Positions 1 to 64,000 of a DNA stretch of 64,000 bases are shown one piece after another. Each line of letters opens with the position of its first letter. Position 1 is the first letter of the stretch. A program made the translations under genes and the position numbers. The DNA comes from Ulota crispa (Eukaryota; Streptophyta; Bryopsida; Orthotrichales; Orthotrichaceae). A model generated the notes under the pieces. The model was not told where the DNA came from, searched no databases, and worked only from the letters and a program-made list of their open reading frames with translations. Location: the NCBI GenBank assembly GCA_963920765.1, contig OY987248.1, positions 21,300,539-21,364,538 of the forward strand, written 5' to 3'.

Positions 1-643
1 CTAAATGTCAAAGGCACCACATTATGGTGTTGACAATACTTTCAACTTCTATAAAACCTAACTAAGTTGTTATCTTAAGTAGATTTTATTTTTTTAACTA
101 TTCTTTCTGAAGTATAGTTTTAGTATCAAAAACCCAATTTTATAAACCAATTATTATGATTTTTCTATTCAAGATTTTGTGCAAGGGTGTCCATTGCAAT
201 CTTGACTTTTTTAGCGTCGCAAGCTCTTAGAAATGAGCCTCAAACACACTAGACCTTGGAGAAAAATTTACACTAGAAATTCATTTAAAAATATTGTAAA
301 AGAGACTTTGAAAAGCCATAAATCAATTGTAGTTATGTATGTTATGTCCTTTAACCCCATCTTTTTCTTGTGACCATTTTTTTAATTTGACATGTAAAAA
401 GAGGATTGCAAGAATTCAAGTCATTTTCACAATTTTAACACCCTCTTGATCAAACATTATTTAACTTTCAATCCATAAATGATATTGTTGTGTTTTGTTT
501 TTGTATGTGATCTCTAACATATGTAGTTTGATTTTGTACGGTTACAATTGAAAAAAAACTAATACAACTTATCAAAATTTTTGCTTTTTGTTCAACTTAA
601 AACAAATTCCTAGAAGCTCAAAAAGTGCCTTGGCATTTAGGGG
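1..643. mobile_element. Family A element A1 (TTAA-flanked TIR element), cut by window start
   Basis: The right end reads GGCATTTAGGGG followed by TTAA at 644-647. The left end begins inside the matching inverted end (CTAAATGTCAAAGGCACCACA). Its reverse complement matches 23,558-25,350 along its length once the insertion there is removed: about 645 bp in both copies. No coding capacity. It also serves as the unoccupied comparison for the palindrome inserted in A2. Confidence 0.8.
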
Positions 644-690
644 TTAAGCTCATTAGGATAGATTATTTCCAATTTACTTTCAACTCATTA

Positions 691-1265
691 AGGCATCTCC
701 ATTGGTGGCTCAAACACACTCAAAGTGGATGAAAAATGTTGAGGCCCCTCTCAAAGCCCTCTCAAGACACTTTGTCTTATCGTGTCTAGCAAGGGCCCTT
801 TGAGAGGGGAATGCTAAATCGTGAGCACGGATTCATGAGCCGTGAGCGTAAGTATTTTGTCAAAATATTAAATTTCATCTATAAATGTGTACATAGGACC
901 TTACAATTGCACATTATAAACATTCATCTTTTGAAGAATTGTTGTTTTTTAAGGTTTTCCATTAGTTTTGAGCTCAAAATTGATTCCCGCTCACAAAATC
1001 TTGGCTCACCGCTCATAGGCTCACCGTTCTATGCTCACAAAATAGCTTACCTCCCCTTTGAGACACTATTCATCATTAATAATGATCTTAAGTTTAGTGG
1101 ATTTTATCCTCTACTTTCCTTGATAAGTAGTCAGATGATTATTTATGGGGCATGTTGAAGTGCCACACCAACTTTTTGAGGAGCGTGGGTGGAAATCAAG
1201 GAGCTTGAGGCCCTTTCAAGAATAGATGAAAACCTTTGAACGTGCCATACTAGTGGAGATGCTTT
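691..1265. mobile_element. Family D element (AGGCATCTCCA ends) carrying a nested F element
   Basis: The ends are inverted: AGGCATCTCCATTGG at the left, AGTGGAGATGCTTT at the right. The outer parts match 37,692-38,020, including the shared stretches around TCTCAAGACACT and the GAGCGTGGGTGGAAATCAAG-type sequence. Without the nested insertion it is about 317 bp, close to the 329 bp of the other copy. Non-autonomous; the superfamily is not certain. Confidence 0.7.
806..1053. mobile_element. Family F element (repeated TGAGC motifs), nested in the D element
   Basis: About 248 bp lie between two copies of CCCTTTGAGA (796-805 and 1054-1063). The D copy at 37.7 kb has one uninterrupted version of this junction, so this is a real insertion with a 9-10 bp target duplication, as in Mutator-like elements. 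Both ends carry several TGAGC/GCTCA words. Related copies lie at 36,306-36,515 and 39,254-39,445. Confidence 0.7.
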
Positions 1266-3030
1266 TACTTCCTATCTCACTTTGGGACATGTGACATGAC
1301 TTAAGTGACCCCAACCTTGCAAAAGGACAGAAAAACACATTCCAAGGCACCTACCCTTGCTCATGGTGGAAATCCCCTATTGGTTGGGCATGGGACGTTA
1401 GTGACAATGGGTGCTTCCACCTTAAAAGCATCCAAGTTAAGGAAAGTTTTGGACAAAGAGGGAGTAATTAGCATGTCTGACCAAGACATTCTCCTTTACA
1501 CAACAAAGATTCCATTTACCCAGTACACAACAACTCCATCATATACTATTCTTTCTTCTACAAAATTAGGCTGAATAATCAATGATGGGGAACATGATTA
1601 CTCTTGCAAACAAAGAGATATATACTTGATTGGAAGTTAATTTACTTAGTTGACCAGGTGGGGTAACAACTGGTCAATGCTGGACACAAGCGACACTGTG
1701 TTTCACAATGATGAAGTTTTTGAGGTCAACTGGAGCTATCCTCGTTCCCAAAAATGAGTATTCCTTTCAAAAAATTCTCGACACACTTTAACTATCTTTG
1801 TAAAGAATGATTTCGGATAAGTAGTAATTTTGAAGTATTTTTTTAGCTAGCTTTTTGTTTGCCTTAAAAAGGTGTTATTATATTCAAACCGCATTGTAAA
1901 CACACAATCATAAAAGCGTATCTCTTTTATTTTGCAAGCATTAGCGAGTTTAATCATTGGTTTGTTTCAATAGAAGTTACCAAGGCTTACATTGTGAAGA
2001 GTTACGAGAGCATATGGCCCCTAATACCTTCCACAATAATCCTCCACATTAATTACAGTAGTCTACCTAATCATCAATCTTAATCACAATTATAATGCTT
2101 CGTTAACATTATTAAGCAAAAGGATGGAGTAACCAAGAGAGTCAACTCAAAATGCAGCACAACAAAGCTGATCAAGCCTTTTAATCATGTAAACCCAGAG
2201 TAATACCCTAATAAATACATGAGGTGTTTCAAATTTACTATTCAAATTCAACCATTGCAACAATTGATGCAATTCTGCACAAAATGTACCCCACATAAAA
2301 TTAAAAAATTCTGAACATAAAGCACACATGTGCGGCCTTGACAAAATTGGACTAAATGGAGAGCAAAAGAAAATATGTATTTCACAAGAAAGGGTATCTT
2401 TCAATGATACATGGGGGACGGTACATAAACCTGGTGGTAAGCAAACTTAAGTGCATTAAAAGGGGCTTGCAATCAACGGCATGGTGCTATCTTCAAAAAA
2501 ACCCTTCCTTTGGGATTTTCCAGCACATATGCACAATTTTAAAGGGAGGGAAGGGAGCCTGAATCCAGGCATCAAAATATAACCTCAGCATCATCAATGC
2601 TGTTGTTTTCACCTCAATGAATTGTGGTAAAAAAACAAAACGGGGGCAGGGGGTACTACATACATAATCAGGACTGTTAGCACCACCAAACATGGTGTTT
2701 CTGTTCCCAACAAAAAAAAGAATTATGTGTCACGGATTGCAGCAAATAGGTGGTGAACTTAGTAACAGACTTTCTAAAATTTGTTTAACGCCCAGAAATT
2801 CCATGTTGGTGGTACAACGAAAGTCCAATGGAGCACTTCCACGTGGTGGGGAAGAAAAAAATGTGAGCAGACCAGAAATCTTGCCTACCTCATAAAGCAC
2901 TACTCGTCTCGGAGTTGAAGTGCTCTGATACGCGGCCATATGTACACCAAAGTGCCTCCAGAGGCTTCGCCCCTCAATTCCTTCTACTTTCTTTCATTTT
3001 TTTGTTTTGTTTTTTTTTTTTTGACACTTT
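1266..3030. other. Unassigned sequence; right part is probable CRBN 3' flank
   Basis: I recognise no gene or clear repeat in this 1.8 kb. The part nearest 3030 must contain the CRBN 3' UTR, read on the minus strand, and starts with an A-rich stretch after the stop. I could not fix a polyadenylation site. The short open frames here show no family resemblance. Confidence 0.4.
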
Positions 3031-6000
3031 TTACGAACTGTTTTCAGCCAATTGTGACCTTCGAATTCCCCAGAATGCCTTCGGTCTACTCTCCTTGTCC
3101 ACCGCAGTGAAGCGCCATCCCATGTGAGCTGTGCACTCAGAACACTGTGCCAGCACCCATGCATATCTGCAATTTGCACACAACCACCCATGTTTCACTC
3201 TTCAAACTTCATTCCTAGAAATGAAAATATCATTGTAAATCTGCGTGAGTTTTTGTGTTTTCAAACAGAGCTTGACAAATCCACATAACTAACAAAAACC
3301 ACTGTACAAACGGGTAGATGTAACCATAAACCAACATAAATCACGCTTTCGTATGTTGTAAATATCTTACTACTAAAATCACAATGACCTCTGTAATACC
3401 ACATCTCCACTCTTTGTGATATCACGAAGATCTTTATAATATTGCATCTTGACCTTTATAATATCAAATCTCCAGTCTCTGTGATATTATGCATACAATG
3501 ACATTGACCTCTGTAATATCACATCTCCACTATGAGGTATTATGACATGATTCAACTTGAATAGTTACTGAATTTTTTATTCTTTATTCTTTATTCTATC
3601 TAACATATGAAAAATCCTAATAAAATACTAATGGTGAATGCATAGCGTAGCAAGCGCCAACTGCTAGTTACATGTTAAATCAATAGGCGGTAGATTAACA
3701 TAACAACAGCATAAGTATAAGACGTGGTAATACTTGAGGTTAAAAAAACAAGGGAGTAGAACTAACCCTGGGAACCAGCTGTTTGCAGTCTGAGGTTGCC
3801 CATCAAGCATTAACCCTCGAGCCCGCGAAAGCGTGAGAGTTTCATGCACATATCCATGAGCATTCACGAAAGCGCTGATGGGACCATCTGCTGACATGAC
3901 CAGCATGTTGCTTCGCCTTGCAATGGAAGCCTAAAAGCAACAAAAACAAAAGAGCTTAGTAATTGTCAAGAAATTCACGCTTACATTCTTCCTAAATTAA
4001 AACTTAAAACAACAACTTTTCAAGTTGTGGAGTTCATGAAACAAACCATGCAGCATTTGCAGCGGAGTTGATCCATGGACTCCAACAACTCAATCTCACG
4101 GCGCAGTCTGTGCACAGTTCCATCCACTTCCAGAAGCTCCTGCCGTGTAGAATCTTGTAAAGGCATGTTGCTCGCAATGTAATACGACAGCTGCGTGGGA
4201 GTCTGCACCATCGCCTCCATCCGAGGAAGCTCTGCCATTTGCCTCAACATATCTGCAAAAAAAAGCCCATAACTCTTCAGCTCTCCAGCTCTCAAGTCTT
4301 TGATACATAATACTACTCTTTTCACCCCTGAAAAGGACCTAAAGCTCTCGGTTTTCAAAAAACAGGCTCAGCTGGGGCAAGTTTCGAGCTTTTTTTTACC
4401 TGCAGCTCGCCTTGCCAAGTCGTAAGCATCGAACTGTCGATATACCCAGTGAGGCCAAGCAGTACGCTGAGCTCTGAATTTCCATTTCCCAGAGTCAGAA
4501 GCCCAAGCTTTACAAGCCGCACCCCAACCCCCTTCCCGAGGTCGTTTCACACCAGACACCTGACCTCCGGAGGATTCACCACTGTACATCGGCTGATCAA
4601 CAAGCGCAGGAGCTGCTGCTGATGCTGCTGATTCATGGACATCCTCAACAGCAGCACCTGCACCGGCACCAGCACCGGCACCGGCAACGGTATCGTAACT
4701 ACTACTACCTACGCCAGGATCTGCCACCTCAGCAGCTCGTCTCCGCACTCTTCTGTTCCGCCAGTACCCGAGCCTTTCCTCTTCTTCACTGCTCTCATCT
4801 TCACCGATTCCCCTTTCCAGAACGCGCAACAAATCATCACTCTCAGTGGTCTCTTCAGCTGCGGAGTCTGAGTCGTCAAACGCGTCGCCATCGCTGGCAC
4901 CACCTTGCATCGCTGCCTCGTCATCACTGAGCTCGTATGGAAGCGGCGAAGTCGCCGCTGCTCGTGGCACTTTGCCACCCTGGAACGACGGCACTGACGC
5001 TAACCGTGAGAACGCGTCTCTCGGAATGTGCATCGGCGATTCCTCCTCAATTATCTGCACTTGCGCAAACAACTGCAAGCAAACACCAGAAAAGTTCACC
5101 CATAACCGTCAAATTAAGGGTATTGAACATGATGATTATTAATATAAACATCTAGCAAATTATAAGATCCGATTAACAAGAGAAAAATGATGAGTTTGCA
5201 CTTTCGAATGGTATTATTTGGAGACTGTGAGAGTAAGTTGTGAACTTTTGAAGAGCCGACTGCAATTGCACCTAACACCAACACTAAGGTTTCATGTTCA
5301 CATGTTGTACGTCCTTGTAATTACATCTATTCACTTCCACAGATTTTCCAAGATTTTAGTGGTGATGCTTATGGGTACACTGATGGTTACGGGTGTTGCT
5401 ACCTTAAATGAGACCATAGGGCATAGTATATACGCTGCCGTATACTGTAGTTGGCATTTGCTACCAACAAGAAGTTTTTCTTTGAGATTTCAAATAGCTC
5501 ACTAGAAATTGCATTGATCTATTCTTCAACTTCTTAGTTGATATGAAATGTAGTAATGGTGTGAATCCATTCCAAATACAAGAAAAATACCTCGTATAGT
5601 ATTGGTCACACTAACACGCTCGGACGTTTAAGGGTTAACAGAAAGAGATATGAACTGAGAATAAACAAAACGGTGGGAAACTGGCTGCTGCTGCTGCACT
5701 TACCGCTCCATCTGCCTCTGTCCATGCTTTGCAAATGCGGAAGCGCTGCCGACCTTTGGCCACAACGTTCACCGAGCCGTCGGTGAGGTGACGCAGCTGC
5801 CGGATCTGGGATTATTATCGAGACAATTGTAAGGACTTCTGCTTGGGTCAGAGGAACAGAATCGCAGCAAGTGTGAGAGCAATACTGTACTGTACTAGAT
5901 TTTGGGCAGTGTGCTCGTGATCCTCTCACCTCGGCAGTTGTGCCGACTGACGCTACTGTGACCTGCCCGTCCTGAGGCCGAGCTCGGACGTGAATCACGC

Positions 6001-7091
6001 CTAGCGAGTTTGGAGCGTCGTCACTTTTGATAGCTCGCTCCACTGCTGCTTTGAACCTCGGCTGCAACACTCGCAGTGGCAGCGTATCTTCAGGGAAAAG
6101 GACAATACCTGCACAAAGCGGGCTGAAGTAGTCAGTACAACGACCGCGAAAGAGTAAAGTCAATGACCAAAGGTGGAAGGGTTTTAACCCCTGTTGCCTA
6201 CCAAAAGTGCTGGATGTATTCACACAAGGACCATTTAGTACTTGAAGAAATGGTTTCATGACAAATGTAAAAAAATTCTCAAAAAATTGTAGTTGAACGG
6301 TAGTATGTTTATAACTTAGCTTAAAATTTACGGCTTCAATGGGATTCATGTGCTACCCAAATATTCCATCCATATACAACACAAGAGAGCGTATACAATA
6401 CAGCAACATCCTTTAGAGGTTAAGTAGAGCTTATATACCTTCCAGATAAAACATGGGTAGCGTCAAGTATGCACCACCGTCGACGTAAGAGCGACAACTA
6501 GCTACGTCTTCAACCTCTGCACACCCCCAACCGAGATAAAACTTGTAAGATCAACGAGACTTGCATACATCATACGAAAATTTTCATTAGAAAGTTTCAA
6601 ATCCACCAAAAAGTTTAAACACATACCGCCCAGGTAGGTGTGCAAAGAAGCAATGTTTGTGTCGAAGGTGAAACCGTCGGGAGAACCAACACCTTCATCT
6701 CCGTCGTCACCTCCTTCATCCATGCTGAAAAATAGGAGTAGATAGTATATGAGATGAGATTCAGCTGAAATTCAATACAACTGGATTTTAGATAAAAACA
6801 TGGCAGATTTGTATGAGAGGCTGGAAAATGCTACCTAACGTCATCGTCACTCAAAATGCCATCCACGGCGTCGATGTCTTCGGCTGCTTGCATGTGCTCT
6901 GCTTGGAATTGTCCTGCTTGCATCTGTTGCAGTTGCATTCGGGAGTATTCTAGCTCCCGAAGGATAAGGAGCAACTGCTGACGCTCTGTGCTGGTCGCAT
7001 CTCCACTTTGCAAATCCTCGGCAAGTCTCTGAAGGTCCACCACTTCGCCTGCGTTCGCCCCATCTGAGTCTCCTGTGTAGCCCATGTCCAT
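3031..7091 (-). CDS. CRBN: Cereblon-like CRL4 substrate receptor (Lon N-terminal + CULT domains)
   Basis: Coding exons in transcript order: 7091-6835, 6724-6627, 6516-6439, 6108-5930, 5805-5704, 5072-4400, 4252-4047, 3930-3767, 3166-3031. All introns are GT-AG, phases agree, and the sum is 1893 bases (630 residues plus stop). The ATG at 7091 is the first in frame; a TGA lies seven codons upstream. Residues 1-118 are acidic and Gln-rich. The Lon N-terminal domain starts near 136 (LTLPMFYLEGIVLFPED). Residues about 270-430 are an acidic, then Gly/Ala-rich insertion. A helical part follows (463-526), then the CULT domain (527-630). Zinc pairs are C527/C530 and C594/C597; the imide pocket is W583, W589, W603 with F605, the same spacing as human W380/W386/W400/F402. 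In other eukaryotes CRBN joins DDB1-CUL4 and recruits proteins with C-terminal cyclic imides for ubiquitination; that role here is inferred. Plant relatives are often labelled 'Lon-domain protease', but there is no protease domain. Confidence 0.93.
3384..3540. repeat. Imperfect tandem repeat inside CRBN intron 8
   Basis: About three diverged units share TGACCTCTGTAATA, ATCACATCTCCA and TTTGTGATAT. They sit in the 600-bp last intron (3167-3766). No function is visible. Confidence 0.6.
5095..5404. mobile_element. Family G MITE in CRBN intron 5
   Basis: It matches 53,096-53,389 in the opposite orientation over its length. The right end CTACCT is followed by TA (5405-5406). The left end is eroded and starts near CACCCATAACCGTCA, roughly 20 bp from the splice acceptor of exon 6 (exon begins at 5072). 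Confidence 0.75.
5402..5634. mobile_element. Family A short element (about 230 bp) in CRBN intron 5
   Basis: The right end GGACGTTTAAGGG is followed by TTAA at 5635-5638. The interior shares the word TTGGCATTTGCTACCAA and its flanks with 25,355-25,580, 31,245-31,476, 34,189-34,413 and about 35,985-36,205. It directly abuts the G element; the left boundary could be 5402 or 5408. With that G element it fills nearly the whole 631-bp intron. Confidence 0.75.
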
Positions 7092-9650
7092 AATGGATGT
7101 TGATAACACGTTTCAACACTCGAGAATGTCCTCCACTACACTACACTACTACTCATCTACACTATCCCCTTCAATCCATCGCCACACTTTTGCTGTGCCT
7201 TTGCAACGGTTAATAGCCAAAGCTTCAACTGCCTCGGTGGCACGGCTGGCTGATGTCAATCACTACTATAGAAACACCCTGTGTAGCAAAAAAAGAAAGA
7301 GCTTCGAGTTAGACAGAACACCAAAATCGCAACTACAGGTCAAATCCAGCAACTCTGATGTCAGAAGAGGGTTGCACAAATCAGACAAAAAAACAAACCT
7401 AACGGATACCCTCCAAAAACTCATCTAATGCTACTGCTTCCCATCTCCGAGGGAAAATCCAAGTTTCGAAAATCTTGCTGAATCCATGCATAACCCTGAA
7501 GCCAGCCTCCTGCGGACTTGAGTGAACTCAACGCTTTAAAGCACTACTTGTCTGATCCATTAGAGCATTAAAGCAATTCAAGGTCGTCTCAGATTGCTGC
7601 ACCTGTATTTTCAAAACAACTAACTTTTGGAATATTACTAGAGAGAGAGTTCCTTTGCTCTAAAGTACGAAGAGACGTTCACTGGATCTCAAACTCCACA
7701 TTACTCGTTTGTGGGATAAGTGCCAGGGTTTTCCATTCTCACATGGAGTGAGCTAGAGAGGCGAATACACTGTAAGCTGAAACCTATAATCTTGGTTTTC
7801 GCTCCCCTTTCAATAAATTTCAAAAACCAGAGGAATGGTCTATCTATCCAACTCACAGGTTAGACGCTATATATATTCAACAAACACCGTGATAATACAT
7901 CCAACCTGTGTTTGTCCAAATGATATGAAATTTCAGGCTAGTTAGTACTCCGGCTGTCTGGCAAGCATGAGAAAAGCCGGAAGTTTTGCAACCTGTACCC
8001 ATACCTTGCTTCTTCACCTCCAACGCAGCCGTCCGAGACATGACCCTCGACAAAGGTCGCAATCCTTTGTCCCTGCAGTTCGCCCAAGGATCACGGTCAC
8101 GAAGCCATGGTGCAGGAAGAACCAAGCAAGTCAATGGCCGCAAGGGTAACCCCAGCACAAGAGTGGCTGCTGCGAGGGTGGGCAATTGTAGGATGCGACA
8201 AAAACAACAGTGCGGTGGTGGTGATGGCACCCAAAGCTAGGGCACGCCAAAAAGGACAGGCGACAAATAACTCTCTGTCTCTCTCGTTCTCACCGAAACG
8301 CAACAAATCTTGTCACAATTTTCTTGTGAAACCCCTTTCAATCAAAAAGCAGTTCGCTTCAGAAATGCCTCTTCTTTCTGTCTACTTGAGGCTGGCACTG
8401 GCTTCCTCCGCACTTGAGCAACCTTGCTAATTCGAGCACACAAAAAATGCCTATCTTCTCTGTAATTGAAGGTGCACAGTTAGCCAGCTGCACACTCCAC
8501 AACACAACAAAACACTCCCTTCTCTAATGTCTCCTCCCCGGCTGGCTAGTCTCTGTGTTTGTCTCTCGCTCGCTCGTTGTGGGCCATGCAACGAATACCC
8601 GACCCGAGCACACCACCTCAGAAAGGCACGCTTCGTCTTTCCAAACCACCCGCGCAGAAAGAAGGAGAATACATGGAGCTCTAATCTCTCTCTCTTCTTT
8701 GACTTGGAGTAAGCTTAACTTAAGAAGCACGAGAGAGAAAGAGAGAGAGAACATGGGCACACACATTCACCCTGACAACCAGCACCCTGGACCTAGAGTG
8801 AGCACATCAATTCCAAACGCCATTTAAAAAACTATATCAAAATACCCCCGGAATAAATTGAAAAGGGGGAAGGCGAGAGAGGCGATGCTGTTGAAGTGAC
8901 AGGCGCCACACAATCGCTCGCTCGAGTCTGTCGAGTGTCGAGTGTCGACGACGCTTTGGCGCTACTACTCACCAGTCACCAGGGAAAAGCGAACACGGGG
9001 GAATTGCAAAAAGGGAAAAAAAAAAAAAAGGTGAAGTAAAAAGACGGGAATGTGGCAATGTGGGTGGAGTGGTCATCAAAGGCCTATTAACCTTACCCAC
9101 GCGTTTGTGTGCGGACTACTAGGCTAGTACGCTTACGGTTGGTTTTCCTTCCTTCCATAGCCCTACAACAACAACAACAAAAGCCCCTCCTTTGATAATA
9201 ATACTGTACAACGTCTTTTCCGTCGTCCTCGCAACTCTTGCAGCTGCTTGTGAGGTCTTAGGGGGGGGGACTTCTTCACCGACCATTCTGACACTGGCAC
9301 TCAAAAAGTACCCCTCGGAAAACGGAGGCTCTTTGCTTGCCGTGACGCCGCCGGCGCCTTCCTTGCGAAGTCGCCACATGACATCGTTGCTGACACCGCG
9401 AAACGCGAGGGACGCTAACTTAGGGATCGATCTTTTTCCTTTTCTCTCCCCCCTTTTCTTTCTCTTATTCTCTCTCGCAAACGCAAGTGGAAGTGCAACT
9501 GTGCAAGTGCAAGCTGCGTCATGGTAAACGCGTTACGCAAGCCTGCGCCTTTTTTTGTTTGTTTGTTCGGGAGCGTCGTCACGGGAAGCGCGACGCTGGC
9601 GCCGCGGTGGAGGTCATCGCCATGTGAATTGTGAGCGGAAATGAGCCTTT
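7092..9650 (-). promoter_or_regulatory. CRBN 5' leader and promoter region, CpG-rich at its distal end
   Basis: Upstream of the CRBN start the composition changes: 8,880-9,650 is markedly GC- and CpG-rich (for example GCGCGACGCTGGCGCCGCGG near 9,590), and there are GA/CT-rich tracts near 8,270-8,290 and 8,690-8,752. This fits a promoter and 5' UTR, perhaps with a leader intron, but I cannot place the transcription start. Frames in this stretch resemble no known protein. Confidence 0.4.
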
Positions 9651-9834
9651 GTTTGTTTATTCTTTTTACTGTACTGTTGTTGTTACTGTGGGTTTCCTAT
9701 GCCTGTGGAGGGCCTGTGGGTGCGTGCCACGTGTTTCTGCAATTAGATTCAGGGAAATAGGGATGGAATGGAGAAAATAGAAACCGAATTAGTGGACCTC
9801 AGCCTTTAAAATCGGTTTTCTCAATGGTCGCGCG

Positions 9835-10372
9835 ATAGGCACCCGTCAATGCAAACAGGCAGGGTTTAATTTTTGTTTTCGGCGGGGTAGAGCGACCCGC
9901 ACCCCAGAATGCAGGCAGGTAGGGAAATTTTAGCTAAAATTGGAACAAATGAATGATTTATGGACATTCATCCAAAAAAGTGCTAATATAAGCTATTTTC
10001 ATCCAAAATTTGGCGAATTGGATCTTGCTCCAAGAAGAATTTGGCAATTTCATTCAACTTTTCACACAAAAATTTTAGTGTACCAATAGCCACCTGAGAT
10101 TTGAGGTAAGTTTTAGGCAAAAATTTGCCAACTTATTAAACTCTGCAAATAGGTAAGGAAGTATTGGATAGAAATGGGCAGTCATTGAAGTGTGCACGTT
10201 CATCTATTCAATACACTAATATTAGTAGTTTCATCCAAACAATGGCAAACCTCGTATGCGCTTGGGGAGGACTTTGGCGATTTCATCCATTTTTTAACCC
10301 AGGTTTTCTAGTGTTATGGTAGTCAGCAGCAAACTGAGGTAAGATTCTGGCAAAAATTCGCACACGCTTTAA
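9835..10372. repeat. Two head-to-tail copies of a dispersed repeat (family I)
   Basis: Unit one is about 9,835-10,140 and unit two about 10,141-10,372. Both contain GGCAATTTCATC/GGCGATTTCATCC, a TAGTGT-type word, and GAGGTAAG..TTGGCAAAAATT-type ends. A third copy is inverted at about 35,320-35,575. I found no clear terminal repeats or coding capacity. Confidence 0.6.
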
Positions 10373-10399
10373 AGGCTGGTGGACTTGTGGACTGTGCTA

Positions 10400-10725
10400 A
10401 GGTAGTCTGCTCATAAACCGCGCAGGCTCTAAAACCACTCACTTCACCAAATGTACTCTCTTGCTACATGTTGTTTTTTCATACTTTCAATAATGTACAA
10501 GACATGTACATTTGAGGAGGTGGGCGGTTTTAGAGACCTATGGCCTTCCACTTCAAAATTTCATAACTAATTCCACAAAGTTTCAAAAAATATGGCACAA
10601 CTTGGGTTAGATGTCAGTTCTTTTTGTCTTTCAAGGAAAATTTATTGAATAATAGTTCAAGAAGTTTCACCCCCCCCCAAATTCAGTTTCAGCCTTTAGA
10701 TGGATGGTTTGTGAGTACACTACCT
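10400..10725. mobile_element. Family G element, 326 bp
   Basis: Ends are AGGTAGTCTGCTCATAAACC and its approximate inverse ending CTACCT, flanked by TA at 10,398-10,399 and 10,726-10,727. The interior matches 20,492-20,819 in the other orientation (328 bp). The TA flanks fit a Tc1/mariner-type non-autonomous element. Confidence 0.8.
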
Positions 10726-10863
10726 TAGTTTGGTTCTGCTTTTTTTTTGTTTGAGGATTATTATTTTTTATTATTTTGAGAGTGCTTGTTTTTGGAGCTC
10801 TTTGTAGTTGCAAACAAGTTCTACATTATACTTTAGGAAAAACCTACACCAAATAGTGCATTT

Positions 10864-11229
10864 AGGGCATCCACAATCCGGACCTTGCATTGGGGCTTGG
10901 CAAGGCTTCGAGTGAAGCGGGCGACACACTGACTCCTTTGACCCAATGCATACTAGTAGAGAGGAATGTAAACTTTGTTTCTGTCAAGCTTTTCTCATTT
11001 TTTACTTGTAAAGTGGTTATCATTTCTTTGACAGTAGCATACAAAGCAATTTGAAGGACTCTTGAGGGCTGCTAAAAATAATGGGTGTGAACTAGGTTTT
11101 GCTGTCCCATTTAAGATCAATTCCCACATACAAGGTGCATTGGACCAAGTTTGCAGTTCTCAAATTAGGACCCACGGTGAGAGTGCCGTTACGAACTCCA
11201 TATACTTGCCAAATTGAGGATGCTCTTAG
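10864..11229. mobile_element. Probable family D element
   Basis: The left end is AGGGCATCCACAATCC and the right end GAGGATGCTCT, which are imperfect inverted repeats of the same AGAGCATC type as the other D copies. The interior was not matched to another copy. Confidence 0.5.
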
Positions 11230-11503
11230 CTCCTCCACACTCTCAACATTTTACGCTAAAAAAATATTTATGGATGCTATAGTAATTTTCATTGATAATT
11301 ATTGCTACAATAAAAAACTAAAGGGCTTGGCAATAGTAACAAAGGTGCAAAAACTAGCTAACACATCCAAGCCGTAAATTGTGTGAAATCTTTGTATTTT
11401 AAAAGTTGCATGTGCCTCCAAGTGGCCAAACTATGAGACATGAGGTAAATTTGTAGAGTAAGGCAACCTAATTGTTAAGGCAACCTAAATGCATTATTTA
11501 GTG
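11230..11503. mobile_element. Family C element C1, left end lost
   Basis: The right end GGCAACCTAAATGCATTATTTAGTG is followed by TA at 11,504. The interior shares the TTGCATGTGCCTCCAAGTGG region with the other C copies. The left end is missing where it meets the D element. It shows the unoccupied form of the site filled by C3 inside C2. Confidence 0.75.
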
Positions 11504-12800
11504 TAAAATATTTGACAATGTAAAAGAAGATGATTTATTTTCTCAAGTTAATGCGGAGACGTTAACAAGGGACCATTCAAGTTCAATTGAGGGTGTTCAA
11601 GTCTTGTAGAAAATTGAGGCCATTTAGGTAAGAGAATTGTGAAGTTTTTTAATGCAAAACATATGTATTTGTATGCAAAAATCAAGAAACATTGCGCACC
11701 TTGCTATGTGCAAAAAGTGCAAGCATGGAATCTTTTGCATGAGAAAAACACGGAAAACAAGAGAGAAATCTATTTTGAAAAGCAATAGAAATGAGGTTTT
11801 TTTTTTCTTGCTAAAAGTGGTGAAGGGAGAAATAAATATTTTGAAAAATCTATTTAGCTTTGAAACCCCCTTTGGTACCCTCACTTTGTTGAATGTAACT
11901 CTAGGAGTGAACTCGTGATTTAAAATGCAATAGTATTTTGCATGATTTAAGCAAAACCCCAAGAGAAATCATAGAAGGGAATCATATTTGTTTAAATTGT
12001 GCAAAATATTACAAGAACAAATGAACCAACAAAGTTTATAACTATGAAGCTTTAGACACAAAATCGTTTTCCAAATATGTTAAAAGTATACTTCAAAATG
12101 TGGGAAATAAGAGCTTTTACAAAAACTTTGAAATTTCATTTATTTTGAACTGGTAGCATTTCTTATCCACCTGAAACGTCATAGGCTTTATCTAGAGTGT
12201 AATATAAACTTGGACCACGTCATAGTTCTTAGTCAGTCAAAACTTTAAGAATTTGAATTGTCCCTTGCTTTTGTATTGGTGTAACCTGCTCTGAATAAAT
12301 ATTGTGTTTCAAAGCATAAACAAGCCAACTTAAAAGAAACCTACTAAAATATACTGACTTATCCTATCCGTAAAGGCCCATTATTAAATTCATTTCAAAA
12401 CTCAAAAGAAACTACGTGATTTCCAAGTTACTACTATTTGGACTAGTGAACCTCATAAGAAATACACATTTTACTGACATAACCGTAACAATTGTAGGCT
12501 CTGAGAAGGTTTTTAACTTGTCAAGCTTTTGTTCAAGTTATTGAGTTAGATTTTAACAAAAAAATAATGCAACAAGTATTTCAGCTTGCGCTAATTTAAA
12601 CATGTTACAATCAACACACCTCTTGGAAATTAGTGTCACATGCACACAAGAACTTGCAGCCAATAAATGCTCCGTTCATGGTGGTCTTTCAAACACGAGT
12701 AACCTTATTTTCTTTACATGCACATTGCACACACTAATTGAAATATAATATAAGAATAGTGTCTCTTGATATTGGTGCATGGGCATATGTACACCTATTA
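11504..12800. other. Unassigned AT-rich DNA
   Basis: I see no gene, RNA or delimited repeat in this 1.3 kb. The open frames on both strands around 11,620-11,960 are low-complexity and resemble no family. Confidence 0.5.
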
Positions 12801-13201
12801 CTGTAGGTTGGGAGCAGAATCAGTAGTAGGTCTTTGCTGAAACAATTATTTTTTGAGAAAAATCTAATTAGGCATCTGATTTCATAATTAAACAAGATTA
12901 GGGACTTTCAAAAAAAGTTGTTATTATTTGGCATTCAACCAATTTTTTAGTAGAATTAAGTCTTTTTCTAAGCATCTTCCACTTTCTAAAATTAGTCCTT
13001 GATATAAAATTTGTAATAGATTGAGCCCTCTTAGAATCAACCTTGACCTTCCATTGTTAGTAAGCTTAATGACTTTTATAATATTTGACATTTCAATTTT
13101 TTGATTTGTTTGACATTGAGCACTTTTGGAGAATAATTTATAGAATAATCAGGCAAAATTTTGGGGAATTATTTTCTGCCGGATCTGCTACCAACCTACA
13201 G
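12801..13201. mobile_element. Family B element B1, 401 bp
   Basis: Ends are CTGTAGGTTGGGAGCAGA and the inverse finishing CCAACCTACAG, with TA at 12,799-12,800 and 13,202-13,203. It matches 22,741-23,140 in inverted orientation, including the words for TCAACCTTGACCTTCCATTG. TA flanks fit a Tc1/mariner-like MITE. Confidence 0.85.
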
Positions 13202-13535
13202 TAGTATCCCCATGCAGTACTAAATTAATTCAGTGAAAGTGAGAGGCGGACTTAGACTGAACGTATTTAAGGAATAGTGTCGTGTGGGCAAAACCTATAA
13301 TTTTATTATGTTAATACTAATTTAGTGTAAGGTTCCAATGCTTGTGGAGGACCTAGGGTGTGTGACACGTGTGGTCAGATCCCGGGGATTTGTTGAAATG
13401 GACGAAGGAAAAAGGATGGGGGACTAGGGGAGTAACTTTAGGATGATCTTGGCCCTTGGGAGTTGGAAAAAAGCTTCACTAAAACATGGCTCCAGAGAAC
13501 ACGGAAACTTGCTTGCTCTTATCACCTGTTAAGTA

Positions 13536-14033
13536 TACTAAATATTACATTTAGGTCGGCCCACACAACTTCTTGATAATTTACACTATATAAATACTTC
13601 TTATTGCTATAGTGAAATTAAATTTTAAAAGGCTTAGCAATAACAACAAAGTTGCAAGAATAAAAATTTGTAACATCTAAGTTGTAAACCTTGTGAATCT
13701 TGATAGTTGCATGAACCTCCAAGTGACCAAGTGATGAGTCATGAGGTAAGTTTTTACACTAAATATTGCGTTTGGGTTACCCCATACTAATTCTCATATC
13801 TTACACTTTTATTGTTATTAAAATGATTTTAATCACTAATTAATGCATAAAAACCAATTCTAAATGGCCTTGCAACCACTACAAAATTGCTGCAAAAAAA
13901 ATAGCCAAGTTCAAGTTGTAAATAATGTGAAATCCAAGCATGGTCAACCATTAGTGTGGGGCAACCTAAATGCAATATTCAGTGTAGGGTACAACAACCT
14001 AATTGTTAGGCAACCTAAATGCAATATTTAGTG
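13536..14033. mobile_element. Family C element C2, split by a second C element
   Basis: The left end is TACTAAATATTACATTTAGG after TA (13,534-13,535) and the right end GCAATATTTAGTG before TA (14,034-14,035). Without C3 it is about 268 bp, in line with intact copies of 277-299 bp. Confidence 0.85.
13757..13984. mobile_element. Family C element C3, nested in C2
   Basis: Ends CACTAAATATTGCGTTTGG and GCAATATTCAGTG lie between TA at 13,755-13,756 and TA at 13,985-13,986. Comparison with C1 (single TA at the same place) shows that TA is the target duplication and that CACTAAAT is the true end. Confidence 0.88.
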
Positions 14034-14957
14034 TACAGTAACCCCTAAATCCCTGGGGCCTTTATTTTGTCAAAAGACACCCAAAACTGCAATTTCTATT
14101 GCAAAGAGTAAAAAAGTTTGAAAATTGGTCTTTTTGTATATCTAACCATAGGATCTTGTACTAGACTTGTATAAGAATGTTCATACAAAAATTTATAAAC
14201 TTTGACTGCACAAATTGCAAGATATTTGCAATTGAATTGTAAAAAACTAACTTCTTTGCACCTTGCATGACTAGAATATTTGACTTTGAGCTTTTTAACT
14301 AAAATTTTTTGCATTGCAGAGTTTTGAGGTTTTTTTTTTTTTCTTGGTGGGAAGTTGAGTTAAGAATCTTAAAAAAAAAAAACCAAAAAACCAAAAATAC
14401 CTAATTTTCATTCTTAAAAAAATCATCAGGTGAATGAAGGTCTACGATTGAACAAAAACTTAAATTGTTAATAACCCTGCAATGGAATTGAAATGCAATA
14501 ATCCCAACAATGAGATTGTTCTAAAAAGCAAACTTCACCCTCCTCAACAAATTTTTTTGAAAAAATGTTAAACTTACATTCATAAATGAAGTTTATAAGT
14601 TATTTTTTCAAGAAGATGCTTGAATTACCCAAAAAACAAGCTTGTCCATAACTTTCTCATAACTAGTCCAAATGAAATGAATCAAAGCTTCAGATGTATA
14701 CAAAACTATAGCCTATGAAAAGAAAAAGAAAATTAAAAAAAATTCAAATTTTTGTAATTTTTTTTTGCTGCCCGATCTCCATAAATTTTTGCTTATCTAG
14801 GCATAACTTTTGCTTTTGGGCATGGATTGGAATAATAATTATATTCCCCAAAAGCTAATGTGTTTTTCTATCTTCAAAAAAAGTTTCAAAAAATCAAGAC
14901 AAAAATTGAGGTTGTAGGTACCTGCCCAAAATCTCAAGTGACACTCAGGAATTTAGG
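14034..14957. other. Unassigned AT-rich DNA with homopolymer tracts
   Basis: Contains T- and A-runs near 14,330-14,385. I recognise no gene or bounded repeat. Confidence 0.5.
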
Positions 14958-15160
14958 GGCTACATAGAGCATTTAGGTTGCCCCACACTAATTTCTAAAC
15001 ATTTTACACTTTATAATACTTATTGATACTACAATAATTCTCATTAATAATTATTGCAACAAATCAATTTTAAAGGACATGAAAATTACAACAAAGCTCC
15101 ACAAAATAAACTAGCATCAATTCAAGTTGTAAACCATGTGAAATTGGCCAAAGTGAACTG
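14958..15160. mobile_element. Family C fragment C4 (left part)
   Basis: GAGCATTTAGGTTGCCCCACAC followed by the usual C interior (ATTTTACACTTTATAATACTT, then AAGTTGTAAACCATGTGAAA). The right end is not present. Confidence 0.6.
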
Positions 15161-15352
15161 ACCCCATCATTGTTGTTTTCCTAGATGAATGGGGCTTGAA
15201 GTTCATTCAACTATTTTTTGAGGATGTAGGGCCGGGTTCAAAAAAAAATGAAAGTTCAGAAATTTACCTTTAGAATTTAGAATTTGAAAGTGTTGACTTC
15301 ATATTTGGAGTCAAAGACCCTAATTTAGTCTAGGACCTTGGAGGAGGATATA

Positions 15353-15723
15353 AGGTAGCCACACCCATGGGCGTGACGTCCCATGGGCATGACGTCCCCA
15401 TGGGCATCATTGACAAAGTCAAGATGGTTAAGGGTACTTAAGTGATATTTATGAGTGACAAAGTGATGGTTGTGGGTGACTTGCATGACGGTTTTGAGTA
15501 CCCATTTCACTATTTAAGAACCAACAAGCCTTGTAATTAGCATCTCTTACACATGGTTTCTACAATTTCAGTGATTTTGGACAAATGCTTGCAGTTGGAA
15601 GCTTGAAATTGATACCAATATTTTTGGTTTCCATTTCCTAACCTACAGTATTTTTTTCAAAGTTAGTCAAATGTTTTACCTACTCCAAAACCCTTATTTC
15701 CACGCTTATGGGTGCTCCTACCT
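15353..15723. mobile_element. Family G element, 371 bp
   Basis: AGGTAGCCACACCCATGGG at the left and TTATGGGTGCTCCTACCT at the right form the G-type inverted ends, flanked by TA (15,351-15,352 and 15,724-15,725). Several near-copies of CCCATGGGCGTGACGTC lie just inside the left end. Confidence 0.7.
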
Positions 15724-15894
15724 TACTTGAAGACTACCAAAATAGGGGCAAATTACCACTTTTATCTTTGCCTAAAAAATACAAAGTTTTTCCATCTTGG
15801 CCTAAAACATGGATGTGCAGTGGATAAAGCCATGAGACCCCATTCATCCATGCAAGGAGGCAATAAGGGGGTCATTTTACCTTGGGCTGTGAAA

Positions 15895-16428
15895 TCCTAG
15901 TATCTACAAAGCGCCATTGCCTCCAAGTGGCCATGTATTGAGACATTAACTTTTCAGAAATAAAACAACCCAATTGTTCAGGCAACCTAAATGCAATAGG
16001 GGTAGTCACGGCACTTTCATGAACAGATCTGGAGAATGAGAATGCAAGCGTGTTGAGTCGCTAGTGGCTGCCGGAAGCTCCGTCCACCTTCGCGTGCTAA
16101 ACTTCTTAGCTGTCCGTTATTCTCCTCCGGAGGTGAAGAACAAAGCCTGTGAAGTTTAGCAAGCTAATAATTCACCACTTGTTGCTTGATTTTCCCACAC
16201 AACTTCCTGATTTTACCTAGTGTTGTAAGTCGCCCCCTCTCCTGATTGGTTGAGGAAGAAAGTTACCTTGCATTCTCCATTCTCATTCCCCAAACCACAC
16301 AAATGGGGTGTCACATCACCTTCACAAATAACTTGCTCCTATTGGCTCCTTTCTCTCCACAACTTCTCAATATCCATTCTCTTTCCATTCTTGAAAGTGC
16401 GGTGACTACCCCTAATATTTAGTGTAGA
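15895..16428. mobile_element. Family C right half (C5), interrupted by H1
   Basis: CCTCCAAGTGGCCATGTATTG to GGCAACCTAAATGCAAT, then the H1 element, then AATATTTAGTG and TA. This is the right half of a C element. Its left half is absent. Confidence 0.75.
15998..16413. mobile_element. Family H element H1, 416 bp, nested in a C element
   Basis: Inverted ends AGGGGTAGTCACGGCACTTT and AAAGTGCGGTGACTACCCCT, with AAT at 15,995-15,997 and 16,414-16,416. The C consensus GCAATATTTAG has a single AAT here, so the duplication is 3 bp. A 3-bp duplication is typical of PIF/Harbinger or CACTA elements; I cannot choose between them. Confidence 0.85.
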
Positions 16429-16475
16429 TTTTTTTACGTACATTTTTCCCTTTTCTTTCCAATTGTTTTGATGTA

Positions 16476-16755
16476 CACAAAATATTGCATTTGAATTGCC
16501 TTGATAATTAGGTTACCTTACCCTTGTAAGATAACTTGTGACTCATCACAAAGCCCGTCACATGGCTACTTGGAGGCGCATACGACTCTCTAAATACTTG
16601 GATTTCACATGGTTTATGACTTGGAAGTTGCTATTTTGTTTATTTGCAACTTCATTGTTGTTGACATGCCCTTTAAAAACTATTTTTTGCAGTAATCTTT
16701 AATGAAAATTATTTTAGCACCAATAAATATTTATATGGTGTGAAATATGTAATTA
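16476..16755. mobile_element. Family C element C6, right end eroded
   Basis: Begins CACAAAATATTGCATTTG after TA (16,474-16,475) and carries the C interior (CTTGGAGGCGCATACGAC, then GGATTTCACATGG). The usual right end is not recognisable. Confidence 0.65.
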
Positions 16756-16938
16756 CACAACTTAGCAGTTAGTGTTCTTTAAACCAACTGCATTTTGCAG
16801 GATTGCTAACAAAAAAATTATGCAGCTAAAAAGTATGTAAACCTTCTCGTGTTAAACTTGATTTTAATTTTTTAGTAATGTTTTTAGCCACTTCTGTTAA
16901 AATTGATAATCATATTTGAGATCACTACTTAGCACCTA

Positions 16939-17223
16939 CAATGAATACTGCATTTAGGTTGCCTTGACCATTAGGTTGCCTTACCCTGGAAAGTTACCTC
17001 ATGACTCATCACTTGGCCACTTGGAGGCATAAACAACTCTCTTGATTCTAAGATTCCACATGATCTACAACTTGGATGCTTCTAATTTGGTTTTCTATAG
17101 CTTTTAAAAAATTGTCTATTGCAATAATTATTGCTGAAAACTACTATATAACAACAATAAATATTTATGTAGTGTAAAATGTCAAGAAATTAGTCTGGGG
17201 CAACCTAAACGCAATATTCAATG
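16939..17223. mobile_element. Family C element C7, 285 bp
   Basis: Left end CAATGAATACTGCATTTAGG, right end GGCAACCTAAACGCAATATT..ATG, with TA on both sides (16,937-16,938 and 17,224-17,225). Non-coding. Confidence 0.8.
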
Positions 17224-17225
17224 TA

Positions 17226-18716
17226 CATATATAGTAACTTATTTTTATTTCGTGAAATCTAGTCAAAGCCTCAAAGGTAGCACGCCATCCACGTAGTGGA
17301 GAGAGTGGGCTGCTGCTTCAAGCACACTCTCCATGCACAGCAAATTCTAGAATCTGCATGCAGACTATTCTTTGAAGCAACCGTTTTTTCTTCTTCTTCA
17401 TAAAATTTATTGTTTAAAGCTACAGACGTCAGTTTTAGAACGATAATACTTATATTTAGTAAAATTCACGCACGGCATCTTAATCCTCAAAAGCATATTA
17501 GAAAATGCAACTTACATCCAATGGAAACACACTACTACGTCCATCTTGCATGAATTGTTGACCACACTTTTTTGTCTTTTATTTTTATTTTTTTGTACTT
17601 CAAACTACCAACAAGTAGGAAAAGAAACTAAAAGTATAGTAGTGGAGACATGAGTTCTACCTCTAAGGTATGTAATTTTAGTTGCAAAGTTGTGCAAAAT
17701 GAGTTTCACGTAAAAGTTCTTACAAAGGCATATGTTGGGCTTGTTGCACAATGTTTCTTCTTGTCATTTCATTCAAAAAATTGGACAACTCGAAATATGG
17801 ATTTCAAAAATTGATTGCAAGTCCAAACAATATTTTTTCTAATTCGAAGGTTAAATAGAGACAATGGCAATTACTTATGGAGTATAGCAACATTGCATAA
17901 GTTTAACTTTGGTGCTCACTTTGTAAGGACAGTTCTTGCATTTCAAGAAATTTTCATCAGCATCTTATTTTTGGTATTGGATTCAGATAGGAGTATCAAA
18001 TCAACCCATCTGTACAATAATGACATCATATTAAGTAGCAAAATGCAAGTCTCATTAAAGTATTACATCAATAATTACACCAAAACAACAAAGTGTTAAT
18101 AAAAAGAGTAAAATTAAAAAAAAGGTGCAATTCTTTTCAATAACATCCTTTGTATGTGGTGGTTGGTAATGGGTTGGCACTGCTGGCTTGTTAGCTTGAT
18201 TAGGTGTAGCTGCTTGATGTAACCAACTTATGAAGTCTCTTGCGTCTCTCCTTTGTGCTCCTCTCGTGTTGTCATTTGTTTTGCATTTGTCACTACCTTA
18301 GGCCAGATCCTTTCATGATACATCAATGATCAAGAGGAGCGCTATATGACAACAATTCTCTCAATTCATGCTCATGGAATCAATTTTAGGATTTGGTACA
18401 TTTGGTAGAAAGTCACCCATGTATCAATCTCTTTTGAGCTCTAGATCTCTTCTTCCTTGTTTATGCAAATCATTGATGAGGTCTATTTCTTCCACATGGA
18501 ACTGCCAAACACAAAAATCAGTAGCTCTTACTTGAGATATCCTCCACCCACAAACGATCCTACTTTTACAAAACTACCACAACCCCCTTACATGGAAGGA
18601 GGCCCTAGGTAGTCTTTGACTAGATGTTTTGTGTATTTTATTTCTTTTTCAATTAACTCTATTCATTTGTACCTATAGAGGGATAAAGAGAATGTAAAGA
18701 TACATGGAAGCATTAT
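17226..18716. other. Unassigned DNA
   Basis: I see no bounded repeat. Around 18,120-18,560 the composition is less AT-rich and could be an old coding remnant on the minus strand, but every frame is broken and I recognise no domain. Confidence 0.4.
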
Positions 18717-19630
18717 CCCCTAAAGTCCTAAGCTTCCAACAAAACCGCTCTAAGACAGTCATTTCTAGTACAAGTACCAAATTTTAGAACAAAAACGTTT
18801 TTGGACATCTTTAACCATAAGGTCTTTTACTAAACTAGTGTCAAAAGATGGAAGAAAAACTTTGGAAATTTTCACCATGTAGATTGTAAGATATTTGAGT
18901 TGAATTGACAAAAAGCCATCTTTTGTCCCTACAAAACTCTGGGCAACTACACTTCATAAGGTCATGTTTGTATGAAAACATTTCCAAAATGGTTGTAGTT
19001 TGTTGGATTTTTTCTTCAAAGCAAGTTGGATACACAATTAAAAACTTTCAAATCATTTGGAATTGTACAACACATGGGAACAAAATAGTAGGTAAAAAGA
19101 AGTAGATTATGATTCAAACCACTAAACTGTTAAGAACTTGATTATGGAGATGAAAAGTTCCAATTCCAATGGTTATAATTTTGTAATAGATAATCTACAT
19201 TCTTTGGTTTTGTTTTTTTTCCAAAATATTGAAAATTGTGGAAAATAAAGGACTTCAAAGTTTTATTTTAGAGTAGAGAAATCCATAACTGCCCTCAAAC
19301 AAAATCAACTTGCATCTCATTGATCAAAATTAATTGATTAAAAGCTTCCCATGTATATGTAAATCTAAAGAACCAAATTCAAAAAAATAATAATTTAAAT
19401 GTAAGTTTTAAAGAAATTTTTGTTTGCCCGCAGAGCAAAGAAAATAACATATCATGCAATATCTTTTGAATCATGAAGTCAAAAGTTATAAAAATTGTTG
19501 GTCCTTAGAGCTACTCTGTGGACACATCATGTGTGAAAATTTCAAAGAAAAAAAAATGAAAAACCCATTGGTCATGAGCTGCCCAAAATCGTTATGTTGC
19601 CAAAAAAAGGGTGCTCATGACTTTAGGGGG
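18717..19630. mobile_element. Family A element A9, 914 bp
   Basis: Left end CCCCTAAAGTCCTAAGC after TTAT, right end GACTTTAGGGGG before TTAA (19,631-19,634). The right half matches the right arm of the palindrome at 27,038-27,764 (AAGTCAAAAGTTAT, CTATGTTGCCAAAAAAG-type words). No coding capacity. Confidence 0.75.
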
Positions 19631-19633
19631 TTA

Positions 19634-20038
19634 AGGTAGCCATATCCATATCCGACCCGTTCCCAATGCTGCACTCTACATTTGAGGTGTTCTTCACACA
19701 CTTTTGAACCCAAAGTGGAGTAGTGAATGCCACTTATACAAGTCAATCCTGCCACATGTCAGCTTAGGAGCTAGTATGGGAAAATTGGGATTGGAACCTT
19801 CAAGTACATGTATAGGAACACATCCAAGCAGTTTCAAGGTTAGTCTATAGTTGCCTTTAGGATCCTATGAACTGCAACTTTGCTCTTTAATGTAAAACAT
19901 TCTACACTATTTATTTCCACAAAAATGATGTTCCATGAAGCTTGTTGAAAGGATAATCTCGGATTTTTTTTTGAATTTTTATAGACCTAGCGGTACCCCC
20001 AAACCCTTAAACAGTTGGGTATATGGGTATACCTATCT
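19634..20038. mobile_element. Family G element between two A elements
   Basis: AGGTAGCCATATCCATAT at the left; TATGGGTATACCTATCT at the right; TA at 19,632-19,633 and 20,039-20,040. Both TA pairs lie within the TTAA sites of neighbouring A elements. Confidence 0.7.
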
Positions 20039-20041
20039 TAA

Positions 20042-20422
20042 CCCTTAAATGTCTGGTGGGTGGCCATGGCCTGCCTATAATTTAGCTTCAACAATGTTTA
20101 TACAGTAGCTTCAACAGTGTTTTGATTGATGGGCACCAATAGTATTGCTTCTAAAAGCTTCAAAAGTCAATAGTGCATGTTGACCTCATGGAAATTGCAA
20201 TAAGGGTAGCTTGAGACCTAACACCATGATTTTGAATTTTCTCATAATTTGGGTTACCTTAAAATATGAGTATATTTGATAAAATTGTTATTTTCCTTCT
20301 ATGATGGATCATGTGTTTAAGGTCACTTTGGAAAAAAATAGATGAAAAATGACTTTTTTTTGTTGTACAAAATGCTTTTACAGGGCCAAAGGAAAAAAAA
20401 CGTCCTCATGGACGTTTAGGGG
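20042..20422. mobile_element. Family A element A5, 381 bp
   Basis: TTAA (20,038-20,041), then CCCTTAAATGTCTGGTGGG; right end CATGGACGTTTAGGGG, then TTAA (20,423-20,426). Confidence 0.75.
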
Positions 20423-20491
20423 TTAACTCCTTTGAACTCCTTGGCTTTTTCGTCCAAATTTTCTAAACACCAGGATTTTTCATGCAATGTA

Positions 20492-20819
20492 AGGTAGGAG
20501 GCTCATAAATGGAGCATCTAAGGGCTGAAACTGAATTTTGGGTAGGTGGAACATCTTGGAATATTTTCCAGTAAATTTTCCTTGAAAGACAAGAAGAATT
20601 GGCATCCAATTCAAGTTATTTCATATTTTTTGAAACTTTGTGGAATTAGTTATGAAATTTTGAAGTGGAAAAGGCCGTAGGGCTCTAAAATGGAGCACCT
20701 CCTCAAATATACATCGCATGTACATTGTTAAAGGACTATGAAAAACACCATGTACAAATTGTGTACATTTGAGGAGGTGCTCCACTTTAGAACCTACTCC
20801 AAATTAGAGCCTCCTACCT
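20492..20819. mobile_element. Family G element, 328 bp
   Basis: Ends AGGTAGGAGGCTC and GAGCCTCCTACCT, flanked by TA (20,490-20,491 and 20,820-20,821). Inverted relative to 10,400-10,725, with matching interior (TTTCCTTGAAAGACAAGAAG versus CTTTTTGTCTTTCAAGGAAA). Confidence 0.85.
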
Positions 20820-20857
20820 TAGCAGATGCTATAATATTCACTTTCATTACACCAAAT

Positions 20858-21463
20858 AGGGGGTTTCAGATATGCTGTTCACCACCAATTTCATTCATGT
20901 GAATGAAATTGGTAAACAAGTTAGTCAAGCCACCGTTCATGTCCTTGCGTTCACCCATTTAAATATTTGAATTGTAGTGAACTACTCACCACCCTTTCAC
21001 CTTTGCCCACAATCACCAATCCCGTAAGCTAATCTAGATCCCTGGAACTCCACCATCGTCGCTTCTAATCTGGAACCCTTCGGCTCCACAATTGTCCGCT
21101 TCTAATCAAGATCTCTTTAGCTCCACCATTGTTGCTTCTTGTGCATTGCAATTCCTTGAATGACCTTGACTTGGCAATCAACTCTGCATCCAAACTATCT
21201 ATAGGCGCAGAGTGAGAGCCACAGGCATAGAGGCGGGTAGCAACACAAACAGGCGCGGGAGCAACAGGAACATGTGCTGAGCTTGCAGGAGAGGCGAGGA
21301 CGGAGAGGCTTCACGTCGTTCACGCGTGGACAAGCCACGAAGACCTTTGGACCTCCAGGAGGTCCTCATGGGTGATTCACTTTCGTGAATGCATGTTCAC
21401 CAGTGAACGAAAACTCGTTCGCAACCATTCGTTCACTGTTTTTTTGAGATATCTGAAACCCCT
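20858..21463. mobile_element. TIR element J with a GC-rich cargo, 606 bp
   Basis: Ends AGGGGGTTTCAGATAT and ATATCTGAAACCCCT, each flanked by AAT (20,855-20,857 and 21,464-21,466). Inside, about 20,990-21,400 is much richer in GC than the surroundings and contains three imperfect 36-37 bp tandem units ending CGCTTCTAATC-like. The cargo may be a captured host fragment, but no reading frame is clear. Confidence 0.75.
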
Positions 21464-22738
21464 AATAATAGCATTAATGATACTACTGCAGAGTTTTTCA
21501 CCTGCCAGATGCAGCGTCCTGATTCGCCTTAGGAGTACAAATTAAAATAGCACTAAAGTATAAAGCCCAAGATCACGAGTTCCATGAAGAAGGGCACATA
21601 TGGCCTGAAATCCAGGCACTGCCATGTTCTGCAAGTTAGTTCCAACATAATACTGATTTTTTTTACCTCTATTTTCCTTTTCTCCTTTTTAGTTTGAATA
21701 ACTGGGTTATTGCGTGTGCTTATTTAAAAGGTCACTTTTGGGCCATTTTGAAGCAATCAAAAGGGCAAATTGATTCGGGGAACCCAGCGCAGTGGTCGCC
21801 GGAAGGGGATTCCAGGACATCAACCAGTGGCAATGAGCCACCTGGCGACCTATGTAGCCCAAATCAGGAGCCTTGCAATGTTGTGCTTTGTGCGTAAGAA
21901 ATTGTGCTTTTATCATAGGGAACTGGCATCTTCGCATGTTCCTTTTGTTCACACTGACTTTATGATTGGTGCAGCAAAGGCTTTTGCTGCTTGGTACTGA
22001 ATTAGGGCTAACCTCAATGCTTGGGATTGAATTAGGATAAATAGGGCAACTTTCATGGTGCATTGGAATCGGCCACGGTGATTAGTGTCTTTTGATCTAA
22101 ATCCTCAAAATTCTTGTGTTTTTTGAGGGAAAATTGTCTATATACCATTTCTAATTTTTGATTATGTTGTTTTCTAGCGTACTTCCATGCATGGATCTAT
22201 AATTTGTCATTTCTACACTTCTTTGGATCCAATGCAACATGGAAATTGACCCTTAGCTTAGTTTCAAACTGAATTTTGAGTTATATCAAGACTAAGGACA
22301 TCCTTCCATGTGAGGGGGTGAGGGGTGGAGTCCATTGATAATTGGTCAAATAAGATTTCAAAAAAACCGAGATTCCCATATGACTGATTATTGGTGAGCT
22401 ACAATGAGCTTCACCCCACCTCTCACATGAAAGGACGCCCTAAGCCTCCCCACGTTTGCAATAGCAGACATGAGCAAATATTCTTCAGTTGGCTTCTATT
22501 GGCTCCAAGCTACATGACCTCACACCGTGTTGGTACCTCTTGAGTCTTGACCATTGAAAATTGTACTTGAAAATTGCACTTGCAGCTTCTCAAGCAGCAC
22601 TTTACACTTGTATTTATGGGTTGTTGGATGGGCTACACTTCCCCGTGCTTGCAATAGCCCACTGAAGAAAGAAGGTTGAGAGATGATCTCATTCCATATT
22701 TGCCACCCCTTCACCATTGAAAATCACACTTTGAAAAA
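21464..22738. other. Unassigned DNA
   Basis: No gene or bounded repeat recognised. The overlapping frames near 21,694-22,063 show no domain. Confidence 0.45.
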
Positions 22739-22740
22739 TA

Positions 22741-23140
22741 CTGTAGGTTGAGAGCAGATTCGGCATAAAATAATTCCCCAAAATTTTGCCCAATTATTTC
22801 ATAAATTATTTTTCAAAAATGCCTAATGTCAAACAAATCAAAAAACTGAAATGTCAAATATTATAAAAGACATTAAGCTTAATTAACAATGGAAGGTCAA
22901 GGTTGATTTCAAGAGGGCTCAATCTACTTCAAATTTTATACCAAGGACTAATTTTAGAAAGTGAAAGATGCTTAAAAAAAAGCTTAAGTTTATTAGAAAA
23001 TTTGGTTGCATATCAAATAACAACAACTTTTTTTGAAAGTGTCCAATCTTATTTAATTACAAAATCAAATGCCGAATTGATTTTTTCTCAAAAAATAATT
23101 GATTCGACACAAACATGTTGAATCTGCTCTCAACCTACAG
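22741..23140. mobile_element. Family B element B2, 400 bp
   Basis: CTGTAGGTTGAGAGCAGATT at the left, CTGCTCTCAACCTACAG at the right, TA at 22,739-22,740 and 23,141-23,142. Inverted relative to B1 and almost the same length. Confidence 0.87.
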
Positions 23141-23557
23141 TATACATAAAAACAGCACTCTAAGAAAGGCATTTTGAAAATGAATATGAAAAATATACTT
23201 GCCTCTTGTATAACCTTAATTTTGTACTATTGAATCGCCTGATTGGTTGGTTGTGCCTTCTCATGCTTGCAATTGCAGATATGAACAAGCTACTTGGATT
23301 AGGGGTGATTGTCAAAGCCAAATATTGATGATTATTTCAACACCAAAAGGGCAAGACTTAATACGATTACAAGGGCAAGACCTAATACGATTACAAGTGC
23401 AAGAATTGGATTGAAGGCCCAATTTTCGGTTTATGACCTCAAGTCCTTTGAGACACAAGAGAGAAAGACCCTCATTGTATTTTTGTAGTCTTATTTTAAC
23501 CCTTATACGTCATTTTAGGTACTGGTAAGGCAACTCCAAGAATCCCATAAGCATTAA

Positions 23558-25350
23558 CCCCTAAATGCCCAAGGCCTTTTTTGAGCTTCTAGGAATTTTC
23601 CCTAAACTGAACAAAAAGCAGACATTTTGATAGTTGTATCAAATTTTTTTTAAGGGAAAATATCAAAAATGGTCCTGACAATTGGTCGTATTTTGAAAAC
23701 AGGCGTGACAATTTTAAAATATCAACAATAGGCCTCATCAGGGTCCAGGAAGTATTTGAGTGTTTGTTTGTTTTTTTTTGTTTTTTGTTTTTCCTTCTTG
23801 TTGATTTCCTTTTATTCCCAAACCGGTTTATCAAAGAACTTCTTTCGTTATTTTCTCTATTTCATATTATAAATATATAAAAATTAGACCGATTTTTTGG
23901 TCCATGTTTACAAATTGCAAATAGTTTTTTCTCACCTCAACCAGCTAGCTTTGAACTAGTTGCCGGTTCTTCCCAAACTTTATATATCAAAAGTAGGCCT
24001 TGCAACTAAGGTGACCAAAGTTTTGTGCATGTTTATTTATGAGAATTGATATGAGCACACTTGGGGGGTTTGATATAAGCACACTAGGGGAGGGGTAAAT
24101 TTGAAATATTTATCATCAAAAGCTAAATTTGAAAATTTTGAATTCAGATTTGGTTTTGAAGACCTTGATTGAGTCTAGAACCACAATAGAGGTTACAATT
24201 GGACAACACCCAATATAAAAGCTTAGCTAGGGTGCAAATTATTACTTTTACTCTTTTTTATAAAAAACTTAAGCTTTTATATTGGGTGTTGTCCAATTGT
24301 AACCTCTATTGTGGTTCTAGACTCAATCAAGGTCTTCAAAACCAAATCTGAATTCAAAATTTTCAAATTTAGCTTTTGATGATAAATATTTCAAATTTAC
24401 CCCTCCCCTAGTGTGCTTATATCAAACCCCAAGTGTGCTCATATCAATTCTCATAAATAAACATGCACAAAACTTTGGTCACCTTAGTTGCAAGGCCTAC
24501 TTTTGATATATAAGGTTTGGGAAGAACCGGCAACTAGTTCAAAGCTAGCTGGTTGAGGTGAGAAAAAACTATTTGCAATTTGTAAACATGGACCAAAAAA
24601 TCGGTCTAATTTTTATATATTTATAATTATGAAATAGAGAAAATAACGGAAGAAGTTCTTTGATAAACCAGTTTGGGAATAAAAGGAAATCAATAAGAAG
24701 GAAAGAAAAAGAAAAAAAAAAGAAAAAAAAAAAATTGTCAGGCTTGTTTTTGAAATACGACCAATTGTCAGGACCATTTTTGATATTTTCCCTTCTTTTA
24801 ATTGTAACCGTACAAATTCAAACTAGATATGTTAGACATCACATAGGAAAAGAAAACACAACAGTGCCACTTATGGATTGAAAGATTATAATGTTCGATA
24901 AAGAGGGTGTCAAAACTGCAAAATGACTTCAAATCTTTCAATCCTCATTTCACATGTCAAATCTAAAATGTTGGTCACCAAAAAAATATGAGGTTAAAGG
25001 ACATAACATACATTTAACTCCAATCCATTTACAGCTTTTCAATAAGTTTTACAAATTTTTTAAAATGAATTTCTGATGTAAAATTTTCTCCAAGATCTAG
25101 TGTATTTGAGGCTCATTTTCATGAGCTCTCAACACTAAAAAAGTCAAGATTGCAATGGACACCCTTGCACAAAATCTTGAATAGAAAGTTCACAATCAAG
25201 AATTTTCAAAATTGGGTTTTTGATGCTAAAACTAGACTTCATAAAGAATAGTTATAAAATAAAAAATAGTAAATACAGCAGCTTAGTTAGGTTCTATTGA
25301 ACTTCAAAATATTGGCGGCACCAAAATGTGGTGCTTTGGGCATTTAGGGG
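23558..25350. mobile_element. Family A element A2 carrying a large palindromic insertion
   Basis: TTAA (23,554-23,557), CCCCTAAATGCCCAAGGC at the left; GCTTTGGGCATTTAGGGG at the right, then TTAA (25,351-25,354). Subtracting the 1,139-bp insertion and its 9-bp duplication leaves 645 bp, matching A1. Confidence 0.87.
23654..24792. mobile_element. Foldback element E1, Mutator-like, nested in A2
   Basis: A 1.14-kb near-palindrome whose arms meet near 24,245. Ends are GGGAAAATATCAAAAATGG and its inverse. Flanks TTTTTTTAA (23,645-23,653) and TTCTTTTAA (24,793-24,801) form a 9-bp duplication with one mismatch. A1 shows the unoccupied site. The right arm lacks about 75 bp present in the left arm. 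No transposase. Confidence 0.88.
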
Positions 25351-25354
25351 TTAA

Positions 25355-25580
25355 CCCTTAAACATCCATAGGGCATAGTATATGCTTTGACGTATAATTG
25401 TCATTTGCTACCAATAAAAAAAATTAATTTGGGATCTCAAGTAGCTCACTAGAACCACATTGATCTATTCTCCAACTTCTTTGTTGGTTGCAAATGCAGT
25501 AGAGGTGTGGATCCATTCCAAATCCAAGAACAATACCTCGTATTGTATTGGTCGGAGTGGCACACTCAGACGTTTAGGGG
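25355..25580. mobile_element. Family A short element A3, 226 bp, abutting A2
   Basis: Starts CCCTTAAACATCC directly after the TTAA that ends A2; right end CAGACGTTTAGGGG, then TTAA (25,581-25,584). Member of the five-copy short subfamily with interior CATTTGCTACCAA. Confidence 0.85.
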
Positions 25581-25584
25581 TTAA

Positions 25585-26935
25585 GAACCAATTGTGAAGG
25601 TTAGTTGTGCATGGATGCACAAATAATCACACTAAAATAAATTTAAAATCTTTGGTGCACATTGCAAGCAAACATGAAAGAATTTTGATGTTGCAAATCA
25701 ATGCAATAAATGACATGCATCAAGCTAAACAAAACAATCCTTGTATTAACGACCACAAGCAAGTAGCACTCCAATATAACATGGAAAGACATTGTAGAAA
25801 ATAAACTCCTCCTATTACGTATGATGTTTGTCCCTTAAACAACATTTTAGGTCATAGCAGGGCTCCTTCAAGAATCATAGCATGAATAAGAACCAAAATG
25901 GCACTACAAGAAAATTATCCACAATGACATGTCCGAATTGACTAAATGTGTCAGAAATGACAAAACAATGTCTAAATTGATAAAGATGACCTGATGGACA
26001 CGTCTAAATGATAAAAATTGTCCAACTTGACACTAATCACTTGCAGTGTCACAGAGGCTTGGCATGGATGCATGACCAATCAAAACAAAGAAACAAGTGC
26101 GGGCAAAATCTATATAAAACTTAGGCAAGGATCAAATAATCCTTCAAATCTCTTACTTGCATGTTGCAAGTAAGCACAAAAGAACATGTGTTGCAAATAA
26201 ATGCAACACATTACCTTTGTTGAGTTGAATGGAATAACCCTTGCCTAAATTACTATAACTAAGAACAAACTTTTATGTTGTCCTTTGGAACTCAAAAACC
26301 CAAAAACAACAAACAATCTCATATTGCAAACTTATTTGTAGCTTATGAGTTTTATAATTATAAATTAGCATGGATTTTTGCCCTAAGTAACACTTTTCCA
26401 TCTACTTATATTATTAAGCATGAGCTCCCTCCCTCCATGCTCTCTTCCAAAACCTTCTAGAATTTTGAGGTAGATTGTAAGGATAAAAGGTGCCTCTCAT
26501 ATATAGAAAGGCACCTTGCTATTGCTACAATTGCCACATACATCTAGCTTGCGTAATGCACATGGATGTGTACTAGTAAAAAAAGATTCTTCAAACACTA
26601 TGGCCTAAAGCTTAACAATGCTTAGGTGATTGATGCTAGGATCACACATGCAAAAATTGGCAATTTGAAATGAATGTAGATGTTACTTGTATTTTTGGAA
26701 AATTGGAGAACAATCACTTTTCCAAAATTTCATATACTATTCTATTAAAGATAACCTCTCCACCATTATAGGACAAGAAGTTTGAGGCACCAGTTTGTGA
26801 ACTCTTAGAACCACCGTTTTATGAACAAACCATTAAAATAAGCCTTAGAAAATCAAAAATCTACTCTTACCCAAAAACAAAAGCGCCACCATTTATTTAT
26901 TTCAAAACGCCTGTTTTGTTTGGTGTGGCCCAACC
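25585..26935. other. Unassigned AT-rich DNA
   Basis: No gene or bounded repeat seen. A short local repetition of TGACATGTC/TTGACA-like words lies near 25,920-26,040. Confidence 0.45.
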
Positions 26936-26939
26936 TTAA

Positions 26940-27852
26940 CCCCTAAATTAAGGGCCGTTGTCTCTTTGGGGGACAAATAGGATGTTGGGCATGTACTTAC
27001 AACTAAACTAGTTTGTGTGATTTTCTATTTTTTTTAACCCCAAAAGCCCTAAACACCTTTTTTTGGCAACATAGCAATATTGGACAGCTCACTATCAATG
27101 GGGTTTTCATTTTTTTTCTTTGAAATTTTTACACATGATGTGTCCATGAAGTAGCTTTGAGGTCCAACAAATTTCATAACTTTTGACTTCATGGTTCAAA
27201 AGTTATTGCATGATATGTTGTTATTTTTGCTCGGCGGGCAGCCCGGGTAGCTCATAAAAACTTCTTCAAAAATGATTTTTTTTATTTTTTTGAATTAGTT
27301 TTTTAGATTTAAGTATACGCGGGAAGCTTTCAATTATTCAATTTTGATTAATGAGATGAAAATTATGAGGAGTTTTGGTTTGGGGGTAGGTATGGTTTTG
27401 AAAGACTCCATACCTACGCCCAAACCAGAACTCCTCATAACTTTCATCTCATTAATCAAAATTGAATAATTGAAAGCTTCCCGCGTAAACATAAATCTAA
27501 AAAACTAATTCAAAAAAATAAAAAAAGTCATTTTTGAAGAAGTTTTTATGAGCTACCCGGGATGCCCGCCGAGCAAAGAAAACAACATATCATGCCATAA
27601 CTCTTAAACCATGAAGTCAAAAGTTATGAAATTTGTTGGACCTCAAGGCTACTCCATGGACACATCATGTAAAAAAAATTCAAAGAAAAAAATAAAAACT
27701 CCATTGATAGTGAGCTGTCCAAAATTGCTATGTTGCCAAAAAAGAGTGTTCAAGGCTTTAGGGGTTAAAAAAAATAGAAAATCACACAAAGTAGTTTAGT
27801 TGTAAGTACATACCCAAAATCCCATTTGTCCCTTGAAGGGGTCAATGGTTCT
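26940..27852. mobile_element. Outer palindromic family A element (A11)
   Basis: TTAA (26,936-26,939) then CCCCTAAATTAAGGG; on the right it ends at the TTAA 27,853-27,856 that also starts A6. The sequence 26,962-27,838 is one long inverted repeat centred near 27,400 (for example ACTTACAACTAAACTA and its inverse). The very end of the right arm is poorly conserved, so this boundary is less sure. Confidence 0.65.
27038..27764. mobile_element. Inner palindromic family A element (A10), 727 bp
   Basis: TTAA (27,034-27,037), CCCCAAAAGCCCTAAAC at the left; AAGGCTTTAGGGG, TTAA (27,765-27,768) at the right. Arms of about 360 bp pair with few mismatches. The right arm is related to the right half of A9. 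Confidence 0.8.
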
Positions 27853-27856
27853 TTAA

Positions 27857-28629
27857 CCCCTAAGCGCCCCAGCGCCCATATATTGCCTCCCACGATTTCA
27901 AAGCCTTATTTTGAGGACTAGATCTAACTTTTTGATCTTGCTATAAACTACAATTATGAAGGCATTCAAGTTGTCCATGCCAATGGAGTAGTGGCAAGGA
28001 GAGCCAAATGTTGTACAAGTGCTGCAAGAGATTTTGATTGGGTGAAACACCATATGGAGCGCGGTGGCACCGTATGGGTTGTGGTGGCAAGCTGCATTTT
28101 ACAAGTTGCAACCGGTCAAAATTCCTTGTAAGCTTCTTTGTGAGTTTAGTGGTAGCAGAAAAGTTGGTGGCAAGGGTTCAAGCATGTTCTAAACCCTTAT
28201 TATGGCAATAATCACCAATTGTGCCAATCATTGTTTTATGTGCAATAGCAATTTGAAGCCCTAAAAATTGACATAAAAAGAAGTGCAATCTTCAATAATT
28301 TATAAGTGTGTGCATTCACATCTAGTCTTGTTGCTCACAATTTTTAAAGAGGAATTGGAGGCTTATAGAATTTTGTAAAAATTATCAAATAGCAGCTACC
28401 TACCAAAAAATGAGATTTTGTCATCACATGTTGTTTGATCAAATGTTATAATCTCCCATCTCCCACAATCAATTGTTCCCAAAATTTACAAGCCATTTTC
28501 TAAGTAGCTATTTCACTATTCTCAATAGTCACTTTTTGTGAATCATCTGATTGACGGAAATACAATGCATCAAAGTCGTCAATCTCCAAATACTTTAATT
28601 TTGGTGAAATCGGCCTAGGCGCTCAGGGG
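27857..28629. mobile_element. Family A element A6, 773 bp
   Basis: TTAA (27,853-27,856), CCCCTAAGCGCCCCAGCG; right end TAGGCGCTCAGGGG, TTAA (28,630-28,633). Same element as A8 (44,709-52,312), where a LINE has been inserted. Confidence 0.87.
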
Positions 28630-28867
28630 TTAAGGGTTAACAGCCCCAAGTTTTCATACCATGGCCCTCCTAATCCAAGGCAACCAAATATCACAAATTT
28701 CTTAATGTAATAAACTGTTTTGTAACAAAAATCACCTAAAGTTTAACATGAATACACAATTTTCATTGTTAAAACATAATTGGCTTTGGTTCACTTTTTA
28801 ACTACATTTACAAAATTAGGAACCTCACACCTGATTGGTTGGTACTCGATAAGCAAAGCATGCTTAA

Positions 28868-29099
28868 CCCGTAAGCTCCCCAACGATGGGATCTTGTCAT
28901 TGGGGATCCCAAGTTTATCTCACTTTTTCTCTCGATCAGTATTGTGAAAAAAGTCGTGGCTAGTCTCCACATCAACAAAGAAGATGGTCCTTTTTCAAAT
29001 CCTACAATCACTTTTTCTGAATGTAATTTTCCAAGCTGTGGTGGCCATTAAAATCCCATTTTCTTCTAAACCCTAAAACAACTCCGGGTGCTCAGGGGG
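28868..29099. mobile_element. Family A element A7, 232 bp
   Basis: TTAA (28,864-28,867), CCCGTAAGCTCCCCAACG; right end GGGTGCTCAGGGGG, TTAA (29,100-29,103). The interior differs from the other short copies. Confidence 0.7.
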
Positions 29100-29114
29100 T
29101 TAAACAAAGAGATT

Positions 29115-29637
29115 TAGGGCATCATCAATAGAGGACGGGCATTTGAGCGGGCCCCGGGACAGCAAAAACACTGTTATTTTTTACTAGTGTATAATTAGAA
29201 AATGAGATTACTATCATTGGAAGCGTATACAAAAACTCGTCAAATAAATAAAATGACATATGGTATTGGAGATTGGACAAACAAACTAACGCCTATTGAA
29301 AAGATAGCTATAGGACAAACAACACGGCAAACCATGCCTAATAAAGAAAAATTAGATAGTGGCACTCCAAATTTCAGAATTTGGAATGTCACTATCTAAT
29401 TTTTCTTTATTAGGCATGGTTTGTTGTGTTGTTTGTCCTATAGCTATCTTTTCAATAGGCGTTAGTTTGTTTGTCCAATCTTCAATACCATATGTCATTT
29501 TATTTGTTTGAAGAGTTTTTGTATACGCTTCCAATGATAGTAATCTCATTTTCTAATTATACACTAGTCAAAAAATAACAGTGTTTTTTGCCGTCCCGGG
29601 GCCCACTCAAATGCCCGTTCTCTATTGATGATGCCCT
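29115..29637. mobile_element. Near-perfect 523-bp palindrome (foldback element)
   Basis: Arms of about 255 bp, 29,115-29,370 and 29,382-29,637, pair almost base for base; ends AGGGCATCATCAATAGAG and inverse. Nearly the same 65-residue open frame reads out of each arm (29,202-29,399 plus, 29,352-29,549 minus), as expected for a palindrome; I do not think it is a gene. High arm identity suggests a recent origin. Confidence 0.85.
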
Positions 29638-30374
29638 TAGACCAGGATTTGAGGCTGTAAATTGAGATACAGGTGACCACTCTTGCCTGGCCCTTGCCAG
29701 GCTGGCAGATATTTCCCATTTCCCACTTTCTATTTTGCCCATTTTCCATACATCCCGGTCCCTGGGGAAAGGAAAATCCAAGGGGGGGAAGCAATTGGGG
29801 GGAGGGGGCCGAAAAGAGCCTCTGGGTGGAGGATTATTTCCAATGCGATTCTTGTTTGCCTTATTTGGGTTTCAATGGTCCAATGTATGGACACCTAACC
29901 CTATGGCAAAACTCTTGAGGTGGGGCTCTTGGAAAAGAAAAGTGGTTTGGTCCAAGGTGAGGACACACTGGACCTTTTGATTCTTTATTTGGATATCTTG
30001 GATGACACGTCACGCTATGTATTACTGTAGCTCCAACCCCCCCCCCCCCCTCGGTCCCGGCCCTCTTTTTTATTCTTTTTTCTTTTGGCTTCAATTGAAA
30101 CTTTTAGCTCTGTTGGAAAGCGTGGCGTGTTTACCAATGAGCTATTAGTTCCATGTCATCATAATGCCTATTCTCTTCGAGTCAACCCTCTCGTTCGCTA
30201 TGAAGGTTTTTTTTCTTTGACAGCGGCTTTCTTACATGCCATTTGACCATTCTAGTGGGATTTTCGTTCTTTTGGGTTTTGGTTGTTTTATGGGGAACAC
30301 GAAAGGGAAAGGATTTTTGTTTTTACTAAAGAGTCTTGGATGTAGGGTGTTGTGGATTGCAATTTTCAACGATA
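29638..30374. other. Unassigned DNA with G- and C-runs
   Basis: Contains runs of seven, six and five G between 29,780 and 29,810, and a run of about twelve C near 30,039-30,050. No gene recognised. Confidence 0.5.
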
Positions 30375-30666
30375 AGGTGAGTTCACCCAATTCTAACCCC
30401 TGAACCTAATGCCGTCACATGTACCCCATGAGGACATCTTGAATCATTAATTTAGGCTAATCCTAAGTGACATAGATGATAAGATACCTAGGACTAGCCT
30501 AGGTTTCAAATTCAAAAGTCACAAATAATTAGGTATCTACGATTGGCCTAGATTTCAAATTCAAAGTGTCTTTATGGGGTACACTTGACGGTATGGGGTA
30601 CACTTGACGGTATGGGGTACACTTGACGGCATTAGGTTCAGGGGTTAGAATTGGGTGAACTTACCT
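30375..30666. mobile_element. Family G-type element with long TIRs, 292 bp
   Basis: AGGTGAGTTCACCCAATTCT and the inverse ending GAACTTACCT, TIR about 45 bp; TA at 30,373-30,374 and 30,667-30,668. Three tandem copies of ATGGGGTACACTTGACGGT lie next to the right TIR. Confidence 0.8.
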
Positions 30667-31024
30667 TATCGCAAGAAGGCTTGGGATCGAAATTCAAGTT
30701 TATTTGAATTGAGGGTTTACGAATGGTCCAACTAGATGGTTGGATAGGTTATTGGATTTCTCTTTGTACGTGGTTTCAAGCACTGAAAATATATTGACAA
30801 TGCAAAGAAAGATGTGTCTTTCAGTTTGAATAAAAAACGCAAAGCATGTTCTTTTTAGATACCACGCCTTCTTGCACCATCACATAGAATTACAAACAAA
30901 TAATGACCCAAGGTAAGTTATTCAGTATTTAAGGAGCATATTAAGTTCCCTTTCAAATACCAACTTATTAAATTTCAAAAGGTTATCCTCTCGTGATCAA
31001 TTGAGATTTTTTTTTGTATAAATA

Positions 31025-31241
31025 AGGTAGAAGCACCCATTACCAACATTGTACCTAGTGGCGTCATTCTCTACTGAGGGTAGTCATTTTAGGACTTAAA
31101 TCTAGGTTCATAGATAGCTTATCGGCATATTAGTCAACAACAGTAGGCTATCTATAGCTTACCTAGATTTAAGTTCTAAAAAATACCCTAAGTAGAGAAT
31201 GATGCTATTAGATACAATGTTGGTAATGGGTGCTCCTACCT
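31025..31241. mobile_element. Family G MITE, 217 bp
   Basis: AGGTAGAAGCACCCATTACC and inverse ending GGGTGCTCCTACCT, with TA flanks (31,023-31,024 and 31,242-31,243). Nearly palindromic throughout. Confidence 0.82.
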
Positions 31242-31244
31242 TAA

Positions 31245-31476
31245 CTCTTAAATGACCGCTCTACGTATTGCATAGTAAATAAGCTGCCGTATAACTGGCA
31301 TTTGCTACCAATAAAAAGTTTTGATTTGAGATTTTGACTAGCTCACTAGAACCGCATTGATTTATATTCTAACTTCTTTGTTGATCTCAAATGTAATAAA
31401 GGTGTGAATGCATTCCAAATACAAGAAAATACAAAATATTGTATTGGCTGCAAAGGGCTCCTCGGTCGTTTAAGGG
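31245..31476. mobile_element. Family A short element A13, 232 bp
   Basis: TTAA (31,241-31,244), CTCTTAAATGACC; right end GGTCGTTTAAGGG, TTAA (31,477-31,480). Abuts the G MITE, like the pair in CRBN intron 5. Confidence 0.82.
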
Positions 31477-31480
31477 TTAA

Positions 31481-32746
31481 TGCAAAAATGTGGAAGGACC
31501 GTCACAGACGATGGTGAGCTTTTGGATTTCAATTCAGCAAAATGCTTGTTTATGAAAATAAAAGTATGTCCTTTATTCTGAATGTGAAATTCGGGATATT
31601 GAATTCGAAAAAGGACCTAGAACCGAAGATTACTTTCTCCTGATTTTCAAATAATACAAATTGCAACGTTGAGATTGATGAAGCTACTTGGATAGAACAT
31701 TTAGCAAGTAACAGATGGATAAATTATCATTTGTTCATCTATTAATGTATATTCGTCCAAGATGAACCTAAACCACCCAAACAATAGGGATCACTTTTGC
31801 AATGACATCTACCTACGAAATGGGTAATTTATTATTGTTTCTAAAAAAAGCTTTTGTATGATTAAAAATAAAATAACACCAATTGCTAGTAAAAGGAAGT
31901 TAAACATGGCATATTCTCCATTGCTAAATTACGCCATATTTAACTACTGTATAACTATGTACTTCTCACATATCCCCCAAAACTAGACTCTTCAAGCATG
32001 GATTTGCCCCGCATCCACTCCATACAATTTCTTCCTGCAACCAAAACTTATAATCTCCCTCTGCCCTACAACATGGTTTTTAGTTTGTGGACTACGGAAT
32101 TGTCCAGGGTTAATTATATTTGAGGATAAAAATTTAAAACATAACTTTCCTTCTTAATAGCAAATACTGATTGTTTTTTAGTTTAATTTTAATAAATTCA
32201 GAAATCCAATGAGTTCAATTCAATCAGGGCCGAAATCTCTGTAACTTTTCTAAATTTTGTAACCCTTTTTGAAAAACCAGTCTTTGTAGTCTTCTGATGC
32301 TTGTGTACCAAAACCATAGGTTGAAAATTAACTAAAGGTTGGGGGCAGACAAGCCAACATGCTATTGGTAGATTTTATCAAACCGGTCTTGTCACATTTG
32401 GTTGTCTGAGTTTGCTCTCGACTCTGGACAACAAATTTCTTTGCTGTATTTTAGACGCAAAAGGAAACAAAATCCTGGAAAAAATCAGTTATAACTTTGG
32501 AAAGAAGGAAACGTGTACCAGAATTTTCAAAGTACTACGAAAAAAAATAGTAGAATAAAGGAGGAGAGGGGGGTGTCCTGCAACAACATTGCACCACTAG
32601 TTCCACGGCCATGACTGTACAGTTCAGTACAGTGTTCCCATCCAAACGCAATAAAGAGAACCCTCTGTTCCCAATTCTGAACTCAAAAGCAACAGGGCAG
32701 TCAGCCTTTAGGGGGCTTTTATTAATTGGCTTACGGTAAGTACAGT
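31481..32746. other. Unassigned DNA
   Basis: No gene or bounded repeat recognised. The minus-strand frame at 32,535-32,789 has no recognisable domain. Confidence 0.45.
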
Positions 32747-33023
32747 CACTAAATGTTGCATTTGGTTGCCCACATAAGTTTCTTGGCATTTTACACTATA
32801 TATAAACTTATTAATGCCACGATAATTTTCATCAATAATCACTACAATAAACTATTTTGAAGGGCCCAGTAACAAACTAGTGGCATCTAGGTAGTAAATC
32901 ATGTGAAATCCTAATATCTAAAAAATTGCATGTCTCTCCAAGTGATTAGGAGTATGAAACTTGATGTAAATTCATAAGGCAAGGCAACCTAATTTTTAAA
33001 TAACCTAAATGCAATATTTAGTG
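32747..33023. mobile_element. Family C element C8, 277 bp
   Basis: Left end CACTAAATGTTGCATTTGG, right end ATGCAATATTTAGTG then TA. The left flank reads GT instead of TA. Confidence 0.8.
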
Positions 33024-33272
33024 TACCACATCCTAGACAAACAATTCAATTTTCTAGAAATGTACACCTAAAACTAGCCTTTAAAAAAATAAAAATAAAA
33101 ATTTGGGTTTTGATGCAAGTTGGAAAAGCACTCAGTTTTTAGCTTATAGTGCTTTTTTTTTTTCTTTTTTTTTTTTTTTACTTTGTATGAATAAAGTACA
33201 AACTATAAGGTGTGTTGGTTTACAAGTGTACCTCAAATAGGTCATAGGCTCTCAAAACAGTTTAACCTTTAA

Positions 33273-34184
33273 CCCCTAAATGCCCGAGGCACCACATTCT
33301 AGTGTCCAAAATTTTTTAGGAAACTTTGAAACCCTCTTGAAGGCACATATTTTATTGTTTTGAGGTTATTTTTTTTGAAAAGTTGCGCATTGAAGTTAGC
33401 TTCACCGTTCAAATTCAACTTCCTCCATATCTTATTCCATTTATTTTTGGTGAAAGGTTAACTACAAGCATACATTTTTTGTCATGAATAGTGTTGTGAA
33501 TAGTATTGAGAATAATGTCACAGAGCCTATGAGAAGTTGCCACATTGAAAAGACAGGCATCAAGTTGAGCAAAAGGTGAAGATTTCCCTTGGGCACTCCC
33601 TTGGGCAATAAAGGCCTTTTTTTCTGAAATTTTGACATCTAACAAAATCTAAAAGTGCTCTTGGACTAATTTCAATTGGAATGTCTTTGTCATTAAAATT
33701 AGAATCTATTCATTGTTGAAAATCTTTCATTTGTAATGGTTTTTGGTCAATAATTGAAGCTGAAAATTTCATTGTATTAGGATGTTGCGTTTTGACAGTT
33801 GCGTTGTAGGCTCATTTGTGAAATTGTGGTCATGGATTTGGAAGAGGGGCCATTGGTTATGAAGTAACAACAATAAACACTAAAGCATCCTAAGTGGTTG
33901 TTTCCCAATTTTGTATCCAAAAGTTGCCAATTTGCATTGGAAGTTTTGGGCAACTCCAAAAAAAGCAAAAAATCCTATACTCATCATCATTCAATCACAA
34001 ATATCTTAAAATTTGCGAGGCCATTTTGGATTCTATTTGGGTAGTGCCATTTAGAAACCTTGAAGTTCAAGATTCAACGGTTACAATTTTTTTTTGATGT
34101 TTAATAATGATCTTACAAGGACAATTCAAAAACTTCAAAACTACTTTCCAAATACAAGAAAAACACCCTTGGACATTTAGGGGT
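33273..34184. mobile_element. Family A element A4, 912 bp
   Basis: TTAA (33,269-33,272), CCCCTAAATGCCCGAGG; right end TTGGACATTTAGGGG, TTAA (34,185-34,188). The first 40 bases resemble one end of A1 and A2 (GGCACCACATT). No coding capacity. Confidence 0.8.
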
Positions 34185-34188
34185 TAAA

Positions 34189-34413
34189 AGAATGAACTAC
34201 TATAATACATACTATGTACGCTGCTATATAATTGGCATTTGTTACCAACAAAAAGTTTTAATTTAGGATCTTGACCACCTCACTAGAACAACATTGATCT
34301 ATATTCTAACTTCTTTATTGATCTCAAATGTAATAAAGGTATAGGTGCACTACAAATACAAGAAAAATCCCCCATATTATACTGATCGCAAAGGATTGCT
34401 TCATCCTTAGGGG
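34189..34413. mobile_element. Family A short element A15, 225 bp, abutting A4
   Basis: Begins right after the TTAA of A4. Interior TTGGCATTTGTTACCAACAA matches the short subfamily; right end CATCCTTAGGGG, TTAA (34,414-34,417). Its left end has diverged. Confidence 0.75.
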
Positions 34414-34417
34414 TTAA

Positions 34418-34929
34418 TGCAAATTTCCAATCCCAATCATCAGATCATGTCTTTGCTTATTTATTGAAGTTTCTTCTCATGACTATTTTTTGAGCGGGGG
34501 TACTTGTTTGTTGAGGTGATTTTTTTTGAATCTAACAGTGTTTCGATGGATGTGAAAAAGATGGCGTATTTAACTATTTATGAATCATTCATGTAATTCT
34601 AGACTTTTTATGTCCCAAAATTATTTCAATATATTGCATACATCTACCGATGCTTTGCAAACCAGTGCAGTCGAGTCAATTTATGGACTTTGGATGGTTC
34701 ATAACTAGTGGAACGCCATTTTGTACTAATTTTTGTATGTGTGAAACATACTTGTATTCATTTGTTGTTTAAAATCAGCACTCATAGTTGATACTTTAAG
34801 GCGTTATGATAAGATAATAATCATTTAGTGAGAGTCCAAATCACATATATTTGAAATTAACAAGCTAAACAATATTCCATTCTAATAAAATAAATGACAA
34901 GTTCCACCGTAAAAAAGTCCTTTATACTA
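34418..34929. other. Unassigned AT-rich DNA
   Basis: No feature recognised in this 0.5 kb. Confidence 0.5.
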
Positions 34930-35217
34930 CAACAAATATTTCATTTAGGTTGCTTTAATCATTAGGTTGTCATATCCTAGAAAGTTGTCTCATGAATTAT
35001 TGCTTAGTCACTTGGAGGTGCATGCAACCCTCTAGATATTAGGATTTCACATGGTTTATGATCTCAATGCAGCTAATTTATTTTTTGACAATGTGGTTGT
35101 TGTTGTCAAGTCCTTCAAAATTCATTCATTGCAACAATTATTGATGAAAATTACTGCGGTTTCAGTACGTATATATTGAGAAAACAATGTGAGGCAACCT
35201 AAATGCAATATTCAGAG
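34930..35217. mobile_element. Family C element C9, 288 bp
   Basis: TA then CAACAAATATTTCATTTAGG; right end GGCAACCTAAATGCAATATT..GAG then TA (35,218-35,219). The interior matches C7 and C10. Confidence 0.8.
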
Positions 35218-35319
35218 TAGTAAATGTTAGCCCATGGGGCACACATAATCCATTTTTTCCCATATCCACACTAATTAAAGAGTGTCAAAATTAGGGAGGT
35301 CGGATTAGTGATTTTTTTG

Positions 35320-35575
35320 TTTTTGGCAAAAGTTTTTGCCTAAATCTTACCTCATATAGCCACTGGTTACCATAACACTGAAATAACACGGTGGTAAAAT
35401 TGATGAAATTGCCAAATCCTTCCCCAAGCCAACATCAAACTTGCCATATGCTGGATAAATTTTGTTAATATAAGTGTAGTAGGTGGATGAACATCACATG
35501 TAGACAATTACCAACTGTGCCATTTTTTCCTTACCTGCTTGCATTGTTAGGTGCCGGTTGCTCTACCCTCGTAAA
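35320..35575. repeat. Third copy of repeat family I, inverted
   Basis: Contains the inverse of the 9.8-10.4 kb units: GCCTAAATCTTACCTCA, GATGAAATTGCCAAATCC, then GTGCCGGTTGCTCTACCC. Confidence 0.6.
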
Positions 35576-35984
35576 ATTAAAAAAAGAAAGACCGCCTGGG
35601 GTCACATGCATTTGTCACGTTTACGTGTGAGTTCTTAGAAATTTCAGAATTTCAGAATTTCTGGGGCCTTGTCCTGCTTTTGAGGAACCAAGACTTTGGA
35701 TTGAATCCCGGGATTCATCCATTTGCATCAAATATTATCATATTTTGCCATATATCGCCATATATTGTCACGGAGTTTGAATAACTTTGGGGAGTGTTTT
35801 TTTTTTTTTGGGCTTCATGAGGCTACCCTGTCAGAAAATGAACCAATGTACCTCTCTCCTTCTCAAAATTCTCCATTCATGTGAGGTCATGTGGTGTGTG
35901 GTAGGTGAAAAAAACATTGACTATGGGTACATGGGCGATACGCACCGTCCCATGTACCCCTTGTCATACAAATGTTATGTTTCC

Positions 35985-36205
35985 AAACGTCTTATGGGGA
36001 CAATAAATAGGTTGACATATAATTGGCATTTGCTACCAACAAAAAGTTTTAGTTTGGTATCATAAATAGCTCAACTATTTTAATCTATATTTTAACTTCT
36101 TGATTGATCTCAAATGTAGTAAATGTGTGGATTCATTCCAAATACAAGAAAAACAACTTGAATTGTACTAGCCGCAAACGTGCTTTCACTCATGCAGTGG
36201 TGAAT
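35985..36205. mobile_element. Degenerate family A short element (A16)
   Basis: The interior (AATTGGCATTTGCTACCAAC, then TGGATTCATTCCAAATACAA) matches A3 and A13, but both ends have lost TTAA and the CCC/GGG bases. Confidence 0.6.
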
Positions 36206-36305
36206 TATAGAGAATGTCATTTAAGGGTCTTCTTGTATTGCCCCAAAACAAAACTAAAAGTCATGTAATGTTTTAACTATTCAAGAAAATTGGGGGACAA
36301 TGCTA

Positions 36306-36515
36306 TTTTATGAGCGTAAATCACTGAGCCAAGATTATGTGAGCAAGAACCAATTTCTAACTCAAAATTAGTTGAAAAACTACAAATAATTACTTTTTCA
36401 AGAGATAAAATTTAAAATTTATAAACACATGGCCGTATGTATGCATTTATAGGTGAAATTTGATACTTTAACAAAAAAATCTATAACTACTGCTCACAAA
36501 CCGCCACTCATGGTA
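36306..36515. mobile_element. Family F element F2
   Basis: Starts TTATGAGCG..ACTGAGCCAAGATT and ends with the GCTCACAAACCGCCACTCA region. Shares AGCAAGAACCAATTT and AACTCAAAATTAGTTG with F1 and F3. Confidence 0.6.
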
Positions 36516-36648
36516 TAGACCTTACCCAAAAATGGAGTCCAGGTTTTGGCAAATACTGAATTACTAATAATTCCTGTAAAACTGTTTAGAAAAAGGAAAC
36601 AGATCATGATATTTGCGGAAGGTAAGTTTTTTTTGAATGAGTGCTTAA

Positions 36649-37691
36649 CCCCTAAACGTTGGCACGGACAAAAAACGCCTGTTGCCTCCAAAAAAAAACT
36701 TTGTATCCTAGAAAAAGACCAATTTTGATCTGATTTTTTTTCAGAAGTGATCATAAAAGCGTAATGCATCATGGAAGGCAAAAAATTTCTCTTGAGATAC
36801 ATTCATTTTATTTTGTAACTCAAATTGTGATACATGGTGTTAGCTCCCGAGCTGCCCTTCTTGCAATTTTCATGAGGGCACCATGCACTGTTGACTTTTC
36901 CAACTTTTTGAAGCAATACTACCGGTGCCCATGTGCAAAACACTGTAGAATGCTACAGGCAAGACAAGCCACATTGATGCATCTGTTCTTTAAGATTTAA
37001 TATCGTTTAAGTGCTAAAGCCTTAAACAATTCTTAAACAAAAACTACCAGATACCAAGTCCTAAAAAGTCACACAAAAGCAAAGATATGGAGTGATTTTT
37101 TGAACTTTTCAACCGTATGATCTTACAGAAAAATTGATTTTGCACTATGTCAAGAAAAAAACCAAATCCTAAATCCTCAGCATTGAAAGGATCACAGCAT
37201 TCAAAGATGAGATTTTTTTTAATCTTTGAATATTGCCAAAAGAGAAAATCTAATTTCAATTGTTAGTGATTCCCATTTCATGTACTTGTGTGCCATGTAA
37301 TCTTTGCAATTTTGTCAAAAAAGTGTCAAGAATATGTGTGAGAATTTTCAAATCACTTAGAATTACATATTGTGGTTGCTTGAACTACAATTCAAATTGT
37401 TGAAAAATAAATTGGGCACGAAGGCAATAGTGAAACACGTGTCTAGTCAAACACCACAACAATCCAACAAGCACCCTTGTTGAAAATTTAAAAACCTACC
37501 TCAGTATCGGGATTTAAGAATTGATCGCTAGGAGAATCTACCCAATCATACTCTCATTACAATGAACGTTCAAGAGCTCTCCTTGAGACCATCTACAAGA
37601 GCGCCTTTAGTGCAATCGCTATTGCTTGACATACCACAAATTGGATAAAAAGTAACCCCTTTGCACAAATTGCTCAAGTCAAGTTGTCATA
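36649..37691. other. Unassigned DNA; one family A end at its left
   Basis: TTAA (36,645-36,648) followed by CCCCTAAACGTTGGCACGG looks like a family A left end, but I cannot find a matching right end. The remainder shows no gene. Confidence 0.4.
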
Positions 37692-38020
37692 AGAGCATTT
37701 TCACCAGTGACTCCAACACGTTCAAAGTGAATGAAAGTGCTCTGTGCCCTTTCAAAACCCTCTCTTGACACTGTGTTTTACCATTTCTAGCTAGTGTCTA
37801 GCAAAGGTCCTCCAAGCCACTATTCACCACTATTCATCTTAAATTTAATGAACTTTATCCCCTACTTTCCTTTCCTTGATAAGTGGTGAATTGATTATTT
37901 AGGGGTGTGTTGGAGTGCAAAGCCACCTTTTTGAAGAACGTGGGTGGAGATCAAGAAGCTTGAGAGCTGCGCAAAACTGATAAAAAACTTTGAAAGGGCC
38001 CGGACCGATGGAGACGCTCT
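37692..38020. mobile_element. Family D element, uninterrupted, 329 bp
   Basis: AGAGCATTTTCACCAGTG at the left and CGATGGAGACGCTCT at the right. Gives the unoccupied form of the site filled by F1 in the copy at 691-1265. Confidence 0.72.
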
Positions 38021-38754
38021 AATTTATAGATATAACCAGCCCTTCAAACCACCCTACAAGACTTAAGTTTACACGTATTTAATTATATGTCTTGATGACA
38101 TTTATTTTCACATCCAAAATTAGCTGTATTATTATTATTCCACCCCATGTTTGCCGAGTAAACATGGTGAGGGTGACCGTGTCCCTTGGAAACGAAAGTG
38201 ATATGACGGGTGAAGTAGCGGGTTCCATTGGAGATGCTCCAAGGTAATACGTGTTGAGTAAACTAAGGAAAGGAAGAGATTTTCATGACTGACTAAAAGT
38301 ACTTTGCATGTGCATGAGAAATGTTTTCATTTAGGTTGGGGTGAAGGTATTAAGTTGAAAGGTTGCACTGTTGCTGTCAGCAGGGCAGGGGCACGCCCCA
38401 AAGGGAAAGGGGTTGTAAGTTGTAGTGCTGTCCTGTTGTACTGGTGGTGCCATCACTCGGGGGTCTGACAAGAGGACGTCATGGCCCAACTGTGAGCCAA
38501 CCGTCCCCAAGTCTCCTTTTGGCTCTGTAAGCTTAGAGGGCCAGTGAGGCAGTGAGCCAGTCCAACTTCCGCCCTCCCCAACCCCCCACCCCACCCCAGA
38601 GATGTGCTTCTGACAGCCTTCCTTTGATGGGCTTACACACACAACTCAATCCCACTGGAGCTCATCAAACGTGACTCTATGGTACTGGACTAAGTTACTG
38701 GTACTCCACCATTACTATGCAGTTGGGGCCTGGGGATGCTTTGGTACATATACG
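38021..38754. other. Unassigned DNA
   Basis: A GC-richer stretch near 38,370-38,620 reads open on the minus strand, but its translation resembles nothing I know. CCATTGGAGATGCTCC near 38,226 may be one end of another D element. Confidence 0.4.
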
Positions 38755-39175
38755 TGAGCATGTACCCATGCACCCCATATGCTAGCATATATCTGTACAC
38801 CCTATACGCTAGCATATACCCCATACGTTAGCATATACCCGTACACCCCATACGCCAGCATATACCCGTACACCCCATACGTGAGCATGTACCCATATGC
38901 AAGCATATATCCCTATACGAGCATATATCCCTATGCGAGCATATATCCCTATGCGAGCATATATCCCTATGCGAGCATATATCCCTATGCGAGCATATAT
39001 CCCTATGCGAGCATATACTCATACACCCCATGTGCAAGCATGTACCCATACACAACTATGTAACCATACACGACCATGTACCCCTATGCAAAGCATGTAC
39101 CCATACACGACCATGTACCCATATGCAAAAATGTACTCATACACAACCATGTACCCATACACAACCATGTACTTA
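38755..39175. repeat. Minisatellite with an 18-bp unit
   Basis: Many units of the type GCATATATCCCTATGCGA or GCATGTACCCATACACAA, most regular between about 38,900 and 39,010. Open frames through it read as repeats of ASIYPY or RAYIPM and are by-products of the array. A diverged block at 39,770-39,860 looks like more of the same array, separated by a later insertion. Confidence 0.88.
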
Positions 39176-39253
39176 GAGCAGTTCCACTACTTTCACTTCA
39201 TATTTATAAAATGCAAAAAGTTTCTTGAAGAGTCACTCCAAGACAACACTACT

Positions 39254-39445
39254 TTGTGAGCATAAAACAGTGAGACATGAGCACTGAGTCAAGATTTTTT
39301 TGAGCAAGAACCAATTTAGAACTCAAAATCAATGAAAAATAAATAAAAGGAACAAACTTTTCAAAAGATGATAGTTTAAATGCACAATCAAAATAGTATT
39401 CTAACAAAAAAATCTTGGCTCATTGCTTATTGCCCACGGATCATG
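39254..39445. mobile_element. Family F element F3
   Basis: TTTGTGAGCATAAAACAGTG, GCACTGAGTCAAGATTTTTT, GAGCAAGAACCAATTTAGAA, ending around AATCTTGGCTCATTGCTTAT. It lies in the DNA that splits the minisatellite. Confidence 0.6.
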
Positions 39446-40452
39446 CTCCAAATAGTGCATGCCACTTAGAGTAATGTCTTTGCTCCTTCCAGGACACTTG
39501 CATTGCACCTCCCTCTTATCCCATCTGTGTTAACGGATGTGTAGCTCTCTCTCACCCCATTTGTGGTATTATCAATGGATTTGGATTTTTGCACGAGCTA
39601 CAACGAGGTCTTCAAAGACTTGCACAGTGGTATGAGCAAACATTGTAACGCCTCTTCACAAAGTATAGAAACCCATAAAGGTGGTGCTCTAGAGGCTTGG
39701 AGTGCAAATCTTTCAGCTAAAATATTGATGAAGTATCATTTTCCAATTGCAGCGAAGCTGCTCTTATACGCAAGCATAAACAACCACGTACCCATAAGCT
39801 AGTATGTATCCACAAAGCACCATGTATCCGTAAATTGAGCATGTACCCAAATGCATGCCCAAATAAATGCAGATGATAAGCAGACTCTAGCTAAGCTTGG
39901 AGAATGTTTAAACACTTTGTTGAATGCTTTACATTTGGATATTGAAAATAGGACACAGATTTTTTTTAACTATCAATCAATACTAAGCTCTTGCAAATTT
40001 AGTTGCATAAAACTCAGATGCCATCTCTAGAGTCCATCTAAATTTAGAAGGGGTTTACAACTAAAAATTTGGAGCTCGTTGACACTTGACCATAGTTTAC
40101 GAGGGAAGTTATTTTTGATTCCTGAAATTTTAACAAGCTGATACATTGAGTTGAGGTGTAGATACAAGTTGAACGATGTCCAACATTAGAGCATCAAATA
40201 GAGGGCAAGGAATAAATAAAAAATTACCTAATGACTTTGATCCATCTCAATTTTTGTTTACATCCAATTTTAGGAGTAATCTTTCCATGTGATTGAAAAA
40301 ATAAAAATGGAGTTTGCTTGCACTCAATCATGGCTCTTGAAAGTCCTTTTGGTAATTTGTATATTCTAACTGTAATGCTTCATTAAAGTTTTAGTGGAAA
40401 GTGATGCTTGAGTTATTTTAGGTTGCTGAAACAAAAAGTGTGATTTGGAAAT
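39446..40452. other. Unassigned DNA with a detached minisatellite block
   Basis: The block at 39,770-39,860 resembles the minisatellite to the left. Otherwise no gene or bounded repeat recognised. Confidence 0.45.
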
Positions 40453-40860
40453 GGGAATTGATATGTGTACCACACCCTTTCAATTACTGTACCACACCCC
40501 CACAGTAAAATTTAGATTTCTACCATCAAAAGCTGAATTTGAGAATTTGGAATTGAGATTTGGACTTAGAGACCATGATTTAGTCTAGAACCACAAAAAA
40601 GGTTGCAATTCAACAACACCCAATGAAAAAGCTTATTTTTTTTTACAAACAAAAGTAAAAGTAACACTTTTCTCCCTAGCTAAACTTTTTCATTGGGTGT
40701 TGTTGAACTGCAACTTTTTATGGCTAGACTAAATCATGGTGTTGAATTTCAAATCTGAATTCCAAATTCTCAAATTCAGCTATTTGATGGCAAAAATCTA
40801 AAATTTACTCTAGGGTGTGGTACAGTAATTGAAAGGGTGTGGTACACATATCAATTCCCA
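40453..40860. mobile_element. Second foldback element of the E type (E2), 408 bp, at the assembly gap
   Basis: A palindrome from GGGAATTGATATGTGTACC to the inverse just before the run of N. The arms match the core of E1 (CATCAAAAGCTGAATTTGAG, TAGTCTAGAACCACAA, CAACACCCAAT words). No target duplication can be tested because the right flank is gap. Confidence 0.78.
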
Positions 40861-41060
40861 NNNNNNNNNNNNNNNNNNNNNNNNNNNNNNNNNNNNNNNN
40901 NNNNNNNNNNNNNNNNNNNNNNNNNNNNNNNNNNNNNNNNNNNNNNNNNNNNNNNNNNNNNNNNNNNNNNNNNNNNNNNNNNNNNNNNNNNNNNNNNNNN
41001 NNNNNNNNNNNNNNNNNNNNNNNNNNNNNNNNNNNNNNNNNNNNNNNNNNNNNNNNNNNN
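40861..41060. other. Assembly gap (200 N)
   Basis: Exactly 200 undetermined bases, a round number that suggests a placeholder length. It lies between a palindrome and a broken retrotransposon. Confidence 0.99.
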
Positions 41061-42788
41061 GCTAATTTCTTTTTCAATTCTTCTTTCGTGAACTTTGCTT
41101 TGTGAATGCAGTACACTTGCGGTAATCCCACCATCCGTTGACTGTCGCCAAGCATCATTTCCAACTCCGGAATGGAGGCTCATTATTTCAGGCATTGTAC
41201 AATTTGCTCTACAATACGCTGAGTTGAACATTACACTTCTTTGTGACCAACAAATAGTTGGGTCGTGACGAATCAATCAAGGGATGCCCAAAATAAATGG
41301 GTATCTTCCTGTGTTGGTGATATCCGCTACCAACTTCTCACAATAACTCCTAATTACAGGTTCAACCACCGCTTCGTGTGTAATAAGTCCAGAATTAATC
41401 ATTCGGCCATCAATCACTTGGACTTCTCTTGGTGCTCCCTTGAGTTTTAGGATTGCATTGCACTCCTCTACAAACCTAGGATGCATGAAGATTTCTGTGG
41501 CTGCTGAGTCCACTACGGTGGAGGCTGCCATGGAATTGATTGTGACATCCAACGTTACATGGGCCTCCGGATCCAAAGTAGTCCGTAGAGACAATAGAGT
41601 CAATACATTTCCCGGATCCTCGTGAATCACTAGAGGTTCCTTGCTCATGATCAAGCTCATCATCCCTCCGTTTTGTGCTTGTGCTTTGTTTCGGAATTGT
41701 AACCGCCGCCGTCTAGACAATGCCCGGGTACTGAATCCTCCCACTCAGTCCCGGGCTTCCTCATTTCCCAAGGCTATTTTTTCCATCTTCATGGTAGCCG
41801 AAATTGAAAGTGGCCTAGAGGGATTCGTGGGGCACATAGCTCTGATATGTTCTAGTTTGCCGCAACTCTAACATCGCCCCTAGTATTGATACTCTAGCCG
41901 TTCCGTTGCCGTTTTTGCCAAAGCTTGCGTGGCTCGAGTCGCGCCAAACTCCATAGGCACTAGGCCCGAATTTGTTTGAGACCTCGCACTTGAATCACGG
42001 AAAGGAGCGGTTGGAACTCTAACATTTTAAGAATTGGATTGTACCCGCCGATTTTGCCGTCGGCCCTATAGCCTTTCATCAATCTGGGACATCATTGCCA
42101 TCCAATCTTGAAGTCTTTGTGGTTGGATCTCTGCGGTGGCTATGGAATCCAAGATTTCATTTTTGAGTCCTCCTCAAAACCGAGCCACCAAGCTAGCTTC
42201 ATTCCTTTCGATTTGAGCGGCATATTCATTAAACGTAAAAATATATGATGCCCCCAAACCGGTTTGCCTAAGCCGACCTAAACGGTCTTCTGCGTTACAT
42301 TGTCCATCCAAGTCACCGTAAACTCCAATAATGGATTTCCGGAAAGCATCATAGTCCGTCAACAGCTCATGATCACATCCTTCATCAAGAGCTTGCAAAA
42401 GTGGCATCGCCCAATTTTGTGCAACCCCTGTCATATATGAAAGAGCATAAGCGGCTTTATCGGCATCAGAATTATAAGTGCGTGGCTTACCTCGGAATAC
42501 CAAACGCAATTGTGCAAGCCACTAGTACACCTCGTTATCCTTCTTTCTGAAAAACTTATCCGGTTCCGTTACTTTTGATTCCTTGATATGAAATCCATCA
42601 TCTCGAGGCTCTTCCATTCTTCTTGGTGCTTGCCCTTCTTCCTCGGATGTGGATGACGCTACCAGCCCTAGCCCCAATGTTGCACGCTCTGAAAGTTCTT
42701 GCACCAAGTGGGAGATCGCCGCTTGAAACACATTTTGAATTTGTTGTTGTATGAATGAGGCCAACTCCGACCCCACCCCTTCTAGCAT
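41061..42788 (-). pseudogene. Ty3/gypsy retrotransposon gag-protease remnant, truncated by the gap
   Basis: One reading frame runs from the start at 42,788 to the gap, broken only by in-frame stops and with no frameshift. In order: an N-terminal coiled/acidic part, a gag capsid-type region (near 42,180-42,510, with YMTGVAQNWAMPLLQ), a zinc knuckle with C-x2-C-x4-H-x4-C spacing near 41,840-41,870 (one position is a stop), an aspartic protease region at about 41,410-41,650 (VDSAATEIFMHP; the usual third residue Gly is Ala), and the start of reverse transcriptase (LGIP, stop, LIRHDP). The rest and both LTRs are not visible. Non-functional. Confidence 0.87.
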
Positions 42789-44704
42789 TGTAAGCCCTCG
42801 CGGATCTCCGGCTACGTGCTCACAATCCGCGGTAGCTCAACCTAACTTCACAACATGACTTCTCCAACCTTCTTCACCCACCACAATCTTGCCATTGTAG
42901 ACAAGCATTGTTGAAACTTGCAACATGATTTACTTGATGCAAGTATTTCCTAACCCTAACTTTATTTCATTTATGCCTCTACTCTTCTTTCCTTCTTAAT
43001 CACTACCAATTAATTGGCCGTTATCCTACCTACCAACCACGGTGAATGCATCAAAACCTAAAATTACTTCCTCGATAGAACCAACAAACAACTCCAAGAA
43101 CGCATTTGAACCTTGAGTAGAACATGCCAAAATTTTGGAAAAAGAAAACCGCACAAATTGTTTGCTAGTCCTACCACCATAGAAAATTTGCAAGAACTCT
43201 CGAGCCTATTTACTTCACAATAATTTCCCAAAAGGCAACATCCTACATTTGTCAAAACCAAATACATTCCTACCCGGTTGCCTCCTCATCCGAATGTGGA
43301 CTCTCAAGGACTTGACATTATGTTACAATACAAGATCAAGAGTTGACATTCTTTTCCTATTTTGAGATCATAACCTAATGTAGAAACAAACACTAAGAGA
43401 CGCAAAGGTGACATTCAAAGTATTCCATTGTATTAAGCAAAATGTCAAATGAGGAACAAACCTCCTCACTTGGTTTAAGAAGGAAAGAGGAATGGTAACC
43501 AACCTCTAATTAACGTAACCATCATTACAAACTAGTTCGTAACAACAAGTTTTGGAGTTGTCCTATGTACAAGACTATATTTAGTATGGATTTGTACAGG
43601 CAGCTAGGTATTCGAGGGGCCTTATGGTATTAAATAAAAAGTCAAAGCAAAAGTGACTTAAGAAAGATAATATGAAATGAAAAAAATTCAAAACTCAAAC
43701 CAACCAAAGTGTCATAGCCTATATCATAGCAAAAAATAGGGTATCAAAATCAAATATAAATTTAAGCCCAACAAAAATTTCTAACAAAAAACAATGGGAA
43801 GTGAAATAAATATCAAAATTTTATGTACACAAAGGTGCCATAACTAGGGCCCAAACAAAAAAAAAATAGGATGTGAAAAAAATTTAAAACCTAACACCAA
43901 TCCGGGCACCAACCAAAATGACTTAACAAAAAAAATAGGGTGTAAAAAAATAAAATAATTTTCTTATAGTATTAAACTCCAACCATCAAATGTTTATATG
44001 CTTTTTTGTACCTTTTATTCAAAATCTTTTGACGTCTTTGCTTGACAATTTGTTTCTTTTCCTTATAAAAAAATAGCATGACAAAAAATGGAATCTTTTA
44101 GGTCGTATAAGAAATTATAGAGTGCCATAATATATGTCAATTTGCCAAATTATATAATTATAGAGGTCCTTTTATTTCTGCATGAGAGGTAAATAGCCAT
44201 TTAAAAAATACCTCATTGTTGCACAGGGGGTACCCAATATACAAAGAGTGATCGACCCGAGCTTTTTCATGAAAAGGACGTGACTCCCCTTACTAAAAGG
44301 TGGTGTAGATTGTATATATATTGGATAATGGAGAAGTTTTTATAAGAAAATAGTGATGAGAGTAGGAGGAGCAAGGGTGAAAAAAAGAGAAGCAATGGTG
44401 AAAACTTTGAGTGCAAAGGCTTCTCCACCCTAATCTTCTCATGCAGGATGAAGAGAAATAATTTCTTAAATAATTCCCAAAGAATGTTGCCCCACAAATT
44501 AAGAAGAGACTGCCATGTCTCTATTCTTTGAATATTGAGAATAGGGATGATAGTACACTATATCCATACCACTTTTGGACAATTTTAATGTACAAAAACA
44601 AAAACACATTAAAAACACTAAAATCTTGAATAGCTTTTACAAAAAAAAATACTTTGGATTTTGATTTTTAGCCATTCTAAAACTAGGTGCAATCATTTAT
44701 AATC
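42789..44704. other. Unassigned DNA, possibly including retrotransposon leader
   Basis: The part just right of 42,788 would be the upstream leader and LTR of the gypsy remnant, but I find no primer-binding site or LTR boundary. The block 43,780-43,960 holds repeated A-rich words with AATAGG(G/A)TGT. Confidence 0.4.
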
Positions 44705-45316
44705 TTAACTCCTAAGCGCCCTAGAGATAGTATACTGTCTTTTTGGATTAGAAATGCTTATTTGAAGAACTAGATTACTTTTTTGATCTTGCTATAAACT
44801 ACAATTATGAAAGCATGCAAGTTGTCCGTGCTAATGGAGTAAATGCAAAGAAAGTCAAATGTTGAACAAGTGTTGCAAGATATTTAATTGAGTAAAACAC
44901 CATACAAGGCATGGTGGCAAGCATCGTTTTACATGCTGCAAACGGTCAATATCCCTTGCAAGCTTCCTTTTGTGTGCTTTGTAGTAGCAAAAAATTTTTT
45001 GGCAAGGGTTCAAGCATGTTTTAGACCCATATTATGGCAACCGTCACCAACTGTGTTGGTCATTGTTTTTTGTGCAATAACAATTTGAAGCCCTAAAACT
45101 TGGCATAAAAAGAAGTACAATCTTCAATAATTTACAAGTGTGTGCATTCACAACTAATCTTGCTGCTCACAAAATTTGAGATGAATCAGGGACTTGTACA
45201 ATTTTGTAAAAATCATCAAGTAGCAACTACCTACCTCCCCTAGAACTTGACTCATTGGGAGTGGAAACGTGCACCACGGATTGAAAGGAAAAACAATAGG
45301 CCAAGCATCTCAACAT

Positions 45317-45493
45317 ACAGTAGTGCCTCGTTAAGATGAACCTTTATAAGAAAAAACACTTAGATAAGATGAAGGAAATGACTGTCCCTAACGGTTGGGG
45401 AGCTACAAAAGATGTGTTTGGTTACAATGAATGCTTTCCTTACACGAAATGAATATATTGCCCGGATACCTTCATCTTATTGAGGCACCATTG
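45317..45493. mobile_element. Pogo-like MITE, 177 bp, nested in the LINE
   Basis: CAGTAGTGCCTCGTTAAGAT at the left; ATCTTATTGAGGCACCATTG at the right; TA on both sides (45,315-45,316 and 45,494-45,495). The CAGT...CCTCGTTA-type end is typical of the pogo/Tigger branch of Tc1/mariner. Confidence 0.75.
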
Positions 45494-45512
45494 TACAATC
45501 TTTGAACTTGAA

Positions 45513-46370
45513 ACCAAAAAAGAAGAAGAAGAAAACAAAGGAGGCTCAATTGGCTCAGGAAGAGCTCTTGGAGCAGGAAGATGAACTATTCCTAGCCGTA
45601 GCGCCATTGGAAGGCAAATTTTGGGATCAAGAGATTAGCACACACCTTATCCAACCCCTGATTCAATTCTAGACACTTACGAACAAGGCAATTACCACAT
45701 TCAACACTCATTTTCACAACCGGGCTAAAGAAAGGGTGAAAATACTCACCATCTGGCCGCTAGTCTACAAGGACACAGAAAGAGGCAAAGAGATGTTGCT
45801 AGACCTTGAAGAGGATCACCCTGAACTCACAGCCCCATTGCAGGTCTCTTATAGCGCGTCAGACACATGAACAACGAAGGTGAAGGAGAAAATCTTGCAC
45901 CACGTCCAAGAACACCTCCGGGTTACATTGAGGAAACCTTTGAAACTACATCATTGGGAATCAATTACGTGGTCTGCAAGAGGGAGAGAGGTGGATGAGG
46001 AGGGAGCCAAACTCACAATGCTAGCTGTGCTCAAGGTAACGACAAAAGCCAAGTGCCTTAAGGGGATGGCATTCACTTGGTACAAAAGTACAAGTGTCAA
46101 ACAGTTGGAGCAGGACAAGGGCCGCAGCTAAGGCAACCACCGGTTGGCCAAATGGGCAAGGCTTGCAGAGATAGTGGCAATCGTGAGTAACAAACTCAAC
46201 TCCCAACCATCCACACTAGTGTTGTTGCTAGTAAAGAAGCAATGCAAGATGGAGGATTCCTTCGTATTTACTAGTCAACTATCATGCTTGGCGACAACCA
46301 GCAACGCATACATCGAGGAGGACGCAACTTACGCAACTCCCATAGGCGGTTATCAAACAACGTATTTTAA
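45513..46370 (+). pseudogene. LINE ORF1-like remnant
   Basis: After the nested MITE the sequence can be read, with stops, as a Lys-rich start followed by a charged, Glu-rich region (for example EELLEQEDELFLAVAP), up to the endonuclease. Position and charge fit an L1 ORF1 protein. No zinc knuckle or RNA-recognition motif could be confirmed. Confidence 0.5.
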
Positions 46371-47156
46371 ATGATAGACAAAGGAATCACTCTGGTGGCC
46401 TTCAATATTTGCGGAGCAAGCACAGGTGCAATGGGCTCCTTAAAAAAACACACATTTGAAGACTATTTGACCGCATGGCTTACATGCCATCTATCATCAT
46501 GCTCTAGGAGCATTTGCTCAAGGAGAATCTTTGCGGCAATGGCACATGTAGCTTGCCATTTGCTAAGGGGAGATGAGAGTGGAACCTAGCCATCCACAAC
46601 CATGATAGCAAGGGGAGATGGCACGGGAACGGCGATACTAGTCGCGCCACAGTTGGCCGCAAGGGTAAACAATGTGGGGTTGATCATCTTGGGCAGAGCA
46701 CAGTACATCACATTGCAAATAGACAGCAAGAGCTCGCTCACCATACTCACCATCTACGTGCCGATTACCTCACAAGAGTGAAGCAAAACCTAGAGGGAAT
46801 TGATTGCGGCCAACATTCCAAGGGATACATATATCCTAGCAGGTGATTTCAACTTTGTTGAAAGAGAAGATGATTGCCAAGGAAATATGCAACATTGCAC
46901 CATGCCAAACAAGAAAGAGGAGCTAGCCTGGACCCACTTCATCAACCACTATGGCATGGAGGATGCATGGGTTCTAGATACATTTCAACAAAGCTTGGGC
47001 AAAGGCTTCTCTTGGGATAATAATAGAAAAGGAACGAGCAGGAGAAGCGCTCGCATCGATAGGTTCTATGTCTCCAATGACATAAACCTAAGAGGAGGGA
47101 GAGATATGCATACAACCCCACACTTGCCTTTCGGACCATGCTCCAATCATCTTTAA
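46371..47156 (+). pseudogene. LINE apurinic-type endonuclease domain, broken
   Basis: One frame, with stops, starts LVAFNICG and reaches the LAGDFNFV motif near 46,842 and the SARIDRFYVS motif near 47,050; both are characteristic of the exonuclease/endonuclease/phosphatase fold that nicks target DNA in L1 elements. The frame then shifts before the reverse transcriptase. Confidence 0.82.
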
Positions 47157-47482
47157 GGTGCTCCCTAGGTTGCAATGGCCGTCCAAGTGGCGGTTCTTCA
47201 ACCTCAAAATACTTGGCACATACTGTGCAAGCCAAGGGCCGCCTTAGCAACGCATGGGGAGAGGGGAAACCTTAAGGCAAGGGCCACTCTGCCATGGATT
47301 GGATCACAGTAGCCCAAGACAATGTGATGGCAAAAGCAGAAGAAATTTGCAAGGACAGACAAGTAGAAAAATACAAAGCAGAGAATGGAGCGCAAAGGTC
47401 CATCCAGAATGCAAAAGCTACCCTTGCCATATGATAGAATGACCAAAGGGTAACGAAAAAGCTCCACATAGCCAAGTCAAAA

Positions 47483-48577
47483 TTGCAAGACCTTATGCTA
47501 GAGCAGTTGGAGACTCAATATCACGTTGTATTGTTGAGATGGATGACCAATGGCGACAGGTGCACAAGGGAATTCTTTGAGGTGTTTAAAGACGCACAGC
47601 ACCGCTCAAGCATCACTCAACTCACGGTGGATGGAGCAGTTCTCTTTGATCAGACCGAGATGGCGTCCGCCATCATGGACTTTTACACCAAACTCTACAC
47701 TACAAACCTGAGACACTGCAGATGGAGAGAGACAGAAACATAGTGTTGGAGAGCATTCTTGTAATCATTACGCCAGCTCACAATGAGTGGCTCACGCGAG
47801 AACTCATGAATGAGGAACTTCAAGAGGCCTTCAAGGACTTGTTGGGATGGGGGGAAAGCAGCGAGAATTGACGAGACATTGACGGACTTCTACAAAGATT
47901 GTGAAAATGGCCTCCAAGAAGATATCTTTGCAGCATTCAAAGAGGTGCTTGCTACGGAGGCACTCTCGCAAAAACATAACCAGGGAGTGATAGCATTGAG
48001 ACCAAAAGAAAGGGACGCAACGCTAATCAAGAACTTCTGCCCCATTACACTCCTCTTTTCATTTTACAAGATAGTGGCCAAAGTTTTGATACAACACTTA
48101 CAACCTCTACTGCCAGAAGTCATCAGGCCATTCCAAACGGGCTTCACACATGGCAAGAGCATCATGGATGACATTTTTTTGGCCCAAGAATCAATGGAGT
48201 ATGCAATCAAATCCAATCAAGACCTAGCCCTCATCTTTCTAGACATTGAGAAGGCCTACGACAAGATCTCATGGCAGTTTATGAGGGAGGTTCTGGGCAA
48301 ATAAAGGTTTCATGCAGACTTCATACGTGGTATTATATTGCTCTATGCAAACGCCAGCTCTACCATGGTGGTAAATGGGGAGGTATGGCCAACTTTCAAG
48401 CTCTTGCGCTCGGTGCGCCAAGGCTGTCTTCTAACTCCCTTCCTTTTTGTGGTTGTACTTGATGCCCTTCAATATATGCTGGAGGAAGGGCGCTATGGGA
48501 TGGAAGGGTTTAGATTACCAAACACAACCACTTTAAGGGAGGCCTCCTATGCAAACCATATCGTTCTTTCCTTCTGA
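47483..48577 (+). pseudogene. LINE reverse transcriptase domain, broken
   Basis: Segments in one frame contain the conserved blocks of non-LTR reverse transcriptase: IKNFCPITLLFSFYKIVAKV, FQTGFTHGKSIMDDI, FLDIEKAYDKISW (catalytic Asp region, about 48,236-48,275) and VRQGCLLTPFLF. The YADD catalytic box reads YANH near 48,548, so catalysis would be lost even without the stops. The frame differs from that of the endonuclease. Confidence 0.87.
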
Positions 48578-50109
48578 GGAATGGTGGAGAACCTAGAGCG
48601 AGTACACAGAGTACTCTCCACATTCTGTTTGGCATTAGGAGCAAAAGTCAATTGGGACAAAACCTTTGCAGTTTGGGCATCATTAAGGCCTTGTACCTTT
48701 GATTGGAGAGCCAGCATTGGGCTAAAGTGGCTTAAGGAAGGTGAAGGCGTTAGATACCTTGGCCCACAAGTTGGATTTTGACTTACAAGAGACTTGAACA
48801 CGGCCCCCTTCTCACCACACTCAAGAAGAAACTAAGGGCATAGGCCGCAAAGAGCATATCCCAAGTAGGGAGGATTATTATTTGTAACCATGTGTTAGCA
48901 ACAACTTGCTGGTACATGCAGCGTGTTGTGGACTCTCACCACGTTGCTGTGACCAAATTTGCAGTCTCCTCCGCGCGTACCTATGGACATGAAGGGATGA
49001 TGGAAAATGCGCAGCACAGGTGAAATGGGCGACTTGTATTCTTCCAAGAGAGGAAGGCAAGATGAAGTTCATTGACCTACTCCATTAGTCACAAGCATTC
49101 ATGGTTAAGATGGTGATGCAATCACTAGTACTTGGAGGGGAGCCATGGAAGGCACTCTTGCTCAACAAAATCAACACCAGAAGATCTCTAGGGGACACCA
49201 AGTGACACGCATCTCCAAATTGGCTATTCTATAGCAGAGGAGTGAGCACTATGGGACTCTTGGTGCTTACGCATGCATGCATGCAAGTGTTTGTAGTAGT
49301 GTGTGGCTGCCTAATGCTGACAGAGTCAATCTACCCGGAGAAAATTTTTAGACAGCTGCTCTTCGACAACCCTCTTATTCTCAAGAGTGAAGGCACAATG
49401 CTAGGCATGGGCCCAAACATGGGCTTACACATATGGCCATGCACGGGAGTTACCAAAATCCGAGATGTGTGGAGCGCTCAGGATAACGACTGGCTTTGAG
49501 CCAAACAAATACAAGACCTGCTACCAAGACACAAAGCAGCGACAAAGAAAGAGATCATGAGAAGACTTAAGGTCCTTACACACATACCATGGGATCCACG
49601 ATCAAAGAACACACGTCTAGGAGCGGACAAATGGTCATATTACTAGGCCTCTTGGAATTTTTATATTACAAGTTCAGTCACTAAGGAAAATGAAATCACT
49701 CTAGCTGAATGCTACTCTTGCGGGGATCACCACGGCAGGCTCTCCTAAGGCAAAGGAATTACAAAGGTGCTAGATGAGGGACTCTGCCTGGCCAAAGTTG
49801 TGGTCTAGTTTGCCAAGCTGCGCAGATTCACAAAGTGCAACCTAGCATAGCCTCTAAAAAAAGAAGACACCATGTGGGCAGCAAGAGGGGAGATGGTAGT
49901 AAACCAGGTGTGGGATCCTGGAGCCTAGAGTTGGAAGAATAAGGAGAAGGACAAGAAAGAGAAGACAACCCCATTCTATGTCTACACATCCAGAATGGGA
50001 TACGCACAATGACTCAAAGTGAAGGGAGCGGAACCAATTTGTATCAAAGAAATGAGACGCTCACAATTCTCCAAGGAACTAATCACCAAGAGTTTGTAGC
50101 GGCTATGGC

Positions 50110-50610
50110 AAGGTTCACGTCCGGCCAAATACGCCACATTCATATGGCAAATCATCAATATGTAAACTATCATAGGTCAATGGCTCAAACTTTGTGTTCA
50201 AATTGTTGATACAAAATGCTCATTATGTGATAATGCCGCGGAGACCAGCAGACACCTGATCTTCTAATATGCATTTGCAAGGGAGATTTGGATCAAGTTC
50301 AACTCAGTGGCAAGCACCCAAGGAGATTATGGGATATGTGGGATGAGCATTGCGCTATTAGGCAGAAATGAAACATCCTACATTGGTGAAGGTAAATTCG
50401 TCTTCAAAAACCAACCATGGGACCTTCTAAGGTCGTTCCTAGTTTGATATATCTGGATAGAGAGATGCAATGCTAAATACAAGGATCAACCCCCGAGCAA
50501 CACAAGAGCAATGGGGGCCACATGGGCAACAATCATCCATGCAAGAGCTGCAACATGGAAGCAGATCTACACTCTCCTGAAAAATGAAGAAAAGCGTGAA
50601 GCCACCTAAG
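50110..50610 (+). pseudogene. LINE C-terminal zinc-binding (zf-RVT-like) remnant
   Basis: With stops, reads FIWQIINM..IGQWLKLCVQ, then CSLCDNAAETSRHLIF, then WIKFN and later WATIIHARAATWKQIY. The CxxC..H arrangement and position after the RT fit the zinc-binding segment found at the C-terminus of many plant LINE proteins. Confidence 0.65.
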
Positions 50611-52316
50611 AACTTTTCAAGGACAAATGGGCCTTTTTTTTTTGCAACATGGCTATGAACCCATGGAAATATATATTGCCAGAAATCTTCAAGTAAAAAA
50701 GAAGCGAGGGAGCGACAGCATGCTTGTCTGCACATCTTGGACTTTGGAGAGAGCGGCATGTGAAACCACCAAGAAGTGGCCAAACTCACAGACAAGCACC
50801 CGAGGGAGCAACAACAAGTCTGCCAGCACATCCCAAAGCTCCATACAAAAGCAACTCAGGGGAATCAGGAGATGGGGCTCACACCAAAAACAATACACGA
50901 GGAGGGACAGCACGTCCATCACCATGCCTTGGAGGGACACAAATAGGCATGGGATGAGCAAGGCCAAGGGGAACACAATAGGAAAGACACGCAGGAGCGA
51001 CAGCAAGATTGTCTTCACACCCCAAAGTTTGAGCGTCACCCCAACTCACACCACCGTAGAATTAAGAGGGCAAACCAGCACCCTAGAGTCACAACGCACA
51101 AACAAGACGCAACGGAAGCGGACCGGCACCTGAGAATCATGGCACACTGACATGACACTAAGAGGGTGGATATGCCCCTTGGAGACACGGCTAGCTGACA
51201 CAACATGAAGAGGAAAGCCCCAACACTATGTCAATGACACCACAACACAGCTCCAACAGAGCATTGGACACAAGAGGATGCACGCGACTTGTAGCCAGCG
51301 CACTACGCAGGCACAAAGACATGCAAAGCGACCCAAGCTGCAAGCTAATTGCACCCCGAACTTGCAATTGCATGTAAAGGAAAATACAAAGGGGAGCACC
51401 CCGGACTTCACAACGTGCAGGCAGGCAAGGACGGACACTGACCTAAGGGAAGATTAATGAAGCAATAGGAGTGGACGTATTCTCCTCGTAGCGATACACC
51501 TATATATAGAAAGGTAGGCTACATGAGCACCCCAGAGTATGACCCGCACCCAAGAAGCCACTCCAAACCTGAAGACAATAAAGGCCGAAGGAGAAAGGCC
51601 AAAACTCCTACACCTAGAAACTAACACTTTGGACTTTAGTAGAAGACCAAAAGGGAACAAGATGAAGCTGGTTAAGGGGCAACTCTAACTATGAGACAAT
51701 GAAACACGACACACAAGACACAAAGCCGGATTTGCACCCCGGACCTAGAAGAACGGGTAAGACTTACTACATCCCTCCCCATGTACTATACAAAGGCACC
51801 GAGCAAGACTTGGGCTAATCCAAGGAGCATCCTGGAGTTCCAATGCTCCAATAGCTGAAGGCAGATAGAAGTAGCAATAGACGCAGCCTCCTTGCCAAGA
51901 GCAGGCCATGTAATATACCATTCTTCAAACCTATGGACAATTTGCACCTACACGGACTAGATTTTGTTCTCGTAGCTTGTGTAGACAGAGGTGACGAGGT
52001 GTACACCACCCCACCAATTGTACTATAAACAAGAAATATAGGGCTTTAAAAAGCCCAAAAAACCAAGTCTTATCGCAACTACCTACCAAAAAATAAGATT
52101 TTGTCATTGCGTGTTGTTTGATCGAATGTTGTAATCTCCCATCTTCCACGATTAGTTGTTCCCAAAATTTGCAAGCAATTTTCTAAGTAGGTGTTCTACT
52201 ATTTTCAATCATTACTTTTTGTGGATCATCTAATTGAGTGAGATACAATGCATCAAAGTTATTGGTCTTCAAAAACCCTCATTTTGGTGAAAATGGCCTA
52301 GGCGCTCAAGTATTAA

Positions 52317-52954
52317 ACACAATTAAGGAAAACATTATTTTTCATAAGATTACCTCTTATTAACAAATGTGCAAAAAACTAGCATAATTTTGTAGATATT
52401 TGAAAAATTTGTGATGTATTTAGAAATTTAGATGAAGATTTGGATAGGAGAGCCATAGATGTCTTTTGTGAGGTAAGGGTGGAAGAATATGATTTCTCCA
52501 AGTTCAATTTTTTTGTACTTTCCATAATCTTCTTGTACAATGACATTTTAGTAATGGTCCACAAATGTACAAATTTAACAACTTGAATTTTCTTTTAACA
52601 AATTCAATCATGATCCTATGTACTTAACACATATAATTTATAGGAAAGCAACAAAGAAGTCTCAAAAAAACCTTTAAACTTTGAGTAATTTCAAGTACAA
52701 AATCATGTTTACTTCCATTTTTAGGTAGTGACCTCAAAAGTGGAAGGGTCTAGTGTACACCCACCCATGGAGTGAAGAAGCTATGACTACCCCTATTATA
52801 TTGTTGGAAAAAAAGTAACTAAATTAGGGTGAATTTTCATGTGTAAGGCCAACATTCACAAATGACAAGTACTGAATCAATACAAAATCAATGTCAAGAA
52901 GTGTGATTTATTGGCAAAATTAGAATTAGTAAACTTGGCCAACATAATTCTCAA

Positions 52955-52989
<35 letters not shown>

Positions 52990-53095
52990 GAGTTTTTAAG
53001 TTAAACTTGACTTGTGGTAGAGAGTCACCACTTTTGTGTGACCTAACATAATAGATATTGAGAATTGCAATTTCCAAGTGAAACACACATTAATA
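52317..53095. other. Unassigned DNA with a long A tract
   Basis: About 30 consecutive A around 52,955-52,984. No gene recognised. The CTATGACTACCCCTATT near 52,780 resembles one end of family H but no partner end was found. Confidence 0.45.
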
Positions 53096-53389
53096 GGTAG
53101 CAACACCCATAACCATCACCTCTAAAATCTTGGAGAATCTGTGGAAGTGAATAGATGTAATTACAAGGATGTACAACATGTGAACATGAAACCTCAATGT
53201 TGGTATTAGGTGCAAATGCAGTCGGCTCTTTAAAAATTCACAACTTATACTCACAGCATCCAAATAATACATTCAAAAGTGCAAACTCATCATTTTTCTA
53301 TTGCTAATAGGATCCTGTAATTTGCTAGATGTTTATTAATAATCATCATGCTCAAACCCTTAATTTGATGGTTATGGGTGCTACTATCT
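53096..53389. mobile_element. Family G MITE, 294 bp
   Basis: GGTAGCAACACCCATAACCA at the left and TGGTTATGGGTGCTACTATCT at the right, with TA flanks (53,094-53,095 and 53,390-53,391). It is the inverted, better-preserved copy of the element in CRBN intron 5. Confidence 0.83.
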
Positions 53390-53854
53390 TAGCACCCACA
53401 CCCACGCAATTCATAATTTCAAATAGCTTTGCACTAGCCTCCAAAGTGCCCTTGGGCTCTAGAGCTACGGTGCCAAATACAGTTGCAACCAATATTTAGA
53501 AGTTTAAATTAGTTGGAAATTAAGTGTTACAATCATACATATTAAAAGGTTATATGATGATGGGTGCATAAAAAAAATTGTAAAATCCTCAAAGTGGCTC
53601 AAATACATTTATACATACGACCATACATATGGCCGCAAAAGGCTTTTGGGCCGTTCAGGGGCTAGAAGCAATCTAGTTATTCAAATTTTCAGTGAATGCA
53701 GGACTCATCTCCATCATTTTCCCAAATTTCGATTTTCCCTTTGCGTGGGTCTAAGGTGGAAAAGTTCCATTTTTTTCACTAAGCAGTAAGAATCTGCTTC
53801 TAATTTGTGGTTTTTCAATTTTCCCCAACTTAATCTCTATAGACTACTAATTAA

Positions 53855-54750
53855 CCCTTTAGAGCCCACGGAACCATAATTTGGTTCAAAAGCGTGGTTT
53901 TTGGCCTATAGAGTAAAATTTCTTAACAATTTGGAAATTGGTTTTGAAGAACACTTGTGACCATAAGAATTTTGCATCTAAAATTCAACAATGAAACTGC
54001 AAATGTAAATTGACAAATAATGGTGTTTATATAGCATGGCCTCAAAATATGTATTCATCTTTTGTCAAAGATGGATCAAAGCAACAACACAATACATCAA
54101 ATATCCTAGAAGAATACCATACTTCAATCAATGTGAGGTCCTAAAAAATTCATATTTGCTTAAAATGCACGCTTGCATTGTTTTGTTATATAGTAGCAAT
54201 ATAATTGTAGTATTTGGTGATTTATTGAAATGGTGTTGTCATTTCACCTTTAAAATTTGTCATCCTACATCTAAAGCCAATTCTTTATTGTTTTCACCAA
54301 TTGGATTTTTCACAACATTTATCAAATTTATTGTAGAACCATTATAGGGTAGCAAACAAAGTGGGATTTTGACCCCTTTTGTTCACTTACTACACCTTGT
54401 GATTGCTAGTTTTATCCATTTGGTATGAAAACAATCTTATTGGAGAGGTGGGAAATGTTGCTTTCCAAAAATATAGGACTCTTCTAAAGCAAAGCTCCCA
54501 AGAAGCAATAACATCCAAAACTACATAAGCATGAAAAACTAGAGATTTTCCACCTAAAGCTTATTCAATCAATATAAAAGTTCACCTCCAACATTAGATT
54601 TGGTTAAAATCTTGACAATTTATAGTAAATAAAGTTTTCCCCCCTTCCATGCAAATGGATTACTGAAATTGGGTTCATTTTTTATTCAGGTGCAGTTCAC
54701 CACCCTTGTTTGTAGTGGATTATGAGAAAATGTGTGTGGTCTTTAAAGGG
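53855..54750. mobile_element. Family A element A12, 896 bp
   Basis: TTAA (53,851-53,854), CCCTTTAGAGCCCACGG; right end GTGGTCTTTAAAGGG, TTAA (54,751-54,754). Interior shares no obvious sequence with the other copies. Open frame 54,036-54,347 shows no domain. Confidence 0.7.
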
Positions 54751-54995
54751 TTAAGGGTTTTTGAAATTAGATAGGGATTCAAAGTTTACAAATTTGGCCT
54801 ACCAACAATAGATTTCTAAACTCAAATGTATTCCCCTACGTGAAAACTTCAAAATTTTCTAGGATTCAAGAAAGATGAAGGTCCTATGTTTACTAGAAAA
54901 CTCACCTAGGTACTTCTAGTGTGCAGCCTTCAAATATGAGTAGTTCAACAAACCAATCTCCAATATTAACTTACAAGGGTACTTAAATATCATTA

Positions 54996-55294
54996 CACTA
55001 AATAATGCATTTAAGTTGCCTTAGCAATTAGGTTGCTTTACCCAAGAAAATTACCTTATGATTCATTGCTTGACCACTTGGAAGTCCCTAAATATTAGGA
55101 TTTCACGTGATTTACAGCTTGGACAATACAAGTTTGTTCTATCATAGCATTGTTGTGGCTGCTAAGTCCTTATTGTTTTTAAAATTGTTTTTAGTAGGGA
55201 TCAGTGAAAAAAACTACTGAAGTAATAGGAAGTACTTATACCATGTAAAATTTCAAATACGTAGTGCGGGGCAACCTAATTGCACTGTTTAGTG
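54996..55294. mobile_element. Family C element C10, 299 bp
   Basis: TA (54,994-54,995), CACTAAATAATGCATTTAAG; right end GGCAACCTAATTGCACTGTT..AGTG, TA (55,295-55,296). Confidence 0.83.
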
Positions 55295-55296
55295 TA

Positions 55297-56164
55297 GAAC
55301 CAGGGATGTTTTTCGGGTTTTCATTGCTCAAGCGCCACGTATCCTATAGCACATGCAGGGAAAAAGTAGATAGAAGCGTCCATGAGTAAACATTCATCCA
55401 TAAGATCACGGAACATTAGAAATTTTGAATCCAATTTTAAGGTAGCCAGTATTAAAATGAGGGGAGATTTCGGCAAAATAGGACACCACCAGTTTCCCCC
55501 CAAACCCAAATTACCGGTTTTCAAATATTCAAATTCAGTTCAACTACAAAGAGAAAAATGGAAAAAAGGATCCCTTAGGAGCAGAAATGGTTTCATTTCT
55601 TTTCAATGTCATTTACTTACACCGAATGGAACTGTAAAGCTGTTGACCAGCTTCGAAGCTAAAATAATTCTACCCACTAGCTATGTACAATGTCACAACT
55701 CGGCAACCCTAAGACATGGATCTGGCCCTTGCAATTAGTCTCTCCAGGAACATCCTGCGAAGAATTCTCTTTGTTTTCTTCGCAATCTCATCATGGTATT
55801 ACCTTTCGGTGGGATCGTCGTATTCAGAACCTTGGCTTGGTTGTTTATAGCAGCCAACAATGACTGCAACTAATATGATAAGAAGAAAAGGGTTTAAGAA
55901 AAATAGAGTTGAGCGCCAAACCCTAATAATGAAAGCGTGGGCAATTTAGGAAAAGGTTAGGGATGCTTCAATCACAACTTAGGGCTTAGGGTTTAGGGTT
56001 TAAGCCCAAGGAAGAAAGGGACTGCCGAAATCGCCAGGGAACCAAAAGCGGTGTACATCCCTTTGATCTGGTGCTCCTGTGGTCCAAAAAGGCTGATATT
56101 AGAAAATATAGCAGAGAAACCTCTGAAGTTTTATTGCAATTGAGGATCAAAGTATACAAAAAAA
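55297..56164. other. Unassigned DNA with a short telomere-like run
   Basis: 55,979-56,003 contains CTTAGGGCTTAGGGTTTAGG-type repeats, close to the plant telomere unit TTTAGGG (telo-box when inverted). No complete gene recognised; the plus-strand frame 55,382-55,738 shows no domain. Confidence 0.5.
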
Positions 56165-56464
56165 GGAAAATTTCATAGATACCCTTAAAGTTTGCAATAT
56201 TTACATAGGTAACCCTGCTTTTTCAGAAAATACACATAAACCCTTTGACCATAATTTTTAGGCATTTATTTGTTGTACTTGTACTTCCTTCATGACCAAA
56301 TTTGAAGGAGGGATTGTAATGAAACAAAAAAAAAGCAATGTGCACACAAAGGAAGAAGGGAAGTGGCATGCACAACAAAGAAATGCCTGAAATAAAAAAT
56401 TTTGATCCAAGGATATTTTTGTAAATTCTGAAAAAGCAAGGATATCTATATAAATATTGCAAAC
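56165..56464. mobile_element. MITE K1, right end incomplete
   Basis: Begins GGAAAATTTCATAGATACCC and its outer 90 bp pair with the region ending ATATTGCAAAC. Inverted copy of K2: the inner stretch ATGTGCACACAAAGGAAGAA matches the complement of K2. Confidence 0.75.
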
Positions 56465-56625
56465 TAGTATGACCCGTGTCCTATGGACACAATAGCCATT
56501 GACTTGGGCTCTCAAATTCAAGACTTGAGCTCTCAATTTCAGGACAACCATGCTTAACCATGCTCATAACTTAAATTGCTTAACCTACATGCACAACAAA
56601 TACAATCCTAATCTATTATTTATAA

Positions 56626-56951
56626 GGAAAATTAATTTCATGAATACCCCTGAAGTTTGCAATATTTTCATAGATACCACTACTTTTTCAGAAATTTCAC
56701 AAATACCCTTGGACCAAAAAATTCAATCATTTTTTTTGGTTGTGTATGCTACTTCCCTTTGTCCTTTGTGTGCACATTGCTTTGTTTTTGTTTTATTACA
56801 TTCCTTATTTCAACATGGGTCATAAAGAAAGTACAAGCACAACAAATAAATGCCTAAAAATTATGGTCCAAGGATAATTGTGCAATTTCTGAAATAATAG
56901 GGGTATCTATGAAAATATAGCAAACTTCAGGGGTATCCATGAAATTTTCCC
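56626..56951. mobile_element. MITE K2 in the kinase 3' UTR
   Basis: GGAAAATTAATTTCATGAAT at the left and ATCCATGAAATTTTCCC at the right. The right end is 31 nt from the kinase stop codon. On the minus strand it contains AATAAA (56,792-56,797), a possible poly(A) signal for the kinase transcript. The terminal GGGAAAAT is shared with E1. Confidence 0.8.
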
Positions 56952-56982
56952 TAGAAAAAAAGGGTGCTCGGATGTTCAGACC

Positions 56983-59050
56983 TTAGAAGCATTCGAATTC
57001 GGGAGTGGCGTTGTCGTAGGGGCTCCACCCGGTGGCTCTCTTCTTCTCTTCCGCGAGGGCTTGACCTAGCGTGGGCACGCCCGCGGCGGCCGCGAGTTCA
57101 GCGCGGTAGGGTTTGGGGACGTCGGGAGGGCAGGCGCAGCGGATGAGCGCCCAGTTCACGCCCTCGAAGAACGGGTGGGCTTTGATCTCGCCGGCGCCGC
57201 GGATGGACCCGAGTCGCTTCAAGGGGTCTTTCGCCAGCAATCCTCGGATGAGATCCCTGGCACAATCAGGAACAGTCACCGTGTCCGAGTTCGCGGGAAA
57301 GATCAACGGATGCGCGACCACATTCGTGAGCGTGAGCTCGTTGTCGGCGCCTTTGAACGGCGTCTTCGCATACAAAAGCTCGTACAAAAAGATGCCGAAC
57401 GTCCACCAGTCCACGGAGCTTCCATGGCCGTCTCCGGAGATGATCTCCGGCGCCAGATACTCGTGCGTTCCCACGAACGACATGGAGCGCACTTCCGTGG
57501 GTTCCACGACGAGCTCCGGCATGGATTGCGGCGACGTGACGCGACTCTCCTCGCCCCGGGAGGAGCTCTTGCGCCGCAGCGACGGCTTGCGGAACCGGTA
57601 CTGGCTGGCGATCATGGGCACGCACGATTGCAGCGCCACTTGTTGCGGCTCCGACATCCAAATCTCTGACGTTGCACGCCGCCCGTTTCGGGAGGGGAGC
57701 GCCGCCAGCAGAGGCGCTGCTGCCATGATCAGGCTCGGGTTCGCGACGCACCGCAGCGACAGGTCGAAGTCCGAGAGCATGATGTGCCCGTCTTCCCGCA
57801 CCAGCACGTTCTCGGGTTTCAGGTCGCGGTACACCACGCCCATCATGTGCAAGTACTCCAGTGCCAGCAGAATCTCCGCTGCATAGAATCTGCACACACA
57901 CACACAAAACCCCTGTGAGTCCGCCATCGCCCATCCTCTCCAAAACCCTAAACCCGGATGTTCTAAATCTCCAAAACACTAGGAATAGCAACACTACCCT
58001 AATGCATCCAACAGCCCTAATTCAGCACCTTCAACCAAATCGTAGTTAGTTTACCGAGAATTCGTTGGTGGATTTCAACAGGGCTGGAAATGGGACAAAA
58101 GCGAAAGAGAGCGTGTGAAGGGGTTGGATGGGAAAGGGAGGGCTCGTACTTGGCGGCGATGTCTGGGAAACATTTGCCCGGCTGCTTTTGACGGAGAGAG
58201 TGCAAGTCCCCGCCGGAGCAATACTCCATCACCAAGCACGAAAATTGGGCGGTGTCAAAATGCGTGTACAGCGTCGGAAGAAACGGATGGTCAAGCGACG
58301 CCAGAATCTCCTTCTCCGTCTGCGCTCGCGACAGCTTCTTTCGCGTCGCCAGCGCGCCTTTGTCCATCACCTGCAACACAATCCATCAGCGCCATTTCAC
58401 AAATCACGCTTGATTCCCAAAAAGATCAGGAACAAAGGGTGCATCACAGACATGATGTAGCAGACGGACAAACCTTCATGGCAAAGTAACAATCTGTGCC
58501 GCGGAGTTCGCAGAGATACACGCTGCCGATGTCGCCACACCCGAGTCTCCGCAGAAGCTTGAAATGGCTGAGCCCTACAGTCCCGTCGCGAGCTCTCAGG
58601 CCTTGAATGGCCTCCCACCCCATGTCATTCGCCTTGTGCGGCTTGCTGTTATTGCTTGGATTTCTGCACGTACAATGTGCACTGAATACCAAACCTCGGC
58701 AAAGATGGAGAACTGGACGGAACTGATCACACAGAGCAGTATAATTGATACCTGGATTGGACGGGGGAAACGATAGGTTCGGGGAGCTTGGGGGTGATGG
58801 TGGTGGTGGAGAGAGGCTCGTCGTCAGGATCCATGTTGGTAGAGATGAACCTGGTGTTGCAATTCTCATACGATTCGTCCTCGGAGTCGTGACTGGTTTT
58901 GTTGGATCCCGACTTCAAATCCTTCGGGGATGTGTCACGGAATGAGCCCAATCTGAAGGAGCCCATTCGAAAGGATCCCAACCGGGAGGACCCGATCTTG
59001 CTGACGTCGTGAGGCGCCACCACGTCGTTTCTGAACGGAACGAACTTCAT
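56983..59050 (-). CDS. Plant AGC-VIII (D6PK-like) serine/threonine protein kinase
   Basis: Coding exons: 59,050-58,752, 58,663-58,474, 58,370-58,150, 57,889-56,983; GT-AG introns, consistent phases, 1617 bases (538 residues). The ATG at 59,050 is the first in frame. Residues 1-99 contain three GSFR repeats and a Ser/Asp/Glu-rich stretch. [15 protein letters not shown] marks the plant family. Kinase parts: Gly loop GCGDIG 141-146, Lys163, YRDLKPEN from 257, DFD 277-279 in place of DFG, an insertion of about 90 residues (Arg/Ser-rich, 280-372), then [12 protein letters not shown] (374-385) and SVDWWTFG. The tail ends EFECF, resembling the FxxF motif that docks PDK1. Known relatives (D6PK, PINOID, phototropins) act at the plasma membrane; D6PK and PINOID phosphorylate PIN auxin carriers. 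Closest to D6PK/AGC1 by motif; substrate is inferred. Three introns within the conserved part differ from the intron-poor pattern I recall in flowering plants. Confidence 0.93.
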
Positions 59051-60560
59051 GGCTGTTGTTCGTCCTTCTACTAAAACCCGCAGCAACTAACTAAAATATT
59101 TGCAGAGTTGCTACAGAACCCGAGAAGTATCCATCTGGATACGACTACTATCCTGCACCCTAGCCTTCCTCCGCTTCTCAGATGTCCACATGGTTCGTCA
59201 ACAAGACGAGGACAGACACACACAACATTAGGGATCCACTAAAATTCGCTACTCACAGAGCTGGAGACGATATGTGGCCCCTTCGCCGCATTCCTTCGAG
59301 ATTGAATTCTCTCTGAGAGTGCAACACGAATTTCAAAAAACCAGATTGTGATGATCAGAAACTTATGAAGGCGCAAGTACAAGAGATTATATCGTGTTCA
59401 GACACAATCATGGATTGCTTGTGAAGCACGTGCGAACTGAACAACTGACACGAGTCATTACGGATCCTCTGTAGCGCTGAAAACGTGCTTACGACGACGA
59501 GCAGGGGTTTTGCACAGCACGCATACAAACACACACACGCATACGCACCTGCGGACGATGAGATCGGGAACGCAGCGACAATCGCAGCTCGCACGCAATC
59601 GCGGAAACTTGAACCTGACGATCGATCGATAGGCTAAGTTGCGTAGCAGCAAGATCTACCGAATGCGCACCGATCCGCAGAAACACGCCAATCCAGACAT
59701 GGCTAGACCAGAAAGACGACAGAGTCGGAGCACAGTGAGGATCGGGAGGCGATGAATGGGCGAGCACGAGAGAGAGAGGGGGAGATCAGCGATGGCGTGA
59801 AGCAGCAGCCCAGGCTGGCGCAAGCAGCGGAATTGATTTGCGAGAGGCCTGGAATAGGACTCTCTCCAGAATTGGGTTCCGAGAGGGTCGCGCTCCAGCA
59901 ATGGGCGCCGCGCACTGATGGCGGAGAGGACTAGTGTCTAACTTAGTGCTCGGCCTGCGACGGCGACGGTGATGCAGGAGACGAGAAGACGAGCAAGACG
60001 AGCAGATGAGCAGATCGAGCAGAGTGATCCTTTCCTTTCAAACCGGTCGCCGCTGGTTTCGAGGATTTCTGTTGAACTGCAGCAACGATGGAACAGTCCG
60101 GATCACCGGATGGCGTCATGGCGAGGGTGAAACCGGGATTCCCGCTTTGTGGGCGGGGAAGTCTGCCATTCACCATTCACGGATTCACCCTTGGTGAGTC
60201 TGGTGACTGGCGAGTGGTGACTATCTTGCAGTTTAAGCTTTATTACTGCGGGGACGATCGTAATCTCTGGGGTGTCTCGAGATGGACGCCATAGCCAACG
60301 CTGCGTGATGAATGCGGCATTGAAGGCGATTCCCAGGTGCCGGTTTTGGGAAGGCCCCTGGTGGGTGGCGACTTGGCAATGGCGGCCTGCCCTGCCTTGC
60401 TCTGGCCGGCGACGGCGGACCGACGGACGGACGGACGGACGGAGCTCTTGCAAGACCTACTTGCGTTGCTGCTTTTGGTTCTCGACGGAGATTGGAGACT
60501 TCCGTTGCTGCTTTTGTTTTCTCTTTTATGCTTCCGCAGTTCCGCCGGGCCTTTTTGAAT
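59051..60560 (-). promoter_or_regulatory. Kinase 5' leader and promoter region, GC-rich
   Basis: GC content is high from the start codon to about 60,560, then falls abruptly. This fits a leader plus promoter, possibly with a 5' UTR intron. I cannot place the start of transcription. The many overlapping open frames on both strands look like by-products of GC richness. Confidence 0.4.
60416..60443. repeat. Tetranucleotide microsatellite (GGAC)n
   Basis: About six uninterrupted GGAC/CGGA units in the GC-rich kinase upstream region. Confidence 0.9.
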
Positions 60561-60710
60561 GGGGGTGGTTTGTAGCCCAAACATATGTGGTCAAACAAAC
60601 AAAACTCGGGTCTTCGGAGAAATATTTGAATGCAAAGATTTACGAAGAAAAGTGAATAATCTGTCCACAAGAATCAAGGTAAAACTCAAAGTTGACATAA
60701 GCTCTATATA

Positions 60711-61270
60711 TATAGAGATGGGGACATAAAGATTCATTCCCCAATCACACCCCTTCCACACCATCAATACTTCACTAAATCTAAAATTTAAAATTACATA
60801 TGTTGCAAGCTCTAATAATGAGGTAAGAATGTATTGATTTTAGACTAATGTTGAAATTGTATTGACTTTAAAAACATTTAAATCATAGGTTGATGCTTTT
60901 TCCAAATGATTTTTTATTAACACCTTTCCTAATTTGATTCAAGTCAAATTTTAGTGCATTGTATCTCTCTTTCTATCTACAAGAGGCTCGCTTGAGTTGA
61001 GGCAATTTCAAGATTTAAAAAGTGGTTAAAAGCTAAAAAATTGTTGGTGGAAGACTAAAAGTTGATGAATATAGCATTTTTGATGATGCAAAATTGCACT
61101 TGGCAAGGGTTAAAGGCATAAAGTTGGAATACTCTACTTTTCAAATTTTTATGCATGTTTTCCCCCTTTATAGGCTTTTAAAATATGTAATTAGTTTTAG
61201 ATTTGGTAAGGAATTGATTACATGGAAGGGGTTTGAGTGAGGAATGAATCTTTTTGTCCACATCTCTATA
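60711..61270. mobile_element. TIR element L, about 560 bp
   Basis: TAGAGATGGGGACATAAAG at the left and its approximate inverse CTTTTTGTCCACATCTCTA at the right, TIRs of about 48 bp, flanked by TATA sequence. No coding capacity. Marks the sharp end of the GC-rich kinase upstream DNA. Confidence 0.72.
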
Positions 61271-63764
61271 TAGCATATATTAAGCAGGAGGAATTACCTC
61301 CCTCACTTTGTGCCCTTCTGTAGAATCTTTTAGAGCTTTTTAGTATGAGTGGAAGCAACAAGGACTCCCCAAATATAAAACATCAAGCCCCCCATGTGCA
61401 AGAAAACCAACAAAATACTAAGATACTAAAGTGGGTATTTGCAAAATGTTGCTGAATTGATTGCGACCTATATCAAATGTTGGAATATTGCAACACCCAT
61501 GCATGGCCAATTTGCACACAGTGCATGCCTCAATTCAAAATGATTCCATCTATTCATTTACACATTCTCAAATGTTACAATTTTTTAAATTAAAAATGGG
61601 TATAATGTAGTGCATTATGTGTGAAAATGTAAAATTTGATTTATAGGTTTATGCAATGCTACTACAAAATTTAAATAACATCCATGCATTTGCAAAAGCG
61701 TGTAATGATAGTTTACATTCTAATATAATTTTAAATTTTATAGTTATCAAAACCAATAGTAATATTCTCAATTCTTTTTATTCCAAAAACATGTTTTAGA
61801 ATGAAGTTGATTTAGGCTTTTATGTGCATAGGAATCATTTGTCAAGGTTTATGTAGTAGTAGGATTGTTACTTGAAGAAATGGTGTTTTGCATTCTTTGA
61901 GGCACAACTTTGGCAACTCAACCATTATAATAATCTTCAAAGTGTCACAACTATTTCCTTTACAATGAACTTTTCTTTATAGGATACTAAAATCCTTTCC
62001 CATTTCATCTTCATATACCACTCATAACAATTTCTTTCCACATAAATAATCTCTTGTATTTTACCAAATTAAAAGTTATTGTATCCCATGTGCTAGCCAA
62101 TTGCATTTGGTTTGCTTTTTTCTAACTTTGAAAAACACTCTACTAATCGTACTCAAATATGACTCAATACACAGGTGCTTAATGCCATTCCACAAAATAT
62201 GAATCACAAGAAGTGCACATAAAAAGAATATTTTTTGACAAAGTAATTCAAGGAATTGCAAGTTGAAAATTTTCAAAACTTCCAATTTATGTATTTTAAG
62301 TTCTCAATATCCATGGGATTATGATTATAAGAGTCTAACGATTTAATAATTTGAAGACTTAAAATTATCATAACAATAAATTTGTTAACATTGATATTGA
62401 GGAAAGCAACAAAGCATCAAAATCAATACAAAGTTGTTGTTGTTAAAGTTTTCAATTCATTTTTGTTTTATTGGATTCATTTTTCAACTACATATTGATT
62501 ATTTGTCCATTTTATCACAATAAAACTCCCTACAATCATGTGCACTATGGTCGTCTAAAGTATTTACAACATTGCAAGATATACATAATACTTTGAGCCA
62601 AACATTGTTATAATTTTCTCTTAGGGGGGACATTGGTGAAAAAAATAGAAACTATGTGCAATAAAATGTAGGGTCTAATATAAAAATTTGAGTAAATTTT
62701 GTAAGAAAATTACATATAATATAGGTTATTCTAGTAGTGAAAAACATGATTATATATAATATAGGGTAGGCAAAAAATGATAGAATTATGTAAGTTGTAG
62801 ATGTAAAATAGTATGGAAGAAAAGGGTGTCATGCTCTCATCCTTGATTGTGTTCTTCAACACAATTTGTATTCTTTTGGTGCTTGTTTTGTTTTTGTATG
62901 TATTACTAATGCAGCATGGCTCATGGTATTATAAACTTTCATGACAATGAGGAATGTAAGAAAAAAATTGATATAACAAAAAGAATGGGTTACAAGGAAA
63001 AAAAGGGGATTAAGGAAAAAAAGGTATAAGGAAAAAATGGAGTAAGTAATATACGGTACCTTAAAATGCCCCACCCCCAATAATTATTATAAGTACCAAT
63101 TTAGTGAAATTAATCACTAAAATTTACCTTTATTTTAAAAATAACATGTTCTATAATCTATTTCACAAGATAAATAGCCCCCCATTAAATAAGTCATTAT
63201 CACAAGTATATGCAAAATGTAAGAGGGACTCTCTCCCCAAGGATTTTTTGTACAAAAACTATGCAAGTACTACCACTACCATAAGCTTAAGAAATATTCC
63301 ATCCATCTATTTGTATTAATATTGAATATGGGACTATCATATGACCAATCAAAATGATGTTTTGCATAATTATACACCTTCAAATCTATCTAATTAATGT
63401 CTAAGTAAATAACTTGCAAAGGTGAAAATAACAACTTTTAGTTCCAACTTTGGGTCTATCATCACAACTAGCATTTATCAAGAAATAGCTTGTCTAAGTG
63501 CATATGTACCCAAGTTCCAACTACATGGATTCATAGAGGTTCAACTAAAGTTGCCAAGTTTTTCCAAAGTAAGGCTATTGTATGCTCTTTTGTTTCTATA
63601 AATTCAGAAGTAAATGAAATTTGAAATAAAAGTTGATCAACTTTTTTTGAATGAATAAAACTAGTAGAAAGAAAATTCATGCCAAAAAACAAAATCCCAA
63701 TAATAGTTGCAACACAAAAGATTTTAAGCCTCCTCTAATTACATGTAGAGGGTATATCAGGTTT
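61271..63764. other. Unassigned, very AT-rich DNA
   Basis: I see no gene, RNA or bounded repeat in this 2.5 kb on either strand. Confidence 0.5.
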
Positions 63765-64000
63765 ATTACATGGAAAATACTAAATAGGCTTGACAAATGG
63801 TTGTATATCAAAAATAGGCCCAACACTTACAAAATATCAAAAGTACACCTCACCAAATATAAAAAATAGGCCTTGCTTCTATGGTAGCTAGAACATTGCT
63901 CATGATTATTTATTTTCAAATCAAATTGGATTGTGATAGCTTTGCTTATAATGACCAAGATCAGCATATTTATTGTATTGTACAACTTGCTTTGGGATTC
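63765..64000. mobile_element. Partial E-type element at the window end
   Basis: Begins near GGAAAATACTAAATAGGC and carries words shared with the left arm of E1: ATCAAAAATAGGCC, AGGCCTTGCTTCTATGG (E1: AGGCCTTGCAACTAAGG), then GATTATTTATT. Only one arm is inside the window. Confidence 0.55.

Follow-up and report, generated by a model that had tools for sequence, protein, structure and literature searches.

The 64-kb window, that is, the whole stretch of DNA analysed here, carries many separate elements that are very probably non-autonomous piggyBac transposons, both MITEs and fold-back elements, residing in a plant nuclear genome and presumably mobilised by DDD transposases of the piggyBac family whose genes lie elsewhere in it. 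The original prediction had described a family with CCC...GGG ends set in TTAA across positions 1-54754; the family was confirmed, while that range encloses many distinct elements and is not a single feature. With up to one mismatch allowed, TTAACCCYTAAA occurs 25 times in the window, whereas 100 dinucleotide shuffles averaged 1.54 occurrences and reached at most 6. Genome-wide, exact 13-mer ends number 15,670 versus 326 for the reversed pattern, and two end types alone account for more than 24,000 ends. The predicted end CCCCTAAAYG does occur, as one among several variants, which also include CCCTTTARYGACC, CCCCTAAAGGCCC, CCCCTGAGCGCCC and others. The elements start with CCC followed by C/T-T, as piggyBac-type 5' ends do, and passages of PMC10813416 give CCCTT, CCCTC and CCCAT as known piggyBac end motifs. 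Substitutions are present in many element ends. A 7-base end motif is common, with 79 + 84 occurrences in 264 kb.

Eleven spans in the window could be bounded on both sides; they are the entries of Table 1 other than 34184-34417, 5405-5638 and the two lone ends. Some elements have a single recognisable end (e.g. at 647, 5638 and 36645). A 2.8-kb 'element' suggested by the first end pairing resolved on reading into a pair of oppositely oriented MITEs, and other long end pairs from that pairing, which look nested, were left out.

Table 1. Elements, spans and lone ends in the window
Feature	Position	Strand	Remarks
piggyBac MITE, 919 bp	33269..34187	+	right 587 bp (33601-34187) homologous to right end of transposase-bearing copy
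MITE, 234 bp	25351..25584	+	TTAACCCYTAAA at both ends; TTAA 25351-25354 common to neighbour
Span, 1801 bp	23554..25354	+	TTAACCCCTAAATGCCCAA ends on both sides, first 16 bp identical; nested palindromes inside; probably a single element
Fold-back element, 735 bp	27034..27768	+	halves are inverted copies; appears nested within another element
MITE, 389 bp	20038..20426	+	TTAA ends
Element, 781 bp	27853..28633	+	ends TTAACCCCTAAGCGCC / TTAACCCCTGAGCGCC
Span, 240 bp	28864..29103	+	between two TTAA-CCC ends; weak pairing (8/16 first bp match); may not be one element
MITE, 240 bp	31241..31480	+	family of 25351-25584
Relative, 234 bp	34184..34417	+	CCC lost at left end; TTAA 34184-34187 common to neighbour
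Element, 904 bp	53851..54754	+	CCCTTTAR-type ends, similar by eye to ends of transposase copies L052/L056
Element, 926 bp	14038..14963	+	degenerate tetramer (GTAA left / CTAC right)
Span, 922 bp	18713..19634	+	ends TTATCCCCTAAAGTCC / TTAACCCCCTAAAGTC; weak pairing (10/16 first bp match)
234-bp family member, right end and body	5405..5638	-	left end degenerate
Lone TTAACCCCTAAA end	636..647	-	motif match
Lone TTAACCCCTAAA end	36645..36656	+	motif match

TTAA was examined as the duplicated target in several ways. Interior homology placed 151 ends, and the 37 of them that had not been selected by the TTAA motif show T 31, T 28, A 28 and A 33 times at positions -4 to -1. A 264-kb self-comparison gave 461 alignments beginning no more than 20 bp from a motif end, of which 295 start on the outer T, 70 one base outside, and 8 and 11 on the next two positions inward; the outer A is the last aligned base in 248 of 430 alignment ends. 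Homology between copies thus stops most often at the outer T of TTAA. Among the first 100 ends listed, variation affects the outer T in 8, the inner A in 9 and the central TA in 2 and 2, counted with a pattern that excluded G at the outer position. The outer T and the inner A are similarly variable, and the central TA is less so, as would be expected if all four bases were target. One clear case of a direct 4-bp repeat comes from a 726-bp copy (L036) with TTAG at both ends; rare variant duplications such as TTAG are reported for piggyBac in passages of PMC10813416.

Empty relatives were informative for seven elements, all outside the window, and retain a single unchanged TTAA in three of the seven; in the other four the tetramer is off by at least one base. 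No empty site was found for any element inside the window. Spanning hits at 147782 (69%), 106104 (68%), 28404 and 74490 (local repeats) and 143095 were left out of this set, as were 108583, 189447, 191120, 225350 and 231240, where one flank is itself element sequence. Three copies (L026, L035, L037) have TTAA at one end and a deviating tetramer, presumably a point mutation, at the other. Two do not fit a 4-bp duplication: L027 combines AAAG with TTAC, and L030 has a CTAG end and only a possible second end, after TGGC. The original prediction that TTAA is the target is upheld by the outer T and A kept at the 37 motif-independent ends and by the homology boundaries, and the empty-site comparison that it called for fits one TTAA.

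It is very unlikely that these elements are Tc1/mariner-type (Stowaway-like) MITEs with a TA-only duplication, in which case A would be the first base of the element and TTAA a mere target preference. An arrangement of the form TTA-ACCC...GGGT-TAA with an empty TTAA does read the same under the TA-only and the TTAA models, and Stowaway MITEs are known from plants according to passages of PMC10004981. The similar variation of the outer T and the inner A, set against the more constant central TA, nevertheless argues against a TA-only duplication, as does the TTAG repeat of the 726-bp copy; moreover, these right ends sit on piggyBac transposase copies.

The search for a piggyBac transposase that the original prediction had proposed was successful. 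PF13843, the piggyBac transposase family, gave 120 matches at 116 places in the same genome (best E 1.3e-73), all those listed lying above the curated cut-off, versus no match in any of 14 control genomes. Open pieces matched the solved transposases 6X67 and 9C0F (piggyBat) with E values of 1.2e-11 to 1.8e-17. The catalytic aspartates align to a solved enzyme: one 363-aa open piece (L043) has aspartates at D268, D346, D447 and D450 of 6X67, by positions hand-counted on the alignment; 6X67/6X68 is T. ni piggyBac. Most transposase copies among the matches listed contain stops, and a few have long open frames, e.g. 563 and 476 codons free of stops. The C-terminus of the transposase is Cys-rich as judged by eye.

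The ends found beside transposase copies are, on the right side, of the kind seen in the window, as the original prediction had proposed to check. Of the 16 copies examined, 13 have a right end of the form TTAA-CCC... downstream, 11 recognised by a score above 9 and two by motif only, and one wrong-way end exceeded the same score (9). The two motif-only ends were recognised by the common 7-base motif. The examined sequence of the remaining three copies contained no right end; in one of them (L044/L051), the alignment reaches to within ~35 bp of the expected end position. An end-specific 21-mer was found in the correct orientation 1.5-2.4 kb downstream of 6 of the 116 transposase copies, two of which had supplied the pattern, while position-shifted sets averaged 0.06 with a maximum of 2 (2,000 sets). 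Upstream, the 21-mer was found at 0 of 116 copies, and for eight copies (L041-L048) the 1.5 kb preceding the domain contained no left-type end with a score above 9. A 1-mismatch search for a left partner to the 17-mer right end of the copy at C1:1180709 found none there, and therefore the left and right ends differ in sequence. A MULE/SWIM-like gene upstream (C7:21155634-21158119) was dropped as a partner because no CCC end in the right orientation lies near it.

MITEs of the PIF/Harbinger (Tourist-like) type with a 3-bp TTA/TAA duplication are an extremely improbable alternative, even though PIF/Harbinger transposases (PF13359) are plentiful in the genome (150 matches). The only boundable Harbinger element from three loci (L040) has GGCCC-type ends of its own (GGCCCGCTTTACATATGG) and a TTA duplication, and at none of the three loci (7.8 kb examined) do CCCYTAAA ends flank the transposase ORF on both sides. 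The 21-mer end was found within 3 kb downstream of none of 103 Harbinger copies and upstream of one, and the elements studied here conserve the first as well as the last base of TTAA. Virtually no weight can be given to MITEs of Kolobok or Sola3, other superfamilies tied to TTAA, since the same kind of right end is found on piggyBac transposase copies. For Kolobok, passages of PMC9587614 describe TTAA duplications but 5'-RR...YY-3' termini, whereas the window elements start with CCC and have CCC...GGG termini.

The assignment to piggyBac also draws on subterminal sequence that a MITE and transposase-bearing copies have in common, on the right side only. Window positions 33601-34187 are 83% identical to one such copy (L060) over 589 bp, and 33636-34152 are 84.6% identical to another (L051) over 519 bp; identity to the transposase-bearing copy breaks sharply at 33601. 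A first look with the left 332 bp of this element gave 1457 candidates genome-wide, and the 40 that were scored are all at least 88% identical. None of these 40, found with the left arm as DNA query, lies by eye beside a listed transposase; they are MITE-like copies. Together with the transposases in the genome and the right ends at 13 of 16 copies, this shared right part bears out the piggyBac-like identity originally proposed.

Under the piggyBac reading, DDD transposases from elsewhere in the genome would move the elements by cut-and-paste, recognising ends that start with CCCYT and inserting into TTAA, which would thereby be duplicated. Some of the MITEs are probably deletion-derived and others are fold-back elements. 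The former, with ~330 bp of left end and ~570-590 bp of right end, would have arisen by loss of the coding middle, and the 723-736-bp type consists of one end in two inverted copies. We infer three things: mobilisation of the MITEs by these piggyBac enzymes, the identity of the left 330 bp as the left end of a complete element, and the order of deletion and amplification.

PiggyBac has been studied mainly in animals and is a gene-transfer tool, a use owed to its clean excision. The kind of element described here is already known, and its scale in a plant is unusual because two repeat tables of other plants show traces only: 1,230 pieces totalling 122 kb in Ceratopteris and one piece of 75 bp in Stipa. 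That well-described abundant piggyBac MITEs are lacking in plants, as originally stated, fits the literature found, although two reviews, in the passages available, do count PiggyBac as a superfamily present in plants or angiosperms. With 116 places matching the transposase and more than 24,000 ends of two types, this genome shows that piggyBac can thrive in plants. More tentatively, and with slightly less than an even chance, native piggyBac may constitute a major DNA-transposon lineage of a land plant, in which numerous divergent families of the transposase occur together with MITE ends in the tens of thousands, and in which some long-frame copies are possibly still or recently active; if so, this would be the first plant-native piggyBac system of this kind described in detail. 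Whether piggyBac was inherited vertically or arrived by horizontal transfer becomes a question worth asking, and the genome is a source of plant-native piggyBac ends and enzymes. Repeat annotation could also gain, as TTAA/CCC elements of related plants may sit under unknown.

Like the plant Stowaway and Tourist MITEs in passages of PMC10004981, the elements are small, abundant and of inverted-repeat structure, but those MITEs duplicate TA or TTA/TAA and depend on different transposases. Animal piggyBac MITEs, such as mPok of the Pokey family in Daphnia (PMC4912750) and coral MITEs (PMC2872659), are, in the passages concerned and by description only, likewise short and non-coding, and they are linked to piggyBac transposons or set beside them. 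With the piggyBac superfamily, the system shares the TTAA duplication, 5' CCCYT ends, a PF13843 DDD transposase and, by eye, the Cys-rich C-terminus. It differs in its plant host and in its end and subterminal sequences, and here the non-autonomous ends far exceed the transposase matches and palindromic 723-736-bp forms occur.

The ends described in the original prediction, TTAA-CCC(C/T)TAAA on one side and TTTAGGG(G)-TTAA on the other, were present: allowing up to one mismatch, TTAACCCYTAAA occurred 25 times in the window, against a mean of 1.54 and a maximum of 6 in shuffled sequences. Across the 274.8-Mb genome, the 13-mer TTAACCCYTAAAY was found in 7,785 + 7,885 copies versus 168 + 158 for the reversed pattern, and HNNNCCCCTAAAGGACCA, from a separate set of ends, in 4,359 + 4,417 copies versus 0 + 0. 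In the 264 kb comprising the window and its upstream sequence, the density of both patterns exceeded the genome average approximately two- to threefold. The spacings of candidate end pairs cluster near 234–240, 725–735, 926–930 and 975 bp. Seven copies of 723–736 bp, when compared, proved to be full-length inverted repeats with halves 84–93% identical; the 929-bp types are asymmetric and have end modules in common with them. A single TTAA serves two neighbouring elements at window positions 25351–25354 and 34184–34187, as expected if one element inserts at the boundary of another.

TTAA is kept as a block at the element ends, given where alignments stop and the composition of ends chosen independently of the motif. 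In a self-alignment of 200 kb of upstream sequence joined with the window, in which one pair of copies may be counted repeatedly, 461 alignment starts lay no more than 20 bp from a motif end: 295 of them fell on the outer T, 70 one base outside it, and 8 and 11, respectively, on the first and second bases further in. Of 430 alignment ends, 248 fell on the outer A. Interior homology located 151 ends, 37 of which the TTAA motif had not picked out, and these 37 carried T, T, A and A at the four positions in 31, 28, 28 and 33 cases, respectively. Deviating sites are of particular value because a TA-only duplication with an element starting with A would give identical filled and empty reads. The tetramer was TTAA in 86 of the first 100 ends listed for the HNNNCCCCTAAAGGACCA search, with deviations at the outer T (8), second T (2), third base (2) and inner A (9), an outer G having been ruled out beforehand by the search pattern. 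All 14 deviant ends, four of which represent two duplicated pairs, were read in 13 pieces. The single clear case was a 726-bp fold-back copy (L036) bounded on each side by TTAG, and this direct repeat favours a duplication of 4 bp; variant duplications, TTAG among them, are reported for animal piggyBacs (PMC10813416). Three pieces (L026, L035 and L037) had one deviant tetramer and TTAA at the other end, presumably through point mutation. L027 had AAAG at one end and TTAC at the other, in L030 (CTAG) TGGC precedes what may be a second end, and the remaining deviant ends had no clear partner inside the piece read.

For empty sites, the flanks of 81 candidate end pairs were fused with one TTAA and queried against the 264 kb. 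Many matches were other repeats, some were set aside as weak or ambiguous, and seven elements, all outside the window, were informative. For three of them (46083, 930 bp; 151514, 926 bp; 172716, 929 bp; joined-sequence coordinates), flank relatives with best identities of 90–92% lacked an insert and carried one intact TTAA. A second empty relative of 46083 (86% identity) had lost the tetramer, and for 49187, 146834, 168787 and 190157, it was off by one or more bases. None of the seven suggested a duplication other than TTAA, in agreement with the predicted target.

The original prediction, which placed no transposase in the window, read these elements as piggyBac-like MITEs, and the genome search for a transposase with such ends supported it. 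PF13843 (DDE_Tnp_1_7), which we take to be the piggyBac transposase family, gave 120 matches in the 116 scored of 528 first-look candidates (best E-value 1.3e-73), all those listed being above the curated cut-off, and none in 14 control genomes. This assignment is borne out by open pieces from L043 and L044, which matched the solved transposases 6X67 (presumably T. ni piggyBac) and 9C0F (piggyBat) with E-values of 1.8e-17 to 1.2e-11. In the L043 piece, aspartates aligned with D268, D346, D447 and D450 of 6X67 (residue numbers hand-counted from the alignment), residues with a catalytic role. Most copies contain stops, and a few are open across the match, such as C1:1180709-1181995 (563-codon frame) and C4:3591922-3593028 (476). 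Cys-rich C-termini were seen by eye and had no Pfam match. A long tetranucleotide array that reads in frame as YIHT repeats closely follows the transposase frame in L043 (L043:2960-3650), and the joined upstream sequence has another at ~136 kb.

Downstream pieces were read for 14 transposase copies (six extending L042–L045, L047 and L048), giving 16 copies with L041 and L046. Right ends were found in 13 of these: 11 scored >9 with a weight matrix built from 123 ends, and in L041 and L048/L054, TTAACCC was found by motif alone. None was seen in the downstream pieces of L044/L051, L047/L053 and L055. Nine scores >9 in 264 kb of reversed sequence correspond to approximately two expected over the 49 kb scanned; wrong-way ends, taken as the best gauge of the background of ordinary MITE ends, scored >9 near transposase copies once, in L059. 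There, one degenerate TTAA (L059:647-650) is common to the right end of the transposase copy and the abutting wrong-way MITE end, and the MITE appears to have inserted into the transposon's own boundary TTAA. A 21-mer typical of the ends of one subfamily was located 1.5–2.4 kb downstream, in the right orientation, in 6 of the 116 copies, two of which had themselves supplied the pattern, and upstream in none; sets with shifted positions gave a mean of 0.06 and a maximum of 2 across 2,000 sets. Among 103 Harbinger copies, it was downstream of none and upstream of one.

The 919-bp window MITE at 33269-34187 is tied to these copies. The last 580 bp of L060, whose transposase is at C2:36779670-36780554 (-), matched window 33601-34187 (83% over 589 bp), and L051 (transposase at C5:10869739-10870896) matched 33636-34152 (84.6% over 519 bp); in 50-column bins of a joint alignment, identity jumps at 33601 from 29–56% to 73–94%. 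Based on these alignments and this break, the element consists of part of a piggyBac transposon and, attached to it at ~33601, 332 bp of other sequence. That the 332 bp are most likely the left end of the same transposon is the part of the argument that we infer, because no left-type end scoring >9 was found within 1.5 kb upstream of the domain in eight transposase copies. This left part is repeated genome-wide (1457 first-look candidates; 40 scored, all at least 88% identical).

The kind of element is already known, and it is the scale and the host that make these MITEs worth reporting. PiggyBac is one of seven angiosperm MITE superfamilies in a 2023 review (PMC10004981) and is counted among plant superfamilies in a 2024 review (PMC10794571); repeat tables give 1,230 PiggyBac pieces (122,417 bp) for Ceratopteris (PMC6890710) and one of 75 bp for Stipa (PMC8319324). 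In the open-access literature consulted, we found no account of a land plant with an abundant family of piggyBac MITEs and the transposases belonging to it.

Other features of the window and of the compared pieces; some of the long palindromes have 100% complementary arms
Feature	Location	Strand	Remarks
LINE-type reverse transcriptase ORF	window 47810-48304		PF00078
Protein-kinase gene	window 56983-58914	-	PF00069
Compound tandem arrays	window 38750-39172		18-73-bp units
Long palindrome	window 23866-24627		
Long palindrome	window 40452-40860		
Long palindrome	window 56165-56950		
Long palindrome	window 29177-29574		
Broken MULE-like transposase with SWIM zinc finger	C7:21155634-21158119 (L010), upstream of window		PF10551 below cut-off, PF04434 just above
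PIF/Harbinger element	L040:2882-6494		ends GGCCCGCTTTACATATGG, TTA duplication

PF13359, the PIF/Harbinger transposase family, had 150 matches in the genome. No CCC end in the right orientation was found near the broken MULE-like transposase. The contigs are chromosome-sized (C1, 41.4 Mb; C7, 22.0 Mb), and the ORFs in the sequence read include PLATZ, which is known as a plant-specific family, BAH and protein kinase, the kinase gene of the window being, in our reading, of the AGC type and with more than one exon. We regard the host as a plant. A family of TGTACCACACC-type palindromes recurs upstream of the window, in L039 and in L044.
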